Assembly: GCF_010728325.1 (NCBI RefSeq)
Contig: NZ_AP022570.1
Coordinates: forward strand, 1,426,001-1,490,000
Source: Mycolicibacterium poriferae
GTDB lineage: Bacteria; Actinomycetota; Actinomycetes; Mycobacteriales; Mycobacteriaceae
Length of the DNA stretch: 64,000 nt
Direction of reading: 5' to 3'
Shown: positions 1-64,000 of the stretch, piece by piece
How the letters are laid out: every line of letters starts with the position of its first letter
Numbering within the stretch: position 1 is the first letter of the stretch
Made by a program: the position numbers and the translations under genes
The notes under the pieces: generated by a model
Database searches by the model: none
Told to the model about the DNA's origin: nothing
What the model saw: the letters and a program-made list of their open reading frames with translations, nothing else

Positions 1-1
1 C

Positions 2-166
2 GGTGGGGGCTGGGGCGGCGTCGAATTGGGCGCGGCAGCGGGCACTCTGGGCGGTCCATTCGCCCCTGTCACCGTACCGGCCGGTGCCATCATCCTCGGC
101 GGGATCGGGGCCTTCGGTGGTGTCGAGTTGGGAAAATTCATAGGTGATGTCGTATGCCCGAACTGA
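2..166 (+). CDS. C-terminal end of a glycine-rich protein (partial)
   Basis: An open frame enters from the left edge and stops at 164-166. The visible 54 residues are Gly/Ala/Val-rich and hydrophobic (repeated GGVELG), with a single Cys near the end. Such tails occur in large mycobacterial secreted or membrane-associated proteins, but the domain that would name it lies outside the window. The stop overlaps the start of the next gene by 13 nt, so the two are probably co-transcribed. Confidence 0.5.
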   Translation, partial: GGGWGGVELGAAAGTLGGPFAPVTVPAGAIILGGIGAFGGVELGKFIGDVVCPN

Positions 167-939
167 GACTCCCCGAGCCGGGTAACTGGGCACAAACCGG
201 CAAAGTCGCATTACCGGTGAAAGTCGTTTTGGTCGTCGCGTTCTGCTACGTGGTCGTCCGAGGACTGGTGGCTGTCTACGAGGGCAGCTACCTCACCGCG
301 GCCGTCTGGTGGGCAACGTTGGGAACACCGTTCCTGTTGGTGGCCGCATACCTCTCCGTGGTGGTGGGCGGGGCGGGACAGCGAGTATCGAGCGACTCCT
401 CCGGCCTCACTTTCCAACCGGACAAACGCCTCAGCGTGGCCTACTTCGTGGTGATGGCCGTGCTGGTACCGGCGGCACCGTTGTTCGCTGTTCTGTTGTC
501 GCGCGGTGAGCTCGACCTTTCCACAACTCGTGGCTTGCAGATCGCGGTGTCAGTGGCCTTTTGGGCGCTCGCCCTGCTCGCTGTCGTGGCGCTGGCCGCT
601 GGAATACGCCGCGGCGGCTCCGGTTATCTCAAGTTCACGCCGGCGAGGATCGAGATCGCCGATGTTCTCAAGACGCGTGTAGTGGCGTGGAATGACGTCG
701 TCGATGTGCGCGATGTCGCGTCCACCGCCAAGGCGAATCACGGCGGAAGGGCGGCGGTGCTGTGCCTGCGCGAGGGCACGGAGGAAGTGGTGAGCGGCCT
801 TCCCCTCTACGTCCCGAAAGGTGTAGCGCTGTACTGGCTGGTGCGCCACTACTGGAAACATCCCGAGCACCGTGATGAGCTGGTCGACAGCCGAGCGCCA
901 CGGCGTCTGACCGAAGGGAAGTTCGACCTGTCGGCCTGA
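154..939 (+). CDS. Membrane protein with PH-like C-terminal domain
   Basis: This 261-residue protein has about four hydrophobic segments: two near residues 22-75, and a pair near 95-150 around the sequences AYFVVMAVLVPAAPLFAVLL and SVAFWALALLAVVALAAG. The roughly 100-residue cytoplasmic tail (YLKFTPARIEIADVL followed by VAWNDVVDVRDV) reads like the bacterial PH-fold domains attached to small actinobacterial membrane proteins. The start codon lies inside the end of the upstream glycine-rich gene, which suggests translational coupling. The function is unknown; the PH-like call is from pattern only. Confidence 0.7.
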   Translation: MPELRLPEPGNWAQTGKVALPVKVVLVVAFCYVVVRGLVAVYEGSYLTAAVWWATLGTPFLLVAAYLSVVVGGAGQRVSSDSSGLTFQPDKRLSVAYFVVMAVLVPAAPLFAVLLSRGELDLSTTRGLQIAVSVAFWALALLAVVALAAGIRRGGSGYLKFTPARIEIADVLKTRVVAWNDVVDVRDVASTAKANHGGRAAVLCLREGTEEVVSGLPLYVPKGVALYWLVRHYWKHPEHRDELVDSRAPRRLTEGKFDLSA

Positions 940-943
940 CGAT

Positions 944-1425
944 CTACGCGAAGCGGTTCCCGTACCGGCGTGGCTCCGTGTGGGTTCGTTGATTGGCGGT
1001 GGGCGGAATTGGTGGTCCTGTCGCCCGATACCGCGTGTCCTCCGGAAGGTCGGAGGGCCGCTCGGGCAGGCCGTCCCGTGGATGACCGAACCACCAGATG
1101 GAATCGTCGTCGCCGGGGCTGCGGAAAGACGTCGAGGGTTGATTCTCCTCGAAGTCCACCAAGTAGTAGTACCGGGCAGCCTCGTCGCCGTTCGGCCACG
1201 GACCGGGATCGACGACCGATTCGGTGGTGTCTCGGGCCAGCGCCCAGGTCCGGTTCGACGGCGGTGGGTGTAGACGACGTGGAACATCGCCCCGGCGGTC
1301 CAGGCGTGCGAAACCAGATACGGTCCGCGCCCCTCGAAGTTGGCTTTTTCGATGCGCTGCAGCAGCTTCCGTAGCACTGAAGCGGCGAACTGCGCCTCAG
1401 CCGACGACCCCATCGCTACGTCCAT
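944..1425 (-). pseudogene. Frameshifted conserved hypothetical gene
   Basis: Reading from ATG 1425, the first 50-odd residues look like real protein (RIEKANFEGRGPYLVSHAW, then FHVVYTH). After about position 1262 that frame turns into Arg/Pro-rich nonsense. The next frame then becomes protein-like (SNRTWALARDTTESVV, YYYLVDFEENQPS) and runs to a stop at 944. A single missing base near 1255-1267, in a C-rich run of the coding strand, would restore one protein of about 160 residues. This is either a genuine pseudogene or a sequencing error. The family is not recognised; the mixed acidic and aromatic composition suggests a small soluble protein, possibly an immunity-type protein. Confidence 0.6.
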
Positions 1426-1486
1426 GCCTCGTTCATACCGCAGTCACGGCGGACCCCACTCGCACTTTCCCGCCGTGGGCGCTGTC

Positions 1487-3151
1487 TCAACGCAACAACA
1501 GCAGGCCCCAGCCCACCAGGAAGGCCGTCACCACACAGACCAGGATCAGCGGGATACCGAAGCGCACGAACGTCGCGGCGGAGTAGCCGCCGGGCTTCAT
1601 CACCATCAGGTTGGACTGGTGGCTGAACGGGTTGATGAACGTGAACGAGATACAGGTACCGATCAACGTCAGCAGCAGGATCGGGTCCATTCCGGTGGTG
1701 TCGGCGACGGTCAGCGCCACGGGGGTGAGGATGGCCGCGGCGGCGGCGTTGGACACGATGTTGGTCAAGATGGTGGTGCCGACGGCGATGACGAGGACGA
1801 CGAGCGCGGCGCTGCCGGTGGACAGCGACAGGATCGCCGAGGAGATGATGTCGCCCAGGCCGCTGTTGACGACGATGACGCCGAGGCCGACGGACCCGGC
1901 GATGATCGCCAAGATGTTCCAGTTCAAAGCGCGCACCGCCGAGCGCGGGGTCAGCACACCGGTGACGACCATCAGGGTGGCGCCGGTGACGGCGATCAGC
2001 TCGATGGGGGCCAGGTTGAGCGCGGCGGAGGTGACGACAGCCAGCAGGATGAGCAGCGCGATCCAGGTCTTGCGCGTCTGCGGAGCCTTGCCGGCGACCT
2101 TCTGCCACAGCCCGACAAGTGGGTTGTCGGCCAGCTTCTCGACCGAGCGGGCGGTGACCAGGCACATCTCGCCGGGGCGGGCGGGGGCGTCGCGCAGCAA
2201 CTTGGAGGTCTGAGCGGCGATGACCTCGATGTTGTCATCGACCTCGAGGTCGCGCACGGACTTCTGCTCGTCGGTGGAGATGGACACCATGTACAGGTCC
2301 TGGGGTGCCTGGCCGAAGCGCGGGCTGGCCCACAGCGTGCGCACTCCGGACTCGGTGGCGCGGTAGACCAGCACGTCGTCGGCCTGCATCGGTTGGTCGG
2401 CGTCGACGGCTTCACCCCAGCGTTGGATCTCGAGCAGTTCGAAGTCGGGCGTGGTAGCGACACCGAGGGCGGCGGCGGTGCGCCCGACGGCGTTGGAACC
2501 GCGGGCAACTGGAATCTCCGCGCGCCACTCCAGCTTCCGTTCCTTGTGTTCGGTGGCACCGCGCAGCATCCGCGGGGCGAGCAGGAACAGCACGCCCCAG
2601 CCGACCAGCGCGACCGGGACGGCGATGGGCACGAAGCTGAACATCGTCAGCTCGACGCCGGCCGGGTCGGCGATGCCGGCGATGAGCAGGTTGGAGCTGG
2701 TGCCGATCAGCGTGGCCGAACCGGCCAGCGTGGTGGCGTGCGCGATGGGCAGCAGCACCCCGCGGGCGGGCACGCCGGACTGGCGTTCGAGTTCCTTGGC
2801 GGCGGGGATGAGCATCGCGACGATTGGGGTGGTGTTGATCAGTGCCGACGCGACGCCGACCGGCGGGACGAGCCGAGCCAGGGTCTGCGTGGCTGTGGTG
2901 ACTCCGTTGAGCAGGCGGTAGGTGACGCGGGTGATGACGCCCGTGTAGAGCACGCCCTTGGCGATGACGAGCATGGCGGCGATGGTGATGACGCCGCCGT
3001 TGGACAACCCGGCGAACAGTTCGGCCGGGGTGGCGATGCCGGCCAGTCCGGCGACGACCAGGGCGCAGATGAGTGCCAACACCGCGGGCTGGCGGCCGGT
3101 GGTCATGACGATCAACGTCACAACGACGATCACCGCGGCCAGGATGGTCAT
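1487..3151 (-). CDS. SLC13/DASS-type permease with internal TrkA-C domains
   Basis: The 554-residue integral membrane protein resembles the SLC13 (divalent anion:Na+ symporter) family. Hydrophobic helices fill residues 1-190, including the family-like stretch GVASALINTTPIVAMLIPAA and the hairpin region ATLIGTSSNLLIAGIADPAG. A soluble insert at about 195-320 looks like one or two RCK_C/TrkA-C ligand-binding domains. A second helix block with SHQSNLMVMKPGGY closes the protein. It probably moves sulfate, a dicarboxylate or another oxyanion across the plasma membrane, but the substrate cannot be read from sequence. It starts at ATG 3151 and appears monocistronic. Confidence 0.85.
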   Translation of the reverse strand: MTILAAVIVVVTLIVMTTGRQPAVLALICALVVAGLAGIATPAELFAGLSNGGVITIAAMLVIAKGVLYTGVITRVTYRLLNGVTTATQTLARLVPPVGVASALINTTPIVAMLIPAAKELERQSGVPARGVLLPIAHATTLAGSATLIGTSSNLLIAGIADPAGVELTMFSFVPIAVPVALVGWGVLFLLAPRMLRGATEHKERKLEWRAEIPVARGSNAVGRTAAALGVATTPDFELLEIQRWGEAVDADQPMQADDVLVYRATESGVRTLWASPRFGQAPQDLYMVSISTDEQKSVRDLEVDDNIEVIAAQTSKLLRDAPARPGEMCLVTARSVEKLADNPLVGLWQKVAGKAPQTRKTWIALLILLAVVTSAALNLAPIELIAVTGATLMVVTGVLTPRSAVRALNWNILAIIAGSVGLGVIVVNSGLGDIISSAILSLSTGSAALVVLVIAVGTTILTNIVSNAAAAAILTPVALTVADTTGMDPILLLTLIGTCISFTFINPFSHQSNLMVMKPGGYSAATFVRFGIPLILVCVVTAFLVGWGLLLLR

Positions 3152-3182
3152 GGGAAAGAAGTTAGCGGGAGCGCAGTGCCGT

Positions 3183-3494
3183 TCAAGCCGGCGGACAGTA
3201 GGTCATATAGGCGAGCACGACGTAGTCGCCAGCACCTTTGCGGTCGAACGAGGGATTGTCGCTGAGGACGAAGTCGACGATTCGGGCAGGCGGGACACCG
3301 AGGTCGAGCTGCCGGCAGACGCCATGCGCGTACATGACGGTCGCATACGGATTCGACGTGGTGATACCAACGCTCTGAAGCCTATTGAGAAAGGCCGCGT
3401 CCTGGGGCTGCGCGGCCGCGGCGGGAGCCAGGATCAGGGCGGAGGTCACTGCGATCCCGGTGGCGACGCCAAGTCCGGCGCTCAGCGGATTCAT
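3183..3494 (-). CDS. DUF732 secreted protein
   Basis: This is a 103-residue protein starting at the internal ATG 3494, chosen because a signal peptide follows directly (MNPLSAGLGVATGIAVTSAL, then an AAAAAQ cleavage region). An ATG-less extension to 3530 is possible but not signal-like. The mature part has the DUF732 pattern: short helices, QDAAFLNRLQSVGI, and two Cys residues (in GVCRQLD and MTYCPPA) probably forming a disulfide. DUF732 proteins are abundant in mycobacteria, are exported, and have no known activity. It follows the permease gene without clear coupling. Confidence 0.85.
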   Translation of the reverse strand: MNPLSAGLGVATGIAVTSALILAPAAAAQPQDAAFLNRLQSVGITTSNPYATVMYAHGVCRQLDLGVPPARIVDFVLSDNPSFDRKGAGDYVVLAYMTYCPPA

Positions 3495-3827
3495 GCGGTT
3501 CCCAACTGTCGAACGCAGTGTGTGGCACATGCGCTGTATTGGATCTAGTTGTAGCAGCGCCCGAGGGCCTCGGCTACGGGAAAACGAAGATCGGGTCGTT
3601 GCGTCTCGGGCGCAACCGATACGTGCGTGGTGAGACCGTCGAGGCTCGAAACGGCGGATCGAATGATGCAGCTGTGGCAGACGGTACGCATCGGGCAGAT
3701 GGGGTAGCTACCACTGATATTCAGGGGGTCATCCCGATTCGTTGTGTCGGCGGTTTGCGGCATCATTCATGAAGTCAGGGCGGCTTCGGCAGAGCTCGGG
3801 CCAAACAGCACAGGGCTTGGGGGAGCG
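3495..3827. other. Intergenic region between divergent genes
   Basis: About 330 bases separate the DUF732 gene (minus) from the zinc-ribbon gene (plus). No coding frame with good composition was seen, and no convincing hairpin or promoter hexamers. It must hold the two divergent promoters. Part of it would be coding if the downstream gene really starts at 3744. Confidence 0.4.
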
Positions 3828-4934
3828 GTGTACAGCGAGTTCGACGGGACGGGACCGATGGTGGTCTGTCCGCAGGGGCACGCTAATGCCTGGAACTACA
3901 AGTTCTGCGGCCAGTGCGGGCTGCCCATCGGCGTGGTGGCCTTTCCTGACGATGAGCCTGAGCACCAGGACTCTGCACGTGATGTTGCGCCGAAGCGGCG
4001 AGGCTTGTTCGTCGGAGTTGCGATCGCCGCGGTCGTCGTGGTGGTGGCTGTCGCCGCGACGGTCGCTGTGTTGTTGACTCGGCCGTCGGCCGACGACTCG
4101 GCAGAAACAGCTTCGCCGGCGTTCCCCACCGGCGGCGTCGATCCTGCCGGCATGGTGCCGCAGTGCACGGCCGCGCCGGCGGTACAGGCCGAGTCTGTCG
4201 ACATGACGCCCGAGGGACTGACGGTCGGCGCCGCGTTTCTGTCGCAGTGCGGGGGAGGCAACACGGAAGCGGGGGAAGCCGTGCGCATCACCGTTGCCGA
4301 CGGCAACCGGGACATCGCCGCAGGATTGTTCGATTTCTCGGCTGCGCCGTTGACGATGAAACCCGGTGAGACCGCGCGCCGCACGCTGGTGTTCCCGGCC
4401 GGCATGTACTGGCGTACACCGGCCATGTTTTCCGGCGCGCCGCAGCTCGTCTTCCACCCGGGCGAGCAATCGGGATCCACAGCCGGCGCCGCGGCAGTAG
4501 ACAGGATGGTGGCGCAAGCGGCCACTGACCCCGAGCACGGCAGTATCGACGGCGTCGCCGACGCGGTGCTCGGCGAGTTGCGGGACGCCGATTATGGTTT
4601 TGTGTCCGGCTCGATTGCGAATCGTTGGGTTCCCCAGATCAGTTCGAAGAAGGCTGGCTTGACCGTCGACGGGAAGACGTTGACGAGCGCCGACGTGCTA
4701 CGCGACCACCTTGATCTCCGTGCCAAGTACAGCGGTGTTCGATTGGTGTCATCGGGGCAATGGACGACGTTCAACTCGCCGGACTGGTGGGTGACGGTCG
4801 TGGGTGTGCCCGCGTTGGACCCAGCCGCGGCGAACGGATGGTGTGATTCTCAAGGCCTGGGGGTCGACGACTGCTTCGCCAAGTTCGTCAGTCCCCTCTT
4901 TGGTGTCGAAGGCACCACCGTGTACAGGAAGTGA
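3828..4934 (+). CDS. Zinc-ribbon, single-TM protein with extracytoplasmic domain
   Basis: The frame is open from 3744. GTG 3828 is preferred because a purine-rich GGGGGAG lies just upstream and the conserved-looking part starts there; ATG 3858 is an alternative. The protein has an N-terminal zinc ribbon (CPQGH, then CGQCG), a charged linker, one strong membrane helix (GLFVGVAIAAVVVVVAVAAT) and a roughly 270-residue outer domain with scattered Cys. A cytoplasmic metal site with an exported domain suggests a membrane-anchored sensor or envelope protein. It is followed after 7 nt by a second protein of the same architecture, so the two are probably partners. The precise function is unknown. Confidence 0.7.
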   Translation: MYSEFDGTGPMVVCPQGHANAWNYKFCGQCGLPIGVVAFPDDEPEHQDSARDVAPKRRGLFVGVAIAAVVVVVAVAATVAVLLTRPSADDSAETASPAFPTGGVDPAGMVPQCTAAPAVQAESVDMTPEGLTVGAAFLSQCGGGNTEAGEAVRITVADGNRDIAAGLFDFSAAPLTMKPGETARRTLVFPAGMYWRTPAMFSGAPQLVFHPGEQSGSTAGAAAVDRMVAQAATDPEHGSIDGVADAVLGELRDADYGFVSGSIANRWVPQISSKKAGLTVDGKTLTSADVLRDHLDLRAKYSGVRLVSSGQWTTFNSPDWWVTVVGVPALDPAAANGWCDSQGLGVDDCFAKFVSPLFGVEGTTVYRK

Positions 4935-4941
4935 GTGGACG

Positions 4942-5883
4942 ATGAGCTTCTGCGTCTTCTGCGGCGGTCGACTCGCCGACACGCTGCGCTGCCACTCGTG
5001 CGGTGCGGTCAATGTCGGCGGCACCTGGCATGAATCGGCTTACGCGCCAACGGACGTCTCGAATGTCTCGTCGGGAGCAGGATGGTTGCCTGATCCGACG
5101 GGCCGGCATGAAGGCCGCTACTTCGTCGCTGGACAGCCGACGGACCTGATTCGTGACGGCGGTGTGGAGGCGCTCGACCCGTTGGGTAAGCAGCAGTTGG
5201 AATCATCTGGCGACGACAGCCCCTCGGCGACAACCCCACCAGCCAGCCGCCGCCGGGTATGGCTATCCGTCGCGGCGGCAACGGCAATCTTGCTGGTGGT
5301 GGGAGCGGCCGTTGGCGCATTTTTGTACGTCAACCGTGATCAGACGACTGTCGACGACCGGTACCTCGCGGCGCTGCGCCAGGACGGGTTCTCCGGCGAG
5401 TTCAACTCCGATGCCAATGCTGTGGCACACGGTAAGAGCGTGTGTCGGCAGTTGGAGGAAGGCGGTCCGCAGCAGGGAATGCCGGCGGATGAGGTTGCCG
5501 TGCAGTACTTCTGCCCACAGTTCGTCGAGGGATTCCACGTGCTGGAGACGGCGACCATTACGGGTAGCTTCACGCTCAACGACGAGGATGCGAACGCCTA
5601 TTCGTCCGCGATCGAGGTTGACGGTTCGTCGTGTACCGGGTCCGGCGGATATTCGGACGTCGATTCGGGAACGCCGGTGACGGTCAAGAACGGCAAGGGG
5701 GAGACCCTGACCACCACCTACCTGGAGGAGGGCAAGGGCGGCCGGTACATGTGCACCTTCGGCTTCACATTCGAGATCACCGAAGGCCAAGACCGCTACG
5801 TCGTGTCAGTCGGCCGCAGAGGGGAGCTCAGCTACTCCTTCGACGAGCTGCGCGCCGGCGGCGTGGCGTTGTCGTTGGGTTGA
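4942..5883 (+). CDS. Zinc-ribbon, DUF2510 and DUF732-like membrane protein
   Basis: The 313-residue protein starts at ATG 4942, 7 nt after the preceding gene. Visible parts in order: zinc ribbon (CVFCGG, CHSCGA) at residues 4-23; a DUF2510-like motif (GWLPDPTGRHEGRYF) near residue 47; one TM helix (VWLSVAAATAILLVVGAAVG) near 105-130; a DUF732-like helical segment (DRYLAALRQDGF, then GKSVCRQLEEGG); and a C-terminal beta-rich domain with paired Cys. Combining a cytoplasmic zinc ribbon, DUF2510 and an exported DUF732 fold is typical of mycobacterial envelope proteins of unknown role. It is likely co-transcribed with its neighbours. Confidence 0.75.
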   Translation: MSFCVFCGGRLADTLRCHSCGAVNVGGTWHESAYAPTDVSNVSSGAGWLPDPTGRHEGRYFVAGQPTDLIRDGGVEALDPLGKQQLESSGDDSPSATTPPASRRRVWLSVAAATAILLVVGAAVGAFLYVNRDQTTVDDRYLAALRQDGFSGEFNSDANAVAHGKSVCRQLEEGGPQQGMPADEVAVQYFCPQFVEGFHVLETATITGSFTLNDEDANAYSSAIEVDGSSCTGSGGYSDVDSGTPVTVKNGKGETLTTTYLEEGKGGRYMCTFGFTFEITEGQDRYVVSVGRRGELSYSFDELRAGGVALSLG

Positions 5884-5885
5884 CG

Positions 5886-6260
5886 ATGGGTGACTCGCGA
5901 CGGCGCGAATTGGATGACAGCCTGCTCGACCGGATCCGTGCCGTCGTGGCGCCGGGCGACGACATCTACACGTTGACGTCGAAACGGCCCAACCGGATCG
6001 TCTCGATCGATCGTGCTGGGATCGAGGTCGAAACGATCCGGTCCGAGGACCGGGGTTCCGGTCCGCAGCTCGTCCCCGCGTGGATGATCGATACCGCTTG
6101 GGCTCACCTTCGCCGACACGGGCGTCTGACCCACGAGGAGCTGCTCAATTCGCTGAACGTGAAGAGGTCGGCCTTCGTCTGTGCGCTGCTGGCGCAGTTC
6201 CGTGACGTCTCGGTCGCATCGACTCGTCCGACGGTCTTGGAGCTCGCCCGCGACGATTAG
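5886..6260 (+). CDS. Small protein resembling a restriction-enzyme N-terminal domain
   Basis: The 124-residue protein starts at ATG 5886, 2 nt after the previous stop. The core (YTLTSKRPNRIVSIDRAGIE, then ETIRS, VPAWMIDTAWAHL, RHGRLTHEELLNSLNVKRSA) recalls a helical module I associate with predicted HNH/Mrr-type restriction proteins in actinobacteria. No nuclease motif is present here. It could be a stand-alone specificity or DNA-binding module, or the remnant of a larger enzyme at the edge of the defence island. It sits directly before the island, but its spacing links it to the upstream genes. The family match is from memory and weak. Confidence 0.65.
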   Translation: MGDSRRRELDDSLLDRIRAVVAPGDDIYTLTSKRPNRIVSIDRAGIEVETIRSEDRGSGPQLVPAWMIDTAWAHLRRHGRLTHEELLNSLNVKRSAFVCALLAQFRDVSVASTRPTVLELARDD

Positions 6261-6271
6261 TCGAAGGAGCG

Positions 6272-6418
6272 ATGGACCGGTCGGCTTCCGGGAGTGGCTC
6301 CGGAACAATTAGGGGTGTTCCCCATTCCCTACAGCCGCACGTCTGTCGCATGATCAGGGGATGGATTGTTGCGATCGGCATGAGCTCGCCAGCGAATGCG
6401 CAGATCACAGGCTTCTGA
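6272..6418 (+). CDS. Possible 48-residue small ORF
   Basis: An ATG at 6272 is preceded by GAAGGAG, but with only about 2 nt of spacing, and opens 48 codons ending at 6416-6418. The product is Ser/Gly-rich and then hydrophobic (RGWIVAIGMSSPANAQ). It could be a leader-like small protein or chance. It otherwise lies in the non-coding gap between the 124-residue gene and the defence island. Confidence 0.2.
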   Translation: MDRSASGSGSGTIRGVPHSLQPHVCRMIRGWIVAIGMSSPANAQITGF

Positions 6419-6506
6419 AGTATGTCGAACAGGGGAACCATCTTCTTGTCGGCATCTTCATTTAGGCTGCGTCAATATTTGCAGGGTAGCTAGCGGGAAT
6501 GGGTAG

Positions 6507-9500
6507 ATGTCGCTATCAGCGTGGATGAGCGATAACGAGCACAAGTGGCGGGAACGCTTCACGCCGGTCCGGCTTGTCGTCGAAACCGACTTCACTGCGG
6601 AGGAGGTCCGCGACGCCCACAAACGTTATGGCGCTGCTGCCCGTGGACTCTTTCTCCGCGGCTGGACATACGAACAGTTCATCAAGCGGTTCCCAGCGCT
6701 GACGGTGTTCGTGCTGGTGGGTCACGCCGCGCTCGAGTACGACCAGGGCCGGTATTGGGACAGTTTCTGGGATGAGCTCGGAATGGGACGCGACCCTGAC
6801 TTCGAGAGCGAGCTCCGCGCCAAGCTGTTCGGTCTTCTCGACAAATTCTCGCTTGCTCGCTCCCCGCGCATAGAGCGAGCGCACGCATTCAAGTACGTCA
6901 TGACGCTCACGTTGCACGCTGGCATTCCAGCGCACTGTCTCGCTGACGTCTTGCAGGTGATCAACACTCACATCAGTCAGGGGCGGGCGGCGTCCGGGGC
7001 GGCGCTGGTCGAGTGGCTTGAAGAGCCTGGCAAAGAGCACCGGCTGGAAGCTCTCGACGTTCCGGTGCGGAACTTTCTGGTGAACGGCGCTGAGTTCGCG
7101 ATCGACATCCTCGACCGAATCATCGAGTTCGTCGAGGCGGCAGCAGCTGACCCCGCACTGCTCGACCGACATCTCGACTCGTCGACGACGGGCTTGCCGG
7201 ACGTCCTTCTGCGTGAGCTGGTCCAGCAACTCCGTGATGAGCCAGTGGAGTTCGGGCGCAAACAACTGACCGTCCGATCCCGTCGACAACCGGCGGTTTA
7301 CTACGACGTCGACGACGACGAAATAGTGCTCGAGTTGCCGGCGCCCACCGCCGACACGGACCTACCGTGGCGGGTGTCGTTCGACGGCGACGTTCGCCAA
7401 GTTAGACCCGCCCGAAAGTGGGGGACCGAGACGCAGTTGGCGAAGATCGCCGTGCCCGGTCCGGTACGCGAAATCATCATGGCCCACCCGGGTGTCGCAA
7501 GCACATCGCTTCCCCTTGTCGTGAAGTCCGACCCGCTACTCGTCTTCGACAAGTCCGGACGATGGGTTCCGCGCCGTGATGGATTGAAGGATTGTGTCTG
7601 GGCCGTCTTCCCGGCGAGCTACTCGCTCGTCGACAGTCACTCGGGACAACTCGTCGAAGTGGCCGACAGCGGGTCCCCAGCCGGATGGCGGGGCTGGCGC
7701 AGCGTCTTCGTTTCTCTTGACGACATCGCCGGCCTGCAGCTGCGCGCGGCGAACGGGGACGATGTCGGCGCACCAAGAACGGTTCGCAAGGACGCGAGGC
7801 CCTCTTTCCGGCTCGGTGAAGTCATCCCAGGTGTCTATTCCACGGACGGCCGCACCGTGTACAGCAGCCGCCCCTGGGTGATGCTCCCCCCGTCAACCTC
7901 CAAGCCCGGCCCGGAGTGGACTGTTCGCGTCCGTCGCTTCGGTGAATCCGACTGGTTGGTCGAGGAGAAGTGGTGCGCGGAAGGAGTAGAAACGTGTTTG
8001 GATCCCTTCGACGAAGCGGAGCAACCGCAGCTCGGCCTCTTCGAGATCGTCGTCACTGGCCCCCTGGGGGCTGATGCCCGCTGTGTGGTGTTCATGGCGG
8101 AGGGTCTCACCGCGACCGTCGACACTGGGATTCGTGTACCCCTGGCTGGCGGATTGACTCCCTGCACAGCGGGGGTGTCGAGCGAGTCGTTCACGATATC
8201 CCCGGCGGAGCCGATCGAGTTCGGCCCCCGTCGATTGGACGCGCAGGTTCAGCTGTCTGACGGAGTGAACGCTGCGGCCATCATCGTGAGGCCGCCCCAC
8301 GTCGAAATTCGTGCGGGAGAGGTGGGAGCGCCCGCTGCCTGGCGAATGACAGCAGAAGTCTGCGATCCCGAGGACTTCACCCAGGACCGATTCGTGGCGA
8401 TTCGAGCGCCTGGGGTCGATTCTGTTGTATTCAAATATGTTTCACGACACGGCGACCCCCTACAGAGCGACTGGAGCCCGCGACAACGCCAAGGCGATGT
8501 CTTCGAGTCGCGTACTCAACAATTCGCCGACACGGTTCGGAGCCATCCAGCGGGGCGGATCGTTGCAACTTTGACGTGCGATGGGTCATCTACCGACGTC
8601 ACAGTTCTTCATGCACAGCCCAAACAGCTCGCTTCCCGGGTGGAATTGCTCGAGGACAAGCTGATCTTTTTTGACATTGCCGAACTCGACGACCTTGCGG
8701 TGTATGTGTGGAGCACGACGGCGCCATGGTCTTCGCCGGAAGTGCTGGCCATCGTCGACGGCACAGCTTCGCTGCCCTCGTTCCTGATTGAAGCGGGCCC
8801 GCTCCGCTGTCAGCTGTTCGTCGATGATCCGTGGATGCTGATCGAACCCCCGTCAAACCCCGGTGACGCAGCCTTCCGCGTCGATCAGTTGGGGTGGAGG
8901 GAGGACGGCACGCCAGCCGAAGTTAGGCTTGCGCGCTACCTGGGCGCGATGCCGTCGCCCCCGAGGGATCTCGGTCCGATCCCCGAGGTGTGGGCGGCGA
9001 TGGCACAACTACATGCCGACGGCCGAACCGATAGGTTCGAAGGCCTGATCGAATTGTTGGACCAGAATCCGCGAACAGCTTTGGAATGCTTGGGCGACAG
9101 CACCATTGCTCCGGGTGACAAAATGGCGATGCTGATTCGTAGCGAATTGGTCAACCAGGACTTCTCGGCAGAGGAGACGCTCAACGATCTCCATTCACAC
9201 CCGTGGTTCGGTTGTATGGTCGAGCTGGCTGACCTTCCATCGCTGTTCCATCGCCGACACGAGGTTCGTGACGAGCGGAAACAGACGCTCGCGTATCTCG
9301 GGGACCGCGGTGGTTTGCCCCTCATCGATCTGCTCCGGACTGGCAAGAACTCGAGCGTAGACAACGCGTGTTTTGACGAGAACGTCTACCAATGGACCAG
9401 AGTCGACGGGGCTCGAATTCAAGCGAAGCTGCAGGAAATCCAGCAAGTGCCCCTTGCACAATTGCACCCGGAGAGTCTCCGCGCTGGAGTCTACGAGGCC

Positions 9501-9878
9501 TTCGGTCGTCGCAGTGAATGGATCTCGACAGGGTGGTCGATGAACTTTGCGCAGCAGCTTTCGTTCGTGATGAACCCGATCAAGAAGGTCTCGCGGCCCT
9601 CCTATGACGCTGTGACGGCTCGGTGCGAAGCTGTGTCCGTGATCGACCACATCGAGAATCCCTGGATTCTGATGTCGGTGCACACACTGACCTTGGCCTT
9701 GCTCGCGCGACTCGAAGCGCACGGCCGCATCGGCGGTCAGTACCTCAACAGGGGCCTACTCGTCGATTGGGCCCGGCTGGCCCAACTGTGCCCGGTGATG
9801 GTGTCGAACGACATCCTGATCGCCGAGGCGCTGATCCTTCACGAACGTAACGTTGACTTCGTTGGAGAGGATGTATGA
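6507..9878 (+). CDS. Large defence-island protein, DruH-like partner of the DUF1998 helicase
   Basis: The 1123-residue soluble protein has no recognisable catalytic motif. The N-terminal ~230 residues are helical (EVRDAHKRYGAAARGLFLRG, PALTVFVLVGHAALEYDQGR). The middle (about 240-780) is rich in beta-strand-like repeats of Val/Arg/Asp. The C-terminal 300 residues are helical again. Its stop overlaps the start of the helicase gene by 4 nt, so the two are translationally coupled. A large uncharacterised protein next to a DUF1998 helicase is the layout of type III Druantia (DruH-DruE). I infer it is the specificity or scaffold subunit of such a two-gene anti-phage system. Sequence relationship to DruH is not demonstrated. 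Its base composition looks less GC-rich than the flanks. Confidence 0.75.
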   Translation: MSLSAWMSDNEHKWRERFTPVRLVVETDFTAEEVRDAHKRYGAAARGLFLRGWTYEQFIKRFPALTVFVLVGHAALEYDQGRYWDSFWDELGMGRDPDFESELRAKLFGLLDKFSLARSPRIERAHAFKYVMTLTLHAGIPAHCLADVLQVINTHISQGRAASGAALVEWLEEPGKEHRLEALDVPVRNFLVNGAEFAIDILDRIIEFVEAAAADPALLDRHLDSSTTGLPDVLLRELVQQLRDEPVEFGRKQLTVRSRRQPAVYYDVDDDEIVLELPAPTADTDLPWRVSFDGDVRQVRPARKWGTETQLAKIAVPGPVREIIMAHPGVASTSLPLVVKSDPLLVFDKSGRWVPRRDGLKDCVWAVFPASYSLVDSHSGQLVEVADSGSPAGWRGWRSVFVSLDDIAGLQLRAANGDDVGAPRTVRKDARPSFRLGEVIPGVYSTDGRTVYSSRPWVMLPPSTSKPGPEWTVRVRRFGESDWLVEEKWCAEGVETCLDPFDEAEQPQLGLFEIVVTGPLGADARCVVFMAEGLTATVDTGIRVPLAGGLTPCTAGVSSESFTISPAEPIEFGPRRLDAQVQLSDGVNAAAIIVRPPHVEIRAGEVGAPAAWRMTAEVCDPEDFTQDRFVAIRAPGVDSVVFKYVSRHGDPLQSDWSPRQRQGDVFESRTQQFADTVRSHPAGRIVATLTCDGSSTDVTVLHAQPKQLASRVELLEDKLIFFDIAELDDLAVYVWSTTAPWSSPEVLAIVDGTASLPSFLIEAGPLRCQLFVDDPWMLIEPPSNPGDAAFRVDQLGWREDGTPAEVRLARYLGAMPSPPRDLGPIPEVWAAMAQLHADGRTDRFEGLIELLDQNPRTALECLGDSTIAPGDKMAMLIRSELVNQDFSAEETLNDLHSHPWFGCMVELADLPSLFHRRHEVRDERKQTLAYLGDRGGLPLIDLLRTGKNSSVDNACFDENVYQWTRVDGARIQAKLQEIQQVPLAQLHPESLRAGVYEAFGRRSEWISTGWSMNFAQQLSFVMNPIKKVSRPSYDAVTARCEAVSVIDHIENPWILMSVHTLTLALLARLEAHGRIGGQYLNRGLLVDWARLAQLCPVMVSNDILIAEALILHERNVDFVGEDV

Positions 9879-12800
9879 ACGACCGGCTCGACCCCCTCGA
9901 CACCGCCCGCCAGATCGAGAGCTCCTACAAGCGGTATCTGAAAACTCTTCTTGCTCCGCGGGATCAGGCGCTGGCCACAGCATTCGATGCTGAGATCGAT
10001 TCGAGCACGATGCTGACCAAGGGTCCGATACTGGAGTTGACGCCGCCGTACGAAACGGGGTCGACGAGCCGACAGTTGATCGACGACGGGGTTCTCCACA
10101 GCGACTTCGCGCGCCTCGACAGCCAGGCCTTTTCGCTGGACCAACCGCTCTACGTGCACCAAGAAACGGCGATACGCAAGTTCGTGTCTGGCCGGAATTT
10201 GGTCGTCAGTACCGGTACCGGGTCCGGCAAGACGGAGAGCTTCCTGATCCCCATCATCAACTCGCTGCTGGAAGAATCGGCAAGCGGGACACTCGGCCCC
10301 GGAGTCAGGGCACTGCTCCTCTATCCGATGAACGCCTTGGCTAACGACCAGCTCAAGCGGCTTCGGTCGGTCCTGGCCGCCGTCCCCGAGATCACCTTCG
10401 GTCGCTATACCGGCGAGACGAACGAGGACGAACGAAGGGCTGAGAACGACTTCCTGCAGTTGAACCCAGGCACCCGGCGCCTGCCCAACGAGCTGCTGAG
10501 CCGCGAGGAGATGCGCAGTTCACCGCCTCACCTGCTGCTGACCAATTACGCGATGCTCGAGTACCTGCTGTTGCGACCCGCTGACATCGACCTGTTCGAT
10601 GGGCCCTATGCGGGTACCTGGCGGTACATCGTGATGGACGAAGCCCATGTATATGACGGTGCGCAGGGAACCGAGGTGGCGCTTCTCCTTCGTCGTCTCA
10701 AGCAGCGCGTTGCGCCCGCCACAGACCTGCAATGCATCGCGACCTCGGCGTCGCTGACCGGCTCCCTGCGTGGTGATCCGCGGGGTGAAGCGATGGAGTT
10801 CGCCTCCAACCTCTTCGACGCGACTTTCGAATACGTCGAGGGCGACCCTGGTAGGCAGGACCTCGTCGAACCGACACGAAAAAAGCACCTCGACAAGCCG
10901 ACGTGGCGACTGTCCGGAGAGCAATTGCTCGCACTTCGTGACCGATCACTTCGCATCGAAGACGTAGTGCCTGCGGGCATGGAGCCGGCAGAGGCACTAC
11001 ACAACGAAGAATCCATTATCACGCTCAAGCAAACCCTGAGTGGTGGTCCGGGCGACGTACGTCGACTGCGTGAGCGCCTGTGGCCCGATGACGAGCTGTC
11101 AGCAGAGAAGCTCGACGCGTTGGTCGAGCTCGGGAGCGGCGTGAAGGACGAGGCCGGTCACCCCGTACTGTCCGCCCGTTATCACCTGTTCGTACGCGCC
11201 ACCGAAGGCGCATTCGTCAGCTTCAATGACGACGGCCCGCGAATCTTCCTGGGGAGGCACGAAGTCGACCCGAACACGGGTCGTGCGGTGTTCGAGTTCG
11301 GCACATGCACGCGATGCGGCGCTGTCCACCTAGCCGGCGAACTCGAACACCGGGGTCGCGATGAGTTCTTCCGCCCATCGAAAAAAGCCGACGGCTCGGT
11401 GAACTGGTTGGTGCTAGCCGATGCCGATCAAGATGTTCTCCTCGATGAGGACGAAATCACTCTGTCTGACGAAGAGACGAAGACGAAGACGGACCCGACG
11501 ACCCGGCGTCTGTGTACCGGGTGCGGGCTGCTCGTCGACGCCAACGCCACGACATGCTCGCAAGGCAGTTGTGCGAGCGGTCACCTGCTCCTGGTGCGCG
11601 AGCATCCGAGAGCCAAACGCGTGATGACGCGCTGCACCGAGTGCGGCACGCAAACACGACAGGGGATCCGCCGACTGAGAACCGATGTGAATGCCGCCCC
11701 CGCCGTTGTGACGACGGCCTTGTACCAACAGCTTCCCGAGGCTGTCGACGAGGCGGCCGACAACGTCGGCGGCGGGCGCAAGCTGTTGATGTTCTCCGAC
11801 TCCCGCCAAGCGGCCGCCTTCGCGGCGCCCTACCTCGACCGGACCTACGCCCGAATGCTCGAGCGCCGCTACATCACCCAGGCCCTGCGGGACCCCGCCG
11901 CCGCAACCGGCGAACTCAACGTCCGTGACCTCGCGATACTGACGCGGGAACGAGCCGCGGAAGCGGGGCATTTCGAGCAGAAGATGGGCTCGATCGAGAT
12001 CGCCCAGGCCGTGAATCAATGGGTCACGGGGGAATTGATGACCCTGGAGACCCGTCAATCACTCGAAGGCCTGGGTCTCATGCGGGTTGCGCTGCGCCGA
12101 GACGCGGCGATGCCACTCCGAGGTTTCACCTCGCTGGGGCTCAGTGACGATGAAGCATGGTCGCTCATCAATGAACTGGTCAAGACAGTCCGACTGCAGG
12201 GTGCGATGACAGTACTGGAGCGCGTCGACATCAAGGACGAGAGGTTCGCACCGCGCAACACTCGAGTCAGGATGCGGTCGACCGGATCGGACAGAGCCAA
12301 ACAGATCATCAGTTGGAATCCGAGCGGTACTGGCACGACGAACAGTCGAATCACATTCCTACGCAAGGTTTTGGCCGAGCTGTCGAACGACACACCAGCG
12401 GAGAAAGTCCTGGAGGGAAGTTGGCGTCTGCTCGAGTCCGCAGGACTCCTGGCCGGTGAATCCGACCGCGTGCTCGGCCAGGTGTATCAGGTCGATCACA
12501 CAATGTTGTCCGTCACGGACGGCTCGAAGTCTCCGTGGTACCGATGCGACACTTGCCGCCTCGTGACAGCCTTCTCGGTTCGACGTCTGTGTCCCAACAG
12601 CCGATGCACCGGCCGGCTCGCAGACTATGACATCCCGGCTCCGGAATTCGATGTCAACCACTATCGCGTCATCTATCAGACCATGAACACCGCGCCCCTG
12701 CGGGCACACGAGCACACTGCGCAATGGGAGTCGCGAACAGCTGCGAACATCCAACGGGAGTTCATCACGGGCAAGGTCAATGTCCTTTCTTGCTCGACCA

Positions 12801-14509
12801 CATTCGAGCTCGGGGTGGATGTCGGTGACCTTCAGTCCGTCGTCTTGCGGAACATGCCGCCCAAGACGGCGAACTACGTCCAACGAGCGGGTCGCGCAGG
12901 ACGTCGTGCGTCGTCAGCCGCGCTGGTGGTGACGTACGCCAACAGGTCTGCCCACGACCTCGCGAAGTACCAAGAGCCCAATTCGATGATCGCCGGGCAG
13001 ATGCGCATTCCGTGGGTTCCCGTCGACAATCCACGCATCGCGCGTCGACACGCGCACTCGATCGCGTTGGCCGCGTACTTTCGGCACTGCTATCAAACGC
13101 GGGATGAGCGGTGGAAGAACGCTGGAGAGTTTTTCTCACCCAAAGAAGGGGAAGCAGATTCCCCCGCCAGCCGTGTCAGACACTTCCTGTCTCCGGTCCC
13201 CGGTGCCGTCAAGGAGGCGCTGCTCGCTGCGCTACCGCCAAGTGTTCACGCGGAGATCGCCGTGCACGACGGTAGCTGGGTCGAGGAGCTGGTCGAGCTA
13301 CTTGGTTCTGAAGAACAGGAACTGGCCAAAGACATCGCCGACCTCGAGGATCGGATCCAGGCTGCGGTCAAGGAACGCAAGTACGGCTTGAGCAAGCGCC
13401 TGGACGACACGCTGAACACGGTTCGCCGTCGCGAGCTGCTGGGCTACCTCGCAGCACGCAACATCCTGCCCAAGTACGGATTCCCGGTGGACACCGTGGA
13501 GCTCAGTACGTTGCACTCCACAGATCCCGTTGGTCGTCAGCTGGAACTGTCGCGGGATCTCAGCCTGGCTATCTACGACTATGCCCCGGGTAACCAGGTG
13601 GTGGCCGGCGGAAAGTTGTGGACCTCGACCGGCCTGAAGAAACGGCCCGACCGGGAGCTCGACCATCATGAGTTCCGCGTTTGTCCCACATGCAAGAGAT
13701 TCGAGCGCAATCGCACTTTCGACGGGCCGGACGTGTGCCCCAGTTGCGGTGACGCATTCAAGGACGCCAGGACACTGGTCATTCCGGAGTTCGGTTTCAT
13801 CGCAGCGGGGGAGCCTACCGATGTGGGCAGTTCGCCTCCTGAACGTCGATGGCACGGCGATAGCTACGTCGAGACCCGGGGAGAAGACGCAGGTGTTCAT
13901 CATTGGTCTGGACCCAACGGGTTTAAGGTGACCGGCCGGGCCGGGGTGCGGGCCTGGTTGGCTGTGGTGTCCGATGGGGCTGGCGACGGATTTCAGCTCT
14001 GCCAATGGTGTGGCTGGGCTAGCGCGAAGGAACGCGGTGTCCGCAGTCCAAAGAAGCACCAGCGGCCGGACAACAACAGAGAGTGTGGTGGGCGCTTCGA
14101 GGTAGTGTCGCTTGGCCACCGATACCAGTCGGACATTGCCGAATTCACCTTCGACGGCGTTCAGTATCGCTCCGACCAGGAATCAATTTGGTTGTCAGCG
14201 CTGTATGCGATGTTGGAGGGCGCATCGAATTCGCTGGAGATCAGTCGTGACGACATCGGCGGTGCACTCTCCTGGAATGCCGAACACCGTCGAAGCATTG
14301 TCCTGTTCGATACAGTGCCGGGCGGTGCTGGGGCCGCGAAGAAGATCGCCGAGAATGTCGGCGCCGTGGTCGAATCCGCGGTCAAGCGAGTGACGGATTG
14401 TGACTGTGGTGAAGAGACGTCGTGCTACGGCTGCTTGCGGACGTACCGGAACGCGCGTGACCATGAAAAGCTCTCACGGAGTGCTGCTTTGCAGTTGCTT
14501 CATCAATGA
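9875..14509 (+). CDS. DEAH-box helicase with DUF1998 domain (DruE-like)
   Basis: The 1544-residue superfamily 2 helicase has Walker A GTGSGKT at 114-120, DEAH at about 255-258, a motif V region (CSTTFELGVDVGDLQSVVL) and motif VI QRAGRAGRR near 1002-1010. Between the RecA lobes are several zinc-binding pairs (CTRCG, CTGCG, CTECG, and CDTC with CPNSRC). A further CPTC/CPSC pair follows the second lobe. The C-terminus has the DUF1998 signature cysteines (CDCGEETSCYGCLRTY). DUF1998 helicases are the motor subunits of Druantia (DruE) and DISARM (DrmA/DrmB). It starts 4 nt inside the upstream 1123-residue gene and is followed, after 176 nt, by a helix-hairpin-helix protein. I expect ATP-driven translocation on invading DNA. 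Confidence 0.9.
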   Translation: MNDRLDPLDTARQIESSYKRYLKTLLAPRDQALATAFDAEIDSSTMLTKGPILELTPPYETGSTSRQLIDDGVLHSDFARLDSQAFSLDQPLYVHQETAIRKFVSGRNLVVSTGTGSGKTESFLIPIINSLLEESASGTLGPGVRALLLYPMNALANDQLKRLRSVLAAVPEITFGRYTGETNEDERRAENDFLQLNPGTRRLPNELLSREEMRSSPPHLLLTNYAMLEYLLLRPADIDLFDGPYAGTWRYIVMDEAHVYDGAQGTEVALLLRRLKQRVAPATDLQCIATSASLTGSLRGDPRGEAMEFASNLFDATFEYVEGDPGRQDLVEPTRKKHLDKPTWRLSGEQLLALRDRSLRIEDVVPAGMEPAEALHNEESIITLKQTLSGGPGDVRRLRERLWPDDELSAEKLDALVELGSGVKDEAGHPVLSARYHLFVRATEGAFVSFNDDGPRIFLGRHEVDPNTGRAVFEFGTCTRCGAVHLAGELEHRGRDEFFRPSKKADGSVNWLVLADADQDVLLDEDEITLSDEETKTKTDPTTRRLCTGCGLLVDANATTCSQGSCASGHLLLVREHPRAKRVMTRCTECGTQTRQGIRRLRTDVNAAPAVVTTALYQQLPEAVDEAADNVGGGRKLLMFSDSRQAAAFAAPYLDRTYARMLERRYITQALRDPAAATGELNVRDLAILTRERAAEAGHFEQKMGSIEIAQAVNQWVTGELMTLETRQSLEGLGLMRVALRRDAAMPLRGFTSLGLSDDEAWSLINELVKTVRLQGAMTVLERVDIKDERFAPRNTRVRMRSTGSDRAKQIISWNPSGTGTTNSRITFLRKVLAELSNDTPAEKVLEGSWRLLESAGLLAGESDRVLGQVYQVDHTMLSVTDGSKSPWYRCDTCRLVTAFSVRRLCPNSRCTGRLADYDIPAPEFDVNHYRVIYQTMNTAPLRAHEHTAQWESRTAANIQREFITGKVNVLSCSTTFELGVDVGDLQSVVLRNMPPKTANYVQRAGRAGRRASSAALVVTYANRSAHDLAKYQEPNSMIAGQMRIPWVPVDNPRIARRHAHSIALAAYFRHCYQTRDERWKNAGEFFSPKEGEADSPASRVRHFLSPVPGAVKEALLAALPPSVHAEIAVHDGSWVEELVELLGSEEQELAKDIADLEDRIQAAVKERKYGLSKRLDDTLNTVRRRELLGYLAARNILPKYGFPVDTVELSTLHSTDPVGRQLELSRDLSLAIYDYAPGNQVVAGGKLWTSTGLKKRPDRELDHHEFRVCPTCKRFERNRTFDGPDVCPSCGDAFKDARTLVIPEFGFIAAGEPTDVGSSPPERRWHGDSYVETRGEDAGVHHWSGPNGFKVTGRAGVRAWLAVVSDGAGDGFQLCQWCGWASAKERGVRSPKKHQRPDNNRECGGRFEVVSLGHRYQSDIAEFTFDGVQYRSDQESIWLSALYAMLEGASNSLEISRDDIGGALSWNAEHRRSIVLFDTVPGGAGAAKKIAENVGAVVESAVKRVTDCDCGEETSCYGCLRTYRNARDHEKLSRSAALQLLHQ

Positions 14510-14685
14510 CACTTGGTAAGCGTCCTGACATTTCGCTCGCGATGAATGGAATGTGTGTGGCGATCACGGGTAAGACAGAAGAGAATAATACTCGGCCGGT
14601 CGGAATGACGCAAAGCGGCAACCCCTGGCGCTTCGAGTCCTCGGCGCGGAAGTCATGACGATCTGTCACACCGCTGTGCGATTCT

Positions 14686-15372
14686 ATGGTTGTGGCCCAC
14701 AATCAAGAACAGCTGCAGATCTTGGTCGAAAACTGTGGACAGTTTCGCGGTTCGAAGGCCCCTCGCGGCTACCCGGACAGTCTTGCGCTCTGCATTATCG
14801 ACTCGATTCAGTCGACGGGTGTGCGGTACAGCAGCGTGAGAAAAGTAGTGGACTCCTACGGACAATATCGGCGAACCCAGGACGCCGATCCGACCACGGA
14901 TGGCGCACGGGAGCTGATCGCCACCTTCGACGAGCTGGGCGGCCCGGAGGTTTGGGCTCAACAGATCGGAAATCGAAACAAGACTTCGACCAAAGCCGGG
15001 GCGCCGTTGAAGGCGGAGGCGATCAGGGATGCTGCGAAGGCGTTGACTGATGTGGACGTCACCACGACAGCTGAGCTGCGGGATGCCGCAAGTAGCGAAT
15101 CTGCGCTCTCGCGTGTTGAGTCCGCTTGGTGTGGCGTGGTAGCGCAGCGGTCGGGAGTCACATGGCATTACGTACAGATGCTTGCCGGTACTCCCGGGGT
15201 GAAGCCCGATCGCATGATCATCCGGTTCGTCGCGGACTCATTGGCGCTTCCGCGGTCCTCGGTGACGCCGAAGTTTGCACTCGACATCGTCAAGGCTGCC
15301 GCGGAGTCAATGAGCATGTCACCATCGGATCTGGATCACGGAATTTGGCAGTACCAGCGGCGCCGACGGTGA
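14686..15372 (+). CDS. Helix-hairpin-helix (HhH-GPD-like) protein
   Basis: The 228-residue protein has a C-terminal stretch, YVQMLAGTPGVKPDRMIIRF (about residues 164-183), that matches the helix-hairpin-helix DNA-binding motif of base-excision glycosylases. I see no obvious catalytic Lys/Asp arrangement, so activity is uncertain. ATG 14686 is the first start in frame and lacks a clear ribosome site. It is in the same direction as the Druantia-like pair and may be its third member, or an independent repair-type gene. It converges on the DUF262 fusion gene. Confidence 0.7.
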   Translation: MVVAHNQEQLQILVENCGQFRGSKAPRGYPDSLALCIIDSIQSTGVRYSSVRKVVDSYGQYRRTQDADPTTDGARELIATFDELGGPEVWAQQIGNRNKTSTKAGAPLKAEAIRDAAKALTDVDVTTTAELRDAASSESALSRVESAWCGVVAQRSGVTWHYVQMLAGTPGVKPDRMIIRFVADSLALPRSSVTPKFALDIVKAAAESMSMSPSDLDHGIWQYQRRRR

Positions 15373-15442
15373 TCGATTAAGTTCCTTCGGGGGCACGCAT
15401 TCGGGTTTGCGACGAGGTCCTATTCTTGAACGGGAAGGAGTG

Positions 15443-15547
15443 ATGCCTTCTCTCGAAGAAAGCCCAAAGTTCCTAGTGGGCAGCTTCCGTGTCCGAACGC
15501 TACGACCCCCGAAAGGGGAAGTGGAGCGAACCCGGCCACTGGTCTAG
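15443..15547 (+). CDS. Candidate 34-residue small protein gene
   Basis: ATG 15443 is preceded by an almost perfect Shine-Dalgarno sequence (GGGAAGGAG, spacing about 2-3 nt) and opens 34 codons (MPSLEESPKF, ending ERTRPLV). The TAG stop shares a CTAG with the stop codon of the opposing DUF262 gene. The product is basic and has no recognisable motif. A strong ribosome site in an otherwise empty gap is the only support. Confidence 0.3.
   Translation: MPSLEESPKFLVGSFRVRTLRPPKGEVERTRPLV
15507..15518 (+). terminator. Small GC hairpin between convergent genes
   Basis: CCCC-GAAA-GGGG forms a short stem with a stable GNRA-type tetraloop between the convergent HhH and DUF262 genes. No T-tract follows, so it is at best a weak, possibly bidirectional, terminator. 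It lies inside the candidate 34-residue ORF. Confidence 0.25.
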
Positions 15548-18500
15548 AACCCCGGATACTTCTTCCAGATGCGTTGTGTCGCGGTGCTGTCGAAGGAGTA
15601 TTCGTCAATCTGCCAGTCCGGAAATTCAACGAGGTCGTCAGCAAGCTCGCGAATAACATCTTGGAGCTCGAGAGGCTCTAACCACTCGGATGGGATGGCG
15701 TCGATTCCGCGCATTGCGCCGAGCAGATTGCCGGCGATTGCACCGGTGGAATCGGAGTCACCGCCGTGATTCACCGCCAGTAGGACGCCTTGCCGAAAGT
15801 CGTGGGCGACCAGGGTGCAGTACAGCGCGATGGCTAGCGCTTCGTCCGCGACCCAGCCGGCTCCTAGTTGGGCAATGGCTTCGTGCGGCGGGGTCGTGGA
15901 TCGCGCAAGTTTGCCGGCGAGGGTGAGAGCGTCCAGCACCTCCTCGTGATCGGGACGGGAAGCTAGAACCGATTTCGCCTCGGCCAGCCCTTCAGGCAGC
16001 GAGAAGTCGCGCACTATGGCGAAGGTGAGAGCTGCGAACACGCCGCCAGCCAGGATGCCTGTGGGGTGCCCGTGGGTGAGCGCACAAAGACGCGCTCCCA
16101 AATCGAATGCCGCTTGTAGATCATTTCCACGTGATGCGGCCGCCGCGTACAGCCCGGCGGGAGCAACCCGCATGACGCCGCCGCATCCTTTACTGGTGTT
16201 GCGGGCTGGCTCACCGAGCGCAGGCATGTCACGCAACGCAGACAGGCAGGTGTTGCCAGGCGCACGCCGATTGTGCAGCTCCGCCTGGCCGAACAACCAT
16301 CCCTTCTCGTCTTCGTCCAACAGGTCGATCCGGTTGTTGGGGCGTTCGCCCTGCGTCAGCAGCCACCGAAGATACGCATGTGCGGTAACGCCCTCCTCGG
16401 TGGTGACGCCCTTCATCGAGCTACGCACCCAGCTACGAATTAGTCCTTCGGCGGTGAACAGTGTCATTTGGGTGTCGTCGGTGATGGCCCCGAGACGGCC
16501 GTAGGCAGGCGCGTAGTTGGTGATGCCGTCGGGCCCAAAGCGGGTCAGGATAGAGTCACGATCCAGGAACTCCACCGGAGCTCCGAGAGCGTCGCCGACG
16601 GCCCCACCCAACAGGCACCCGCGAAACCGCGCCCTTCTGTCAGGCTTGGCCGCTGCACTCCGATCAGCGTGGGAGCGCTGCGTACGAGCCGACGGTATGT
16701 AGCCGAACTGCTCCAACCGTCGCCGCGCGACGCTGATCTCTTCCTCGCTGAACAACTCAGAGAACTGCGGCTCGACGACGAGTGCTTCCACGGTGAGGTC
16801 CAGACGTCCTCGTTCCCATAGCTCGGCGAAACCGTCGGAGATGGCCGGGGAGGCGAGGAGCCTGTGCGCTGTCTCCTGCGGTCCGTGTTGAGAGAGCATG
16901 CTCAGGAAGTACGTGGCGTTATATCCGGCCTCACCGCGGCCGCGGTCATAGACGGCTTTCATTCGCCGCGCGAACTCAGCCTCAACGACACTCTTCGATG
17001 ATTCAGGAGGGGGCTCAGCCGGTGCGGACGGCTCGCCTGCTGCAGCAGCCCCCTCGCTCTCGACGAACCCGAGCAGTGCATCGACCGAGGTGAATACCTG
17101 GTACCCGAGTTCCTCCAGCCGGGGAAGATCGGCGTCTTCGGGATCAAGTTCGAGCACGACAGGTGAGCCAACCCCGTGCTGTAATCCGTCAGGCCAGAAT
17201 GCTTCCGCAACGGCCAGCTCGGCGCCACTTACCGGGTCGGGGATCTCGGTGTCGATCACCGGGGAGGCGAATCCACGGTCCTCCAGCTCGGCAATCAGCG
17301 CGCGCACCTGTTCGGCGCGCGGGTCGTCGATGACTTCGTCGGCAACCTGGAGCCGTTCCAATAACACGTTGTCGTGGGGCACCGCAGGATTGCGCAGGCC
17401 TTCCAAGAATGACTGGGCCGAGGCCGCCAGCAATTCACGGCGGGCCGCGAGGAAATCGAGGTACCGTTCAACGCGCCACAGTTCTGGATCGGTCGGAATC
17501 CATTGCGATTCCAGAACGCCAGGATGTTTTGCCTCTACTTCGGGCAGATACTCCGCGGGATCGCGCATCCCGACTTTGATGTTGGTGTCCTGGGTAAGGA
17601 AGCAGAAGTTCGCCAGCGCGTTGATCTCGTTGCGATCGAATCCATGCTTGCGTAGTAGCGCCTTCGGGAAGATGTGATGCACCTGCAGTGAGGTCAGTTT
17701 GCCTAGCAGTTCGGCACGCAATTCCAGCCCGCTGCCGAAATCGCGGGCACCGTCCACGCGGGTCAGCAGGTAGAGCAGCGGATAGAAGCGGGATCCGCGT
17801 GTCGCGCCGGCGAAGTCATCGGGACTCACTGCCAGGCGGCCGCCTCGAACGCGTTCCAGTGTCGAGATCAGCGCATCGACCCCGCCGCGCTCGACAGCGT
17901 CGTAATCCTGCTGCAGGTAGGTTTCGGTGGAACCGCTGAATCGTCCCCACAGTGCCGAGTGCACATACCAGTAGAGGACTTTGTCGCGATGTGTGCTATC
18001 GGTGAAACCGCCGCCGCTGAGCTGGAGTAGCCGGGTGATGACCGGTGTGGCATAGCGGCCCATGAGTACGCGGTCGTGGTCGAGGCCGAGCCGTCCGGAC
18101 GCCGCGTCGAGGAACGTGCCGATGTGATTCACCGACTTGCCGAGGGCCGACTCGAAGTCGGTAGCCGACACGTCACTCAGCGAGGAGAACAGCGCTCTCC
18201 CGGTTGCGACGGCGGTCGCATTGCGCAGAAGCCAGTCCAGCGAGAAGCGAAAACCGGCCTTCTTCCACCGGTCGAGATGGTCGCGGAGTTCTTTGCGCGC
18301 GTCCGGCCATTCGGCACACAGTTTGGCCAGAGCCAGATCACCCTTCGAGAGCTTGGTGCCACCTGAGTTGACTTTGTTGAAGATGTCGACGACCTCGTCG
18401 ACGGTCTTGCCGGCGCCGGTGATCTTCTCGGAGTTGAAGTCGCGGTTGTCGATTTCTTTGATCCGGTTGAGGCGCGCGAGGTACGTGTTGAGCACCTCGC

Positions 18501-18951
18501 GTTCCACATCGGGAAACGCCGACAGGTATTCGAACGGGCCCTTGCGGAAGAGTTCGGTGACGTTCACCCAGGTCGGGTCGCCCACCATCTTGGTGGGAGC
18601 GTAGAACTCGAACGACTCGGTCTCGACGTTGAAATGCAACCCGGTGAATGCGCTCGCATCGCCTTCGAAGAACGGCGGCGGGGTGCCACGGATGACGCCG
18701 TACATCGAGGTCACGCGCTGCTGACCATCGAGCAACAATTGCCTGGTTCCGCTGCCTCCGGCGGCGCCACGCACCGTGATGTCCTCGGAGGTCGTTTCCC
18801 ACATCAGCAGACCGCCGACCGGGTAGCCGCGATACAACGACCGCATCAGGCCGCGGACCTGGTCGCGGTTCCAGACGTACCCGCGCTGGAACTCCGGCAG
18901 AAGCACAACCCCGGAGTCGATCTCATCCAGCAGGGTGGACAGGCGCGTCAT
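15544..18951 (-). CDS. GmrSD-type nuclease (DUF262/HNH) fused to ADP-ribosylglycohydrolase
   Basis: The 1135-residue fusion has an N-terminal DUF262/ParB-like domain with the diagnostic DGQQR at residues 75-79 (LLLDGQQRVTSMY). A DUF1524-like HNH segment follows, with VHHIFPKALL near 425. A linker region (about 480-740) contains FWPDGLQHGVGSPVVLELD, reminiscent of a degenerate nuclease-like fold. The C-terminal ~350 residues are an ADP-ribosylglycohydrolase with its three hallmarks: GAVGDALGAPVEF, TDDTQMT and GGDSDSTGA. GmrSD enzymes are GTP/NTP-dependent type IV restriction nucleases that cut modified DNA. DraG-type hydrolases remove ADP-ribose from proteins or nucleic acids. The fusion is last in the five-gene operon, 13 nt after the UvrD gene. 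I infer an effector linking ADP-ribose removal or sensing to cleavage of modified DNA. Confidence 0.9.
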   Translation of the reverse strand: MTRLSTLLDEIDSGVVLLPEFQRGYVWNRDQVRGLMRSLYRGYPVGGLLMWETTSEDITVRGAAGGSGTRQLLLDGQQRVTSMYGVIRGTPPPFFEGDASAFTGLHFNVETESFEFYAPTKMVGDPTWVNVTELFRKGPFEYLSAFPDVEREVLNTYLARLNRIKEIDNRDFNSEKITGAGKTVDEVVDIFNKVNSGGTKLSKGDLALAKLCAEWPDARKELRDHLDRWKKAGFRFSLDWLLRNATAVATGRALFSSLSDVSATDFESALGKSVNHIGTFLDAASGRLGLDHDRVLMGRYATPVITRLLQLSGGGFTDSTHRDKVLYWYVHSALWGRFSGSTETYLQQDYDAVERGGVDALISTLERVRGGRLAVSPDDFAGATRGSRFYPLLYLLTRVDGARDFGSGLELRAELLGKLTSLQVHHIFPKALLRKHGFDRNEINALANFCFLTQDTNIKVGMRDPAEYLPEVEAKHPGVLESQWIPTDPELWRVERYLDFLAARRELLAASAQSFLEGLRNPAVPHDNVLLERLQVADEVIDDPRAEQVRALIAELEDRGFASPVIDTEIPDPVSGAELAVAEAFWPDGLQHGVGSPVVLELDPEDADLPRLEELGYQVFTSVDALLGFVESEGAAAAGEPSAPAEPPPESSKSVVEAEFARRMKAVYDRGRGEAGYNATYFLSMLSQHGPQETAHRLLASPAISDGFAELWERGRLDLTVEALVVEPQFSELFSEEEISVARRRLEQFGYIPSARTQRSHADRSAAAKPDRRARFRGCLLGGAVGDALGAPVEFLDRDSILTRFGPDGITNYAPAYGRLGAITDDTQMTLFTAEGLIRSWVRSSMKGVTTEEGVTAHAYLRWLLTQGERPNNRIDLLDEDEKGWLFGQAELHNRRAPGNTCLSALRDMPALGEPARNTSKGCGGVMRVAPAGLYAAAASRGNDLQAAFDLGARLCALTHGHPTGILAGGVFAALTFAIVRDFSLPEGLAEAKSVLASRPDHEEVLDALTLAGKLARSTTPPHEAIAQLGAGWVADEALAIALYCTLVAHDFRQGVLLAVNHGGDSDSTGAIAGNLLGAMRGIDAIPSEWLEPLELQDVIRELADDLVEFPDWQIDEYSFDSTATQRIWKKYPGF

Positions 18952-18964
18952 CGCGTTCTCCTGT

Positions 18965-21061
18965 TCAGTTGTTGTCGAGGGCGGTCAGGAACGGGCTCGG
19001 CTCGCCGTGCCAGGTGATGAGCAGCTGCTCGCGCGCGCGGGTGCACGCGACGAAGAGCAGGCAGCGTTCCCGTTCCAGGTCTTGCTGATGTGTCTGTTTG
19101 TCATCCTCGGCAGGGGTGACGGCGTTGGCCGCGGGAACATGTTTGGCACCAACTCCCGCGACGCACACGCATCGGAATTCCAGCCCCTTCACGCGGTGCA
19201 TGGTGCCGACGCGGACGGCATCGTCATCGTCGGAGGCCTTTGCCAGGTCGACGGAGTCGATGGCGGCCTTACGCAGGGCGTTCTCGATCTTCGACGTCAG
19301 CCACTTGGCCCGGACCGCGATCCCGATCTCCGACGGCGCGATGCCGCTATCGACCCACTCTTTGACCGAGGCAGCGATGAACTTCGCCTCTGCTTCGGCA
19401 CTCTCAAAACCGTTCAGCGCCGGGGGCTTCCCATGAACCGAGGATTTGCAGCCGGCGATGGAATCCAAGCCGCCTTCCATATCGTCGATCGGTTCGCCGC
19501 GCAGCAGGCCCAGGCTCCAACCGAGAATCTCGGCGGTGGTGCGGTAGTTGATGTTCAGCCGCGAGGACCGACCAGCGATCTTGATGCCGACCTCGCGCAG
19601 GCTGACCCGGTTGTCGTAGATGCGCTGGTGGGTGTCCCCGGCAATGAAGATGTCGTCGGGAGCTTCGTCGACGGCGGCGCGCAGCAGCCGCCACTGGTCA
19701 GGGCTGAGGTCCTGGGCCTCGTCGATGATGATGTGGCGGAACGGCTTGTCCGGGGATTCCTCCAGGAGGCGGGTTGCCTCCCGCCGGATGGTTTCGTGCG
19801 TCCAGACACCCTGCCGGGTCAGCGTCTGCTCGAATTCCCAGATCGCCTGCCACACCTGTGCCCGCTGCGCAGCTCCGAGGGCGCGGCCGCGGCCGGTTCG
19901 TTTGGCGGCCAGGTACTCATCGGCGGTGCTGATACGACGGGCCAGCACCACCTGCCGCCATTCCTCGGACAGGAACACCGGGGTGAAGCTGAGGCCGAGT
20001 TCGCCGATCAGCCCGGTCCACAGCGCCTTCTCGTCCTCGGAGCCGAGCATGTAGGGCGCTCCGCGAGTCCTGCGGAAGATGCGGTGGGCGATCCGATCGA
20101 CGTGCGACACGTCGATCCTGCTTTCCACTTGCTCGTCGTCGATCAGCATGTCGAGCCCGGATTGCAGCGTCTCAGACAGTGTGGAGGTGAAGGTGGTGAC
20201 GAGGACCTTGCCGTCCCCGCGGGTGGCGAGCATGCGTGCCCGGTGCAGGGCGACGACGGTCTTGCCGGTGCCGGGGCCGCCGGTCACCCGGGCCGGTCCT
20301 TTGTAGGCGGCATCGACGACGGCGCGCTGGGTGGGGTGCAGGTACACCCGCCAGGTGGCGAACGGGTAGGCGAATACGTCCATCAGTTCGTCGGGGCCGT
20401 TGACGAGGACGACGCGGTCGCGGCTGCGCAGGATGGCGGCGTCGATGTCCTCGGTGTCGACGGGTTCGTTGAGGATCTGCGCGCCGAGGTCAGCCCACAC
20501 CTCCTCGGGGGTGAAGCCGGCGGCGAGGCCGAACAGCACATCCCACTGCGTCTCGGGAAGGAAGGATTTCGCGGCATCGAGTTGGGCGGAGTCGGTAACG
20601 GTGCGGGCGAACGCGAGCACCTTCTCGTCGATGCCGAGCTTGGTGAGTTCGCCGTCCTTGACGTGGGCGAAGAGCGGGGCGTCGGCGGTTTTGGCGGCTG
20701 CTGCTCTTTCGGGGATCTGGCGGTCGAGTTCGGCTTCGTCGCGGATCTCGATGCCGCCGGTGGCCGAGTTCACGGAGACGTTGCTGCGCTGCGCCCAGGC
20801 GTAGGCGTCGTCGTGGTGCAACACCTTCAGCAGGGTGTAGACGTCGCCGCTGACGGGGGCCAGCACGATGCCGCGCCAGGCCTGGTCGATGCGGATCGAC
20901 CGGAACCGCGGGTTGCGGGCGTTGTTGATCTTCTCCAGATGCAGCCCGGTGTGGGTGGCGGCATCGAACTCGTCGAAGACCTCGGCGACCCGTTTTGCTA
21001 CCGGCTTCTCCATCTTCGCGAGGTCGGTGATGAATCCCTTGTCGATGGCAAGTGTGGGCAT
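18965..21061 (-). CDS. UvrD-family helicase with RelE-like N-terminal domain
   Basis: The 698-residue superfamily 1 helicase starts at ATG 21061, chosen for the GGAAG site upstream and because longer frames are low-complexity Ser/Thr nonsense. Residues 1-92 resemble a RelE/ParE toxin fold (GLHLEKINNARNPRFRSIRI, then YTLLKVLHHDDAYAWA). The helicase has Walker A GGPGTGKT at 261-268, the Walker B motif IIIDEAQDLSPDQW, motif III AGDTHQRIYD and motif V GTMHRVKGLEF. Helicases of this build are common in actinobacterial genomes. Here it sits 19 nt after the methyltransferase gene and 13 nt before the DUF262 fusion, so it is a component of the operon. The RelE-like part may bind RNA or DNA ends rather than act as a toxin. 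Confidence 0.9.
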   Translation of the reverse strand: MPTLAIDKGFITDLAKMEKPVAKRVAEVFDEFDAATHTGLHLEKINNARNPRFRSIRIDQAWRGIVLAPVSGDVYTLLKVLHHDDAYAWAQRSNVSVNSATGGIEIRDEAELDRQIPERAAAAKTADAPLFAHVKDGELTKLGIDEKVLAFARTVTDSAQLDAAKSFLPETQWDVLFGLAAGFTPEEVWADLGAQILNEPVDTEDIDAAILRSRDRVVLVNGPDELMDVFAYPFATWRVYLHPTQRAVVDAAYKGPARVTGGPGTGKTVVALHRARMLATRGDGKVLVTTFTSTLSETLQSGLDMLIDDEQVESRIDVSHVDRIAHRIFRRTRGAPYMLGSEDEKALWTGLIGELGLSFTPVFLSEEWRQVVLARRISTADEYLAAKRTGRGRALGAAQRAQVWQAIWEFEQTLTRQGVWTHETIRREATRLLEESPDKPFRHIIIDEAQDLSPDQWRLLRAAVDEAPDDIFIAGDTHQRIYDNRVSLREVGIKIAGRSSRLNINYRTTAEILGWSLGLLRGEPIDDMEGGLDSIAGCKSSVHGKPPALNGFESAEAEAKFIAASVKEWVDSGIAPSEIGIAVRAKWLTSKIENALRKAAIDSVDLAKASDDDDAVRVGTMHRVKGLEFRCVCVAGVGAKHVPAANAVTPAEDDKQTHQQDLERERCLLFVACTRAREQLLITWHGEPSPFLTALDNN

Positions 21062-21080
21062 TTGTTCTTCCGTTGCTTGA

Positions 21081-24000
21081 CTATTCGGAGTGACGGGGTC
21101 CGCGGCCGGCGGGCGGATCGGCGAGCGGAATCCAGCCCTTGCCGCCGTTGGCGATCGCCTCGGCCATGCGGTCGTAGGCCTCCAGGACGAGGCGTTTGGA
21201 GCGGTACTCGCCGAAGTCCTTCTCCTCGTACTTGCGGATGACGAAGAACGAGTCGAGGACATGCTCGGCTTCGTCGCGGATGAGGCCGTAGACGTGAAGG
21301 AAGCCGGCGTCGAGGTCGGCGCGGAGTAGGGCACGACGTTCGGGGTCCCAGTGGAACGGAGGACCGTTGTCGCCGAGGTCTTCGGCATACGGCTGCAGGC
21401 GGTTCGACGTGTACGAAAGCTCTACAACATGCGGCCGAACCCAATCCGTGAGGGAAACCTTGGATAGCCAAGGTGCCTCGGCGTCGAATCCTTTCGGTGG
21501 GATGGAGGCAATTTGCTTAACCACGCCGTATGTCATATGGATTCCGCTGATCTTCTGACGCGCGATGTAGTCGAACGCAATGCTTGACCACAGAGCATGC
21601 AGGTTCACAGCCGCGGTGCTTGGCTGGGGGAGGGCCAAGGGAAAGATATGGCCCACAGCCGATGTTGGAACAACAGACGCTACAAATGTGCGCTCATTCG
21701 TCGCGTGAGTGATGTCGCGCCAACCGAGAAGCCAGCCTCGATCCGACTTTCCTCGTAGTTTTTCGACAACTTCTCGGCGGTCTACCCAGTAACGAGCCAA
21801 AGGTTCACACGTCGGCTCATCATGCGCGTAATCGTTGATCCGGGGAAGAGCGCCTTTGTTCAGTTGCGCTTGCGTCGCATCCTTATACGTCGTGCACCGA
21901 TGATCGAAATAGCTCAACATCCGCGCTTCGTACAGCGGCACATATTCGATTCCGCCGCGCGTGTAGGACCAACCGTTGAACGTCGCGTCGGCGAGGTCGT
22001 CGGCGGTGTGGAAAAGCCCGGAGTCGTTGGCCATGTGGAATAGCGTCGCGAACGACAGTCCCCAGGGGTTGCCGTCCGAGTCGTCGTCGCGGATGAGCAC
22101 GGGATGCCGTGAGTAGATGCCGAGAGTGATGTCGGCGTCCGTGCGGCTGCGGAACATCGGCAGAGTGCCGGTATTAGGATTGAGAGCGAGAACTTCCTTG
22201 GCGGCCAACTGGAATCGCTTCTCAGGGACGTCGGAAATGTGGCGGTTCAGGAAGGCGAATTTGGTGCGCTCGATCGTGCGGTTGTATCCGGCCATTACAG
22301 TGACGGCAAACCGCGCACGGTTGGTCACGTCGCGGAAGATCTTGGCTTCGTTCTCGAAGTCGTAGAAGGCATACAGGCGATGACTGCTCAGCGTGTCCGC
22401 GAAGAACGGCGCGGTCGTCTTGTCGGTGGCCAATCCGGTCGGGGTGATAATCCCGGCCGCGCCGTCGGGGCCGGTGACGGTGCGCATGGTTTCGGCGAAC
22501 ACGCTGTAGGTGTTCACATCGCCCTGCCCGGTGAACGGGTAGCGGTCGCTCTTGAGGAGCAGGTGTGCGGTGCCGTCGGACTGCCGCAGCGCGGCGAGGT
22601 ACGCCGCGTACAGGTCGGGGTCGGTATCGGCGAGCTCGTCGATCATCTTTTTGCGGATGGCCGCGGTGGCAGCACCTTCGATGTCGGGGCGGCCGGCGTT
22701 GCCGAAAAACTCCTTGTCTTGGATCTTCACCCGCTCCCACGGCGGGTTGCCGACGACGCAGGAGAACCCGCCGGTCCATCCGGTGTCGGAACTATCGGCG
22801 GACCCGTCGTCGGGCACCGTGAAGATACCGGGGAACTCCAGGTGCCAGTGGAAGAATCGGTACTGCCGGGCCAGGCGAGTCACCTGGTTGATGATGGTGT
22901 CGGGCACCGATTCCGGCGTTTCGGATAGTGCCCGTACGGTGGCGTGGGTGATGCCCTGGCCAGAGCTGGCCGCCCCGGTCTTGGGTTGCACGAAAGCCGC
23001 GCACCACGCGTCGGCGACGAGTTTGGCGGCCACCAGGTCGGGGTCGGCTTCTAGACGACGCCAGGCGTCGGCCCGTGCTCGCAGGGCGGCCACCGAGGCG
23101 ACGGTCCCGGTGTCGGCGTCGTGGGCGGCCATGGTGAATTGGCTAGTTTCGACGTTGAGGGTTTCAGGTCCGAAACTTAGCGTCAGCTGATCCTGGTCGG
23201 ATTGGCGTTCGGATTTGTTGCGGGCCTTGAGCTTCTTGGTCCAGTCCTTGTCGTCATCGCCGATCGCAACGAATGCGGTATCGGGGATGTTGTGCCGTAA
23301 CAGCTCCGGTGTCGTTCCGAGAAGCGCGTTGCCGACGCGGAAGTGGGCGTCGAGGAAAGGGAACGGGCGGTCGGCGTCGAAGGCCTCAAGCCACAGCGCC
23401 ACCTTGGTGATCTCGATGGCCAGGTCGTTGAGGTCCACGCCGTAGACGCAGCGTTCGATGATGTCGGCGTTGGCCGCCCGCAGCGCGGCGGGGGTGGGTT
23501 CGGTGTCCCCGGTCCGCACCGTGGCCAGGGCGCTGGCGATCCGCCGGGCGGCGGCGACCACGAAATGCCCGCTGCCGCAGGCGGGGTCGACGACGGTGAG
23601 GTCCAGCAGCGCCTGTTCGGGGTTCGATTGCCGGACGGCTTCGTCGATCAACGGGTCCAACGCCTCGTCGAGAACCAGGGCGATCAGATCCGAGGGAGTG
23701 TAGTAGGAGCCGGACTTCTTGCGGTCGTTGCCGGTCGCGACGTCGAGGGTGAACGCCCGCTCGTCAGCGTGATAGCGCGGCGTGTAGGCCAGCAGGCCCT
23801 CGTACATGCCGCCGAGTTCCTCGCTGTCGAGGTTGCGGTAGTCCACCGGTCGGGGCAATCCGGTGACCGGGTCGTCGATCTGGGCCAGCGCCCGCACCGC
23901 GGCCAGTAGCGCCCGGTTGGGCAGCTTGGCGCCGTCGAGAATGCTCAGCGCGTCCCGCGTGTACAGGCTGGCGCCGAGACCGCTCAACCCGAGCGCGGGC

Positions 24001-25193
24001 AGCCCGTCGCCTGCGATCGCATCGGTGACGATCTGGTGGGCCTCCCACAGATCGGTGTGCCAGCCGCCGATCGGTTCGGCCGCCAACCGGCGCAACCGCG
24101 CGGTGGAGAAGTAGTCCGCATACAGCGTGCGGGCACTTTCGGGGACATCCGAGCGATGCAGCAGGTCTCGGTCCTCCACGACGAACAGCACGATCAGCCG
24201 GTAGGCGATGCGCAGCAGTGCGCGCTGCAAATCGCGGTCGGCGTCGCTGGCCGCGGCGAGCGTTTCCCGCAACGCGACGTTAGCCGGATGGGCGACGAAC
24301 CCGGTGCCCAACTCCTGCAACGCGGCCGCGATACCGTGCTGCAGGTTCAGCAGGGCGCGGGCGCCGTCATCGATCGCGTTGGTGCGCCAGCGTTCCAGCC
24401 AGCAGTTGTCGAGTTTGGGTTCGGCCTGCTCGACCTCGATGTCGTAACTGTCGTCGGCATCTGCACTGTCGGCAGCCGCTTTGGCGGCCTTGTCGTCCAG
24501 GCGGGGTGCGAACCGGCTGGCGTGCACGGTCAGGAACAGGATGCGGAAGTCGGCGTAGAGCTGATCGGAGAAAATCGTGTCCAGGTCGAACTCGACGAAC
24601 GACTGCCGGGTGAGGCTCGACGCGTCGCGCAGCAGCCGCAGCAGCTTGCCGTTGGACACGATCGCCCACAGCGCGTGGTCTTCCCGGTTGAGGTAGTCCT
24701 GCACCATGGCCTGCGGAGCCCGGGCGGTCACGCCGGCGGTCCTGGTGTCCAAGTCGATGCCGGCGCCGACGAGGTGCAGCGGCACCCAGGCAGACGGGTT
24801 CGCGGCGTCCGGCCAGGCGATGCGGTGGGAGATGGGGAAGTGCGGCGCCTCGGTTTCGCCGAGCCCAGGCGGCACAGCCAGCCCACCGCTGACGACATCG
24901 GGGCGGCCCCAACCCAGTTCGTAGAGCATCGGCAGTAGCCACTTGTCCCGGGTGAGCTTGGTGGCGGCATCACCATCGGGGAGCCGGTCCAGCCCGGCGC
25001 GCCAGGCGCGGTGCGCGGCCAGCATGGCCTCCCATGCCCGGGCGATCGCACCGTTGACCGCCATTCCCGGTGACAGCTGATAGGCCTCGGCGCTCTGGCC
25101 GGGCATCCGCAGCTCGTTGGCCCGCGGAATGGCCTCGGCAGGCAGCGCGGTGCCGACCGCGCGGACGGCCTTGAAGAGGTTCAGTGCGCTCAT
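21081..25193 (-). CDS. Eco57I-like adenine-specific DNA methyltransferase (DrmMI-like)
   Basis: The 1370-residue protein has methyltransferase motif I DPACGSGHF at about 537-545 and the catalytic motif IV NPPW near 814-817, preceded by CVYGVDLNDLAIEITKVALW. This is an N6-adenine (gamma-class) enzyme of the Eco57I/PglX/DrmMI size class. The N-terminal ~450 residues contain helical and nuclease-like stretches (RDKWLLPMLYELGW), as in combined type IIG enzymes, but I cannot identify a catalytic PD-(D/E)XK triad with confidence. The C-terminal ~400 residues are probably target recognition. It overlaps the SNF2 gene by 4 nt. In DISARM the equivalent enzyme marks self DNA, and I infer the same role here. 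Confidence 0.9.
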   Translation of the reverse strand: MSALNLFKAVRAVGTALPAEAIPRANELRMPGQSAEAYQLSPGMAVNGAIARAWEAMLAAHRAWRAGLDRLPDGDAATKLTRDKWLLPMLYELGWGRPDVVSGGLAVPPGLGETEAPHFPISHRIAWPDAANPSAWVPLHLVGAGIDLDTRTAGVTARAPQAMVQDYLNREDHALWAIVSNGKLLRLLRDASSLTRQSFVEFDLDTIFSDQLYADFRILFLTVHASRFAPRLDDKAAKAAADSADADDSYDIEVEQAEPKLDNCWLERWRTNAIDDGARALLNLQHGIAAALQELGTGFVAHPANVALRETLAAASDADRDLQRALLRIAYRLIVLFVVEDRDLLHRSDVPESARTLYADYFSTARLRRLAAEPIGGWHTDLWEAHQIVTDAIAGDGLPALGLSGLGASLYTRDALSILDGAKLPNRALLAAVRALAQIDDPVTGLPRPVDYRNLDSEELGGMYEGLLAYTPRYHADERAFTLDVATGNDRKKSGSYYTPSDLIALVLDEALDPLIDEAVRQSNPEQALLDLTVVDPACGSGHFVVAAARRIASALATVRTGDTEPTPAALRAANADIIERCVYGVDLNDLAIEITKVALWLEAFDADRPFPFLDAHFRVGNALLGTTPELLRHNIPDTAFVAIGDDDKDWTKKLKARNKSERQSDQDQLTLSFGPETLNVETSQFTMAAHDADTGTVASVAALRARADAWRRLEADPDLVAAKLVADAWCAAFVQPKTGAASSGQGITHATVRALSETPESVPDTIINQVTRLARQYRFFHWHLEFPGIFTVPDDGSADSSDTGWTGGFSCVVGNPPWERVKIQDKEFFGNAGRPDIEGAATAAIRKKMIDELADTDPDLYAAYLAALRQSDGTAHLLLKSDRYPFTGQGDVNTYSVFAETMRTVTGPDGAAGIITPTGLATDKTTAPFFADTLSSHRLYAFYDFENEAKIFRDVTNRARFAVTVMAGYNRTIERTKFAFLNRHISDVPEKRFQLAAKEVLALNPNTGTLPMFRSRTDADITLGIYSRHPVLIRDDDSDGNPWGLSFATLFHMANDSGLFHTADDLADATFNGWSYTRGGIEYVPLYEARMLSYFDHRCTTYKDATQAQLNKGALPRINDYAHDEPTCEPLARYWVDRREVVEKLRGKSDRGWLLGWRDITHATNERTFVASVVPTSAVGHIFPLALPQPSTAAVNLHALWSSIAFDYIARQKISGIHMTYGVVKQIASIPPKGFDAEAPWLSKVSLTDWVRPHVVELSYTSNRLQPYAEDLGDNGPPFHWDPERRALLRADLDAGFLHVYGLIRDEAEHVLDSFFVIRKYEEKDFGEYRSKRLVLEAYDRMAEAIANGGKGWIPLADPPAGRGPRHSE

Positions 25194-28066
25194 CGGGCAC
25201 CTGCCTCGGGCAGGAACACGTAGATGCCGAGGACGTCGGCGGGCGGCAGGAACTTGACCGTGGGTGCGCGGCCGCCGGCTTTGGAGGCGCTGCGCACCGT
25301 CTGATGCTCGGACACCAATTCCTTCGCGGCATGTCGACCGGTCTCGGTGAGGTGCTGGGCGAGAGCGGGGAGGCGGCCCAGCGCGCGGCCGAGCTGCATG
25401 CGGGCTAGCGCATCGTCGACGTTGCCCGACGCCGTCAATGCCAGCAGCGCGTCCACCTCGGGCTGCGGCAACCAGGTCAGCTCATCCCCGGCTGCAGTGA
25501 AGGCCAGGAACTTCGCTTCTTCGGCGACCTGGGTGACGGTGGTGGCCGAGCCGGGGATGCTGATCTCCAGTCGGTGCCGCACCATCAGCAGCGTCGTCAC
25601 CTTGCCGACGCTGGTGCGCATCACCCCGGCGCGGCGCGCGGGCCGGGCCGCTGGATCCAGTCGGGAATCGAGTGCGGCGTCGAGGACGTACCGCGACAGG
25701 GCGTCGACCGTGGCGTCGGTGCGGGTGAGCACGCAGTGCCCCGCCGGGACGGGCAGCGAGCGGTGGAAATGCAGCCGACCGCCCTTGGCCGGCGGGAGTT
25801 GGTCACGTACCGCGGCCGGCAGGGTGTCGATGATCGCAGTGAATCCGTCGCCGGTATCGGTGACCGGCGCTCCCATCAGCGATAGCGCGGTGCGGGTGAA
25901 GGTTTCGACATCAGCCGGACCGCCGAGCGCGCGGCGCACCTCGGTCAGGGCCTGTTCGACGGTGTCGGGTTTGAGTCCGGCCTGCCGGAACCGGGAGCGC
26001 GACGCCTTCTCCCGTTCGGCGGCGTTGGTCCACTCGACCTCGACCTGATCGGCCAGGGACTTCGAGGTGGCCTCGGCGAAGTCGAGGGCCAACTGTTCGG
26101 CTTCCTTGCCGCGCAACAGCAGCGACTCCCAGATGGCCTTCATCACGGTGGTGGAGTCGACCGGGATCGGCACGGATACCCCGATGCTACGTTTGATGTT
26201 CTCGTGGCGGCGGATGAGGACCTGCAGCACGATGCCGTCGATGCCGTTGTCCTCGCCGTAGTAGGTCACGGTGCGCACGGTGGGGGCTTGCTGGCCGAAC
26301 CGGTCGACCCGGCCCTCGCGCTGTTCGTGCCGGGTGGGGTTCCACGCGAGGTCGTAGTGCACCACGGCGGTGAAGCCGTCCTGCAGGTTGATTCCCTCGG
26401 AAAGGCAGTCGGTCGCGATCAGTAGGCGGGGTCCGTCGTGGGCGCTGAGGGTGGCGACGCGGGCTTCGCGCTCCTCCGGCGGCAGCGTGCCGGTCACGGC
26501 GTCCATCCCGAGATCCTTGACCTTCGACAGGGCCGAACCTAGGTGCTCGGCGAGATAGTCGGCGGTGGGGATGTAGCGGCAGAACACGATCGGGTGATAC
26601 CCCTGGTCGAGCAGTTCCTTCAGCAGCGGGACGAGGCGTTTCAGCTTCGCGTCCGAGCGCGGTCCCTTGAGTGCGGCGGCCTGGGCGGCCAACTCGCGCA
26701 GACGCTTCCGCGCTCTCGTGTCGGGTTCATCGGTGTCCCCGGTATCGGCGCCGACGGCAACGTCCTCGGCTTCCAGCGTGTCGTCCAGGTCGGTGTCCAG
26801 TACGCGCGGTTCGGCGTAGGTGTCCACCTCGGTCTCGTCGTCGGCCGCTGATACCGCCGACCGGTTGAGCAGGGTCTGCTCGGCGGCCGCGGGGCTGGAG
26901 GCCAGGCACCGCAGCAGCGCGATGGCTGACCACCACCGGACACGCTGCCGTACCGCGCTGAGCTTAGGGTCGGCGACCTGTTCGCGGACATAGTCCATCG
27001 CGTCGTCGAACAGCTGGCGGTATCCGGCGGTGAGCTTGTAGGCGGTCTCGGTGGTTTCGCGCTCCGGGAACGGGGTGTCCTCCCGGAACTCTCCGCGCAG
27101 GTACTCCCGGATGTCGGCGCGTTGGCGCTGGATCATGTACCGGGCGAGCAGCTTGCGGTCGTCCTCGCGGTCACGGCCGGACAAGTCGGCGGGCAGGTCG
27201 CCGAGGCGGTCATCGAGCAGGCCGACCAGCGACTGCCACGCGGTGTCGTCGCCGCTGTGCGGTGTCGCGGTCAGCAGCAGCAGGTGACGGGTGTGATCGT
27301 CGGCGAGTTTGCGCAGCAGCGCGTAGCGCAGGTGCGCCTGCGACGACCTGCCGACACCGGCGGGCGCCACGCAGGTGTGGGCTTCATCAACGATGACCAA
27401 TTCCGGGCAGTGCAAAGCGAATTCGTCACGGCGGGTCTTCTGCTTGATGAAGTCGGTGGAGATCACCAGGTAGGGGTGGTGCTGATACACGTTGGAGCCG
27501 AACGGCACGCTGCGCATCAACCGGTTGACCGTCGACGGCAACAGTAGCTGCGCGTCGATGCCGAACTTGTGCCGGAGCTCGCTCTGCCATTGCGGGGCCA
27601 GCTGCGGCGAACACAGCACGGCCAGGCGTTGGGTTTCGCCGGTGGCCAGCAGTTCGGCGGCGATGAGGCCGGCCTCGACGGTCTTGCCGATGCCCACGCC
27701 GTCGGCGATCAGCAGCCGGGTGACGTCTTGGTGGGCCGCCATCATCAGTGGCACAAGTTGGTAGTTGCGCGGGGTCACGGCCAGTCGGGCGAAGGATCGG
27801 AACGGCCCGCCGCTGGCGCGAAATGACAACCGCAGCGCATCGCGCAGCAGTCGGGCGCGGCCTGCGTCGCCGCGGTCATCGACGGTGGGCGCTTCGAACG
27901 TGGCGGCGGCGAAGTCGTCGATGTCGGTCAGGAGCACGGTGGTCTCGTGTTCGTGCCCGCCGAGTGGTCGGACCAGCAGCGTGCCTTCCGGTGAGCCGGG
28001 CAGCACCAGCCAGTCCCGGCCGCGGGCATTCACCAGGCTGCCGGCTGGGTAGTCGAGGGTGGTCAT
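25190..28066 (-). CDS. SNF2/RapA-type helicase-like ATPase (DrmD-like)
   Basis: The 958-residue protein carries Walker A GVGIGKT at 123-129, DEAH at 227-230 and motif VI REGRVDRFGQ near 585. The N-terminus (AGSLVNARGRDWLVLPGS) recalls the RapA-like beta domain. This family of double-stranded-DNA translocases is the DrmD component that, with an adenine methyltransferase, defines class 1 DISARM. It overlaps both neighbours by 4 nt (the DUF1998 helicase upstream and the methyltransferase downstream), implying fixed stoichiometry. Expected role: ATP-driven DNA remodelling or translocation during self/non-self discrimination. An acidic insert lies between the helicase lobes (around residues 410-450). 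Confidence 0.9.
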   Translation of the reverse strand: MTTLDYPAGSLVNARGRDWLVLPGSPEGTLLVRPLGGHEHETTVLLTDIDDFAAATFEAPTVDDRGDAGRARLLRDALRLSFRASGGPFRSFARLAVTPRNYQLVPLMMAAHQDVTRLLIADGVGIGKTVEAGLIAAELLATGETQRLAVLCSPQLAPQWQSELRHKFGIDAQLLLPSTVNRLMRSVPFGSNVYQHHPYLVISTDFIKQKTRRDEFALHCPELVIVDEAHTCVAPAGVGRSSQAHLRYALLRKLADDHTRHLLLLTATPHSGDDTAWQSLVGLLDDRLGDLPADLSGRDREDDRKLLARYMIQRQRADIREYLRGEFREDTPFPERETTETAYKLTAGYRQLFDDAMDYVREQVADPKLSAVRQRVRWWSAIALLRCLASSPAAAEQTLLNRSAVSAADDETEVDTYAEPRVLDTDLDDTLEAEDVAVGADTGDTDEPDTRARKRLRELAAQAAALKGPRSDAKLKRLVPLLKELLDQGYHPIVFCRYIPTADYLAEHLGSALSKVKDLGMDAVTGTLPPEEREARVATLSAHDGPRLLIATDCLSEGINLQDGFTAVVHYDLAWNPTRHEQREGRVDRFGQQAPTVRTVTYYGEDNGIDGIVLQVLIRRHENIKRSIGVSVPIPVDSTTVMKAIWESLLLRGKEAEQLALDFAEATSKSLADQVEVEWTNAAEREKASRSRFRQAGLKPDTVEQALTEVRRALGGPADVETFTRTALSLMGAPVTDTGDGFTAIIDTLPAAVRDQLPPAKGGRLHFHRSLPVPAGHCVLTRTDATVDALSRYVLDAALDSRLDPAARPARRAGVMRTSVGKVTTLLMVRHRLEISIPGSATTVTQVAEEAKFLAFTAAGDELTWLPQPEVDALLALTASGNVDDALARMQLGRALGRLPALAQHLTETGRHAAKELVSEHQTVRSASKAGGRAPTVKFLPPADVLGIYVFLPEAGAR

Positions 28067-31000
28067 GCGTTAGCCTTCGCGTCGCCGAAGATGCCGCCGT
28101 GGTTGGCGATGGTCTGCAGCCAACCGCCCTCGGCGTCCTTATAGTCGAAGCGCAGGACCAGCCAGCCGGCTTCGTCCTCCAGCTTCATCCGGGCCTGCTC
28201 GTCCTTTTCCTGCTGATGCGAAGTTTCGTGATGGGGGCCGTCGACGAAGATGGCGACGTCCATACCATCGGTGTGATAGGCGAAGTCGGGCCGGACGTAG
28301 AAGCCCGTGACGACCTGCTGCGCGTCATCGGGCAGCCGGTAGCCGTGTGTGTCGAGAAGCGTGAGCAGCTTCTTCTCCAGCTCGCTGTCGCAGGCTTTCG
28401 TCAGCCGTTCGAGGTGGGCAGCGCGGTCTTCGCCGCCGGCTCCTACTTGCACGTTCGACGCGGCAAGTCGCTTAAGCAGGTCGAGCACGCAGTGGCGGTC
28501 CAGGTGTTGGTGATCCCACTGGTTGCTGTAGGACAGCAGGCAGTCGTAGCAGGCCTGTGCGCACTCTTCGATCGCATGCGGGGCGCGGAGCAGATCCTCG
28601 CCGGTATCGGGGTTGAAGTGCAAGATCTCCAGCGCCTTGCGCGCCACCTGGTTGAGCTGGCCGTCTTCGGTCGCCAGCCGCCGCAACACCCCCGCGCCGC
28701 CCTCGGCCGCCTCGAAGAACAGCAACCGCGACCAGGCGTCGTCGCCGGTGTTGGAGGGCAGGGCCTCGACCGCCAGTTCCGAACTCTCCAACTGGTAGAC
28801 GGCTTCGATTCCGCGCTTGAGGGCATACATCGCGGCCATCCGCTGGTCGGTGCCGATCGACGGGTCCAGATGCAGCAGCAGCGCGTTGCGATGGTCCTCG
28901 ACGTACGGGATCACCCGCTGGTAGCGCGGTGCTTCACCGTGGACGTTCTTGGCCAGGTCGGCCTCCTTGGACCAGCGGCCCTCGACGGTGTCCAGCACGT
29001 AGCCCCGGACATCCTTGTCCTTGCGGCGACGCAGCCCGACATTCATCCGGCGGATCAACGCGGTGTCGCCGTAGGTCATGGTGCCCAGCTCGTGGCCGTC
29101 GTCGGTGATGGTGCTGGTGAGTTGTCCGGCCCGAACCCCATGCGGGACAAAACGGATCGAGGTGACGATCTCGTGGCCGGCACGCTGGCGTTCCTCTTCG
29201 TCGGCGCTGATCCGGTCGCGGCGGCGGGTCTTCACCGACAGCAGCCGCATCAAGTTGCCCATCGTCGCCTCGATGTCGAACGGCGCACCGCAGTGCTGGC
29301 AGAGGTCGGGGTCGGTGGATTCGTGCAGGTAGCCGCATGTGCCGCAGCGCTTGATCTCGGTGATGTGGACGCCGGTGCCGTCATCCCGGGCGGGCAGGCT
29401 GACCCGGTTGACCTCGTACCGGGCGCCCTCGTGATAGATGAAGGCACCCGGGCCGAACTCGCTGATCGCCATGAATCTGGGGCGCTGGATGAAATCACCC
29501 TCACCGCCGCTGCGGGTGCGGCGCGCGGCCGGAATGAACGCCGAGAGCGGAAGCCGCGGGAACGAATAACCGGGCAGGAAGCCTTCGGACGCGAAGTAGC
29601 GGTAGGTGTAGAAGTCGCCCTGTAGTACGTCGTCGACCTGACCCTTGAGCAGGTCGAGGGCGGCGCGGGCCTCGGAGATGCGGCCACGGGCTCGCTGTTT
29701 GGAGCTCTCGGAAGCGCCGATGGTCTTGAGGATCTGGTTGGCCTGATCGAGTTCGTTCTGCGCTTCGTTGTACAGGCTGCGCCAGCGGTCGGCGGCGCGG
29801 TTGAAGCGATCCGGTGCGTTGTCGACGGTGTCGGTGACCCAGGATTCGGTCCACCACGGGGCGTTGGTCACTTCGGCGGTCGGCTTCAGGACTGCGGTGA
29901 TGGCGGTGATCGCCTCGGCGCGGCTAGATTTCGATTCGATGGTCGCGATCACCTCGGCCCGCAGCGGCTGGCCGGGCTGGTCGATCTCCAGGAGGTCGAC
30001 CATGCTCGCCTTGAGGTCGAGCCCGCATTTCACCAGCCAGATGGAGTGGGCGTGGGCGCGCACCAGGTCCTGGTTTCCCAGCTCCAGCCGCGGTGGCGCG
30101 ACGGCGCCCGCGACCATGTCCTTGCTGCGGCGGAAGTAATAGGCGTCGTGCGCGTTGCCGGTAGCGCAATAGGTCAGGGCGATAGCGGGTTGGCCCGAAC
30201 GGCCCGCGCGTCCCGACCGCTGCGCATAGTTGGCTGGCGTAGGCGGAACATTGCGCATCCCAACCACATTCAGACTCTTGATGTCGACGCCGAGTTCCAT
30301 CGTGGGCGAGCAGTACAACACCGGCAAACGCGCCTCGCTGAACACTTCCTCGCGTTTCTGGCGTTTCGACGGTTCGACCTGGGCCGTGTGTTCACGGGCC
30401 TCCAGCCCCACCAGCGACTTCGCGGTCTCGGCGTAGAGAGCTTTGAAGTACGGGTTGACCCGCCCCTCGGTCTGATTGCTGCGCAGTGGGTCCCGCGCTC
30501 GGTGCTCACCGCTACCGGGATGCCAGGCGATGAGGTCGGCACGTAGCTGGTACCCGGTGGCCCGCTTGTGGACCGGAACCCGGACCAGAATGCCTGCTTT
30601 GGCCATGACATCCATCAAATGTTCGATGAGGGCTTGGGCATCCGCAGGTTTCAGTGGGTGCTGAAATCCGGGGAAGCGATCGGCCCGGCGCAGCCAGCGT
30701 CCGTAGGCCCCCAACCCGGACACGTAGAGATCGGCCCCGATTCCGGCCACGGCCTTGGGCCGTCCGCTCGGGTAGGCAAGACCGCTATAGGTACCTGCGT
30801 CATCGGAGATGGCCCAGGGGTCCTTCAGCCATTCACGGCTCGCGCGGCGGACGGCGTCGAACTTCTCGTCGGTGAGGAACTCGGTGTCGATACAGAGATG
30901 TCGACGCATCTCATCGAGGAGAACATGCATGATTTCTCGGCGGGTTTCGGTGCTCGCACCCGCCAGGGGTTCCCCGCAGGGCGCCCATTTGTCGTCGTCG

Positions 31001-33201
31001 GCGGCGAGTTCGTTCACCCCGTCATAAGCCAGCTGCAGCTGTCCGGTCTGTTCCAGGTTGGGCATGGTGATGCGCCAGCCCCGCTTGAGGTCGGCCCACA
31101 GCCGGTAGGTGACGACGTCGCGCAGTGCACGGGTGATCTTCTTGCGGGGGATGGGCTCGTCGGCGGTGTCCTCGTCGCGGGCGAAGAGCGTCAACCCCTT
31201 CCCGCTCAACGCCTTGACGACCTCGGGGCCGAGGTTTTCGTCCGTGAGCGGTTCACCTTCGCGCTCCTGGTAGTCGGCCGCCGCCCGGTAGAGGGCGGAG
31301 CGGATCAGGCCGACCAGCACGAAGTCGTTGAAGTGGCCGGACTGCAGGCTCGCGTCCTGGCGGTTATCGCTGAACGCCAAGAACTTTCGGGCGTCGTCAT
31401 CGAGGTCGGCCTCGCCTCTGAGGGTCCGCACCACCGACTGCGACAGCACCGTCACCGCACTGGCACGGCCCTCGGTGCCGAGACTGGCAACTCGGGAGAA
31501 CTGCGACTGCTGACTGCTCTCATAGCTGGTCTTGCAGGACGGGCAGAAATCCAGGCGTTCGAAGAACGCCACCGGCATGCCGTCATCGGTGATGGTGCCG
31601 AACTCGTCGACCCGTAGCGATGCCGGCAACCTTGAATTCCGTGCCTTGTCGAGAACCTGCCCCGCGCCGCTGGACACCACCCAGTCTTCGGGGACGAGGT
31701 CGAGCAGGGCCGGGTCGCTGGGGTCCGGCCAAGGCTCCTTCGTCACGAACAGCAGTCCGTCGGCCTCCGGGTTCTCCACCAGGTCCGAGTTGGGGATACG
31801 CGGGCTGAAGTTCTCGCCGCCGCGTTCCAGGTTGACCACCAGGAACTCCTGACCGCATTCGCGGCAGAACGCCAGCGGGAACAGCGGCTGGCCCAGCGGG
31901 CGGTTGGGTGCGCTGCGCTGGTACTGAGTGGTGAGGAAGCGCTTCTCCGGTGGCTCCAGCGTGGTGTAGACGGTGTCGCCCTTGCCGATGAACTGGTGCA
32001 GCTTGAAGGCGAACAGGGCGCGGCCCTGCGGATCGCGGGCACGCGAGCCGGCCAGCAGAAGTTCCTGCAACTGCTTCCGGCACACTGCCTCGTCCATACC
32101 GGTTTCGTCGTGCAGCTTCTTGGCGGCATCGCTGAGCTTGGATGGTGAGCGGCGGGCCAGCTTGCCCTCATCGTCGGTGTGCAAGCCGAAGTGCTGCTCG
32201 GTCCAGACGGCCAGGGGGTCGGCCTTCAGCTGCTGCCATTCGGTTGGTGTCTGTTCGCTGAGCCGTGCGGTGAGCGCGGCCGCATCAGCGTCTCCGGTCG
32301 TCGCGCGGCGCAGGGTTTCCCCGACGATGTTGGTCGCGGGAATCTCGATGCCGAAGATTCTGGTCGCCAGTGCTGCGACTTGCTGGCGTTGCTCGGCCTT
32401 CGTGCCTGGGCCGGCCAGCGTCGCGCTAGTGCCGATGCACTGGACATCGTCTGAGGTGACAGCGCCGCGCAGCCGGCGAACGAGCATCGCGACGTCGGCG
32501 CCCTGGCGGCCGCGGTAGGTGTGCAGCTCGTCGAGAACTAGGAAGGACAGGTTCGCTGCACTGCTGATGAGGTTCTTGCGCTCCTTCGGGCGGGTGAGCA
32601 TCAGTTCCAACATGACGTAGTTGGTCAGCAGGATGTCCGGGGGAGAGGCGAGCGTCTTCTCGCGCTCCTCCCTGTTCTCCTGCCCCGTGTATCGCGCGAA
32701 GCTGACCTTGGGGTTTGTCTTGCCGAGGAACTTCTCCAGCTCGTTGCGCTGGCTGTTGGCCAGGGCGTTCATCGGGTAGACGATGATGGCTCGCACACCC
32801 TTGCCGGAACCCTCCCGCAGCACGCGGTCGACGATGGGAACGATGTAGGACATCGACTTGCCGGAGCCGGTGCCGGTGGTCAGCACGTAGGACTCGCGGC
32901 GGTTGGCGATCTCGAACGCGTCGGTCTGATGCCGGTGGAAGGCGATCTCCTTGCCAGCAGGGTCACGGAAGATGTTCGTCGCCTCGGGATCGAGAACCCC
33001 GTTGCCAACCAGTTCGCCGACGGTACCGCCGGACTCGAACGCCGGGTTCAGCGCGAGCCACGGCTCGGGCCACAGCAGACCTGCGGCGATCTCCTGTTCG
33101 ACCTTGCTGCGGATCTGGTCGTCCTTGATCTCGAGGAAACCCTTGACGAAATTCTCGTAGTCGCCCAGTACCTCCCCGAGGACACCAAACGCGTCCATCA
33201 C
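28063..33201 (-). CDS. DUF1998 helicase with C-terminal Vsr/DUF559-like nuclease (DrmA/DrmB-like)
   Basis: The 1712-residue superfamily 2 helicase has Walker A TGTGSGKS at 109-116, a DELH box near 223-226 and motif VI QRSGRAGRSG near 993-1002. Zinc pairs occur in the middle (CRECG, CPSC) and later (CGTCG, CQHCG), and DUF1998-type cysteines near the end (CAQACYDCLLSY). The last ~110 residues form an apparent PD-(D/E)XK fold: ELEKKLLTLLDTHGY, then VRPDFAY, then VAIFVDGPHH near 1650 and GWLVLRFDY, the Vsr/DUF559 pattern. It combines the roles of DISARM DrmA and DrmB and adds a nuclease. It is the first gene of the five-gene operon. The start is GTG 33201 or the adjacent ATG 33198, with GGGGGTGAAG upstream. 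Confidence 0.9.
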   Translation of the reverse strand: MMDAFGVLGEVLGDYENFVKGFLEIKDDQIRSKVEQEIAAGLLWPEPWLALNPAFESGGTVGELVGNGVLDPEATNIFRDPAGKEIAFHRHQTDAFEIANRRESYVLTTGTGSGKSMSYIVPIVDRVLREGSGKGVRAIIVYPMNALANSQRNELEKFLGKTNPKVSFARYTGQENREEREKTLASPPDILLTNYVMLELMLTRPKERKNLISSAANLSFLVLDELHTYRGRQGADVAMLVRRLRGAVTSDDVQCIGTSATLAGPGTKAEQRQQVAALATRIFGIEIPATNIVGETLRRATTGDADAAALTARLSEQTPTEWQQLKADPLAVWTEQHFGLHTDDEGKLARRSPSKLSDAAKKLHDETGMDEAVCRKQLQELLLAGSRARDPQGRALFAFKLHQFIGKGDTVYTTLEPPEKRFLTTQYQRSAPNRPLGQPLFPLAFCRECGQEFLVVNLERGGENFSPRIPNSDLVENPEADGLLFVTKEPWPDPSDPALLDLVPEDWVVSSGAGQVLDKARNSRLPASLRVDEFGTITDDGMPVAFFERLDFCPSCKTSYESSQQSQFSRVASLGTEGRASAVTVLSQSVVRTLRGEADLDDDARKFLAFSDNRQDASLQSGHFNDFVLVGLIRSALYRAAADYQEREGEPLTDENLGPEVVKALSGKGLTLFARDEDTADEPIPRKKITRALRDVVTYRLWADLKRGWRITMPNLEQTGQLQLAYDGVNELAADDDKWAPCGEPLAGASTETRREIMHVLLDEMRRHLCIDTEFLTDEKFDAVRRASREWLKDPWAISDDAGTYSGLAYPSGRPKAVAGIGADLYVSGLGAYGRWLRRADRFPGFQHPLKPADAQALIEHLMDVMAKAGILVRVPVHKRATGYQLRADLIAWHPGSGEHRARDPLRSNQTEGRVNPYFKALYAETAKSLVGLEAREHTAQVEPSKRQKREEVFSEARLPVLYCSPTMELGVDIKSLNVVGMRNVPPTPANYAQRSGRAGRSGQPAIALTYCATGNAHDAYYFRRSKDMVAGAVAPPRLELGNQDLVRAHAHSIWLVKCGLDLKASMVDLLEIDQPGQPLRAEVIATIESKSSRAEAITAITAVLKPTAEVTNAPWWTESWVTDTVDNAPDRFNRAADRWRSLYNEAQNELDQANQILKTIGASESSKQRARGRISEARAALDLLKGQVDDVLQGDFYTYRYFASEGFLPGYSFPRLPLSAFIPAARRTRSGGEGDFIQRPRFMAISEFGPGAFIYHEGARYEVNRVSLPARDDGTGVHITEIKRCGTCGYLHESTDPDLCQHCGAPFDIEATMGNLMRLLSVKTRRRDRISADEEERQRAGHEIVTSIRFVPHGVRAGQLTSTITDDGHELGTMTYGDTALIRRMNVGLRRRKDKDVRGYVLDTVEGRWSKEADLAKNVHGEAPRYQRVIPYVEDHRNALLLHLDPSIGTDQRMAAMYALKRGIEAVYQLESSELAVEALPSNTGDDAWSRLLFFEAAEGGAGVLRRLATEDGQLNQVARKALEILHFNPDTGEDLLRAPHAIEECAQACYDCLLSYSNQWDHQHLDRHCVLDLLKRLAASNVQVGAGGEDRAAHLERLTKACDSELEKKLLTLLDTHGYRLPDDAQQVVTGFYVRPDFAYHTDGMDVAIFVDGPHHETSHQQEKDEQARMKLEDEAGWLVLRFDYKDAEGGWLQTIANHGGIFGDAKANA

Positions 33202-33283
33202 TTCACCCCCGCATGTGCTTCTCGCCGGCCGGCAACTTACCGCGAACTACTGACAAAATTAGCTGTCTTGTTCACTGTGGTAT

Positions 33284-35065
33284 TCATTTCTGGATTGCAC
33301 GGGGCTCTCCATCCGTGATCGCCGCAGGGGAGAGGCCGTTCTCGATCATGAACCGAAGCAGTGCATTCACCGTTGCAAGAGCTGCGGCGAGCTGCGAAAT
33401 TCTTTGGGCTTTGGGGTCGCTGAACGGGCTCAGCCGGTTCAGCGCCGCCGAGATCTGAGTTTCGAGTTCGGTCACCTGGTACCAGAGCGACGCGTCGTGG
33501 GGTAGGTCCAACTTCTTGTGCGCATGCTCAGCGGCGACACGGATCATCAGAGTCTCCAGGTTGGGCCCCGCTGCCTGCGTCGCTGACCCGGAGACCGCGG
33601 CAGCGGTCGCTGCGGCGGCGCCGCTGCCTGCCAGGCCGCCGAGCATGGCGAGTCCACCGACCATTCCTCCAGGACCGAACGCTGCCAAGCCACCCGTGAT
33701 CGCCGCGGCGCCGAAGACGCCGGCCGGCGCAGCAACGGCGAGACCCACCGGACCGGCAGCAAGGAGTGCGACACCTGCCGCGGCGGTCAAGACCCGTCCC
33801 CACGGAACACCACCTTTACTGGCCACGCTGGCTTGTACATCGTCGATGGCTTCGCCAGCGACTCGCCCTATGCGCCTAGAAAAGCCCAGTTCGACAGCGA
33901 TGTCTTGCAGGGCTTTTCGTGGTGCTTCGCCCGGGTCGATCTCATGCGGTGTGACGGGATTTGTGAGCGCGAGCACGACGAGTTCGCCGACCGCGTCGTG
34001 TATCTCCCAGCGGTGCGGCAGTCGTGGAAGCGAACCGTTGCTCAGCTCAAGCATCTCTGGGGACAAGGGATGCCCCGACGCGGACTGCTGGAATAGTTGC
34101 GCGGCGAGGTCATCGCGTAGGAGGTTGAGAGTGGCGCGGTATCGGGCGCGGACGTCGTCGTCTTTGATGTTTCGCGCGACGGCTTCGGCGAAGTGCTGGA
34201 GTAGTAGCATCGACGCTTCTGCGTCGGTCATTCGGACGGTGATGTCGCTGGTGGCTCGAACGATGTCCTTGGTGGGGTACAGCACGTCCGCGACGAGCGT
34301 CACGACCGCTGGTTCGCCAAGGTAGGTGGCGGCGTCATGCCCGCTGATGGTGGTCAGCGTGAAGTCCTGCGCACCCGGGAAAGTGCTCGCGAGCCCGCGA
34401 CCGCCGGGGACGATGTCTCGTGGGTTGAGGAAGTTCGACCAGTCGTCGACACGGGCGTAGGGGAACTTCTTGAGTAGACGCTCGCTGCCTTGGTGGAGCG
34501 CCTTGATGCTTGCGGGGCTGCCAATAGTGATGAATCGCCGTACGTGCAGGTTCTCTGCGAGATGGTCGAGTAAGTCGATCGCGATGACCGAGCCGAGACT
34601 GTGTGCGATGAGCAGGACGTCGCCGTAGGTGGGCAGGTAGTCAAGGATGTGGTTCATCACGGACGCTCGAACTTTTTCATCCTGGACGTAGCGTCGTACC
34701 TGGTCAAGGTCCATCAGCGGCACGTGCTTGAAGACTGGTCCCGGAATGGCGTCCCAGGCTGGGTTAGGGATTAGGTTGAAGCCGAATGTTCGGACGCCGT
34801 GCTGAACGCGCAGTAGCCGCTCGACCCTCGCCTGGCGGCGCTCGAACTGCTGGCGGGCCTCCGTATCGTCTTTTGGCTTGTAGGTCAGTGGGGGGAGTTT
34901 GCCGGGGCGACCTTCAGTCTTGAGAAAGGAGCTATACCGCGGGGCGATCACCTGTTCGCGCTCGACGGGCTTGTGACCCGCCTGGATCAAGCCTCGATTC
35001 AGCCCTTCTAACCACCCGTAGTCCGGATCCCCGTCACCGATTCCGTGCAGGAATACGACTTTCAT
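33284..35065 (-). CDS. Alpha/beta hydrolase (lipase-like) with glycine-rich hydrophobic segment
   Basis: The 593-residue protein begins with MKVVFLHGIGDGD, the oxyanion-side HG motif, and has a nucleophile elbow LIAHSLGSVIAIDLL near residue 155 (Ser of HSLGS). This points to a serine esterase or lipase of the PGAP1/lipase-like type. Around residues 430-510 lies a long Gly/Ala-rich hydrophobic tract (GVALLAAGPVGLAVAAPAG, then GGMVGGLAMLGGLAGSG) that could insert in membranes. A short helical tail follows. It sits 82 nt upstream of the DUF1998 operon on the same strand. I infer a membrane-targeting effector (possible phospholipase) of the island; a housekeeping lipase is the alternative. Confidence 0.75.
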   Translation of the reverse strand: MKVVFLHGIGDGDPDYGWLEGLNRGLIQAGHKPVEREQVIAPRYSSFLKTEGRPGKLPPLTYKPKDDTEARQQFERRQARVERLLRVQHGVRTFGFNLIPNPAWDAIPGPVFKHVPLMDLDQVRRYVQDEKVRASVMNHILDYLPTYGDVLLIAHSLGSVIAIDLLDHLAENLHVRRFITIGSPASIKALHQGSERLLKKFPYARVDDWSNFLNPRDIVPGGRGLASTFPGAQDFTLTTISGHDAATYLGEPAVVTLVADVLYPTKDIVRATSDITVRMTDAEASMLLLQHFAEAVARNIKDDDVRARYRATLNLLRDDLAAQLFQQSASGHPLSPEMLELSNGSLPRLPHRWEIHDAVGELVVLALTNPVTPHEIDPGEAPRKALQDIAVELGFSRRIGRVAGEAIDDVQASVASKGGVPWGRVLTAAAGVALLAAGPVGLAVAAPAGVFGAAAITGGLAAFGPGGMVGGLAMLGGLAGSGAAAATAAAVSGSATQAAGPNLETLMIRVAAEHAHKKLDLPHDASLWYQVTELETQISAALNRLSPFSDPKAQRISQLAAALATVNALLRFMIENGLSPAAITDGEPRAIQK

Positions 35066-35099
35066 GAATGTTTGCCCTCCCCAAGCCCCGGTCTCCGCG

Positions 35100-35303
35100 T
35101 CACTCTATTGGCGCGACACACTCCACTAATACCAGCGCGACCCTGACGCGGGCGTCTTTGCCCAGGATGTTGTAGCTATTCGTTAAGGCGAGGATCGCGA
35201 TCTCGGCAACTGCGTCAATTGAGCCGAGACCATATGGAATTCTGATCACAGTTCGGCTGGCTAATCCATCAAGGCGATATGCGGAGAGGCAACGTGGCGG
35301 CAC
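35100..35303 (-). pseudogene. Possible remnant related to the adjacent lipase-like gene
   Basis: A 67-codon minus frame ends just upstream of the lipase-like gene. Its segment SIDAVAEIAILALTN resembles HDAVGELVVLALTN inside the lipase-like protein (about residues 358-372), and an RIP/RLP pair precedes both. The frame is closed by a stop immediately upstream and overlaps the start of the divergent nuclease gene, so it looks like a decayed fragment of a related gene. It could also be a small real gene. Confidence 0.3.
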
Positions 35304-36001
35304 GATTGACTAGGACTGACCGTATACACCGGCTTGTCGCGAAGACGCGGAGGCGTGTCGACAAGATCCCCGAGGGAACGCGCCTTCTAAGACATATGCC
35401 CAACAGCATGCTGGGCGTTCTCGTCAGAGAAGCAGGTTACGAGCGGAGTTCAAGAAAGTTGCTGGAGGAGCTTGCTCGTCGGCTCCGCGACGAAGGTGTC
35501 GACTTCAGCCCGAAACTGGGGGACCCGGCCAACACCCCCAAGACGCGCATCTATTTCTTCGATGTGGAGCGGCCGGTGAAAGGGCTTCAACCGACCCGTC
35601 AGCTCTTTAAAGACGAAGCGCAACTGTCGAGGTTCTTGTGGCTGAACCAAGACTTCTTGAAGTACGCCACCAAGAACCTGCGAATTACCGACCGAGAAGC
35701 GCGACTAGGACCGGGAGCGAAGATTGACCTCCTGGCTACCGACACGAAGACCGGGGAGCTGGTAGGGATCGAGCTCAAGGCGGAGGAACCCGATCAGGGC
35801 ATCGTCGCGCAAGCGGCAAGGTATATGAAGGCGCTGAAGGCCAGAGCCGTGTCGGAAGGGCACTCGGGCGCTCGATTGATGATCGTTACTGGGCAACCGG
35901 ACGAGGACCTGGCCGAGCTCGTTCAGACCCAGTCGGAGAAATTGGGAGTGAAAACCGATTGGCTTCTCTATCGGGTTCAATTCGATTTGCGGCCAGCATG
36001 A
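35294..36001 (+). CDS. NucS/DUF91-like PD-(D/E)XK nuclease
   Basis: The 235-residue protein starts at GTG 35294, chosen because GGAGAGG sits 4 nt upstream; ATG 35279 is also in frame but has no ribosome site. The N-terminal ~100 residues are basic and helical. The C-terminal half has the nuclease core of NucS-like proteins: AKIDLLATDTKTGELVGIEL followed by KA, giving the catalytic D...E-x-K, then QAARYMKALK. NucS enzymes act on mismatched or branched DNA. This stand-alone version inside a defence island is more likely an accessory nuclease. It is transcribed divergently from the lipase-like gene. Confidence 0.8.
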   Translation: MAARLTRTDRIHRLVAKTRRRVDKIPEGTRLLRHMPNSMLGVLVREAGYERSSRKLLEELARRLRDEGVDFSPKLGDPANTPKTRIYFFDVERPVKGLQPTRQLFKDEAQLSRFLWLNQDFLKYATKNLRITDREARLGPGAKIDLLATDTKTGELVGIELKAEEPDQGIVAQAARYMKALKARAVSEGHSGARLMIVTGQPDEDLAELVQTQSEKLGVKTDWLLYRVQFDLRPA

Positions 36002-36047
36002 TTGGTGCTGTGCTGATCAGTCCATCGCGCCGAGGGGGCCCACGACT

Positions 36048-36461
36048 GTGGACGTGAGCACCTCACACGGTCCTCCGTGGACAAAGTCGGCATTTCTCGA
36101 GACGCCGAAATCCCGAGCCGATCGCAGACGCGCCGCGAGACTAGTCGAACTCCACGACTCGATCGAAGGCTCCTACTACTGGTTCGGCCAGCGTCCCAAT
36201 GGAGCAGTTTTTCTTCATCCTTTCGGTCTTCGATATTCTCCAGGAAGCCTGTTCGTCAACGATTCTGGCGAGCTCATGGGTCGAGGAGCATGGAGCGCTT
36301 ACCGAGAATTGAAATATGACAATGGCTTCGCGGAGCTAGCGAGCTACGTGGGTCTGGACCATCGAGGTCCAGCCTCCGGGTTCGCTATCGCAGAGTTCGA
36401 GGTCGATGAGTTCTGGGAAGTGATCGTTCGATGCGCGGAAGCCATCAACAGGGCGCCGTAG
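36048..36461 (+). CDS. Unrecognised 137-residue protein
   Basis: The frame opens at GTG 36048, 46 nt after the NucS-like gene, and has good protein composition: a basic N-terminus (KSRADRRRAARLVELHDSIE) followed by an aromatic-rich region (SYYWFGQRPNGAVFLHPFGL) and an acidic C-terminus. I do not recognise a family and see no catalytic motif or membrane helix. It may be co-transcribed with the upstream nuclease and converges on the next gene. Confidence 0.55.
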   Translation: MDVSTSHGPPWTKSAFLETPKSRADRRRAARLVELHDSIEGSYYWFGQRPNGAVFLHPFGLRYSPGSLFVNDSGELMGRGAWSAYRELKYDNGFAELASYVGLDHRGPASGFAIAEFEVDEFWEVIVRCAEAINRAP

Positions 36462-36521
36462 TGCTTTGCGTCTCTGTCCGAGTCCTGTTCAGGGGTTTTC
36501 GTGTGGGAGATATTTATCCGC

Positions 36522-37592
36522 CTAGCCGACCCGCTTCGCCAGGTCCGCGAGCGACTCCCCGTTGTAGTACCAAACGTCGGCACCCGGTATCGCCTCGACC
36601 AACTCACCCGTTGCTTCTTGGACGATCTGCTTCGCCAGCGTTGTGGGAGTCAAGGTTGCTTGGTCCGCTGGGCCGGCCGCCCACCGCAGCGGTCGATCAC
36701 GATGGCTTACCCACACCGCTCGCCCACGCCGCGTATCCTCGGCGACCCAAGTCTCCACAGCCGCAGCCAAATCCGCGTTGATCCAGGTGCGGAGGTTGAG
36801 GGTGACGTCTGCATTCTCGGGAATCGCATTCGAGTCGTAAAGCAGGTATGTCGAGCGGATTCGCCGCTGCTTCTCCGCGATCTTGTTGGTCACTGAATCG
36901 GCCGGCGCCATTGCGATGCCAGGTGTCAACACTTTGGTAGCCGGGTCTGCAATCGGGTAGAGCCGTCGAAATGCGATACACGACTGCGGCGGTGTCGACT
37001 CAGGCAGGACGAACGCATTGACGGTGTGCATCTCGATGCTGAGGTTCGGCGTGAGCCCTGAAAGCCAGACGACGGTGGTGTACGTCTGAGCAGTGAAGTC
37101 CTCGGCTAGGAGAATGATCCTTGGGACGGTGAGCACGTCGTCGTCCCAGGCGCCATCAACGTGCGCCTCTAGTTGCTCCCGCGCGGCGGCCGCTGAAATG
37201 GGCTCACCCGCCAAGCGGCCTAGGTAATCCGCGTGGGCGTCGGCCAAGGTTTCCTTGCTGAATCCTGCGACCAGCGCAGCATAGGTGATGGCCTGCAAGT
37301 GGATGCGAGAATCTTTGCCCCGCTTGAGCTCGACGACCACCAGCTGGCCCGAACTGTCCAGCCCCAGGATGTCCAGGCGCTCTCTGGCGAGATCTCCCGA
37401 GTCGGAAGACCATCTGTCGTATTGAGTGGTGACGATCTTGACCTGATCCCCGAGGACTTCGGGGTGGTCGACAATCCACTGCTCCAGATGCACCGCCTCC
37501 AGAATGCCGAGGTCGGCCAGTTGACGCGCCGGCATCGGAACACAATGCGGGTTTGCGCCAGCGACGGTGTACATCAGCACGTCGGTTTGCAT
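36522..37592 (-). CDS. NucS/DUF91-like endonuclease, larger form
   Basis: The 356-residue protein starts at ATG 37592. Around residues 70-110 it shows the core of NucS-like endonucleases: ERLDILGLDSSGQLVVVELK then RGKDSRIHLQAITYAALV, with the catalytic D (LDIL) and E-x-K (VELK). The C-terminal ~200 residues are not recognised and may recognise DNA or another subunit. It is the second nuclease of this family within 2.3 kb and marks the right end of the defence island. No partner is coupled to it; the next gene downstream is convergent. Confidence 0.8.
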   Translation of the reverse strand: MQTDVLMYTVAGANPHCVPMPARQLADLGILEAVHLEQWIVDHPEVLGDQVKIVTTQYDRWSSDSGDLARERLDILGLDSSGQLVVVELKRGKDSRIHLQAITYAALVAGFSKETLADAHADYLGRLAGEPISAAAAREQLEAHVDGAWDDDVLTVPRIILLAEDFTAQTYTTVVWLSGLTPNLSIEMHTVNAFVLPESTPPQSCIAFRRLYPIADPATKVLTPGIAMAPADSVTNKIAEKQRRIRSTYLLYDSNAIPENADVTLNLRTWINADLAAAVETWVAEDTRRGRAVWVSHRDRPLRWAAGPADQATLTPTTLAKQIVQEATGELVEAIPGADVWYYNGESLADLAKRVG

Positions 37593-37698
37593 GGCGCCAG
37601 TGTTGCATTGTCCTGCGACAGCGCGGCAAGCAACCGAACCAAGGTGCCCCCGGGTAGAGCGATCAGGCTTCTGTTGGCGTGCGCGCGAAACAGCCGAG

Positions 37699-39291
37699 CT
37701 ACCGCCCCTTGTTCACCGCGATCAAATGGTGCGATACCGGCATGCCCCCGACGATCCGCTCGACGGTCTGCTCGATGAGCAGGTCCTGCCCGGTGAGCCG
37801 GGTGTAGTGCTGCTGCAGGTGCTCACCCCAGGACCGCACGATGAATGTCTCGACGAAGGTGTGCTCACGTTCGACGCTGCGGTAGAGCCGCCACCGCGCC
37901 GCACCGGTGCGCTGCCGGGACCGGCCCAGCACGGCCATCGCGGCCAGGAACTCTTCCTCGTGTTCGGGGTCGACGCGGTAGTCGGTCATCACCAGCACCG
38001 GCCCGTCGAGCGGCTCGGGCTCGAACAGCAGCGTCGGCTCAGGCCAGTGCGACGACGGCGTCAGATCGATGGCGCCGGTCTTGGCGTGCAGCGGCCACCA
38101 CAGCAGCGACAGCGCGCACACCCCGAGCATCGCGACGCTGACCAGCAGGCTCGTCACCGGCGACGTCGCCCCGGCGAGCACACCCCATAGCAGAGAGCCC
38201 AGCGCCTGGCCGCCCATGAAGATCAGCTGATACACCGACAGCCCGCGGGCGCGCACCCAGCCCGGCAGGCTCAGCTGCATCGAGGCGTTGAGCGTCGACA
38301 GGCACAGCAGCCATGCCGTCCCGCCGAGCACCAGCGCGGCGAGCACGATCGCGAAGACGTGCACCAGTGCCAACACCGCCGTCGCGATGGCGAACCCGGC
38401 CGCGGCCATCAACAGCAGCGTGTTCTCCTCGAACCGGGACCGCAGCCGCGACAACCCGAACGCCCCGAGCACCGCGCCCACCCCGAGTGCGCCGAGCAGC
38501 AGCCCGTACCCGGACGCCGTCAACCCGAGCTGGCGGTCGGCGACCACCGGCAGCAGCCCCCACAGCGCGCTGGCCGGGGCGATGAACAACGCGGTGCGCA
38601 GCAGGATGCGACGCACGATCGGCGAGCTGCGGATGAACCGGCCCCCGGCGCTCAACGCCGACAGCGCCCGCTCGGACGGAAAGGTGGTCTCGTTGGCGGG
38701 CCGGCGCCACCACACCAGCACGATGACGATGCCGATGAATGACACCGCGTTGAGCGCGAACACCACCGTCGGCCCGGACAGCGACACCAGCGCCCCGGCG
38801 ATCGCCGGCCCGATCGCCCGCGCCCCGTTCATGCTCATACTGCCCAGCGCAGCCGCCGCCGGAATCTGCGCCGGCGGAACCAGATCAGGCTGAATGGCCT
38901 GCCACGCCGGCGCCGTCAGCGCCTGCCCGCAGCCGATGACGAACAGCAGCAGCAACAGCACCGTCGGCGTGGTCAGCCCCGCCCCGGTCAGCACGGCCAG
39001 CAACCCCACCGACGCCGCCATCGCACCCTGGGTGGCGATCAGCAGCCGACGCCGGTCGATCAGGTCGGCCAGCACCCCCGACGGCAGCGCCAGCAGCATC
39101 ACCGGCAGCGTCGTCGCGGTCTGCACCAGCGGCACCAACACCGCCGCCCGCGGATCGTCGACCAGCATCCACTGCGCACCCACGGTCTGCATCCAGGTGC
39201 CCAGGTTGGAAACGAACTGCGCGATCCACAGCGCGCGGAACACCGGGGACTGCAGCGGTGCCCACGTCGACACGGGCTGGGTGGTGGTCAT
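37699..39291 (-). CDS. MFS exporter with C-terminal antibiotic-monooxygenase-like domain
   Basis: The 530-residue protein has about 12 membrane helices across residues 1-410, opening with FRALWIAQFVSNLGTWMQTV, typical of the EntS/DUF894 branch of major facilitator exporters. A charged MFS loop (DLIDRRRLL) follows helix 2. After the last helix a soluble ~100-residue tail (VLVMTDYRVDPEHEEEFLAA, then ARWRLYRSVEREHTFVETFI) has the dimeric alpha-beta barrel (ABM/EthD-like) pattern. The tail may bind substrate or a regulator. Expected role: export of a small molecule or drug across the plasma membrane. It appears monocistronic. Confidence 0.85.
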   Translation of the reverse strand: MTTTQPVSTWAPLQSPVFRALWIAQFVSNLGTWMQTVGAQWMLVDDPRAAVLVPLVQTATTLPVMLLALPSGVLADLIDRRRLLIATQGAMAASVGLLAVLTGAGLTTPTVLLLLLFVIGCGQALTAPAWQAIQPDLVPPAQIPAAAALGSMSMNGARAIGPAIAGALVSLSGPTVVFALNAVSFIGIVIVLVWWRRPANETTFPSERALSALSAGGRFIRSSPIVRRILLRTALFIAPASALWGLLPVVADRQLGLTASGYGLLLGALGVGAVLGAFGLSRLRSRFEENTLLLMAAAGFAIATAVLALVHVFAIVLAALVLGGTAWLLCLSTLNASMQLSLPGWVRARGLSVYQLIFMGGQALGSLLWGVLAGATSPVTSLLVSVAMLGVCALSLLWWPLHAKTGAIDLTPSSHWPEPTLLFEPEPLDGPVLVMTDYRVDPEHEEEFLAAMAVLGRSRQRTGAARWRLYRSVEREHTFVETFIVRSWGEHLQQHYTRLTGQDLLIEQTVERIVGGMPVSHHLIAVNKGR

Positions 39292-39513
39292 GGTCTTCCC
39301 GCGAACAACGTCACCCGGTCAATCTATCGACCTCATGGCCCACGGATGCGGGGCCGAGCGGTGCGGCTTGCTCCATTCTTCGGTGGTGCTGTTGCCGAGA
39401 TCGACGCAGAGGCTGCCAGCGCGGCGACCTACCGCCCACGCGCAGCCGTGGAGTCGAGGTGGCGACGACAGGGGAGACCTGCACACCACCAGGTGAGTCG
39501 GCAGAATGAGCGG

Positions 39514-39876
39514 GTGCCGGAATTCCGCGACTCGGATGGAGTGACGTGGCGGGTGCGTCGCGCCCAGTGGCCACTGCTGGGCGCCATCGACATGGCCTCT
39601 TGGGGCAGCAGCACCTTCGGCGTGGTGATGTTCCTCCTCGCGCTGCCGCTGCTGGTGGCCTGGCCGATCTGGCTGCTCGCCAAGCTGTGCGGAGTACCGT
39701 GGAAGGTGGTCACCGAACGCGACGGGGACGAGGTCGCCCGCGAGAAGGTCAAGGGGTGGCGGGCTTCCGGCCGGCGGATCCAGGAGATCGTCGCCGAGAA
39801 GAAGGCCGCCGCCGTGGGTGACGACGTCGGTTTCGAGCTGCGGGAGACCACCGGCACCGAGTTGGGCGATCGCTAG
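39514..39876 (+). CDS. Small membrane-associated protein, unknown function
   Basis: The 120-residue protein starts at GTG 39514, because upstream residues in the longer frame are Arg/Ala-rich nonsense. It has a short N-terminal domain (PEFRDSDGVTWRVRRAQWPL), one or two hydrophobic helices (FGVVMFLLALPLLVAWPIWL) and a charged, coiled C-terminus (ASGRRIQEIVAEKKAAA). Such proteins are widespread in mycobacteria without known function. Its TAG stop shares CTAG with the stop of the convergent Uma2 gene. Confidence 0.75.
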   Translation: MPEFRDSDGVTWRVRRAQWPLLGAIDMASWGSSTFGVVMFLLALPLLVAWPIWLLAKLCGVPWKVVTERDGDEVAREKVKGWRASGRRIQEIVAEKKAAAVGDDVGFELRETTGTELGDR

Positions 39877-40445
39877 CCGCGACCCGTCAGGTCCTCGAGG
39901 AGGAAGTCCATCGTCACCGGCTCGTTCAGGCGGACTCTGCCTGCATCGAGCGCCGTCGCTCGGCGGTAGATTTCGCTGTCGAGTCGGTAGGCGAGGAAGC
40001 GGTCAGCCGGCGCGTCGGGATCGACGATCCAGTAGTGCGCGATGCCGGCCGCCGCGTACTCGTGCAGCTTCATGACGTGATCGGTGCCGCGTGAGCCCGG
40101 CGAGACGATCTCGACGACCAGGACGACGTCCGTCGCTGCGACCCGGACGGGACGATGCTCGAAGACCCGGTCCGGAACCACGACGATGTCGGGATCGCGC
40201 ACACTTGGTGGGAACGCCGCGCGGGTGATGACCTCGATCTCGGGAAGTGCCTCGAGACCGTCGGGCAGATGATCGTCGAGGAGGCGGGTGAGCCTCTTGG
40301 AGATGCGCTGATGCCAGAGCTGCGGCCGCGGCGACATGGTCAGGGTCCCCTCGCTGAGTTCCCACCGTCGCGTCGGGTCAAGTTCGAGCGCATCCCACTG
40401 CTCGAGGGTCAGCAGCCCAGGAGGGACGTGGGCGATGTCAGACAT
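39873..40445 (-). CDS. Uma2-family (DUF820) putative endonuclease
   Basis: The 190-residue protein starts at ATG 40445, decided by the excellent GAAAGGAGGTG site 5 nt upstream. It shows the Uma2 pattern: WELSEGTLTMSPRPQLWHQR, then PDIVVVPD and VVLVVEIVSPGS, giving the PD-(D/E)XK-like D...E core, then KLHEYAAAGIAHYWIVDP. Uma2 proteins have the restriction-endonuclease fold and are common in actinobacteria and cyanobacteria. Their biological role is unsettled; some are linked to mobile elements. It overlaps the convergent gene by 4 nt at the stops. Confidence 0.9.
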   Translation of the reverse strand: MSDIAHVPPGLLTLEQWDALELDPTRRWELSEGTLTMSPRPQLWHQRISKRLTRLLDDHLPDGLEALPEIEVITRAAFPPSVRDPDIVVVPDRVFEHRPVRVAATDVVLVVEIVSPGSRGTDHVMKLHEYAAAGIAHYWIVDPDAPADRFLAYRLDSEIYRRATALDAGRVRLNEPVTMDFLLEDLTGRG

Positions 40446-40546
40446 CGCGCACCTCCTTTCGCACTTCGGTACGTGCAGATTACCCGCGACAGCGGTCGCC
40501 TCCGACTCTTGTGGAAGCCGCTGACAAGAAGGGACGCAACGGTGAG

Positions 40547-40555
40547 TTATCCACA
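40547..40555 (+). other. Consensus DnaA-box-like nonamer
   Basis: TTATCCACA, identical to the consensus DnaA box, lies in the gap between the Uma2 gene and the decayed gene downstream. A single copy does not make an origin. It may be a chance match or a dispersed DnaA-titration site. Confidence 0.3.
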
Positions 40556-40664
40556 GGGGCCGGCCTTCCGGTCGGGTTGGTGCGTTGGCATGTCGGACCC
40601 GCGACGGACGCTCAACACACACGGGCGCGACCCCAGTCACGTCCACGACAGACGAGGGGCCGAC

Positions 40665-41187
40665 ATGGGCAACAGGGCGAACTTCGTCATCGTCAAAGAC
40701 CAGGACTGGCAGCTGTATTACTTGCATTGGGCGGGTTGTCGCATGCTCGACGCGTTGATCGGAGGACCCGAGCTCGCGCTGCGGTACGCGGAGTCGCTGC
40801 GGCGCTGCGATGAGAACGGATAAGGCGCCCACACTGAAGTTGGCTCGCGGACGAAACCACCTGTGCCATCTGGTATCTGTCGTCGACGCCACGGGTCAGC
40901 TGCGCTTCTGGCCGCTGTGGTGGAACCTCAGCCAGGCGTGGCACGGGCCGGCGCTGCTGGACAAGCTGCCCGGCCCGGCAATCCGGCGTATCCGGCTCGG
41001 CAAGACTCCGGAAGGCGGTGTCCACATCGACGTCTCACGAAAGACAGTGGGAGCCTGGCAGACCAACGACAGACTGGGCGTGTTCGCCGAGTTGCCCGAG
41101 CTGTGGCCCGGTTGGCGCATCGAGTGCTGGGACGACCGCTTCGAAGAACACCTCCGACAGTGCGACGGCCGCACTGCGCGTTTCTGA
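40665..41187 (+). pseudogene. Decayed conserved gene in two frames
   Basis: ATG 40665 opens 52 codons (MGNRANFVIVKDQDWQLYYL, then GCRMLDALIGGPELALRYAE) and stops at 40823. A second frame, starting at 40810, continues with protein-like sequence (LKLARGRNHLCHLVSVVDAT, then RKTVGAWQTNDRLGVFAELP) to 41187. The first part looks like the N-terminus and the second like the C-terminal half of one larger actinobacterial protein, with the middle missing and the frame changed. I therefore call it a gene damaged by an internal deletion. Two overlapping intact small genes are the alternative. Function unknown. Confidence 0.5.
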
Positions 41188-41214
41188 GGTCGAAGCCGGT
41201 GTCGCTCGGCTGGC

Positions 41215-41244
41215 GGTACCTGAATCAGTACTGATCTTGGTACC
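41215..41244. promoter_or_regulatory. 30-bp palindromic operator of the Doc toxin-antitoxin pair
   Basis: A perfect 12-bp palindrome ATCAGTACTGAT (41224-41235) is framed symmetrically by two GGTACC hexamers (41215-41220 and 41239-41244), each 3 bp away. The site ends exactly at the ATG of the antitoxin gene. This is where antitoxins normally bind to repress their own operon. Confidence 0.6.
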
Positions 41245-41451
41245 ATGGCTGGCATGCCGGCTTTGAACGTCAATTTCACCGACGAAGAGATGGAGCAGCT
41301 ACGCACCGCTGCCGCGTCGGGAGAGCTGTCATTGCGAGCTTTCGTGCACCGAGCTGCGTTGGATGCTGCCAGTGACCACAAACGTCGGGTCCGCGCGGCC
41401 GCCCGCATCGTCGCCGAACGGAGCGCCGAACTCAACCGCCGCCTGGCGTGA
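41245..41451 (+). CDS. Antitoxin of a Doc-type pair (ribbon-helix-helix-like)
   Basis: The 68-residue protein opens [19 protein letters not shown], an N-terminal strand followed by helices as in ribbon-helix-helix DNA-binding antitoxins. It continues with [19 protein letters not shown] and ends in an Arg/Glu-rich helix likely to wrap the toxin. Its stop overlaps the GTG of the toxin gene by 4 nt. A large palindrome abuts its start codon, consistent with autoregulation. Confidence 0.8.
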
Positions 41452-41840
41452 CCGAGTACCTCGATCGGGAAGACGTTCTGATGGCCGGGGCCGCGGCCGT
41501 GGGCATCGAGCTGCGTGTCGCCGACTACGGATTGCTCGACGCTGCCGTGGCACGGCCGCAGGCGACCGCATTCGGAGTCGACGCCTACCCCGATCTGTTC
41601 ACCAAGGCGGCAGCGTTGTTGCAGTCACTCGCCCGCAACCACGCGCTGGTCGACGGAAACAAGCGGACAGCATGGGCCGCGGCGTGGACGTTCCTGTTCA
41701 TCAACGGCATCGAACTCCCGCCCGATTTCGATGTCGATCACGCCGAGGACTTCATGAATTCCCTAGCCACCCAGGGGGATCTGGAGCTCGTCGAACTCGC
41801 CCGGGCACTCCAGGACTTCGCAGCCGACAAATCGCCGTGA
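41448..41840 (+). CDS. doc: Fic/Doc-family toxin
   Basis: The 130-residue protein has the Fic/Doc motif [19 protein letters not shown] near residue 65, with the invariant His, Asp, Gly-Asn and Lys-Arg in order. It has the usual size of Doc proteins. Doc phosphorylates and inactivates EF-Tu, while other Fic proteins AMPylate targets. The motif has the Doc-like Lys after GN (GNKR), as in kinase-type Doc. It begins at GTG 41448, overlapping the antitoxin gene. It is a plausible stability or abortive-infection element close to the defence island. Confidence 0.9.
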
Positions 41841-41853
41841 CATCACGAGGCTG

Positions 41854-44385
41854 TCATCGACCCGGCTGCGCCAGCCCCAACGCGGCGCGCAGCCGCTCAG
41901 CGTCCATCCCGACGGCGCCCTCCAGAACCGGGAAGGTGTCGAGCAGGGCGATCAGGTCGCCGCGCCGGGTCGGGTCGTCAGCCGCCTGCCGCGGGGTGTA
42001 GCCGTCCAGCGCCGGTATGGGCTCGTCGAGCCACGCCGCCTCGTACCGGCGGATGGCCTCGTCCATTGCCGCGACGACGGCCGGATCGTCACGATCGACC
42101 CCGGACGGCGCCGAGCCGGGCATGGTGCTCGCCAGTTCGGCGACGTCCGCGGTGTCGCGCAGCGGCCGGCGGACATCGTCGAGCACGGTCATCGACGGGT
42201 CGAGATCTGCGATCGCCGCGAGCACGCGGTCCATCCGCCGCTCGCTGTTGGTCTGCACGGCAAGCCTGTCCCCATCGAGGGTCAGCGTGGCGCTGATGTG
42301 GCTGTTCCCGTGGGTCATGACGTGGTCAAGCCACGCCGGGGTGTCCTCCTCGGCCCGGTCGTACGCGTTGTCGAGCAGGGGTTCGATATCGGCGTTGACA
42401 CGGACGGTCGCTTCGCAGAGCGTCAGCAGATCACCCTCGGTGTTGACCATCGTCGGCGGGGCGAAGCGACGGCTCAAGAATTCAACCAGGTCCACCGGGT
42501 CGGGGTCGGAGTCGAGCACGTTGATCAGCTGGTCGCGCTCGTGAAGCGCGACAGGCTCTATCCCGCCGAAGAATTCATAGGTTTCTGGTGCCGGTGCCAC
42601 CCGGGTGCAGATCAGCTGCCCGGGCCGCAGCTCTCGGCTGGCGGTCCGCTCGTGGACGTCGTACACATCGCCGGTGCGGACGTCGCGCACCTGGACCCGA
42701 CGCCCGGACTCCACCTCCTGCACCTCGAACAACGAGCGTGGTGACAACTGCCATTGCTCGGCGAGTAGCCGCTCGTCGTCGGGCAGCAGCACACCGCGGG
42801 TGGCCAGGAAGTCCGCGAACGCGCCGCCTTCGAACAGGACCGCGTCGACGAAGAGTGGATCCTCCGGAAGTTCGTCGTCCTCGCCCAAGTAGGCGTCCCG
42901 CGCGTCGGCGACGTCGACGAACAGCTCACGCCACGGCGTCACGAAAACATATTGGCACGCTTTGAAATACAGCCAACCCACGCGATCGGCCAGCGGGAGC
43001 TGTTCGCGGCCCAGGTGGCATTTCTTGTACTTTCGTCCCGAACCGCACCAGCAGGTGTCGTTGCGTCCGAGGTCATCTCGCGGGGTGGGGCGGTGTTGTT
43101 CGAGCAGCTGTGTCAAGGGATGGTCCGGCTCGGTGCCAGCCCGGCGCAACAGAGCCAACGCCCGCTCGGCGTCACCGCGGTCCGAGGCGAACCGGGCCAG
43201 ATCGAACAACGTCAGCGGCCATTCGGTGTCCATCGACTCGGCGGCCAGGTACTCCCGCTCGGCTTCCTCGATCTGGCCGGTGAGCTCCAGCGCGACGGCG
43301 CGCAACCAGCGCAACGCCACCCGTGCGCTGCGCGGCACCTGCGGTTCGAGTGTCTCGGCGAACAACCCCAGTGCGGCGGGGGACCCGCCCTTGCCCACCG
43401 TCTCGTTGCGGAACAGCTCGGCGAGCAGCGGCTCGGCCAGTGCTGCACCGAACTCGGCCATCAAGTCGCCGTGACCGCCGTCATCAGCGATGGGCGCGTC
43501 GTCCTCGACAGGTTCGTCGGGAACGTCGACGAGCCGGGTCAGCATGCCCGACATCTGGTCGTAGATCGTCATTAGGGTCCGCAGCGCCAGTGCATCGTCG
43601 GGCTCGATGTCATGGCGCAGGGCCAGCCGGTCGCAGTCGCGCTCGAAGCGCCATTGATCGAAATCGAAGTCGGGCCGCGCCACCATGCCGTAACGGCGCA
43701 CCAGGCCTTGGCTCTCCACGATCTCGGTCAGCGGGGGCATCGGCTCGGTGAACAGCAACGGGTCCGCGACACAGAGTTCCAAGACCGTGGAGTCCAGGAA
43801 CGAGGGCTCGTCGGCAGGCAGGGACGCCGCCAGCGTCGCGCCCACGTCCGCCGCAGGCAGCGTCGTCTCGACGCGTTCCAGCGACAGGCCAGCAGCGGAC
43901 AGCCGCACGCCGACCAGATCCCCGTCGGCGATTTTCAGCGCACGCAGAGTCCCCGGCTCCAAGAGCAGCACGCCCGACTCGTCGACGGACTCGGGGGATA
44001 CACCCCGCTGGAGCAGGAGATCGTCGTCCCAGCCGGGCATCGCCAGGCTCACGGCCGAACCGTCGACGAGGCGCTGGTAACGGCCGTGAAGGCACAACCC
44101 TGTGATGGGATCCAGGTCTGGATCGACGACGAGTGCGTCGGCGGTGACCTCGTCGGCGTCCACGCGGTGGGTGAGTATCCGGCCGAGGACCACGTATGGC
44201 TGCCACACCCAGCGCCCGTCGTTCAAATCCACTACCGGGTGGTCCGTTTCGGCGAGCCCCGCGGTCGCGACCTTCACGGCGTCTGGAACGCCCTCGGCCT
44301 GCAGTCGCGCGACGATGTCGTCTGTGCTCAGCGGGCCGTGCTCGATGAGGATTCGCGCCACCTCGGTGAGGTCGTCATCTGCCAC
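41854..44385 (-). CDS. SEC-C zinc-motif protein, large
   Basis: The 843-residue protein starts at GTG 44385 (VADDDLTEVARILIEHGPLS), because the longer frame upstream is Arg/Pro-rich. A helical N-terminus of winged-helix type (STDDIVARLQAEGVPDAVKV) is followed by a long acidic middle. A TPR-like helical repeat region (about 350-440) follows, then the SEC-C zinc motif GRNDTCWCGSGRKYKKCH near residue 450. SEC-C motifs bind zinc and mediate protein contacts, as in SecA. The C-terminal ~370 residues are unrecognised. It is a conserved actinobacterial protein of unknown role, divergent from the NERD helicase. Confidence 0.8.
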   Translation of the reverse strand: MADDDLTEVARILIEHGPLSTDDIVARLQAEGVPDAVKVATAGLAETDHPVVDLNDGRWVWQPYVVLGRILTHRVDADEVTADALVVDPDLDPITGLCLHGRYQRLVDGSAVSLAMPGWDDDLLLQRGVSPESVDESGVLLLEPGTLRALKIADGDLVGVRLSAAGLSLERVETTLPAADVGATLAASLPADEPSFLDSTVLELCVADPLLFTEPMPPLTEIVESQGLVRRYGMVARPDFDFDQWRFERDCDRLALRHDIEPDDALALRTLMTIYDQMSGMLTRLVDVPDEPVEDDAPIADDGGHGDLMAEFGAALAEPLLAELFRNETVGKGGSPAALGLFAETLEPQVPRSARVALRWLRAVALELTGQIEEAEREYLAAESMDTEWPLTLFDLARFASDRGDAERALALLRRAGTEPDHPLTQLLEQHRPTPRDDLGRNDTCWCGSGRKYKKCHLGREQLPLADRVGWLYFKACQYVFVTPWRELFVDVADARDAYLGEDDELPEDPLFVDAVLFEGGAFADFLATRGVLLPDDERLLAEQWQLSPRSLFEVQEVESGRRVQVRDVRTGDVYDVHERTASRELRPGQLICTRVAPAPETYEFFGGIEPVALHERDQLINVLDSDPDPVDLVEFLSRRFAPPTMVNTEGDLLTLCEATVRVNADIEPLLDNAYDRAEEDTPAWLDHVMTHGNSHISATLTLDGDRLAVQTNSERRMDRVLAAIADLDPSMTVLDDVRRPLRDTADVAELASTMPGSAPSGVDRDDPAVVAAMDEAIRRYEAAWLDEPIPALDGYTPRQAADDPTRRGDLIALLDTFPVLEGAVGMDAERLRAALGLAQPGR

Positions 44386-44526
44386 GGTTGGCACCCTACG
44401 CGCGTCGGTTCCGGCGTTCAGGCTGCGCTGGCGGCGGGATTTCCGGCGATTCTGCCGCCGTAACTGCAGTGTCCGGGATGTCCATGCTTGCCGATACCAT
44501 CCCAGGGACGGAGGGGAGGACGTCGG

Positions 44527-46182
44527 ATGACCATCACCGTCGCCGAGACACCGCGGCTGGCCAACGGCGCCGAGCGCAAGGTGTGGCAGGCGCTGATCGA
44601 CCAGCTCGAACCCGGTGACCTCGTCATCCCCGGCAAGCGCGTCACCGACCACCTCAAGGACCACGAGGTCGACTTCTTCGTCGCCATCGAGGGCGCGGGC
44701 ATCGTCTGCGTGGAGGTCAAGGGCGGCGAGGTGTGGCACGACGGCGAGACGTGGTGGATCAAGCGCCGCGGCCACGAGCACAAGATGGACCCGGTCCGCC
44801 AAGCCCGCGAAGCCTGCTACGCGCTGCGCGACTTCGTCGAGAAGGACCCGCGCTGGAGCCAGGGCCGACTGCGCTGGGACCACGTCGTCGTGCTGCCCAA
44901 CACCGACCTCGCCGACGACTTCGCGCTACCGGACTGCCCGCGCTGGAAGGTGATCGACCGCGCCGAACTGCCCGACATCGTCGCCAAGCTGCGCCAGGTC
45001 TTGCTCGCCCAGGAACTCGACCGGCCCCTGCTGACACGCGACGGCATCGAGCAGCTGGCTGACGCGCTGAGCGGTCGCGGCCTGCCGCAGCGCAGCGTCG
45101 TCGCCCGAGCCCTCGAAAACGATGACGCCGCAGACATTCTCACCGAGCACCAGTCGGTCATCCTCGATGCGATCAAGCTACTGAACCGTGTCGAAATCCG
45201 TGGCGGCGCCGGCAGCGGCAAGACCTTCCTCGCGATGGAGCAGGCCCGCCGGCTCACCCGCGACGGCAAGCGGGTGGCGCTGGTCTGCTACTCGCACGGC
45301 CTGGCGTCCTACCTCGAACGCATCACCGCAACCTGGAACCGCCGTCAGCAACCCGCCTACGTCGGGGAGTTCCACGACCTCGGCAAGAAATGGGGTGCAC
45401 CCGAAGGTCCCGACGAGTCGCTGCGCACCGACGCGACGGTGCAGTTCTGGGAGCACGACCTGCCCGCCCGGATGGCCGATCTGGCAGCGGGATTGGAGCC
45501 GGGACATCGCTTCGACGCGATCGTCGTCGACGAAGCGCAGGACTTCGCCGACGCGTGGTGGGATCCGCTGCTGGCTGCGCTGGCCGACGAGGAGACCGGC
45601 GCGATCTACGTGTTCACCGACGAGGGGCAGCGGGTGTTCAACCGGTACGGCTCGCCGCCGGTGCCCCTGGTGCCGCTGATCCTCGACCACAACCTGCGCA
45701 ACACCCGCCAGATCGCCAACGCGTTCCAGCCTTTGGTCGATCATCCGATGCGCTTCCTCGGCGGGGAGGGACCCGCGGTGCGGTACGTCGCCTGCTCACG
45801 CGAGGACGCGATGAACGTCGGCGACGACGAAGTCGAGCGCCTCCTCGACGATGGGTGGCGCCCGGAGGACGTCGCGCTGCTGACCACCGGCAGCCGCCAC
45901 CCCGAACAGCGCGAACGCCAGGCCGGTGGCAGTGCGGCCTACTGGGACAGCTTCTGGGATGCCGAGCAAGTGTTCTACGGCCACGTCCTCGGGTTCAAGG
46001 GTCTGGAGCGGCGCGCGGTCGTGCTCGTCGTCAACGAGGAGACGGCGTTCGACCGATCGCGGGAGCGGCTCTACGTCGGGCTGTCGCGAGCCCGCGACCA
46101 ACTCGTCGTCTGTGGTGATCCGGAGTTCATCCGGGAGGTCGGGGGACCGGATCTGGCTCGGCGGCTGAATATTCCGGAATAG
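44527..46182 (+). CDS. NERD-domain UvrD-like helicase
   Basis: The 551-residue protein starts at ATG 44527 after a purine-rich GGAGGGGAGGA region. Residues about 10-130 are a NERD (nuclease-related) domain: HEVDFFVAIEGAGIVCVEVK, with the D...E-x-K core. A compact superfamily 1 helicase follows: Walker A GGAGSGKT near 231, Walker B VVDEAQDFADAWWD, and LGFKGLERRAVVLVV with YVGLSRARDQLVV near the end. This nuclease-helicase fusion is often found among DNA repair and defence genes. It may process invading or damaged DNA. Confidence 0.9.
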   Translation: MTITVAETPRLANGAERKVWQALIDQLEPGDLVIPGKRVTDHLKDHEVDFFVAIEGAGIVCVEVKGGEVWHDGETWWIKRRGHEHKMDPVRQAREACYALRDFVEKDPRWSQGRLRWDHVVVLPNTDLADDFALPDCPRWKVIDRAELPDIVAKLRQVLLAQELDRPLLTRDGIEQLADALSGRGLPQRSVVARALENDDAADILTEHQSVILDAIKLLNRVEIRGGAGSGKTFLAMEQARRLTRDGKRVALVCYSHGLASYLERITATWNRRQQPAYVGEFHDLGKKWGAPEGPDESLRTDATVQFWEHDLPARMADLAAGLEPGHRFDAIVVDEAQDFADAWWDPLLAALADEETGAIYVFTDEGQRVFNRYGSPPVPLVPLILDHNLRNTRQIANAFQPLVDHPMRFLGGEGPAVRYVACSREDAMNVGDDEVERLLDDGWRPEDVALLTTGSRHPEQRERQAGGSAAYWDSFWDAEQVFYGHVLGFKGLERRAVVLVVNEETAFDRSRERLYVGLSRARDQLVVCGDPEFIREVGGPDLARRLNIPE

Positions 46183-46237
46183 TCGCCGCTGGCTTATTCG
46201 GGGATGAAGTCTTCTCGTTAGAGGCGTTAAAGGTTTA

Positions 46238-46252
46238 TGCCCCTTGGGGGCA
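46238..46252. terminator. Hairpin between convergent genes
   Basis: TGCCCC-TTG-GGGGCA forms a 6-bp GC stem 56 nt after the NERD helicase stop, in the gap before the convergent DUF6188 gene. No U-tract is present. It is a likely mycobacterial-style terminator that could serve both sides. Confidence 0.35.
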
Positions 46253-46369
46253 ACGCGGATGTGCCCTCGGCCACCCAGCTCAGCTGCCATCGAATTGACC
46301 TAGTAAGGGGGCTATGGCGGCAATCGGTCGGCTAGCAGTTGTGCGCCACGCCTCGGGTCTCGGTACACA

Positions 46370-46768
46370 CTACGAGTCCGCACCTCTCGATGCGCCCCAC
46401 CGCGCCAGGTCTCCGCCGGGTAGACACACAATCAAGCGGCCATCCGGCCGCGACACGGTCCACGCTTCGTAAGCGTCGTCGGCATCGACACAGAGCTGGG
46501 ACCCGTCGGTAAAGCCGATTCGGAGGCCGCCGGCGTGGTCGGCGGTCGCTGCCTCGATGGTTCTGCTGACCAGGAGTTGTATCGGTTGGAGAGCTGTATC
46601 GGAGTCTGAATCCGGCGTGAAGTGCGCACTGCCGGAACGATTCTGGATCGTGAGTTGCGATTCGACGACGATGACCGAATGGTCCGACAGCTGGATCCTG
46701 ACCGAGTATTCGATCAGCACATCGTCGACAGTCGTGCCACTGAGGCCGAGATCCAACATCTCGTTCAT
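46370..46768 (-). CDS. DUF6188-like small protein
   Basis: The 132-residue protein starts at ATG 46768, supported by GGGAAGG about 10 nt upstream; the longer frame has no site. The start MNEMLDLGLSGTTVDDVLIE and the strand-rich body (IQLSDHSVIVVESQLTIQ, then GLRIGFTDGSQLCVDADDAY) fit the DUF6188 family. Members are small, strand-rich proteins often found near polymorphic-toxin or immunity genes. It is last of four minus-strand small genes. It probably neutralises a toxin, but no toxin gene is visible nearby. Confidence 0.7.
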   Translation of the reverse strand: MNEMLDLGLSGTTVDDVLIEYSVRIQLSDHSVIVVESQLTIQNRSGSAHFTPDSDSDTALQPIQLLVSRTIEAATADHAGGLRIGFTDGSQLCVDADDAYEAWTVSRPDGRLIVCLPGGDLARWGASRGADS

Positions 46769-46802
46769 GTTCCGAAACCTTCCCGTTCGGGGCCAGCTGG
46801 AA

Positions 46803-47063
46803 TCAGGGCCATTCGGCAATGCGGTGTGCATTGACATGGGCAAGAATCTCGCTGCCCAAGCGCCCGTGTTCGGTCAGTTCCCAGTGGTCGTCGAGGTGTG
46901 CGGTCAGTTCGTCGCCTAGCGCATTCACAATCTGCTCGGCGTCCGATCGCGAGACGGTATGGAGCTGGAGTCGCGCCCGGAGCTCACCGTTGCGCCGAGC
47001 CAGCACATCATCGATGAGGTCGAGCTGCGCGGTGCTGAGACGGCTTCCGAGATCGAGTGCCAA
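46803..47063 (-). CDS. Unrecognised 86-residue helical protein
   Basis: The frame begins at ATG 47063, 14 nt after the preceding gene, and encodes a mostly helical protein (STAQLDLIDDVLARRNGELR, then DAEQIVNALGDELTAHLDDH). No motif or signal is visible. It lies between two putative immunity-type genes and is probably co-transcribed with them. Confidence 0.65.
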   Translation of the reverse strand: MALDLGSRLSTAQLDLIDDVLARRNGELRARLQLHTVSRSDAEQIVNALGDELTAHLDDHWELTEHGRLGSEILAHVNAHRIAEWP

Positions 47064-47077
47064 GACAGTTCACCCTG

Positions 47078-47440
47078 TCAGCTCGACGTAGGGCTGGGGA
47101 GCCCGGATGCGGTTACGGCCCCAGTCTCCTCCACCGCATACAGATCGTCCTGCACCGCGAGCACGTCGATGTTTCCGAGGTCACTCTCGCCCGTCGCGTC
47201 GCGATACTGTCGGTCGTCCCTGCTGATCCACTCGACCTGAGTGACATCAGGGAATATGAGGCTTGCCAACGCAAAGCAGTAGTGCTCGCCCTGCAGCGGG
47301 GGACGATACGCCGGGTGCTCCGGAGTGAGGACGGCGTCGATCCTGAACGCGACCGTCGAGGGGCTCTCGGTGATCTCGAGTGCATAGCTGTCCTCGAGGT
47401 AGATGCCTTTGAGGCCGGGTAACCGGTTGTAGTCGATCAC
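47078..47440 (-). CDS. Putative immunity-type protein
   Basis: The 120-residue protein starts at GTG 47440, chosen because GGAGGAG lies 7-8 nt upstream while the longer frame does not look coding. It begins MIDYNRLPGLKGIYLEDSYA and is strand-rich (LEITESPSTVAFRIDAVLTP), ending in a poorly ordered tail. It resembles the small acidic proteins that accompany DUF6188 in actinobacteria, but I cannot name the family. It has the same direction and tight spacing as its neighbours. Confidence 0.65.
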   Translation of the reverse strand: MIDYNRLPGLKGIYLEDSYALEITESPSTVAFRIDAVLTPEHPAYRPPLQGEHYCFALASLIFPDVTQVEWISRDDRQYRDATGESDLGNIDVLAVQDDLYAVEETGAVTASGLPSPTSS

Positions 47441-47499
47441 TGCGTTGACTCCTCCAAGCCACGGGGATGTATGCACCCGTTGCGGTTGAGCGGGTGGGA

Positions 47500-47862
47500 T
47501 CAGGCTGGCACGATCTCCAATTCTTCGGGCCGCGGCCACCTAGCAGGCGGCCGATCGCTGGTCCATGCGTATTCGAGTCCCGACACGTGGCCGGCCGTGA
47601 CCCACACGATCAGTTCACCCCGAACAACGTCGTTGCCCGATACGAATGCACGAGCCGGGAAAGGTCCGTCGGGAAGATTGGCAGCACAGACACTTTCAGA
47701 GTCATGCCGCACGTCGAGTATCCATTCTGTCGTGTTGCGCACAAATGCCTCGACCAGATCTCGGGCAAGAAGAAGGCCGTCTCTTCTTCCTGATCCCGAG
47801 AGAACGGCTTCTGCAGCGTCGGCTTCCTCAGGAGAGATAGGCCGCCAGGGTGACGCTGTCAT
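47500..47862 (-). CDS. Unrecognised 120-residue acidic protein
   Basis: The frame starts at ATG 47862, inside the stop of the upstream 124-residue gene (4-nt overlap). Features: RPISPEEADAAEAVLSGSGR, a long helix (LLLARDLVEAFVRNTTEWIL) and a strand-rich C-terminus (ARAFVSGNDVVRGELIVWVT). No known motif. Its coupling to the next gene suggests the two act together, perhaps as immunity proteins. Confidence 0.65.
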   Translation of the reverse strand: MTASPWRPISPEEADAAEAVLSGSGRRDGLLLARDLVEAFVRNTTEWILDVRHDSESVCAANLPDGPFPARAFVSGNDVVRGELIVWVTAGHVSGLEYAWTSDRPPARWPRPEELEIVPA

Positions 47863-48233
47863 TGGTCTTGTTGAGTGCTTTGGGCTCTTCGCTCACCTTC
47901 GGGCGTGAGATTCAGCCGACAGCACCACGGCCATACTTCCTCGGCGGCGAAGTTCTCTACGTACGTATGCCGCAGTTTCTCCATCGCCTGGTCGAGTGAC
48001 TCCGTCCACGGGGAGAAGACCTCGGTATCGGTTACCTCACCGAGTTCGAACAGCCTTGGCTCGACGAGGCTACGGACAAGGTCGAGGGTGTCTTCCCGTA
48101 TCTGAGGGAGAGTGGCCCTCGGGTTGGATTGACCTACGTCCGAGTGAATTCGATCAAGTGACACCCAGTCGACAAGGCCGTGCATCAGCGTGCTCTCCCG
48201 TGGGGTCACCTGCTTCTCCGATCGACTCGACAC
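47859..48233 (-). CDS. Unrecognised 124-residue protein, first of the small-gene cluster
   Basis: The frame opens at ATG 48233; internal starts (for example ATG 48185, MHGLVDWVSLDRIHSDVG) are possible. It is acidic and helical (REDTLDLVRSLVEPRLFELG), with a CC pair in VWPWCCRLNLTPEG. It overlaps the next gene by 4 nt. No family recognised. As the upstream gene of the cluster it probably carries the promoter. Confidence 0.6.
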   Translation of the reverse strand: MSSRSEKQVTPRESTLMHGLVDWVSLDRIHSDVGQSNPRATLPQIREDTLDLVRSLVEPRLFELGEVTDTEVFSPWTESLDQAMEKLRHTYVENFAAEEVWPWCCRLNLTPEGERRAQSTQQDQ

Positions 48234-48396
48234 CCAAGTCTATCGGCCTGATGAAGGGGGAAGGAACGCTATCTTGGGTGTGCTGGCGCATCCGTGTCAG
48301 CACCACACGATCAATGCTTCAATGCCGGTATCCGCGCATCGCAGCCTGTGTCGCATACCCGGCGCGTTCGAGCAGGACGGGGCTTCCAGAGATCTG

Positions 48397-48717
48397 ATGA
48401 CTACACCGACATACCTCGACGGCCTGGACTCGCGTGCCTGGGCAACGGCGACATTGTCGGCGCCCCTGGTAACCCAGCTCGTCCTCGTGCTCCTGATCGC
48501 GTCAGCGTGGCTGCTCGGGAAATGGTTTCCTGGACCCGCTCTGCCACTTTTCGCAGCCAGTGCCGCCGGTGTCTTCGTGCTCTGCGCCGTCGCGACGTTC
48601 GTCTTGATCAGATCGACGTCGTCGCGGGCGCGCGGGATGGCGCTGAGCGTGGCCGGGTCCTATGTCGCCGTGCTCGTCGGCGCGACGCTCTACGGAATCT
48701 GGATGCTCCAATGGTGA
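48397..48717 (+). CDS. Small membrane protein, three TM helices
   Basis: The 106-residue protein starts at ATG 48397; the longer frame upstream is not protein-like. After a short N-terminus it has three hydrophobic helices (TQLVLVLLIASAWLLGKWF, LPLFAASAAGVFVLCAVATF, and SYVAVLVGATLYGIWMLQW at the C-terminus). No catalytic motif. Its stop overlaps the next start by 7 nt, so the two small membrane proteins are a unit. Confidence 0.75.
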   Translation: MTTPTYLDGLDSRAWATATLSAPLVTQLVLVLLIASAWLLGKWFPGPALPLFAASAAGVFVLCAVATFVLIRSTSSRARGMALSVAGSYVAVLVGATLYGIWMLQW

Positions 48718-49010
48718 ACGACGCGCGGCCCCAACGGGTCAGCTACGGACCAGCCACCTTCGTGGCTGCGCTGGTCAACATCCTGATCGTCGAAGTCGCC
48801 CTGTGGCTGACCGTGCCGTGGATCGCGCTGGCGGTCTTCGTGGTGCCTCTGCTCGTCGTCGACGTCGTGGTGGCCGCGATCCTGACGTCGCGTAGCGGAA
48901 CGCTGGCGCAGGTCGGCCGGGGGATGCTGATCGGATTGATTGCGGCGCCAGCCACATTGGTCGTGTTCCTGCCGGGCTTCTTCCTCGCGCAAGCGCTCGG
49001 CCTGGTCTGA
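48711..49010 (+). CDS. Small membrane protein, partner of the preceding gene
   Basis: The 99-residue protein starts at ATG 48711, overlapping the previous stop (ATGGTGA). It has three or four helices (FVAALVNILIVEVALWLTVP, LAVFVVPLLVVDVVVAAIL, and a C-terminal LIAAPATLVVFLPGFFLAQA). Composition and coupling suggest a two-component small membrane complex. Function unknown. It converges on another membrane-protein gene 2 nt away. Confidence 0.75.
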   Translation: MVNDARPQRVSYGPATFVAALVNILIVEVALWLTVPWIALAVFVVPLLVVDVVVAAILTSRSGTLAQVGRGMLIGLIAAPATLVVFLPGFFLAQALGLV

Positions 49011-49011
49011 C

Positions 49012-49272
49012 TCAGCGCAGCGCAGCCCCCACGAACATCACGACGACGAACACGAACTCGAAGACCACGACGCCCATCGCCGCGATGAGCGCACCCTTCG
49101 CGAACTCGAGATGTCGCTTGACCGGGACGATCGCGGCCACACCGGCGACGAGTGCGGGAAAGAGGGCAGCGAACGGCCAGTACACGCCGAACGTCAATGA
49201 GACCGAGGCGAAGCCGACGAAGAACCCCGCCAACAACACCCCAGGACGCACCACGGTTCCCTGACTCGTCAT
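49012..49272 (-). CDS. Small membrane protein
   Basis: The 86-residue protein starts at ATG 49272, within the stop of the upstream gene (4-nt overlap). It has three hydrophobic segments (VLLAGFFVGFASVSLTFGVY, LFPALVAGVAAIVPV, AAMGVVVFEFVFVVVMFVG). No motif. With its coupled neighbour it mirrors the pair on the opposite strand. Confidence 0.75.
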   Translation of the reverse strand: MTSQGTVVRPGVLLAGFFVGFASVSLTFGVYWPFAALFPALVAGVAAIVPVKRHLEFAKGALIAAMGVVVFEFVFVVVMFVGAALR

Positions 49273-49547
49273 AGCGACGTCCCCACGTCTGCCGCCACCC
49301 CGACCGCGACGAACACCGCCACCGGCACCACCCCGGTCAGCGGAGCCAAGATCAACCCGACTCCCCAGCTGCTGCCCGACGTGGTTCTCGAGAGGAGCGC
49401 ACCGGCCACCAGGAGCGCCACCGCCGCGAGGCCGACGGCCGTCCACGCCGCAGTGACGCCGTCGGACGCGAGCAGGGTGTAGAGGGCAACCGCCCAGAAC
49501 GTCCCACCCGCAAACGCCCCGATGACGGTGGCCCGGGTCCAGTTCAT
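49269..49547 (-). CDS. Small membrane protein
   Basis: The 92-residue protein starts at ATG 49547 (MNWTRATVIGAFAGGTFWAV); ATG 49586 would add 13 residues. Three helices are evident (IGAFAGGTFWAVALYTLLA, WTAVGLAAVALLVAGALL, GLILAPLTGVVPVAVFVAVG). It overlaps the next gene by 4 nt. Function unknown. Confidence 0.7.
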   Translation of the reverse strand: MNWTRATVIGAFAGGTFWAVALYTLLASDGVTAAWTAVGLAAVALLVAGALLSRTTSGSSWGVGLILAPLTGVVPVAVFVAVGVAADVGTSL

Positions 49548-49645
49548 CGTCGGGACGCCCCCATCGCTCGCTGCCACGTCTCTCATTGTGGGCCCTGCCC
49601 GTGGCCCCCGAGCGCAGCAATCGCGCGCGAGCACCTCGGCCCCCC

Positions 49646-49684
49646 TGGCGCAAACTGCGAGCCGGATGGCGCGAATTGCGAGCC
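49646..49684. promoter_or_regulatory. Direct repeat with 21-bp period upstream of SDR-AraC operon
   Basis: TGGCGCAAACTGCGAGCC (49646-49663) and TGGCGCGAATTGCGAGCC (49667-49684) are 16/18 identical and lie exactly 21 bp apart, two helical turns. This is the spacing of half-sites bound by AraC-family regulators. They sit 66 nt before the SDR gene, whose operon encodes an AraC-type regulator. Confidence 0.55.
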
Positions 49685-49749
49685 CAGCAGCGCGGCCGCC
49701 GACGTATGGTCGAGTCGACAAACCCGTCGGCCCGACACAGAGGAACACC

Positions 49750-50688
49750 ATGAGCTGGTCCACCAACGACATCCCTGACCTGCGCGGCAAGACCGCCGTC
49801 GTCACCGGCGCCAACGGCGGGCTGGGCCTGGCCTCGGCTAAGGCGCTCGCCGGTCACGGCGCCCACGTCGTCATGGCGGCCCGCAACCAGACCAAGGCGG
49901 CGAGCGCCCGCGACGAGATCCTCGCCGCCCACCCGGACGCCTCCCTGGAGATCGTCGAACTCGACCTCGGCTCGCTCGCCTCGGTGAAGTCCGCCGCCGA
50001 CGCCATCGCCGCCAAGCACACGCGCATCGACATCTTGATGTGCAACGCCGGCGTGATGGCGATGCCGCAGGGCACCACCGAGGACGGCTTCGACACCCAG
50101 ATGGGCACCAATGTGCTCGGACACTGGGCGCTGCTGTCGCATCTGCTGCCCATCGTCGTCGCAACGCCGGGGGCGCGCGTCGTCACGCTGTCGAGCACCG
50201 CCCAGCACATGGGCCGGGCCATCAATCCAGACGACCCGCACCTGCGCCGCAACTTCGACGCGTGGCGCATGTACGGCAACACCAAGCTCGCGATGCGTCA
50301 CCTCGCCGTCGGGCTGCAGGAACAGTTCGAGCGGGCCGGGGTCGACGCGAAGGCACTGTCGGCCCAACCGGGACTGACCAACTCGGACCTGCAGACGACG
50401 ACCCACGCCGAGGGCGGCGCCGGCCCGATGGGCGCCTTCTTCGAGTGGCAGACCAAGACGATGGGCATGTCGACCGAACGCGGCGCGCTGAGCCAGCTGC
50501 GCGCGGCCACCGACCCCAAGGCGCCCGGCGGCGGCTTCTACGGCCCGCTGTTCGTGACCAACGGCCCGCCGGTGCGTAAGCCGCTCGTCCGCCCCGGCAG
50601 CGACGCCGCAGTCAAGGCGCTGTGGCAGGTCGCCGAACGTGAGACCGGTTTGAAGGTCGATGTCGCTGCGGCACTTGCCACGTCGTGA
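49750..50688 (+). CDS. Short-chain dehydrogenase/reductase
   Basis: The 312-residue protein starts at ATG 49750 with AGAGGA upstream. It has the classical SDR cofactor motif TGANGGLG at about 19-26, the structural NAG (CNAGVM) near 98, and a catalytic Tyr-x-x-x-Lys (YGNTK) near 177. The arrangement matches the retinol-dehydrogenase-like SDRs common in mycobacteria, which use NADP(H) to interconvert alcohols and ketones. Substrate unknown. It overlaps the AraC regulator gene by 4 nt, so that regulator probably controls this enzyme. Confidence 0.9.
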   Translation: MSWSTNDIPDLRGKTAVVTGANGGLGLASAKALAGHGAHVVMAARNQTKAASARDEILAAHPDASLEIVELDLGSLASVKSAADAIAAKHTRIDILMCNAGVMAMPQGTTEDGFDTQMGTNVLGHWALLSHLLPIVVATPGARVVTLSSTAQHMGRAINPDDPHLRRNFDAWRMYGNTKLAMRHLAVGLQEQFERAGVDAKALSAQPGLTNSDLQTTTHAEGGAGPMGAFFEWQTKTMGMSTERGALSQLRAATDPKAPGGGFYGPLFVTNGPPVRKPLVRPGSDAAVKALWQVAERETGLKVDVAAALATS

Positions 50689-51677
50689 GCATCGCGCCGT
50701 ATCGGCTGTCGATGCCGTTGGTACGAGTGGTCCTCGCGGACCTCGGCATCCGGCCGGCCGACGTGCTGCGCGTGGCGGGACTGCCCGCTGACCTGTTCAC
50801 CCGCGACGAGGCGCTGCTACCGGCTCGGCAGTACTACGCCCTGTTCGAAGCGCTGGATCAGCTGGTCGGCGACCGCGACCTCGCCGTGGCGATCGCCGAC
50901 AAGCTGAGCCCCGAGGTCTTCGACCCGCCGATCTTCGCCGCGCTGTGCAGCCCGAACCTGCAGGTCGCCGCCGAACGGATCGCCGTGCACAAGCGACTGC
51001 TCGGCCCGCTGAGGCTGCGTGTCACCACCGACACCGACGGCCTGGAGATCGAGATCATCTGGCCGGCAGGTGATCCGGTTACGCCGGCGCTGTCCAGGTT
51101 CGAGGCGGCGTTCTGGGTCGCCCTGGCCCGCCTCGGGACCCGAACCCACGTCGTTCCCCAGCGCGTCATCCTGCCCAGTCCGACACCACAGGCCGAGGCG
51201 CTCGAAACATGGTGCCGCGCCCGCATCGAGCGCGGTGACACGACCCTCGTCCGGTTCTCCATTCTCGACGCCCACCGGCCGTTCCTCACCGCTAACGCCG
51301 GCATGTGGAACTTCTTCGAACCCGAGCTGCGGCGCCGTCTCAACGACCTGGGCGAGGACGCATCTCTGGGCGCCAAGGTCCGCGCCGCCCTGATCGAACT
51401 GTTGCCGGCCGGCTCCGGCACCACTCAGGGCGTCGCCAAGCATCTCGGTATCAGCACCCGCACACTGCAGCGCCGCCTCGGCGAGGCAGGGACGACGTTT
51501 CAGAAGGTTCTCGCCGACCTGCGCGAGGAACTCGCCCACCACTACCTGACGCAGTCCAGTCTGTCGCTGACCGAGATCGCGTTCCTGCTCGGCTACGACA
51601 ACGCCAATTCGTTCCACCGGGCGTTCAATCAATGGACGGGGCGCACGCCGCTGGGGGTCCGGGAGGCGGCTGGCTGA
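50685..51677 (+). CDS. AraC-family transcriptional regulator
   Basis: The 330-residue protein starts at GTG 50685 inside the SDR stop. The N-terminal ~190 residues fit the effector-binding domain of the OruR/ArgR-type AraC group (RLSMPLVRVVLADLGIRPAD). The C-terminus has two helix-turn-helix units: GVAKHLGISTRTLQRRLGEA and LTEIAFLLGYDNANSFHRAF. It likely controls its own operon through the 21-bp-spaced repeat upstream of the SDR gene. Effector unknown. Confidence 0.92.
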   Translation: MSIAPYRLSMPLVRVVLADLGIRPADVLRVAGLPADLFTRDEALLPARQYYALFEALDQLVGDRDLAVAIADKLSPEVFDPPIFAALCSPNLQVAAERIAVHKRLLGPLRLRVTTDTDGLEIEIIWPAGDPVTPALSRFEAAFWVALARLGTRTHVVPQRVILPSPTPQAEALETWCRARIERGDTTLVRFSILDAHRPFLTANAGMWNFFEPELRRRLNDLGEDASLGAKVRAALIELLPAGSGTTQGVAKHLGISTRTLQRRLGEAGTTFQKVLADLREELAHHYLTQSSLSLTEIAFLLGYDNANSFHRAFNQWTGRTPLGVREAAG

Positions 51678-51737
51678 GGCCCGATCAGCTAACACAGTGA
51701 GGCGTCATTTGTCATACCCAGCTGGAATAATGGACAG

Positions 51738-52598
51738 GTGACGCAAACACTGCACTTCATCGAGGGCAGCGACTGGAAAGACGCAGTGATCGCGCTGCTG
51801 GACTCTCGCTCACCGTACCGACCGTGGCGGTACGGCTTCGGTGAGGCTCGCAGCGGTGACACAGTCGCCGTCGTGCTGAACACCGATCCGCCGTCCGTGT
51901 TGACCGCGCTGGGCCGCATCGGTGCCGACGGCCGGCCCGACACCGCGCTGATCAACTGGCCGATGAGCCCACCGGGACTGATCGACCTTGCGACGCTGGC
52001 GATGACCGGTGACTTCGACGAGGACCCGCGCACCTCCTGGCAGTTGCGCGGCAACGACGCGATCATGATGGAGCAGATTCTGACCGAATGCGCCTACCGC
52101 CATGGTGAATCCGAGCGTTGCGGCCACTCGTCGGTAGTTGCGGCGCGGATTCTGCTGCACTCGGAGGGGGAGTGCACCGGGTGCGGCGACGACATCGATC
52201 TGACCGCGGCCGACGCCCTCGACCGCGTGCACGTCCACACGGTTGACGCCCGGTCGCGGCAGCTGCCGGTGCCGCTCATCCGGACTGAACGTCGACCCAG
52301 CTACCAATTCGGCGGCAGCCCGGAGAGCTGGCAGCATCCGGAGTTACAGATCGACGCACCCGGCGTGCTGTGCCTGCGCTGCAGGCAGCACATGCGTGAC
52401 GAGGACTGCACCAGCCTCGTCGACTTCCGCTTCGCGCGGCATCCACGATGCCCTCGGTGCCGGGCCGGCCGGACGCAGAAGGCGGTGTACGGCGACCTGG
52501 CACATCCGGTTTGGCAGCCCTGGTTCGATCACCGGGGCTGTGTGCGTAGCGATGACCACGCCTGGACATGCAGCGCGTGCGGACTGCAATGGTGGTGA
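51738..52598 (+). CDS. Zinc-binding, HNH-like protein of unknown function
   Basis: The 286-residue protein starts at GTG 51738. The first 120 residues are an unrecognised alpha/beta domain. The rest contains four CxxC pairs (CTGC, CLRC, CPRC, CSAC), suggesting two zinc sites. The first two pairs with VHVHTVDARSRQLPVPL between them recall the frame of an HNH endonuclease, but the usual HNH residues are not all present. An AT-rich TTGTCA...AATAAT tract just upstream may be the promoter. Confidence 0.6.
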   Translation: MTQTLHFIEGSDWKDAVIALLDSRSPYRPWRYGFGEARSGDTVAVVLNTDPPSVLTALGRIGADGRPDTALINWPMSPPGLIDLATLAMTGDFDEDPRTSWQLRGNDAIMMEQILTECAYRHGESERCGHSSVVAARILLHSEGECTGCGDDIDLTAADALDRVHVHTVDARSRQLPVPLIRTERRPSYQFGGSPESWQHPELQIDAPGVLCLRCRQHMRDEDCTSLVDFRFARHPRCPRCRAGRTQKAVYGDLAHPVWQPWFDHRGCVRSDDHAWTCSACGLQWW

Positions 52599-52675
52599 GC
52601 AAGCTGCAGTGGCACCTGTGGATAGCCCGAAAACAGCGGTGAGACCTGTCGCTGTCCGCGGGTAACGTCGCGACC

Positions 52676-53857
52676 ATGAACGAGGCACGCAAGCGTCGCA
52701 AAGCCAAGCAAGCGCGCCGCGATGCGCAGCGGAGGACGCGGGCGCGGCAGCCGCAGGACAACCCACAGACCGAGAGGCCGTTGGCTGGTGTGCCCATGTC
52801 GGACGAAACGCCCTCGGACGAAGCGCCGTCGGACGAGATTCCGTTGTTGGACGAAGTGCGGCGGGCGCTGCATTCTCATCCGCTCGAACTTCTCGGCATC
52901 GTGAGCATGCTCATCGAGGCCACCAAACCCGACCCCTTCGCATATCTACCGGGGCGTCCCCAGCGGGAGACGGTTGACCTGGCCCGCCTGGTGGACAGCT
53001 TCGTCGACGTCCACACCGACGAGACGACCGCGCTGCTCGCTGTGCTCGGTGAACTACTCGATGACCCCGACATGCAAGAGCGGTGCCGGCACGAAGTAGC
53101 CGCACGACCAAACGCCCTGCCCCCGTGGATCGCCGGCCTCGCCGGCGTCGACGTCTCCCGGACCGTGCAGAGGGCGCATGCACTCGGTGACGATGACGAG
53201 ATCATCCTCGGCGCCAGACTCTCGACCGGAGAGGAATTGACCTGCGCCGCGTACATCGACCACCACACATTCTCCGTCGTCAAAGACGCGTTCCTGATAC
53301 CTGATTCGATCGACACGGTCGTCCGGACGGCGCAAGAGCGCAACACCGACCCCGACACCAGCCTGGTGGACATGGATCCGGCCGATGCGCGGGCATGGCT
53401 CGAGCACGGACTGTCACAACACCCCGTGTTCACCGGACAATCCGACACCTGGCCCGCCTGCCGGCCACTTGTGCACTGGCTGACTCACCGCCTGCCTGCC
53501 GGCGGGACGCCGTACCAGTCACCGGAGTGGGATTCCGGCGACCTCAGCGAACTGTGTGACGAGTTCTTCGCCTCCGAGGACGGTGCCCGGTTCACCCGCC
53601 GTCGGCACGGAGTGCTGCTCGAAGAACTGCTCAGCGAGGGCGACCCGCTGCGGTGGAGTGTGGCCAAGATCGAGCACCTGTTCCGCCACGGCCTCCGAGA
53701 CAGCGCCGAGCCCCTGGCTGTGGTGCTTGAAACGCCTCAGCTGCTCAAGTCTTTCATCCCGTTCGCGCACGCCCGCAGTGGAATACGTGACGAACTCACC
53801 GCCGAGGCGCTCGCCGCGATCGACGCACGAGCAACGTCCGGCACTGACTCACCATGA
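52676..53857 (+). CDS. Conserved hypothetical protein
   Basis: The 393-residue protein starts at ATG 52676 with a very basic N-terminus (MNEARKRRKAKQARRDAQRR) followed by an acidic Pro/Ser/Glu linker. The body is helical with no membrane segment (LHSHPLELLGIVSMLIEATK, then LARLVDSFVDVHTDETTALL). The basic head may bind nucleic acid. No family recognised. It appears monocistronic and converges on the hydrolase gene. Confidence 0.7.
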   Translation: MNEARKRRKAKQARRDAQRRTRARQPQDNPQTERPLAGVPMSDETPSDEAPSDEIPLLDEVRRALHSHPLELLGIVSMLIEATKPDPFAYLPGRPQRETVDLARLVDSFVDVHTDETTALLAVLGELLDDPDMQERCRHEVAARPNALPPWIAGLAGVDVSRTVQRAHALGDDDEIILGARLSTGEELTCAAYIDHHTFSVVKDAFLIPDSIDTVVRTAQERNTDPDTSLVDMDPADARAWLEHGLSQHPVFTGQSDTWPACRPLVHWLTHRLPAGGTPYQSPEWDSGDLSELCDEFFASEDGARFTRRRHGVLLEELLSEGDPLRWSVAKIEHLFRHGLRDSAEPLAVVLETPQLLKSFIPFAHARSGIRDELTAEALAAIDARATSGTDSP

Positions 53858-53903
53858 GCCGCCAGGCCGGTGCATCGAAAGCTACGGGCCGGCTCACCAA
53901 GCG

Positions 53904-54836
53904 TCACCGCGCGGCAAGGTGCGCCTGGTAGAACTCGGCCAGCCGGTCGACTGCCTGATCGACGTATTCGGCTACGTCGTACATCTCGTAGTGGCCGGCT
54001 CCCTCGACGATCATTAGATCGACCGGGTTCGGTGCGAGCTGCCACAGCTTCATGCCCGCCTCATACGACCCGGTCACCCCTCGCCGGCCGGCCAGGATGA
54101 CCTGAAGTGGTTGGGTCAGCAGCGGATCGACGAGGTGAAAGGCGTCGTAGCCCAACAGAAGTGCGTCACTGCGGGCCAACCTGCGGTTGGTGGAACGCGG
54201 GTGCCCGCCACGCGGTGTGCGGTAGTAGCCGATGGCCTGGGTGTTGTCGATGTCGGTGATGCCCGCGGCGGCGGCATCGTCGGGGGTGTCGGGCAGCCAG
54301 TTGAGTCGTTCGAGCTGATCGCTGCGAACCTCGCGGGTGCGGTCGGCGGCAAGACGGTCCAGGGCCGCGGCGGGGCCGTCGGGCGCGAACGCCTCGGAAC
54401 GCCAGGAGTCCCCCATGTTCCCCGCGACCACGGTTCCGACCGCGCGGATACGGTGATCGGTGCGGGCAGTATGCACCGCATAGCCGCCACCGGCGCAGAT
54501 ACCGAGCACTCCGATACGGTCGGGATCCACGTCCGGGATCACCTGCAGCGCGTCGATGGCATAGGAGATGTCCTCGCCTCGACGGTACGGGTCCTCCAGA
54601 TCCCTTGGCTCGCCGCCGCTTTCTCCCTGGTAGGCGGGATCGAAGACGAGCGCGGCGACCCCGCGTGCGGCAAGCCGGGACGCGTAGTTCGCTCCGATCT
54701 GCTCCTTGACGCTGCTGCCCGGAGTCGACAGCACGACCGCCGGAGGAGGGGGAGCGCCGCCGTCGTCGTCGGGGAGGTGAAGCACGGCCGCGAGGTCGAA
54801 CGATCCGCGGGAGATCCTCATGGGCTTGGTTGTCAC
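53904..54836 (-). CDS. Alpha/beta hydrolase, dienelactone-hydrolase/YcjY-like
   Basis: The 310-residue protein starts at GTG 54836 (AAAGG about 10 nt upstream). The N-terminal strands resemble the YcjY/DUF1100 group. The nucleophile elbow is GICAGGGYAV near 118, with Cys in place of Ser as in dienelactone hydrolases. The closing His is in GAGHYEMYD. It is a cytosolic hydrolase of unknown substrate. The inverted repeat GGTGAATCCATTCACC lies about 50 nt upstream and may be its operator. Confidence 0.85.
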   Translation of the reverse strand: MTTKPMRISRGSFDLAAVLHLPDDDGGAPPPPAVVLSTPGSSVKEQIGANYASRLAARGVAALVFDPAYQGESGGEPRDLEDPYRRGEDISYAIDALQVIPDVDPDRIGVLGICAGGGYAVHTARTDHRIRAVGTVVAGNMGDSWRSEAFAPDGPAAALDRLAADRTREVRSDQLERLNWLPDTPDDAAAAGITDIDNTQAIGYYRTPRGGHPRSTNRRLARSDALLLGYDAFHLVDPLLTQPLQVILAGRRGVTGSYEAGMKLWQLAPNPVDLMIVEGAGHYEMYDVAEYVDQAVDRLAEFYQAHLAAR

Positions 54837-54882
54837 TGCTGGTTACCTTTCGGGTCGATCCGCGTCGTACAACCACGGGTCA

Positions 54883-54898
54883 GGTGAATCCATTCACC
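54883..54898. promoter_or_regulatory. Inverted repeat upstream of hydrolase gene
   Basis: GGTGAAT-CC-ATTCACC is a perfect 7-bp inverted repeat in the gap between the SDR and hydrolase genes. Its size and symmetry suit a TetR- or MarR-type dimer. The cognate regulator is not evident. Confidence 0.4.
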
Positions 54899-54959
54899 GG
54901 GACGACGAACACGTGGTGTGACGCCCCGGCTGAAAGGGCTGGACGTCGTGCAGTGCGAG

Positions 54960-55703
54960 TCAGAACTGGCTGACTCCGCCGTCGACGTAGATCTCTGATC
55001 CGTTCATGTAGGAACTGGCGTCGGAGGCCAGGAAGGCGACCACGCCGGCGATCTCCTCGGGACGCGCTCGGCGTCCCAGAGGGACAGTGGCGGTCAGCTC
55101 ATCCAGCGCGCCGTCGGACCCGGCGAAGAGATCGGCCAGGCCCGGTGTCTCGGTGAGTCCTGGCGCGACGACATTGACGCGGATCCTGCGGTCGACGAGT
55201 TCGGCGGCCCAGGAGCGGGCCAGCGACCGGATCGCGGCCTTCGACGCGGCGTACAGGCTGGCGCCGGGGGCGGCCTTCACGTCGCCGTTGGAACCGCACA
55301 GGATGATCGAAGCGCCCTCGCCGAGCAGGGGGAGGACGGCTTGCACGGCGAAGACGATGCCGCCGACGTTGGTGTCGAAGATCCTGCGCTGATGCGCCCA
55401 GGTGAGATCGCCCAATGTCGCGAACTCGTTGATGCCCGCGTTGGCGAAGACGATGTCGAGGCTGCGTCCACTGGCTTCGATCGTGGAGCTGACGCGGTCG
55501 AGGTCGGTCTGCTCGGTCACGTCAGCGCGAACAAAGCTGGCCTGATGCGCGCCGATGTCGGCCACGGCCTTCTCCAGCGCGTCCTGGCGGCGTCCGACGA
55601 TGAAGACGTAGGCGCCTTCCCGGGCAAGAGCCCGTGCTGCGGCGAGGCCAATCCCCGACGTTGCTCCCGTGACGAGTGCGGTCTTGCCTGTCAGGTCTGT
55701 CAT
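54960..55703 (-). CDS. Short-chain dehydrogenase, divergent from tetR
   Basis: The 247-residue protein starts at ATG 55703; longer frames are shadows. It has TGATSGIG at about 11-18, the NAG motif (FANAGIN) and the catalytic YAASK with an upstream Ser. It ends with the FabG-like FLASDASSYMNGSEIYVDGG. It is a typical NAD(P)-dependent SDR oxidoreductase with unknown substrate. It is transcribed away from a TetR gene across a gap holding two copies of a 20-bp repeat, so it is probably repressed by that regulator. Confidence 0.92.
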   Translation of the reverse strand: MTDLTGKTALVTGATSGIGLAAARALAREGAYVFIVGRRQDALEKAVADIGAHQASFVRADVTEQTDLDRVSSTIEASGRSLDIVFANAGINEFATLGDLTWAHQRRIFDTNVGGIVFAVQAVLPLLGEGASIILCGSNGDVKAAPGASLYAASKAAIRSLARSWAAELVDRRIRVNVVAPGLTETPGLADLFAGSDGALDELTATVPLGRRARPEEIAGVVAFLASDASSYMNGSEIYVDGGVSQF

Positions 55704-55710
55704 GAAGTCT

Positions 55711-55766
55711 CCAGTTTTGTACTGATCGGTTGACGGCTCGACCCTACCAGTTTTGTACCGCTCGGT
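55711..55766. promoter_or_regulatory. Paired 20-bp direct repeats, likely TetR operators
   Basis: CCAGTTTTGTACTGATCGGT (55711-55730) and CCAGTTTTGTACCGCTCGGT (55747-55766) are 18/20 identical and 36 bp apart. The second contains the inverted repeat TACCG-CT-CGGTA. They lie between the divergent SDR and TetR genes. Confidence 0.6.
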
Positions 55767-55790
55767 AGAGTCGCCGCTAGACTTGTGCGT

Positions 55791-56402
55791 ATGGTGGAAG
55801 CGCAGCGGAATGCAGGAGGCCGGCCGCGCGAGTTCGACGAAAGCCTGGCGCTCGATGGCGCCATCGAGGCGTTCTGGCGTCTCGGCTACGAGGGTGCGTC
55901 GATGGCCGAGCTCACCCAGGCCATGGGCATCAACAAGCCGAGTCTGTACGCCGTGTACGGCAGCAAGGAGAAGCTCTTCGAACGCGCCCTCCAGCGTTAC
56001 GGCGAGTGCTACCACGAACGTCTCAAAGGGTTGCTGTCGCAGTCGAGCGCCTACGACGTGATCGAGTCCTATCTGCGGGACACCGCGGTGGCGGTGCGCG
56101 CCGGGATCACCCCGGGGTGTCTGTCCATTCAGGGCGGGCTCTCCTGCGCGCCGAACAACACCCGCATACCGCAGCTGCTTGCCGACTACCGCGGCGGAAT
56201 CGAGCACGCCGTCGCCACAGCCCTGGCCGCGACCGAGGATGCCTCCCGTTTCGACACCGACGCGCTGGCCGGATATGCCGTCACGATCGGAAAAGGGCTG
56301 GCCGTGGACGCGGCCGCCGGAGCGTCGCAGGCCAAACTGGACGCGGTCGTCGACGTCGCGTTGGCCGGTCTCGCGACCTTACTCGCGCGTGAATCGGGAT
56401 AG
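55791..56402 (+). CDS. TetR-family regulator
   Basis: The 203-residue protein starts at ATG 55791; a GTG two codons earlier is equally possible. The N-terminal helix-turn-helix reads ALDGAIEAFWRLGYEGASMA then LTQAMGINKPSLYAVYGSKE, a standard TetR DNA-binding domain. The C-terminal domain (CLSIQGGLSCAPNNTRI) resembles the group that controls neighbouring dehydrogenases. It is divergent from the SDR gene and likely binds the repeats between them. Confidence 0.92.
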   Translation: MVEAQRNAGGRPREFDESLALDGAIEAFWRLGYEGASMAELTQAMGINKPSLYAVYGSKEKLFERALQRYGECYHERLKGLLSQSSAYDVIESYLRDTAVAVRAGITPGCLSIQGGLSCAPNNTRIPQLLADYRGGIEHAVATALAATEDASRFDTDALAGYAVTIGKGLAVDAAAGASQAKLDAVVDVALAGLATLLARESG

Positions 56403-56471
56403 GACGCTCACTGATCGGTCGCGACCTGCAGTGAATGACCGGGGCGGGCCCGCGGTGAATGACCCGGGGTG

Positions 56472-57488
56472 TCAACCGCCCGTGATCTGTTGCGCCACCT
56501 CACCGTAACGCTCGAACCGGTCAGCGTCGGCCAGCGCGTTGTACAGCACGATGCGCTCGGCCACCCTGCCGTACTTGGTGATCAGCGCATCGGCCAACTC
56601 GTCCCACGTCGACTCGGTGGCGAACATCGCGATGTGCTCGTCGGTGATCTGTGCGGCCATGCCCGCGTAGTCCCCGGCCTTCTGCTTCTCCCGGATCCGC
56701 GCCGTCGTCCCCTCGAACCCGGCCTCGTCCCAGATGAACGCGTAGTTCGGGGTGCTGCCGTAGAAGCTCATGCTGGCCCGCACCAGCTCCCGCTCGCGGT
56801 CACGCTCCTCGTCGGTGTCGCCGACGATCGTCATCACCGGCACGATCACCGCCACGTCAGACGCCGAACGGCCCGACTTCTCCGCTCCCTCAGCGCGATT
56901 CGGCAGCACATGGCGTGCGATGTAGCCCGGCTCGCCCAACGGGTGCACGTGGATGCCGTCGGCCACCTCACCGGCCATCCGCAACATCCACGGGTTCACC
57001 GCGGCGATGTCGACCTTCGGGTCAGGTGCGTCGATCGGTCCCGGGCTCCACTGCGGGGTGATGAAGTCCAGGCTGTAGAAGTCGCCGTGATGATCCAGCG
57101 TGCCGGTCCGGAACGCCGCGAAGCACGCCTTGACCGCCTGCACGTAGTCGCGCAGCCGCGGGCCGGGGCGCTCGTACTCCGCGCCGTAGCGCCGCACCAC
57201 ATGTGTGCGCACCTGGGTGCCCAGCCCGAGCCGGAAGTTCCCGCCGGTCGCCTCCTGCAGCTCCCACGCCGCCGCGGCCGTCACGAACGGGCTGCGCGGA
57301 AACGCCACCGCCACACCCGTCGACAGCTCCAAGCCCGGCGCCGCCTGCGCCGCCACCGCCGCATTGAGGTAGGCGGTGCGTCCCGTCTCGGTGAACAACA
57401 TCCCGGAGAAGTGCGCGGCCTGCGTGCGACGGGCGAGATCACCGATCTGCCGCAGCGGTTGGGGAGTGGTCATCACGTCGACGTGCAT
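56472..57488 (-). CDS. F420-dependent LLM-class oxidoreductase
   Basis: The 338-residue luciferase-like monooxygenase-fold protein has GVAVAFPRSPFVTAAAAWEL, then GNFRLGLGTQVRTHV (the LGxGxQV turn) near 95, and PKVDIAAVNPWMLRMAGEVA, all typical of the mycobacterial LLM class (TIGR03617-like). The cofactor is probably F420, which fits the suggested organism. Substrate unknown. It is divergent from the RidA gene. Confidence 0.88.
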   Translation of the reverse strand: MHVDVMTTPQPLRQIGDLARRTQAAHFSGMLFTETGRTAYLNAAVAAQAAPGLELSTGVAVAFPRSPFVTAAAAWELQEATGGNFRLGLGTQVRTHVVRRYGAEYERPGPRLRDYVQAVKACFAAFRTGTLDHHGDFYSLDFITPQWSPGPIDAPDPKVDIAAVNPWMLRMAGEVADGIHVHPLGEPGYIARHVLPNRAEGAEKSGRSASDVAVIVPVMTIVGDTDEERDRERELVRASMSFYGSTPNYAFIWDEAGFEGTTARIREKQKAGDYAGMAAQITDEHIAMFATESTWDELADALITKYGRVAERIVLYNALADADRFERYGEVAQQITGG

Positions 57489-57556
57489 GGCCGAACCCTA
57501 CGACAGCCGCCGCTGCGGCACAGTGGACTTGCACACCCCCACAACGAGGAGCCGCC

Positions 57557-57958
57557 GTGACGATCCAGCGCATCAACCCGTCCCAGCTGTTCGACTCCAA
57601 GCCCAACGGTCACTCACAGGGCACGATCGTCGAATCCGGCAAGCTGGCCTTCTTCTCCGGACAGGTCGCGTGGAGTCCGCAGCACACCGCGCCGCCGGAC
57701 TCGCTGGCCGAGCAGACGCAGATGGTCACCGCGAACCTGCAGGTGTGCCTCGACTCCGTCGGCGCGACGCGCGACGACATCGTGATGGCACGGGTCTACA
57801 TCGTCGACCTTTCACCGGAGCGACTCAACGAGGCGTTCCCGGCGCTGCTCGAGTTCTTCGGCGACGTCTATCCCAGCCTCACCGGCATCGGGGTGCAGGC
57901 GCTCGCGGGCCCGGAACTGCACATCGAGATCGAGATGGTGGTGCGGGTGCCCGACTGA
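57557..57958 (+). CDS. RidA/YjgF-family protein
   Basis: The 133-residue protein starts at GTG 57557 with GAGGAG about 7 nt upstream. It has the RidA-type features: ESGKLAFFSGQVAW, QTQMVTANLQVCLDSVGATR, and RVYIVDLSPERLNEAF. The conserved Arg usually found near the C-terminus as CxR is absent. Canonical RidA hydrolyses reactive enamine/imine intermediates; this member may have a different substrate. Cobalamin riboswitch sequence follows directly. Confidence 0.85.
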   Translation: MTIQRINPSQLFDSKPNGHSQGTIVESGKLAFFSGQVAWSPQHTAPPDSLAEQTQMVTANLQVCLDSVGATRDDIVMARVYIVDLSPERLNEAFPALLEFFGDVYPSLTGIGVQALAGPELHIEIEMVVRVPD

Positions 57959-57984
57959 CCGCCCACCGGCCCGCCGACTATTGC

Positions 57985-58092
57985 TACAGTGCCACACGAG
58001 ATCGTCGGGAATCCGGTGAGAATCCGGGACTGACGCGCAACGGTATGGGCCTCGCGGCCTGAGTCCGACCGCCGGTGATCTCGTCACACGCC
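57985..58092 (+). ncRNA. Cobalamin (AdoCbl) riboswitch
   Basis: The sequence CGGGAATCCGGTGAGAATCC, then GGGACTGACGCGCAACGGTA, matches the conserved core of the cobalamin riboswitch. A closing stem is formed by ACGAGATC (57996-58003) and GATCTCGT (58077-58084). The remaining bases to the GTG at 58135 hold the expression platform and a GAAGGAAG ribosome site. Bound cobalamin is expected to repress the transporter genes that follow. Confidence 0.9.
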
Positions 58093-58134
58093 GGGTGGCT
58101 CCGCGAATGAGCCTGACACCGAAGGAAGTGCGCC

Positions 58135-59157
58135 GTGCGCTGCCTCGCCACACTGTTGGTCCTCCTGCTCACCGTCGTCGGCTGTGGACGCGCCGCCGAC
58201 CCGCCACCGTCCGCGGCCGGGGAACCCGGCGACGTCGGATACCCGCTCGCGGTGCAGAACTGCGGCCGTGACGTGGTCGTCGAGTCACCCCCGCAGCGGG
58301 CGGTGTCACTGAACCAGAGTTCCACCGAGATCCTGCTGTCGCTGGGACTGGCCGACCGCATGGTCGGCACCGCCACGTGGACCGACCCGGTGCGCGCGGA
58401 CCTGGCCGCCGCCAACGAGACCGTGCCGCGATTGGCCGACAACAAACCGTCATTGGAAACCGTCCTCGGCGCCGACCCCGACCTGGTCACCGCGTCGTTC
58501 GTCGGCACCCTCGGATCCGGGGGAGTGGCCGAGCGCGATCAGTTCCACCAGCTCGGCGTCCCCACCTATCTGGCGCCCAGCGACTGCGAAGGCAAACTGG
58601 TCACCAGTGAGGACGGGGCGCGCACCCAACCGCTCACGATGGATCTGATCTATCGGGAGATCACCGACCTGGCAACACTTTTCGATGTCCCCCAGCGCGG
58701 TGACGACCTCGTCGCCGGCCTGCAACAGCGCCTGGACGCCGTCAACCCCGCCGACTCCGGCGTCACCGCCGCGTTCTGGTTCTCCGACATCCGCACCCCG
58801 TACATGGCCGGATGTTGCGGATCGCCGGGCATCATCGCCGCCGAGACCGGCCTGCGCAACGTCTTCGACGACACCCACGACGAATGGCCACAGGTCAGCT
58901 GGGAGACGGTCGCCGACCGCGACCCCGACGTGCTGGTGCTGGCCGACCTGAGCCGACGCACCATCGACGGTGACGCGCTGGAGTCCAAAATCGAATTCCT
59001 GGAATCGAATCCGGTCACCAGCCAGCTCAGTGCAGTCAGGGCACAGCGCTACATCGTCGTCAACGGTGCCGATTTGAACCCGTCGATCCGCACCGTCGAC
59101 GGCGTCGAGAAGGTCGCCGACGGGCTGACTCAGTTCGGGCTCGCGTCCCCGCGGTGA
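58135..59157 (+). CDS. btuF: Cobalamin ABC transporter substrate-binding lipoprotein
   Basis: The 340-residue protein starts at GTG 58135. It has a lipoprotein signal peptide (MRCLATLLVLLLTVVGC) with the lipidated Cys at 17, then a class III periplasmic-binding fold as in BtuF/FhuD (PPQRAVSLNQSSTEILLSLG, then NKPSLETVLGADPDLVTA). It captures a metal-chelate at the outer face and passes it to the permease. The riboswitch upstream points to cobalamin or another corrinoid. It overlaps the permease gene by 4 nt. Confidence 0.88.
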   Translation: MRCLATLLVLLLTVVGCGRAADPPPSAAGEPGDVGYPLAVQNCGRDVVVESPPQRAVSLNQSSTEILLSLGLADRMVGTATWTDPVRADLAAANETVPRLADNKPSLETVLGADPDLVTASFVGTLGSGGVAERDQFHQLGVPTYLAPSDCEGKLVTSEDGARTQPLTMDLIYREITDLATLFDVPQRGDDLVAGLQQRLDAVNPADSGVTAAFWFSDIRTPYMAGCCGSPGIIAAETGLRNVFDDTHDEWPQVSWETVADRDPDVLVLADLSRRTIDGDALESKIEFLESNPVTSQLSAVRAQRYIVVNGADLNPSIRTVDGVEKVADGLTQFGLASPR

Positions 59158-60179
59158 GGAGCACGTCGTCACTGCTGCCCCTGCTGTGGGGTCTGAGCGG
59201 CGTGGCGTTGGTGCTCTCGGCCGCCGCGGCGATCACCATCGGCCCGGCAGCGATCTCGGTGCCCGACGTCTACGCCGTCGTCGTCCACCACCTCGGCGGC
59301 CCGGACTCCGGAGTGTCACCGCTGCAGGACGGCGTCGTGTGGCAGCTGCGGCTGCCCCGGGCCGTGCTGGCCGCGGTGTGCGGCGCCGGGCTGGCGTTAT
59401 GCGGCGCCATTCTGCAGTCGCTGTTGCGCAACCCCCTGGCGGATCCGTTCGTGCTCGGCGTGTCCTCCGGTGCGTCGACCGGCGCGGTCCTGGTCGCGGT
59501 GCTCGGTGTCGGCGGCGGAGTGCTGACGCTGTCCGGCGGCGCATTCCTGGGCGCGGTGGTGTCATTCGGGTTGGTGCTGACGTTGGCGTACTTCGCCGGC
59601 GGCGGCACCGACCGCGTCGTCCTCGCCGGTGTCGCAGGCACCCAACTGTTCTCGGCGTTGACGTCGTTCGTGGTGCTGTCGTCGGCCAACGCAGAGCAGA
59701 CCCGCGGGGTGCTGTTCTGGTTACTCGGATCGCTGTCCGGTGCGTCGTGGACGGACGTGCAGCTGTGCGCGGCGGTGGTGGGCTTCGGCCTGGTGTGCTG
59801 CCTGCTGATGGCCCCGACGATGGACGCCTTCGCGTTCGGGCAGGACACCGCGGCCACGCTGGGGGTGTCGGTGCAACGCACCCGCGCGGTGCTGCTGGTG
59901 CTGACCGCGCTGATGACCGCCACCGTGGTGGCCGCGGCCGGGGCGATCGGCTTCGTCGGCCTGGTCCTCCCGCACGCCGCCCGCTTCCTGGTCGGCCCGA
60001 ACCATGTGCGGCTGCTGCCCACGGTGGCGCTGCTGGGGGCCATCTTCATGGTGTGGGTGGACGCCGCCGCGCGCACCGTGTTCGAGCCGCAGGAACTGCC
60101 CACCGGCGTCGTCACCGCGCTGGTCGGGGTGCCCGCGTTCGCCGTCCTGCTGTTCCGGCGCCGACCGGTCGCGTCGTGA
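59154..60179 (+). CDS. btuC: FecCD-type ABC transporter permease, BtuC-like
   Basis: The 341-residue protein starts at GTG 59154 inside the btuF stop. It has about ten hydrophobic helices and the FecCD family signature GAILQSLLRNPLADPFVLGV near residue 85. It ends with the family-like region PHAARFLVGPNHVRLLPTVA. It forms the membrane channel of the corrinoid importer. It overlaps the ATPase gene by 4 nt. Confidence 0.9.
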   Translation: MRSTSSLLPLLWGLSGVALVLSAAAAITIGPAAISVPDVYAVVVHHLGGPDSGVSPLQDGVVWQLRLPRAVLAAVCGAGLALCGAILQSLLRNPLADPFVLGVSSGASTGAVLVAVLGVGGGVLTLSGGAFLGAVVSFGLVLTLAYFAGGGTDRVVLAGVAGTQLFSALTSFVVLSSANAEQTRGVLFWLLGSLSGASWTDVQLCAAVVGFGLVCCLLMAPTMDAFAFGQDTAATLGVSVQRTRAVLLVLTALMTATVVAAAGAIGFVGLVLPHAARFLVGPNHVRLLPTVALLGAIFMVWVDAAARTVFEPQELPTGVVTALVGVPAFAVLLFRRRPVAS

Positions 60180-60964
60180 CGCTGCGGGCCGTCGGCGTGT
60201 GCTGGCGCCGTTCCGGCAAGACGGTGCTCGACGGTGTCAGCCTGCATCCCCGACCCGGATCGGTCGTCGGACTGTTGGGGCCCAACGGATCCGGCAAGTC
60301 CTCGCTGCTGCGGCTGTTGGCCGGCTTGGAGCGCCCCGACTCCGGGCACGTGCAACTGCACGGGCGCCCGCTGACCGCCGTCACGCGCAGGGAGCTGGCC
60401 TGCTCCGTCGCCATGGTGGGCCAGCACGCCGACACCGAACTCGACATCCGGGTCACCGACGTGGTGCGGCTCGGGCGGCTGCCGCACCGCCGGCTGTTCG
60501 GTGCCGACCCCGACGCCGACACCGCCGTGGGCGAGGCGCTGGCGGCAACCGGTCTGTCTGAGATGGGACAACGGTTGTGGCACAGCCTGTCCGGAGGTGA
60601 GCGCCAGCGCGTCCAGATCGCTCGCGCGTTGGCGCAACACCCCAGCGAACTGCTGCTCGACGAGCCGACCAATCACCTCGACATCGCCCACCAGCTCGAG
60701 ATCCTCGCTCTGGTGCGTCGCCTCGACGTCACCGCGGTCGTGGCGCTCCACGACCTGAACCTGGCCGCGATGTTCTGCGACGAACTGGTGGTGCTGACCG
60801 CCGGCCGCGTCGTGGCCGCAGGTACCCCGCAGGAGGTGCTCACCGAGGACCTGGTCGCGCAGGTCTACGGAGTGCGCTGCCGGGTCGCCGTCGACGACGG
60901 CCGCCCGGTCATCCGCTACGACGCACCCTTGACACGGGAGGTGTTCAGCGGGCGTCGCGAGTGA
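60176..60964 (+). CDS. btuD: ABC transporter ATPase, BtuD-like
   Basis: The 262-residue protein starts at GTG 60176. Walker A is GPNGSGKSS near 38, the ABC signature LSGGERQR near 140, Walker B LLLDEPTNHLD near 160, and the switch His lies in VALHDLN. It powers the btuFC importer. It is the last gene of the riboswitch operon and is followed by a short GC hairpin. Confidence 0.92.
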   Translation: MTLRAVGVCWRRSGKTVLDGVSLHPRPGSVVGLLGPNGSGKSSLLRLLAGLERPDSGHVQLHGRPLTAVTRRELACSVAMVGQHADTELDIRVTDVVRLGRLPHRRLFGADPDADTAVGEALAATGLSEMGQRLWHSLSGGERQRVQIARALAQHPSELLLDEPTNHLDIAHQLEILALVRRLDVTAVVALHDLNLAAMFCDELVVLTAGRVVAAGTPQEVLTEDLVAQVYGVRCRVAVDDGRPVIRYDAPLTREVFSGRRE

Positions 60965-60965
60965 T

Positions 60966-60979
60966 GGGCCGGGAGGCCC
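60966..60979 (+). terminator. Short GC hairpin after btuD
   Basis: GGGCC-GGGA-GGCCC lies just after the btuD stop, between btuD and the convergent membrane-protein gene. There is no T-run. It is a possible terminator. Confidence 0.3.
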
Positions 60980-61001
60980 GACGGCCTGGCATGCCCGCGG
61001 G

Positions 61002-61960
61002 CTAGGTCCGGCTGATCGCCTCCAGCCGTTTGAACACCCGTTTGCGCAGCCGCTCGTCGAAGTCGATGTCCAGCACCACGGCGCCCAAGTGCACGGTTCC
61101 GCTGGCATGCTCGAAGATCCGCGGCAGCGACTCGATGATCTCGACGTATTCGGTGATGAACTCGCGGTAGCTCTGCAGCGGAGTGTCCAGCAGTCGGGCG
61201 CAGTCGGCGAGGACATCGGCGTACTGCGACGGGGGTGCGAGTTCGCGGCATCGCTCGGAAATGTCCAGCAGCCGTTCGTGATAGTCCATCAACCGGTTGG
61301 CGATGTGCTTGATGGCCGCCGGGTCGGCGCCGGATTCGTCGTGGGGTGCACCGAATGCGGCCATGAACGCCGGCGCCGCCGTGAAACTCTCCAGCTGCTG
61401 TGCCGTCAGCAGCATGTCGTCGATGAGCCCGTACAGCCGGCTCGCCAGTTCCGGCCGCTGAACACCGGGATGGTGTGCGCCGGAGTGAAGCCGAGTTCGC
61501 TGTCGCGCAACCGGGGCAGCAGCGGGGCCTGACGCTGAAGCAGCACCGAGGCGAACAGCGCCTGCTCCCAGCAGGGCGGCTTGTCCCGCACCAGCACGGC
61601 CAACTCGCCGTCGGTGCGGGCGATCGCGGCGAGCGGCCGGCCGTCGTCGTCCTCGTCCGGTGAGATGGCCCGCATGGGCCCGGCGCCTTCGGGTCCGTAG
61701 ACGGCGCGGCTGTCACCGGACAGCATCCAGCGGTGCTGCCGGTCGGCCCGTCGCCGCAACGCGAATTCCTTCTCGTCGGCGAGCTCCCGTCGCTCATCGA
61801 GGTGACGCGCCAGCGCCCGCCCCGCGAAGAACAACCCGACCAGTGCGGCGGCCGCGACGAACCACCAGATGTACTTGACCACCAGGCTGATGCCCAGCAA
61901 CACCAGGAACACGGCGACGAACCCGCCGCCGTCCGAGCCTCCCCGCCCCGCCATGCGCAC
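61002..61960 (-). pseudogene. Frameshifted membrane-protein gene
   Basis: The N-terminal frame from ATG 61960 encodes a Gly-rich start, two membrane helices (GGFVAVFLVLLGISLVVKYI, then FVAAAALVGLFFAGRALARH) and a soluble domain to VFSGR. It then runs into a stop at 61406. Another frame continues perfectly with PELASRLYGLIDDMLLTAQQ and a helical domain to 61002. Adding one base near 61460-61470 joins them into a ~315-residue protein. The two halves are otherwise intact, so this is a recent mutation or a sequencing error. Family: a conserved mycobacterial membrane protein of unknown role. Confidence 0.7.
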
Positions 61961-62015
61961 ACCGTACGAGTGACCACCGACATCCAGACTGCGCTGAGTG
62001 CGGTTGGCAGCCGCG

Positions 62016-62033
62016 GTGCTACACCAGTGCTAC
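62016..62033. promoter_or_regulatory. Direct repeat upstream of vapB
   Basis: GTGCTAC occurs at 62016-62022 and again at 62027-62033, 11 bp apart, immediately upstream of the vapB start codon. The one-turn spacing suits binding by the VapBC complex for autoregulation. Confidence 0.35.
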
Positions 62034-62042
62034 GATCGTCGC

Positions 62043-62303
62043 ATGACGGAGGTGGCATCCCGCGAACTGCGCAACGGTACGGCTGGCCTGCTCCGGCGTG
62101 TGCAGGCAGGTGAGGAGATCACCGTGACGGTGAACGGCCAACCCGTTGCCCGGCTCACCGCGTACGAACCCCCACGGCGCCGGTGGCTGACCCGAGAACA
62201 ATTGCTGTCGCGCATATCTCGCGCGCAGGCCGATCCCGGACTGCGTGCCGACCTCGCGATGCTCGCCGGCGACGACACCGACGATCTGGGCCCGCTTCCG
62301 TGA
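62043..62303 (+). CDS. vapB: VapB-type antitoxin (Phd/YefM-like)
   Basis: The 86-residue protein starts at ATG 62043, as upstream codons of the longer frame lie in the promoter region. It reads MTEVASRELRNGTAGLLRRV then GEEITVTVNGQPVARLTAYE, the Phd/YefM fold used by one class of VapB antitoxins. The C-terminal tail is the likely toxin-binding part. Its stop overlaps the vapC GTG by 4 nt. Confidence 0.9.
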   Translation: MTEVASRELRNGTAGLLRRVQAGEEITVTVNGQPVARLTAYEPPRRRWLTREQLLSRISRAQADPGLRADLAMLAGDDTDDLGPLP

Positions 62304-62698
62304 CCGCGGCCGGCGTGCTGGACACGTCGGTGTTCATCACCAGCGAAAGCGGACGGCAGCTGCGCGGCGAATTGATCCCGGACGAGGTCGCGACCACCGT
62401 CATCACGCTGGCCGAACTCAACACCGGCGTCCTGGCGGCCACGTCGGCGGACGTTCGGGCCCAACGATTGGCGACACTCGACGCCGTCGCCGACATCACC
62501 GCGCTTCCCGTCGACGAGGACGCAGCCCGCATGTGGGCGCGCCTGCGGGTTCATCTCGTGGAGAGCGGTCGTCGGGTGCGGATCAACGACCTGTGGATTG
62601 CCGCGATCGCGGCATCGCGGGGGCTGCCCGTCGTCACCCAGGACGGCGACTTCGACGCTCTCGACGGTGTCGCCGGGCTGACCATCATTCGTGTCTGA
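62300..62698 (+). CDS. vapC: VapC-type PIN-domain toxin
   Basis: The 132-residue protein starts at GTG 62300, inside the vapB stop; longer frames are antitoxin shadow. The PIN ribonuclease acidic residues are visible: D in AGVLDTSVFI, E in ITLAELNTGV, D in RINDLWIAA and D in VVTQDGDFDAL. VapC toxins cut tRNA or rRNA and stop translation. It forms a coupled pair with vapB. Confidence 0.93.
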   Translation: MTAAGVLDTSVFITSESGRQLRGELIPDEVATTVITLAELNTGVLAATSADVRAQRLATLDAVADITALPVDEDAARMWARLRVHLVESGRRVRINDLWIAAIAASRGLPVVTQDGDFDALDGVAGLTIIRV

Positions 62699-62701
62699 TA
62701 G

Positions 62702-62765
62702 GCGTTGATACTGCGCTGAGTGCGCCCGTTACTCGAACTTCCTCGCACTGAGTCCAGTCTCAACG
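62702..62765. repeat. 64-nt imperfect palindrome, copy 1
   Basis: This sequence just after vapC can fold on itself (its ends CGTTGATACTG and CAGTCTCAACG are near-complementary). It is about 75% identical over its full 64 nt to a second copy at 63537-63600. A partial match (GACTGCGCTGAGTGCG) lies near 61987-62002. It is probably a dispersed intergenic hairpin element. Confidence 0.5.
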
Positions 62766-62783
62766 TCGGATCGCCATGTCAGG

Positions 62784-63536
62784 ATGACGGGCATGACCGT
62801 CGTCTTCGTCCATGGCAATCCGGAAACCTCGGCGATCTGGGGACCGCTCGTCGCGGCACTCGGCCGCGATGACGTCGTGCTGCTCTCGCCGCCCGGCTTC
62901 GGCGCCCCGCTCCCCGAGGGGTTCGGCGCCACCTATCTGGAGTACCGCGACTGGCTGGAAGGCGAGCTGGAGAAGATCGACGGACCCATCGACCTGGTCG
63001 GTCACGATTGGGGCGGCGGGCACGTCGTCAACGTCGTCATGCACCGCCCCGAACTCGTGCGCAGCTGGGTCAGCGACGTAGTCGGGCTGTTCGACCCCGA
63101 CTACGTGTGGCACGACATGGCCCAGGTGTGGCAGACGCCCGGCGCGGGCGAGGAGATGCTGCAGAACATGATGGGCGGGGGAGTGCAGTCTCGCACCGAG
63201 CTGATGGTCTCGCTCGGGATCCCCGCCGACATCGGGGCGGCGATCGCCGAACACCAGAACGACGACATGGTGACCGCGATCCTGGCGCTCTACCGGTCGG
63301 CCGCCCAGCCCGCGATGGCCGAAGCCGGCCGCGACCTGGAGCGGGCGCAGGCGCGGCCCGGTCTGGCGTTGCTCGCCACCGACGACCCCTACATCGGCGC
63401 CAGCGACACCCGTCACCGGGCCGCCGAACGCGCCGGGGCGCGCACCGCGGTGCTGGAAGGTCTGGGCCACTGGTGGATGGTCGAGGACCCGCAGCGCGGA
63501 GCGGCCGCCCTGACGGAGTTCTGGGACTCCCTCTAG
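62784..63536 (+). CDS. Alpha/beta hydrolase, epoxide-hydrolase/dehalogenase-like
   Basis: The 250-residue protein starts at ATG 62784 (a second ATG at 62793 is also possible). It has HGNPETSAIW near the N-terminus, containing the oxyanion HGNP turn, and a nucleophile elbow GHDWGGG near 73 with Asp as nucleophile, as in epoxide hydrolases and haloalkane dehalogenases. The closing His is in LEGLGHWWMVED. Substrate unknown. The gene is bracketed by two copies of a 64-nt hairpin repeat. Confidence 0.88.
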   Translation: MTGMTVVFVHGNPETSAIWGPLVAALGRDDVVLLSPPGFGAPLPEGFGATYLEYRDWLEGELEKIDGPIDLVGHDWGGGHVVNVVMHRPELVRSWVSDVVGLFDPDYVWHDMAQVWQTPGAGEEMLQNMMGGGVQSRTELMVSLGIPADIGAAIAEHQNDDMVTAILALYRSAAQPAMAEAGRDLERAQARPGLALLATDDPYIGASDTRHRAAERAGARTAVLEGLGHWWMVEDPQRGAAALTEFWDSL

Positions 63537-63600
63537 GCGTTGAGACCGCGCTGGCTGCGGGGGTTACTCGCACTTCTTCGCGGTGGTTGCGGTCTGAACG
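63537..63600. repeat. 64-nt imperfect palindrome, copy 2
   Basis: This copy begins right after the hydrolase stop. Its ends GCGTTGAGACCGC and GCGGTCTGAACGC pair at 12 of 13 positions. It has the same length as copy 1 at 62702-62765. It may also act as a terminator between the two convergent genes. Confidence 0.5.
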
Positions 63601-63897
63601 CTATTTCAGCGGGTCGGTGGTGAATGGGTTGTGTTCGGCCAGTAGCTTTTCCATCCGCACCTCGTCGAGCCGGACCCGGATCGTGGCCGCCTCCTGCTGA
63701 TCGCGGATCACCTTCGCCAGCGTGAACGAGCTCGTGACGAGGAAGACCGCGCTCATGGCGAGGAACAGCCGCGGCCAGATGTCGAGCGGCAGGAAGAAGA
63801 TCCCGCCCAACACCCCGAGGAAGCTCACCCCGAAGGCGATGGCGGCCTGCAGGAAGAAGGCGCTGGTGTTCTTGGACATCGCGTCGAAAGCATCCAT
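63601..63897 (-). CDS. YiaA/YiaB-type two-helix membrane protein
   Basis: The 98-residue protein starts at ATG 63897. Two membrane helices (FFLQAAIAFGVSFLGVLGGI, then LFLAMSAVFLVTSSFTLAKV) fit the YiaA/YiaB two-helix domain, followed by a charged tail (RDQQEAATIRVRLDEVRMEK). Function unknown. It converges on the hydrolase gene, with a 64-nt hairpin repeat between them. Confidence 0.85.
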   Translation of the reverse strand: MDAFDAMSKNTSAFFLQAAIAFGVSFLGVLGGIFFLPLDIWPRLFLAMSAVFLVTSSFTLAKVIRDQQEAATIRVRLDEVRMEKLLAEHNPFTTDPLK

Positions 63898-63959
63898 GCG
63901 CTCAGCCTGCCGTCGGGGCTGGGCGGCGGGCATGAGTAGTCCTACGCGATCGAGTGGGT

Positions 63960-63995
63960 GGTATCACCGCGGTATCATGCCCGGTGTGGGCATGA
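63960..63995. promoter_or_regulatory. Repeat and palindrome at the right edge, possible antitoxin operator
   Basis: GGTATCA is repeated 11 bp apart (63960-63966, 63971-63977). It is followed by a perfect inverted repeat TCATGCCC-GGTGT-GGGCATGA (63975-63995). Possible start codons at ATG 63977 and ATG 63992 lie within it. The layout is like autoregulated antitoxin genes, but the gene itself is off the window. Confidence 0.35.
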
Positions 63996-64000
63996 CACTT

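Follow-up and report, generated by a model that had tools for sequence, protein, structure and literature searches.

ARMADA is a defense system described in a 2025 preprint (PMC12458937). Its Type I operons have the order YprA, BrxHII, PglX and its Type II operons the order ArmA-ArmB-ArmC-ArmD, with ArmD, whose N-terminus is termed RelE-like in E. coli, assigned to Type II in the preprint's main text; E. coli ARMADA II requires all four of its genes, and cells remain viable after infection (PMC12458937). McrBC has been linked to DISARM-like cassettes (PMC11090510; PMC12458937), and a passage of PMC11411939 that cites Payne 2024 says that HEC-05/06 act alone. Neither “GmrSD” nor “ADP-ribosyl” is a word of the main text of PMC12458937.

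Here we analyze a window of 64,000 nucleotides from Mycolicibacterium poriferae (NZ_AP022570.1, positions 1,426,001 to 1,490,000), within which five operon genes are labeled A to E in order of transcription (Table 1). We think it likely that this operon is an ARMADA system with the Type I gene order A-B-C, extended at its 3′ end by a two-gene cassette, D-E, which carries a type-IV-restriction-like nuclease and was captured once by a mycobacterial clade.

Table 1 Features of the operon and its surroundings (window coordinates).
Feature	Description	Length (aa)	Coordinates	Strand
A	YprA/DUF1998 (MZB) SF2 helicase, PD-(D/E)xK-like C-terminus, ArmC-type	1711-1712	28063..33201	-
B	SNF2/RapA-BrxHII-like helicase, ArmA-type	958	25190..28066	-
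C	Eco57I/PglX/DrmMI-like adenine DNA methyltransferase, ArmB-type	1370	21081..25193	-
D	UvrD/GajB-like helicase, RelE-like N-terminus, ArmD homologue	698	18965..21061	-
E	GmrSD_N (DUF262) + HNH-like part (~residues 1-755), ADP-ribosylglycohydrolase (~778-1089)	1135	15544..18951	-
F	Alpha/beta-hydrolase-like protein, Gly-rich stretch, 82 nt upstream of A	593	33284..35065	-
DruE-like partner	Protein in DruH position	1123	6507..9878	+
DruE-like helicase	DUF1998 helicase, ends just past MZB	1544	9875..14509	+

Operon layout and domain content

All five genes lie on the minus strand. The A/B and B/C overlaps are 4 nt each, while gaps of 19 and 13 nt separate C from D and D from E, confirming the coupling by 4 nt overlaps or gaps below 20 nt reported in a sequence-only reading of this DNA. 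Measured from the end of the C match to the start of the D match, the spacing is 18–23 bases in six relatives and 23 in the window, and the three genes A-B-C adjoin one another in 70 of 80 loci. This constant spacing and adjacency indicate an arrangement beyond chance, and genes A–E are probably an anti-phage operon.

Helicase A matches the Pfam families DEAD (98.3 bits), Helicase_C (52.4 bits), and MZB (36.5 bits). Its Walker A motif and the D-E-L-H of Walker B are kept in all 69 aligned rows, and the acidic residues D1639 and D1654 of its nuclease-like C-terminus in 62 and 61 of them. B has a Pfam match to Helicase_C, with SNF2 below the cut-off, and retains G-K-T and D-E-x-H in 73/73 rows. 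C matches Eco57I (61 bits) and N6_Mtase (29.8 bits) and carries N-P-P-W in 74/74.

The listed reading frame of D spans 807 aa and runs into C; a probable start at the ATG at 21061 gives 698 aa, near the length of most relatives. Pfam scores of 80 bits for UvrD_C and 68.1 bits for UvrD-helicase were obtained on the overlong 807-aa frame, and the Walker motifs are invariant in a 13-sequence alignment. D aligns over its full length with ArmD of E. coli ATCC 8739 (37% over 710 columns, E 1.8e-140) and so is an ArmD homologue rather than the newcomer to such systems that the sequence-only reading had supposed. Its RelE label, and with it a putative BECR fold, follows from this alignment, in which the two N-termini are 41.7% identical over 108 columns.

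E matches GmrSD_N at 92.7 bits and ADP_ribosyl_GH at 261.4 bits. Among solved structures it matches 2woe (61.5 bits) and the DUF262 protein 7p9k (48.7 bits), which we take to be BrxU. The D-G-Q-Q-R stretch (D75-R79) is invariant in a 22-sequence alignment, as are H425, H426, N448, and N457, which we regard as candidate residues of an HNH-like site. Pfam gave no match for RelE in D or for an HNH (DUF1524) or GmrSD_C domain in E.

Comparison of A-B-C with ARMADA and DISARM

Both by the genes present and by their order, A, B, and C fit ARMADA Type I rather than DISARM. As in Type I, a YprA/DUF1998 helicase is followed by a SNF2 (BrxHII/RapA-like) helicase and then by a PglX-like methyltransferase, the first helicase has a nuclease-like C-terminus (in A a candidate for the active Vsr-type nuclease of Type I, with DUF559, at 17.6 bits, below the cut-off of 20.6), and the MZB domain is fused into the YprA helicase. 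The assignment to Type I comes from gene order. What the M. poriferae operon adds to Type I is the ArmD homologue and the GmrSD-ADP-ribosylglycohydrolase. With ARMADA Type II (E. coli ATCC 8739 / NCTC 12900) it has four protein types in common, including the RelE-UvrD protein ArmD, but its ArmC-type gene comes first, which departs from the strict Type II order; A, B, and C give only patchy matches to E. coli ARMADA II, at 22–38%. An A tree with 18 A-B-C helicases, picked by hand from those available, has support of 74/73 for the A-B-C branch, with long-branch warnings and no named Type I reference included.

That the operon is instead a DISARM variant seems to us very improbable. It has the same combination of SNF2, methyltransferase, and DUF1998 proteins as DISARM. 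The best PADLOC match of C is DrmMI (172.8 bits, against 40.7 for PglX), and B scores 284.9 bits with DrmD, above HmaA (189) and BrxHI and BrxHII (183 and 175). These rankings count against ARMADA, as does the best PADLOC profile for B, over its full length, PDLC02853 (labeled DpdE) at 888 bits. The NCBIfam DrmD score of B, 310.8 bits (RapA, 112), also favors DISARM but is far under that model’s cut-off of 610. A is Druantia-like, with 374 bits for DruE3 against 49 for DrmA, and neither a separate DrmB nor DrmC is among the PADLOC matches listed for the five proteins. The absent parts largely refute DISARM membership, which we reject with the DruE-like helicase also in mind. The sequence-only reading was right that this is a DISARM-related operon with two extra genes, in which drmB as a separate gene and a drmC of the PLD type are both absent; for the first three genes, which it likened to class 1 DISARM, ARMADA fits better.

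The D-E cassette and its genomic contexts

To count what follows C, we kept 68 of the 80 A-B-C loci, dropping ten without contiguous A-B-C and two with <3 kb downstream; nine of the 68 have C at least 74% identical and 59 are more distant. Open reading frame calling missed genes in some loci (e.g., L071, L078, and L087). Whether the last two genes usually accompany the first three, a question raised by the sequence-only reading, has an answer that splits by distance: D follows C in all nine close loci, with E after D in four of them and an E remnant in L037, D directly follows C in none of the 59 distant loci, and it is absent from four loci (L185-L188) with C 69–72% identical. Among the 59 distant loci, 26 have McrC, always downstream and codirectional, and counting DUF262 genes as well raises the number to 29; L188 and L084 carry a different DUF262 gene directly after C. 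These McrBC-linked cassettes resemble the M. poriferae operon in placing a type IV restriction system 3′ of the same A-B-C core, whereas in the M. poriferae clade a GmrSD type replaces McrBC.

Starting from E, we fetched 20 loci at family level, omitting places with the ADP-ribosylglycohydrolase only, the 30% GmrSD matches G377 and G530, and the fragment G395, and 13 at class level with a 756-aa relative (P0128) as the query. In 23 of these 33 loci (13/20 family-level, 10/13 class-level) the gene immediately 5′ of E is D; seven E loci without D all belong to one genus. DISARM genes are found upstream on the same strand in nine of the 33, and D-E also closes DISARM operons of other actinomycetes. 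Not all of the 13 family-level pairs are intact: L172, L181, and L182 have an interrupted E, and L171 has a truncated D. Like GmrSD/BrxU enzymes (HEC-05/06 in Hma), E is a DUF262 protein within or behind another defense operon; unlike them, it mostly has a UvrD partner, and in M. poriferae an ADP-ribosylglycohydrolase as well. D-E looks like a movable pair of helicase and nuclease, which in related bacteria is attached to other defense operons too.

D from ARMADA operons forms one clade on the D tree (100/100), with the DISARM-linked L165 as sister (100/99), and E from ARMADA operons likewise (99/96), again with L165 as sister (98/95); P0126 and P0127 are labeled as ARMADA-operon rows on the E tree, their gene neighbors being unseen. 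The trees support the view that this ARMADA clade acquired D-E a single time. For other cassettes (L170, L181, and L168) the D and E trees conflict, and the DISARM label on the D tree is close to chance scatter (210/500 shuffles as low). The D trees leave out rows under ~560 aa and L184, which is on the same contig as L038, and use a 580-aa call for D of L031; the D tree with shuffles also leaves out L095, a long branch.

It is quite possible, if somewhat less than probable, that A-B-C and D-E are two independent systems sharing an operon, with D-E active alone like embedded HEC genes and A-B-C complete without ArmD. A-B-C is absent from most of the stretches fetched around D-E, none of the 59 distant loci has D immediately after C, GmrSD-like proteins embedded in Hma are said to work alone in the passage noted above, and other genes occupy the C-D junction in some loci (a Dsr1-like SIR2 gene in L183 and trypsin-like genes in L032, L044, and L033). 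However, D is kept in all nine close loci and E is absent from five, so D looks tied to A-B-C, ArmD is essential in E. coli ARMADA II (PMC12458937), and McrB-McrC-D lies downstream of A-B-C in L073 and L077, as in L090 and L054, where D is cut by the locus end.

We also give serious weight, though less than even, to the ADP-ribosylglycohydrolase being an accidental fusion with no defense role. Only two of the best 120 E relatives listed (P0126 and P0127) carry it, it was found in none of the 68 counted A-B-C loci, it is absent from L036, the relative that shares the neighboring genes, and the three fused rows do not group as a single clade on the E tree (two changes; one origin possible). Against this, the fusion is present in three sequences whose E is 85–87% identical, the glycohydrolase part itself has 78% identity in P0126, and the same subfamily is joined in P0359 to an intact McrC (62%), from another type IV family.

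Proposed working of the operon and neighboring genes

If the operon is an extended ARMADA system, we infer the following route to antiviral action. Methyltransferase C would mark host DNA, and helicases A and B may locate and process invading DNA that is unmarked or damaged, which the PD-(D/E)xK-like end of A would cut, by analogy with E. coli ARMADA II (PMC12458937). D would provide the ArmD helicase function, and E may cleave phage DNA with modified bases that would escape the methylation-based part. The methylation guidance put forward by the sequence-only reading is likewise an inference. We guess that the ADP-ribosylglycohydrolase of E undoes ADP-ribosylation placed by a phage enzyme on defense proteins or DNA; this role of a rare fusion is conjecture.

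D-E may further be a self-contained, transferable unit of a RelE-UvrD protein and a GmrSD-type nuclease that inserts at the 3′ end of different DUF1998-methyltransferase operons (DISARM and ARMADA) and attacks modified phage DNA. ArmD of ARMADA II would then be a remnant of such a pair, and the ADP-ribosylglycohydrolase, fused to GmrSD in M. poriferae and to McrC in P0359, would protect against ADP-ribosyltransferases of phages. We hold this broader scheme to be unlikely, the more so because the D and E trees conflict for some cassettes and three have an interrupted E.

The common add-on D-E ties together two published defense families, DISARM and ARMADA. It suggests a rule by which helicase systems that rely on methylation are often accompanied by a type IV enzyme (McrBC or GmrSD) that covers phages with modified DNA. 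A functional ADP-ribosylglycohydrolase fusion would hint that phages use ADP-ribosylation as a weapon against restriction.

Upstream of A, gene F matched nothing in Pfam or PADLOC at E 0.01 and one NCBIfam model (E 0.0086) far under its cut-off. By tblastn, a homologue was found in one of the loci L031-L262 (L040, 43% over 592 columns), and on that count F is probably not conserved as part of the operon, a membership that we rejected.

A Druantia-like gene pair, absent from the sequence-only reading, is convergent with the operon. Druantia III is a candidate name for the pair, whose 1123-aa protein has no family match; blastp of it against E. coli DruH found nothing at E 1e-3. The DruE-like helicase of the pair scores 619 bits with DruE1 and 581 with DruE3 in PADLOC, has MZB at residues 1444-1521, and aligns with E. 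coli DruE at 27% in two stretches.

An ARMADA-type operon and its core

The five genes from the YprA/DUF1998 helicase (A) to the GmrSD–ADP-ribosylglycohydrolase fusion (E) form a real operon, as the sequence-only reading proposed: they are co-directional, with short overlaps between A, B and C and small gaps on either side of D. The closest named relatives of the encoded proteins are mycobacterial. We regard the operon as a new variant of a system already in print, and its main interest lies in a D-E add-on common to ARMADA and DISARM rather than in the five genes as such.

Features of the operon and its surroundings
Feature	Coordinates	Strand	Remarks
A, YprA/DUF1998 helicase (ArmC-type)	33201-28063	minus	first of five co-directional genes
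B, SNF2 helicase (ArmA-type)	28066-25190	minus	4-nt overlap with A
C, methyltransferase (ArmB-type)	25193-21081	minus	4-nt overlap with B
D, UvrD helicase (ArmD homologue)	21061-18965	minus	19 nt after C
E, GmrSD–ADP-ribosylglycohydrolase fusion	18951-15544	minus	13 nt after D
Unrecognised 1123-aa protein	6507-9878	plus	first of Druantia-like pair
DruE-like helicase	9875-14509	plus	ends after MZB; 619 bits
Alpha/beta-hydrolase-like protein	33284-35065	minus	82 nt upstream of A
NucS-like gene	35279-36001	plus	below cut-off
PDC-S11-like gene	36522-37592	minus	106 bits
Uma2-type putative nuclease gene	39873-40892	minus	

The likeness of A-B-C to DISARM suggested earlier held for only part of the set. 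C, a methyltransferase of the Eco57I/DrmMI/PglX kind, matches DrmMI at 173 bits (PglX 41), but A is DruE-like among PADLOC models (DruE 374 bits, DrmA 49) and B reaches 310.8 bits against a curated DrmD cut-off of 610. In A, an MZB (DUF1998) domain shares a single chain with the DEAD/Helicase_C core; B is a SNF2/RapA-like helicase whose highest-scoring PADLOC model carries the label DpdE (888 bits), with DrmD models (285 bits) scoring above BrxHI and BrxHII (183 and 175). In gene content and order A-B-C agree with Type I ARMADA as outlined in the preprint describing that system, where the order is generally YprA, BrxHII, PglX, while Type II runs BrxHII, PglX, YprA and then almost always a RelE-UvrD gene (PMC12458937). 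Proteins of the Type II system of E. coli ATCC 8739 are matched by A, B and C in patches only. The preprint's account of E. coli ARMADA has all four genes required and infected cells remaining viable (PMC12458937).

In a tree of A, the window's protein stands among 18 hand-picked A-B-C helicases, and E. coli ArmC, E. coli DruE and the window's own DruE-like protein form a separate group (branch supports 99/97); support for the branch separating the A-B-C rows is just 74/73, with a long-branch warning from the program. A keeps its Walker A and B residues in 69/69 rows and its two nuclease-like aspartates in 62/69 and 61/69; G-K-T and D-E-x-H of B (73/73) and N-P-P-W of C (74/74) are also kept. 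Judged from sequence, these are the motifs of active enzymes.

Conservation of the five-gene order

Our collection scan examined 80 of 531 confirmed loci (L031-L110), with A-B-C contiguous in 70; downstream genes were counted in the 68 of these with at least 3 kb downstream. D lay downstream on the same strand in all nine close loci (C 74-86% identical), directly in six and behind inserts of 1.1-4.8 kb in three. E was present in four of the nine, McrC in none, and the ADP-ribosylglycohydrolase in none. L037 retains a remnant of E, and the L038 sequence reaches only about 1.4 kb past D, with another gene starting there. Among the 59 distant loci D never directly followed C and occurred anywhere in eight; McrC was found in 26, each time downstream and on the same strand, a DUF262 gene in four, and either in 29. 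The proposed five-gene order is conserved as far as D in close relatives, but not for E (4/9), nor, farther out, for D directly after C (0/59).

McrBC has been reported before next to cassettes of this kind (PMC11090510; PMC12458937). McrB-McrC-D follows A-B-C in L073 and L077, and also in L090 and L054, where the locus ends within D; L170 reads A-B-C-McrB-McrC-D-E. The family search added two further places with D and E, G336 (L164) and G641 (L163, L183), and, at G515 (L200), a fragment of C followed by a broken D. No D was found in the fetched stretch of L185-L188, which have A-B-C with C at 69-72%.

The C-D junction accepts inserts resembling the embedded genes reported from Hma clusters (PMC11411939). 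L183 carries there a 1155-aa protein with a SIR2 domain (1356-4823; Dsr1 match 170.9 bits), and a trypsin-like peptidase lies between C and D in L032 (14284-15177), L044 (14266-15186; these two 89% alike) and L033 (14128-15288), with a piece like the start of D retained ahead of the insert in L032 and L044. Genes after C in L033 (15526-17796) and L040 (3086-4843) weakly match type I specificity subunits (21.5 and 18.4 bits), and that of L187 (12577-14409) falls into one cluster with L033's; target recognition by C may depend on a separate partner protein in some relatives. Many Streptomyces A-B-C loci (L063, L064, L065, L068, L094 and others) have a gene of ~413-425 aa after C, at ~14100; that of L063, the sole one tested, had no family match.

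D-E as a cassette

D and E behave as a cassette. Within the host's family, 23 of 401 genomes contain C (E-value up to 1e-100) and 66 contain E-type sequences (up to 1e-30), many being ADP-ribosylglycohydrolase only. D stood directly upstream of E in 13 of 20 fetched family-level places. Not all of these pairs are intact: a contig end splits D in L163, L171 has a truncated D, and L172, L181 and L182 have an interrupted E. The remaining seven places come from a single genus, all with one common upstream gene (cluster c8, 7/7). A class-level search (query P0128) found E in 14 of 394 genomes, with D directly upstream in 10 of 13 loci, the window's own excluded. Nine of these 33 E loci (L165, L250, L251, L253-L258) carry same-strand DISARM genes upstream of E, with D in between in seven and none in L254 and L255; L251 shows just a piece of DrmC, and L257 reads DrmA-DrmB-DrmC-methyltransferase-kinase-D-E. 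In other E loci, DrmD lies close by (L166 and L175), as does HmaA in L182 and a type IIG enzyme in L172.

Eleven ARMADA-operon rows form one clade in the D tree (100/100), with DISARM-linked L165 as sister (100/99). The E tree has a matching clade (99/96), relatives P0126 and P0127 counted in, and L165 is again sister (98/95). Because clade and sister agree in both trees, D and E seem to have come together into the ARMADA-operon clade, in one capture. Outside it the trees disagree: D of L170 groups with L182, L167 and L169 and its E with L172, while D of L181 groups with L168 and its E with L167 and L169. By these phylogenies, therefore, D and E swap partners at times. The nesting makes a DISARM-to-ARMADA direction of transfer plausible, though not proven; the DISARM label scatters on the D tree about as by chance (210/500 shuffles as low).

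D and E proteins, possible action and neighbourhood

The RelE-like label for the N-terminus of D comes from the ARMADA preprint (PMC12458937). D aligns over its whole length with E. coli ArmD (37% over 710 columns, E-value 1.8e-140; N-terminus 41.7% over 108 columns), and Pfam matched the UvrD part only. Residues 1 to ~755 of E are GmrSD-family (GmrSD_N 92.7 bits; solved structure 7p9k, which we take to be BrxU, 48.7 bits), followed by the ADP-ribosylglycohydrolase domain (261 bits). Among the 120 best relatives of E two have this domain, the full P0126 and the 831-aa P0127, presumably cut by the end of its 8,869-base contig; P0126 and P0114, a relative of C, may share one contig, as their longest contigs are equal in length (31,861 bases). 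Searching with the domain alone recovered a 62% relative fused to a complete McrC domain (P0359) and a member of the same subfamily fused to a NUDIX domain (P0361). The word ADP-ribosylglycohydrolase was absent from the papers turned up by one limited search. A different C-terminal extension of ~200 aa occurs in E relatives L167 and L169 (955-956 aa), P0209, P0211, P0213 and P0218.

We hypothesize that C marks host DNA, that A and B act upon invading DNA that is unmarked or damaged, and that D serves as the ArmD helicase. E would cut DNA with modified bases that would evade this first layer, and its fused ADP-ribosylglycohydrolase could undo phage ADP-ribosylation of protein or DNA. T-even phages carry ADP-ribosyltransferases. 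Published accounts describe a GmrSD-family enzyme beside BREX as complementary (PMC8565348), BrxU as cleaving DNA bearing many cytosine modifications (PMC12409352), and injected T4 proteins as blocking specific GmrSD variants (PMC12373910).

The Druantia-like pair is convergent to the operon, ~1 kb beyond E; its 1123-aa member has no match to E. coli DruH. In E. coli, Druantia III adjoins ARMADA II, and the two are reported to act synergistically on some phages (PMC12458937); a comparable pairing therefore recurs here, in a host unrelated to E. coli. In L036 a counterpart of the window's DruE-like gene (90%) is convergent to A-B-C-D-E, and the divergent NucS-like gene is kept as well (75%); E there is 762 aa, without the ADP-ribosylglycohydrolase. 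The NucS-like, PDC-S11-like and Uma2-type genes of the window give the region the appearance of a defence island. The alpha/beta-hydrolase-like protein has a Gly-rich, possibly membrane-spanning stretch, and L040 (Modestobacter) has a 43% relative of it downstream of a partial C.
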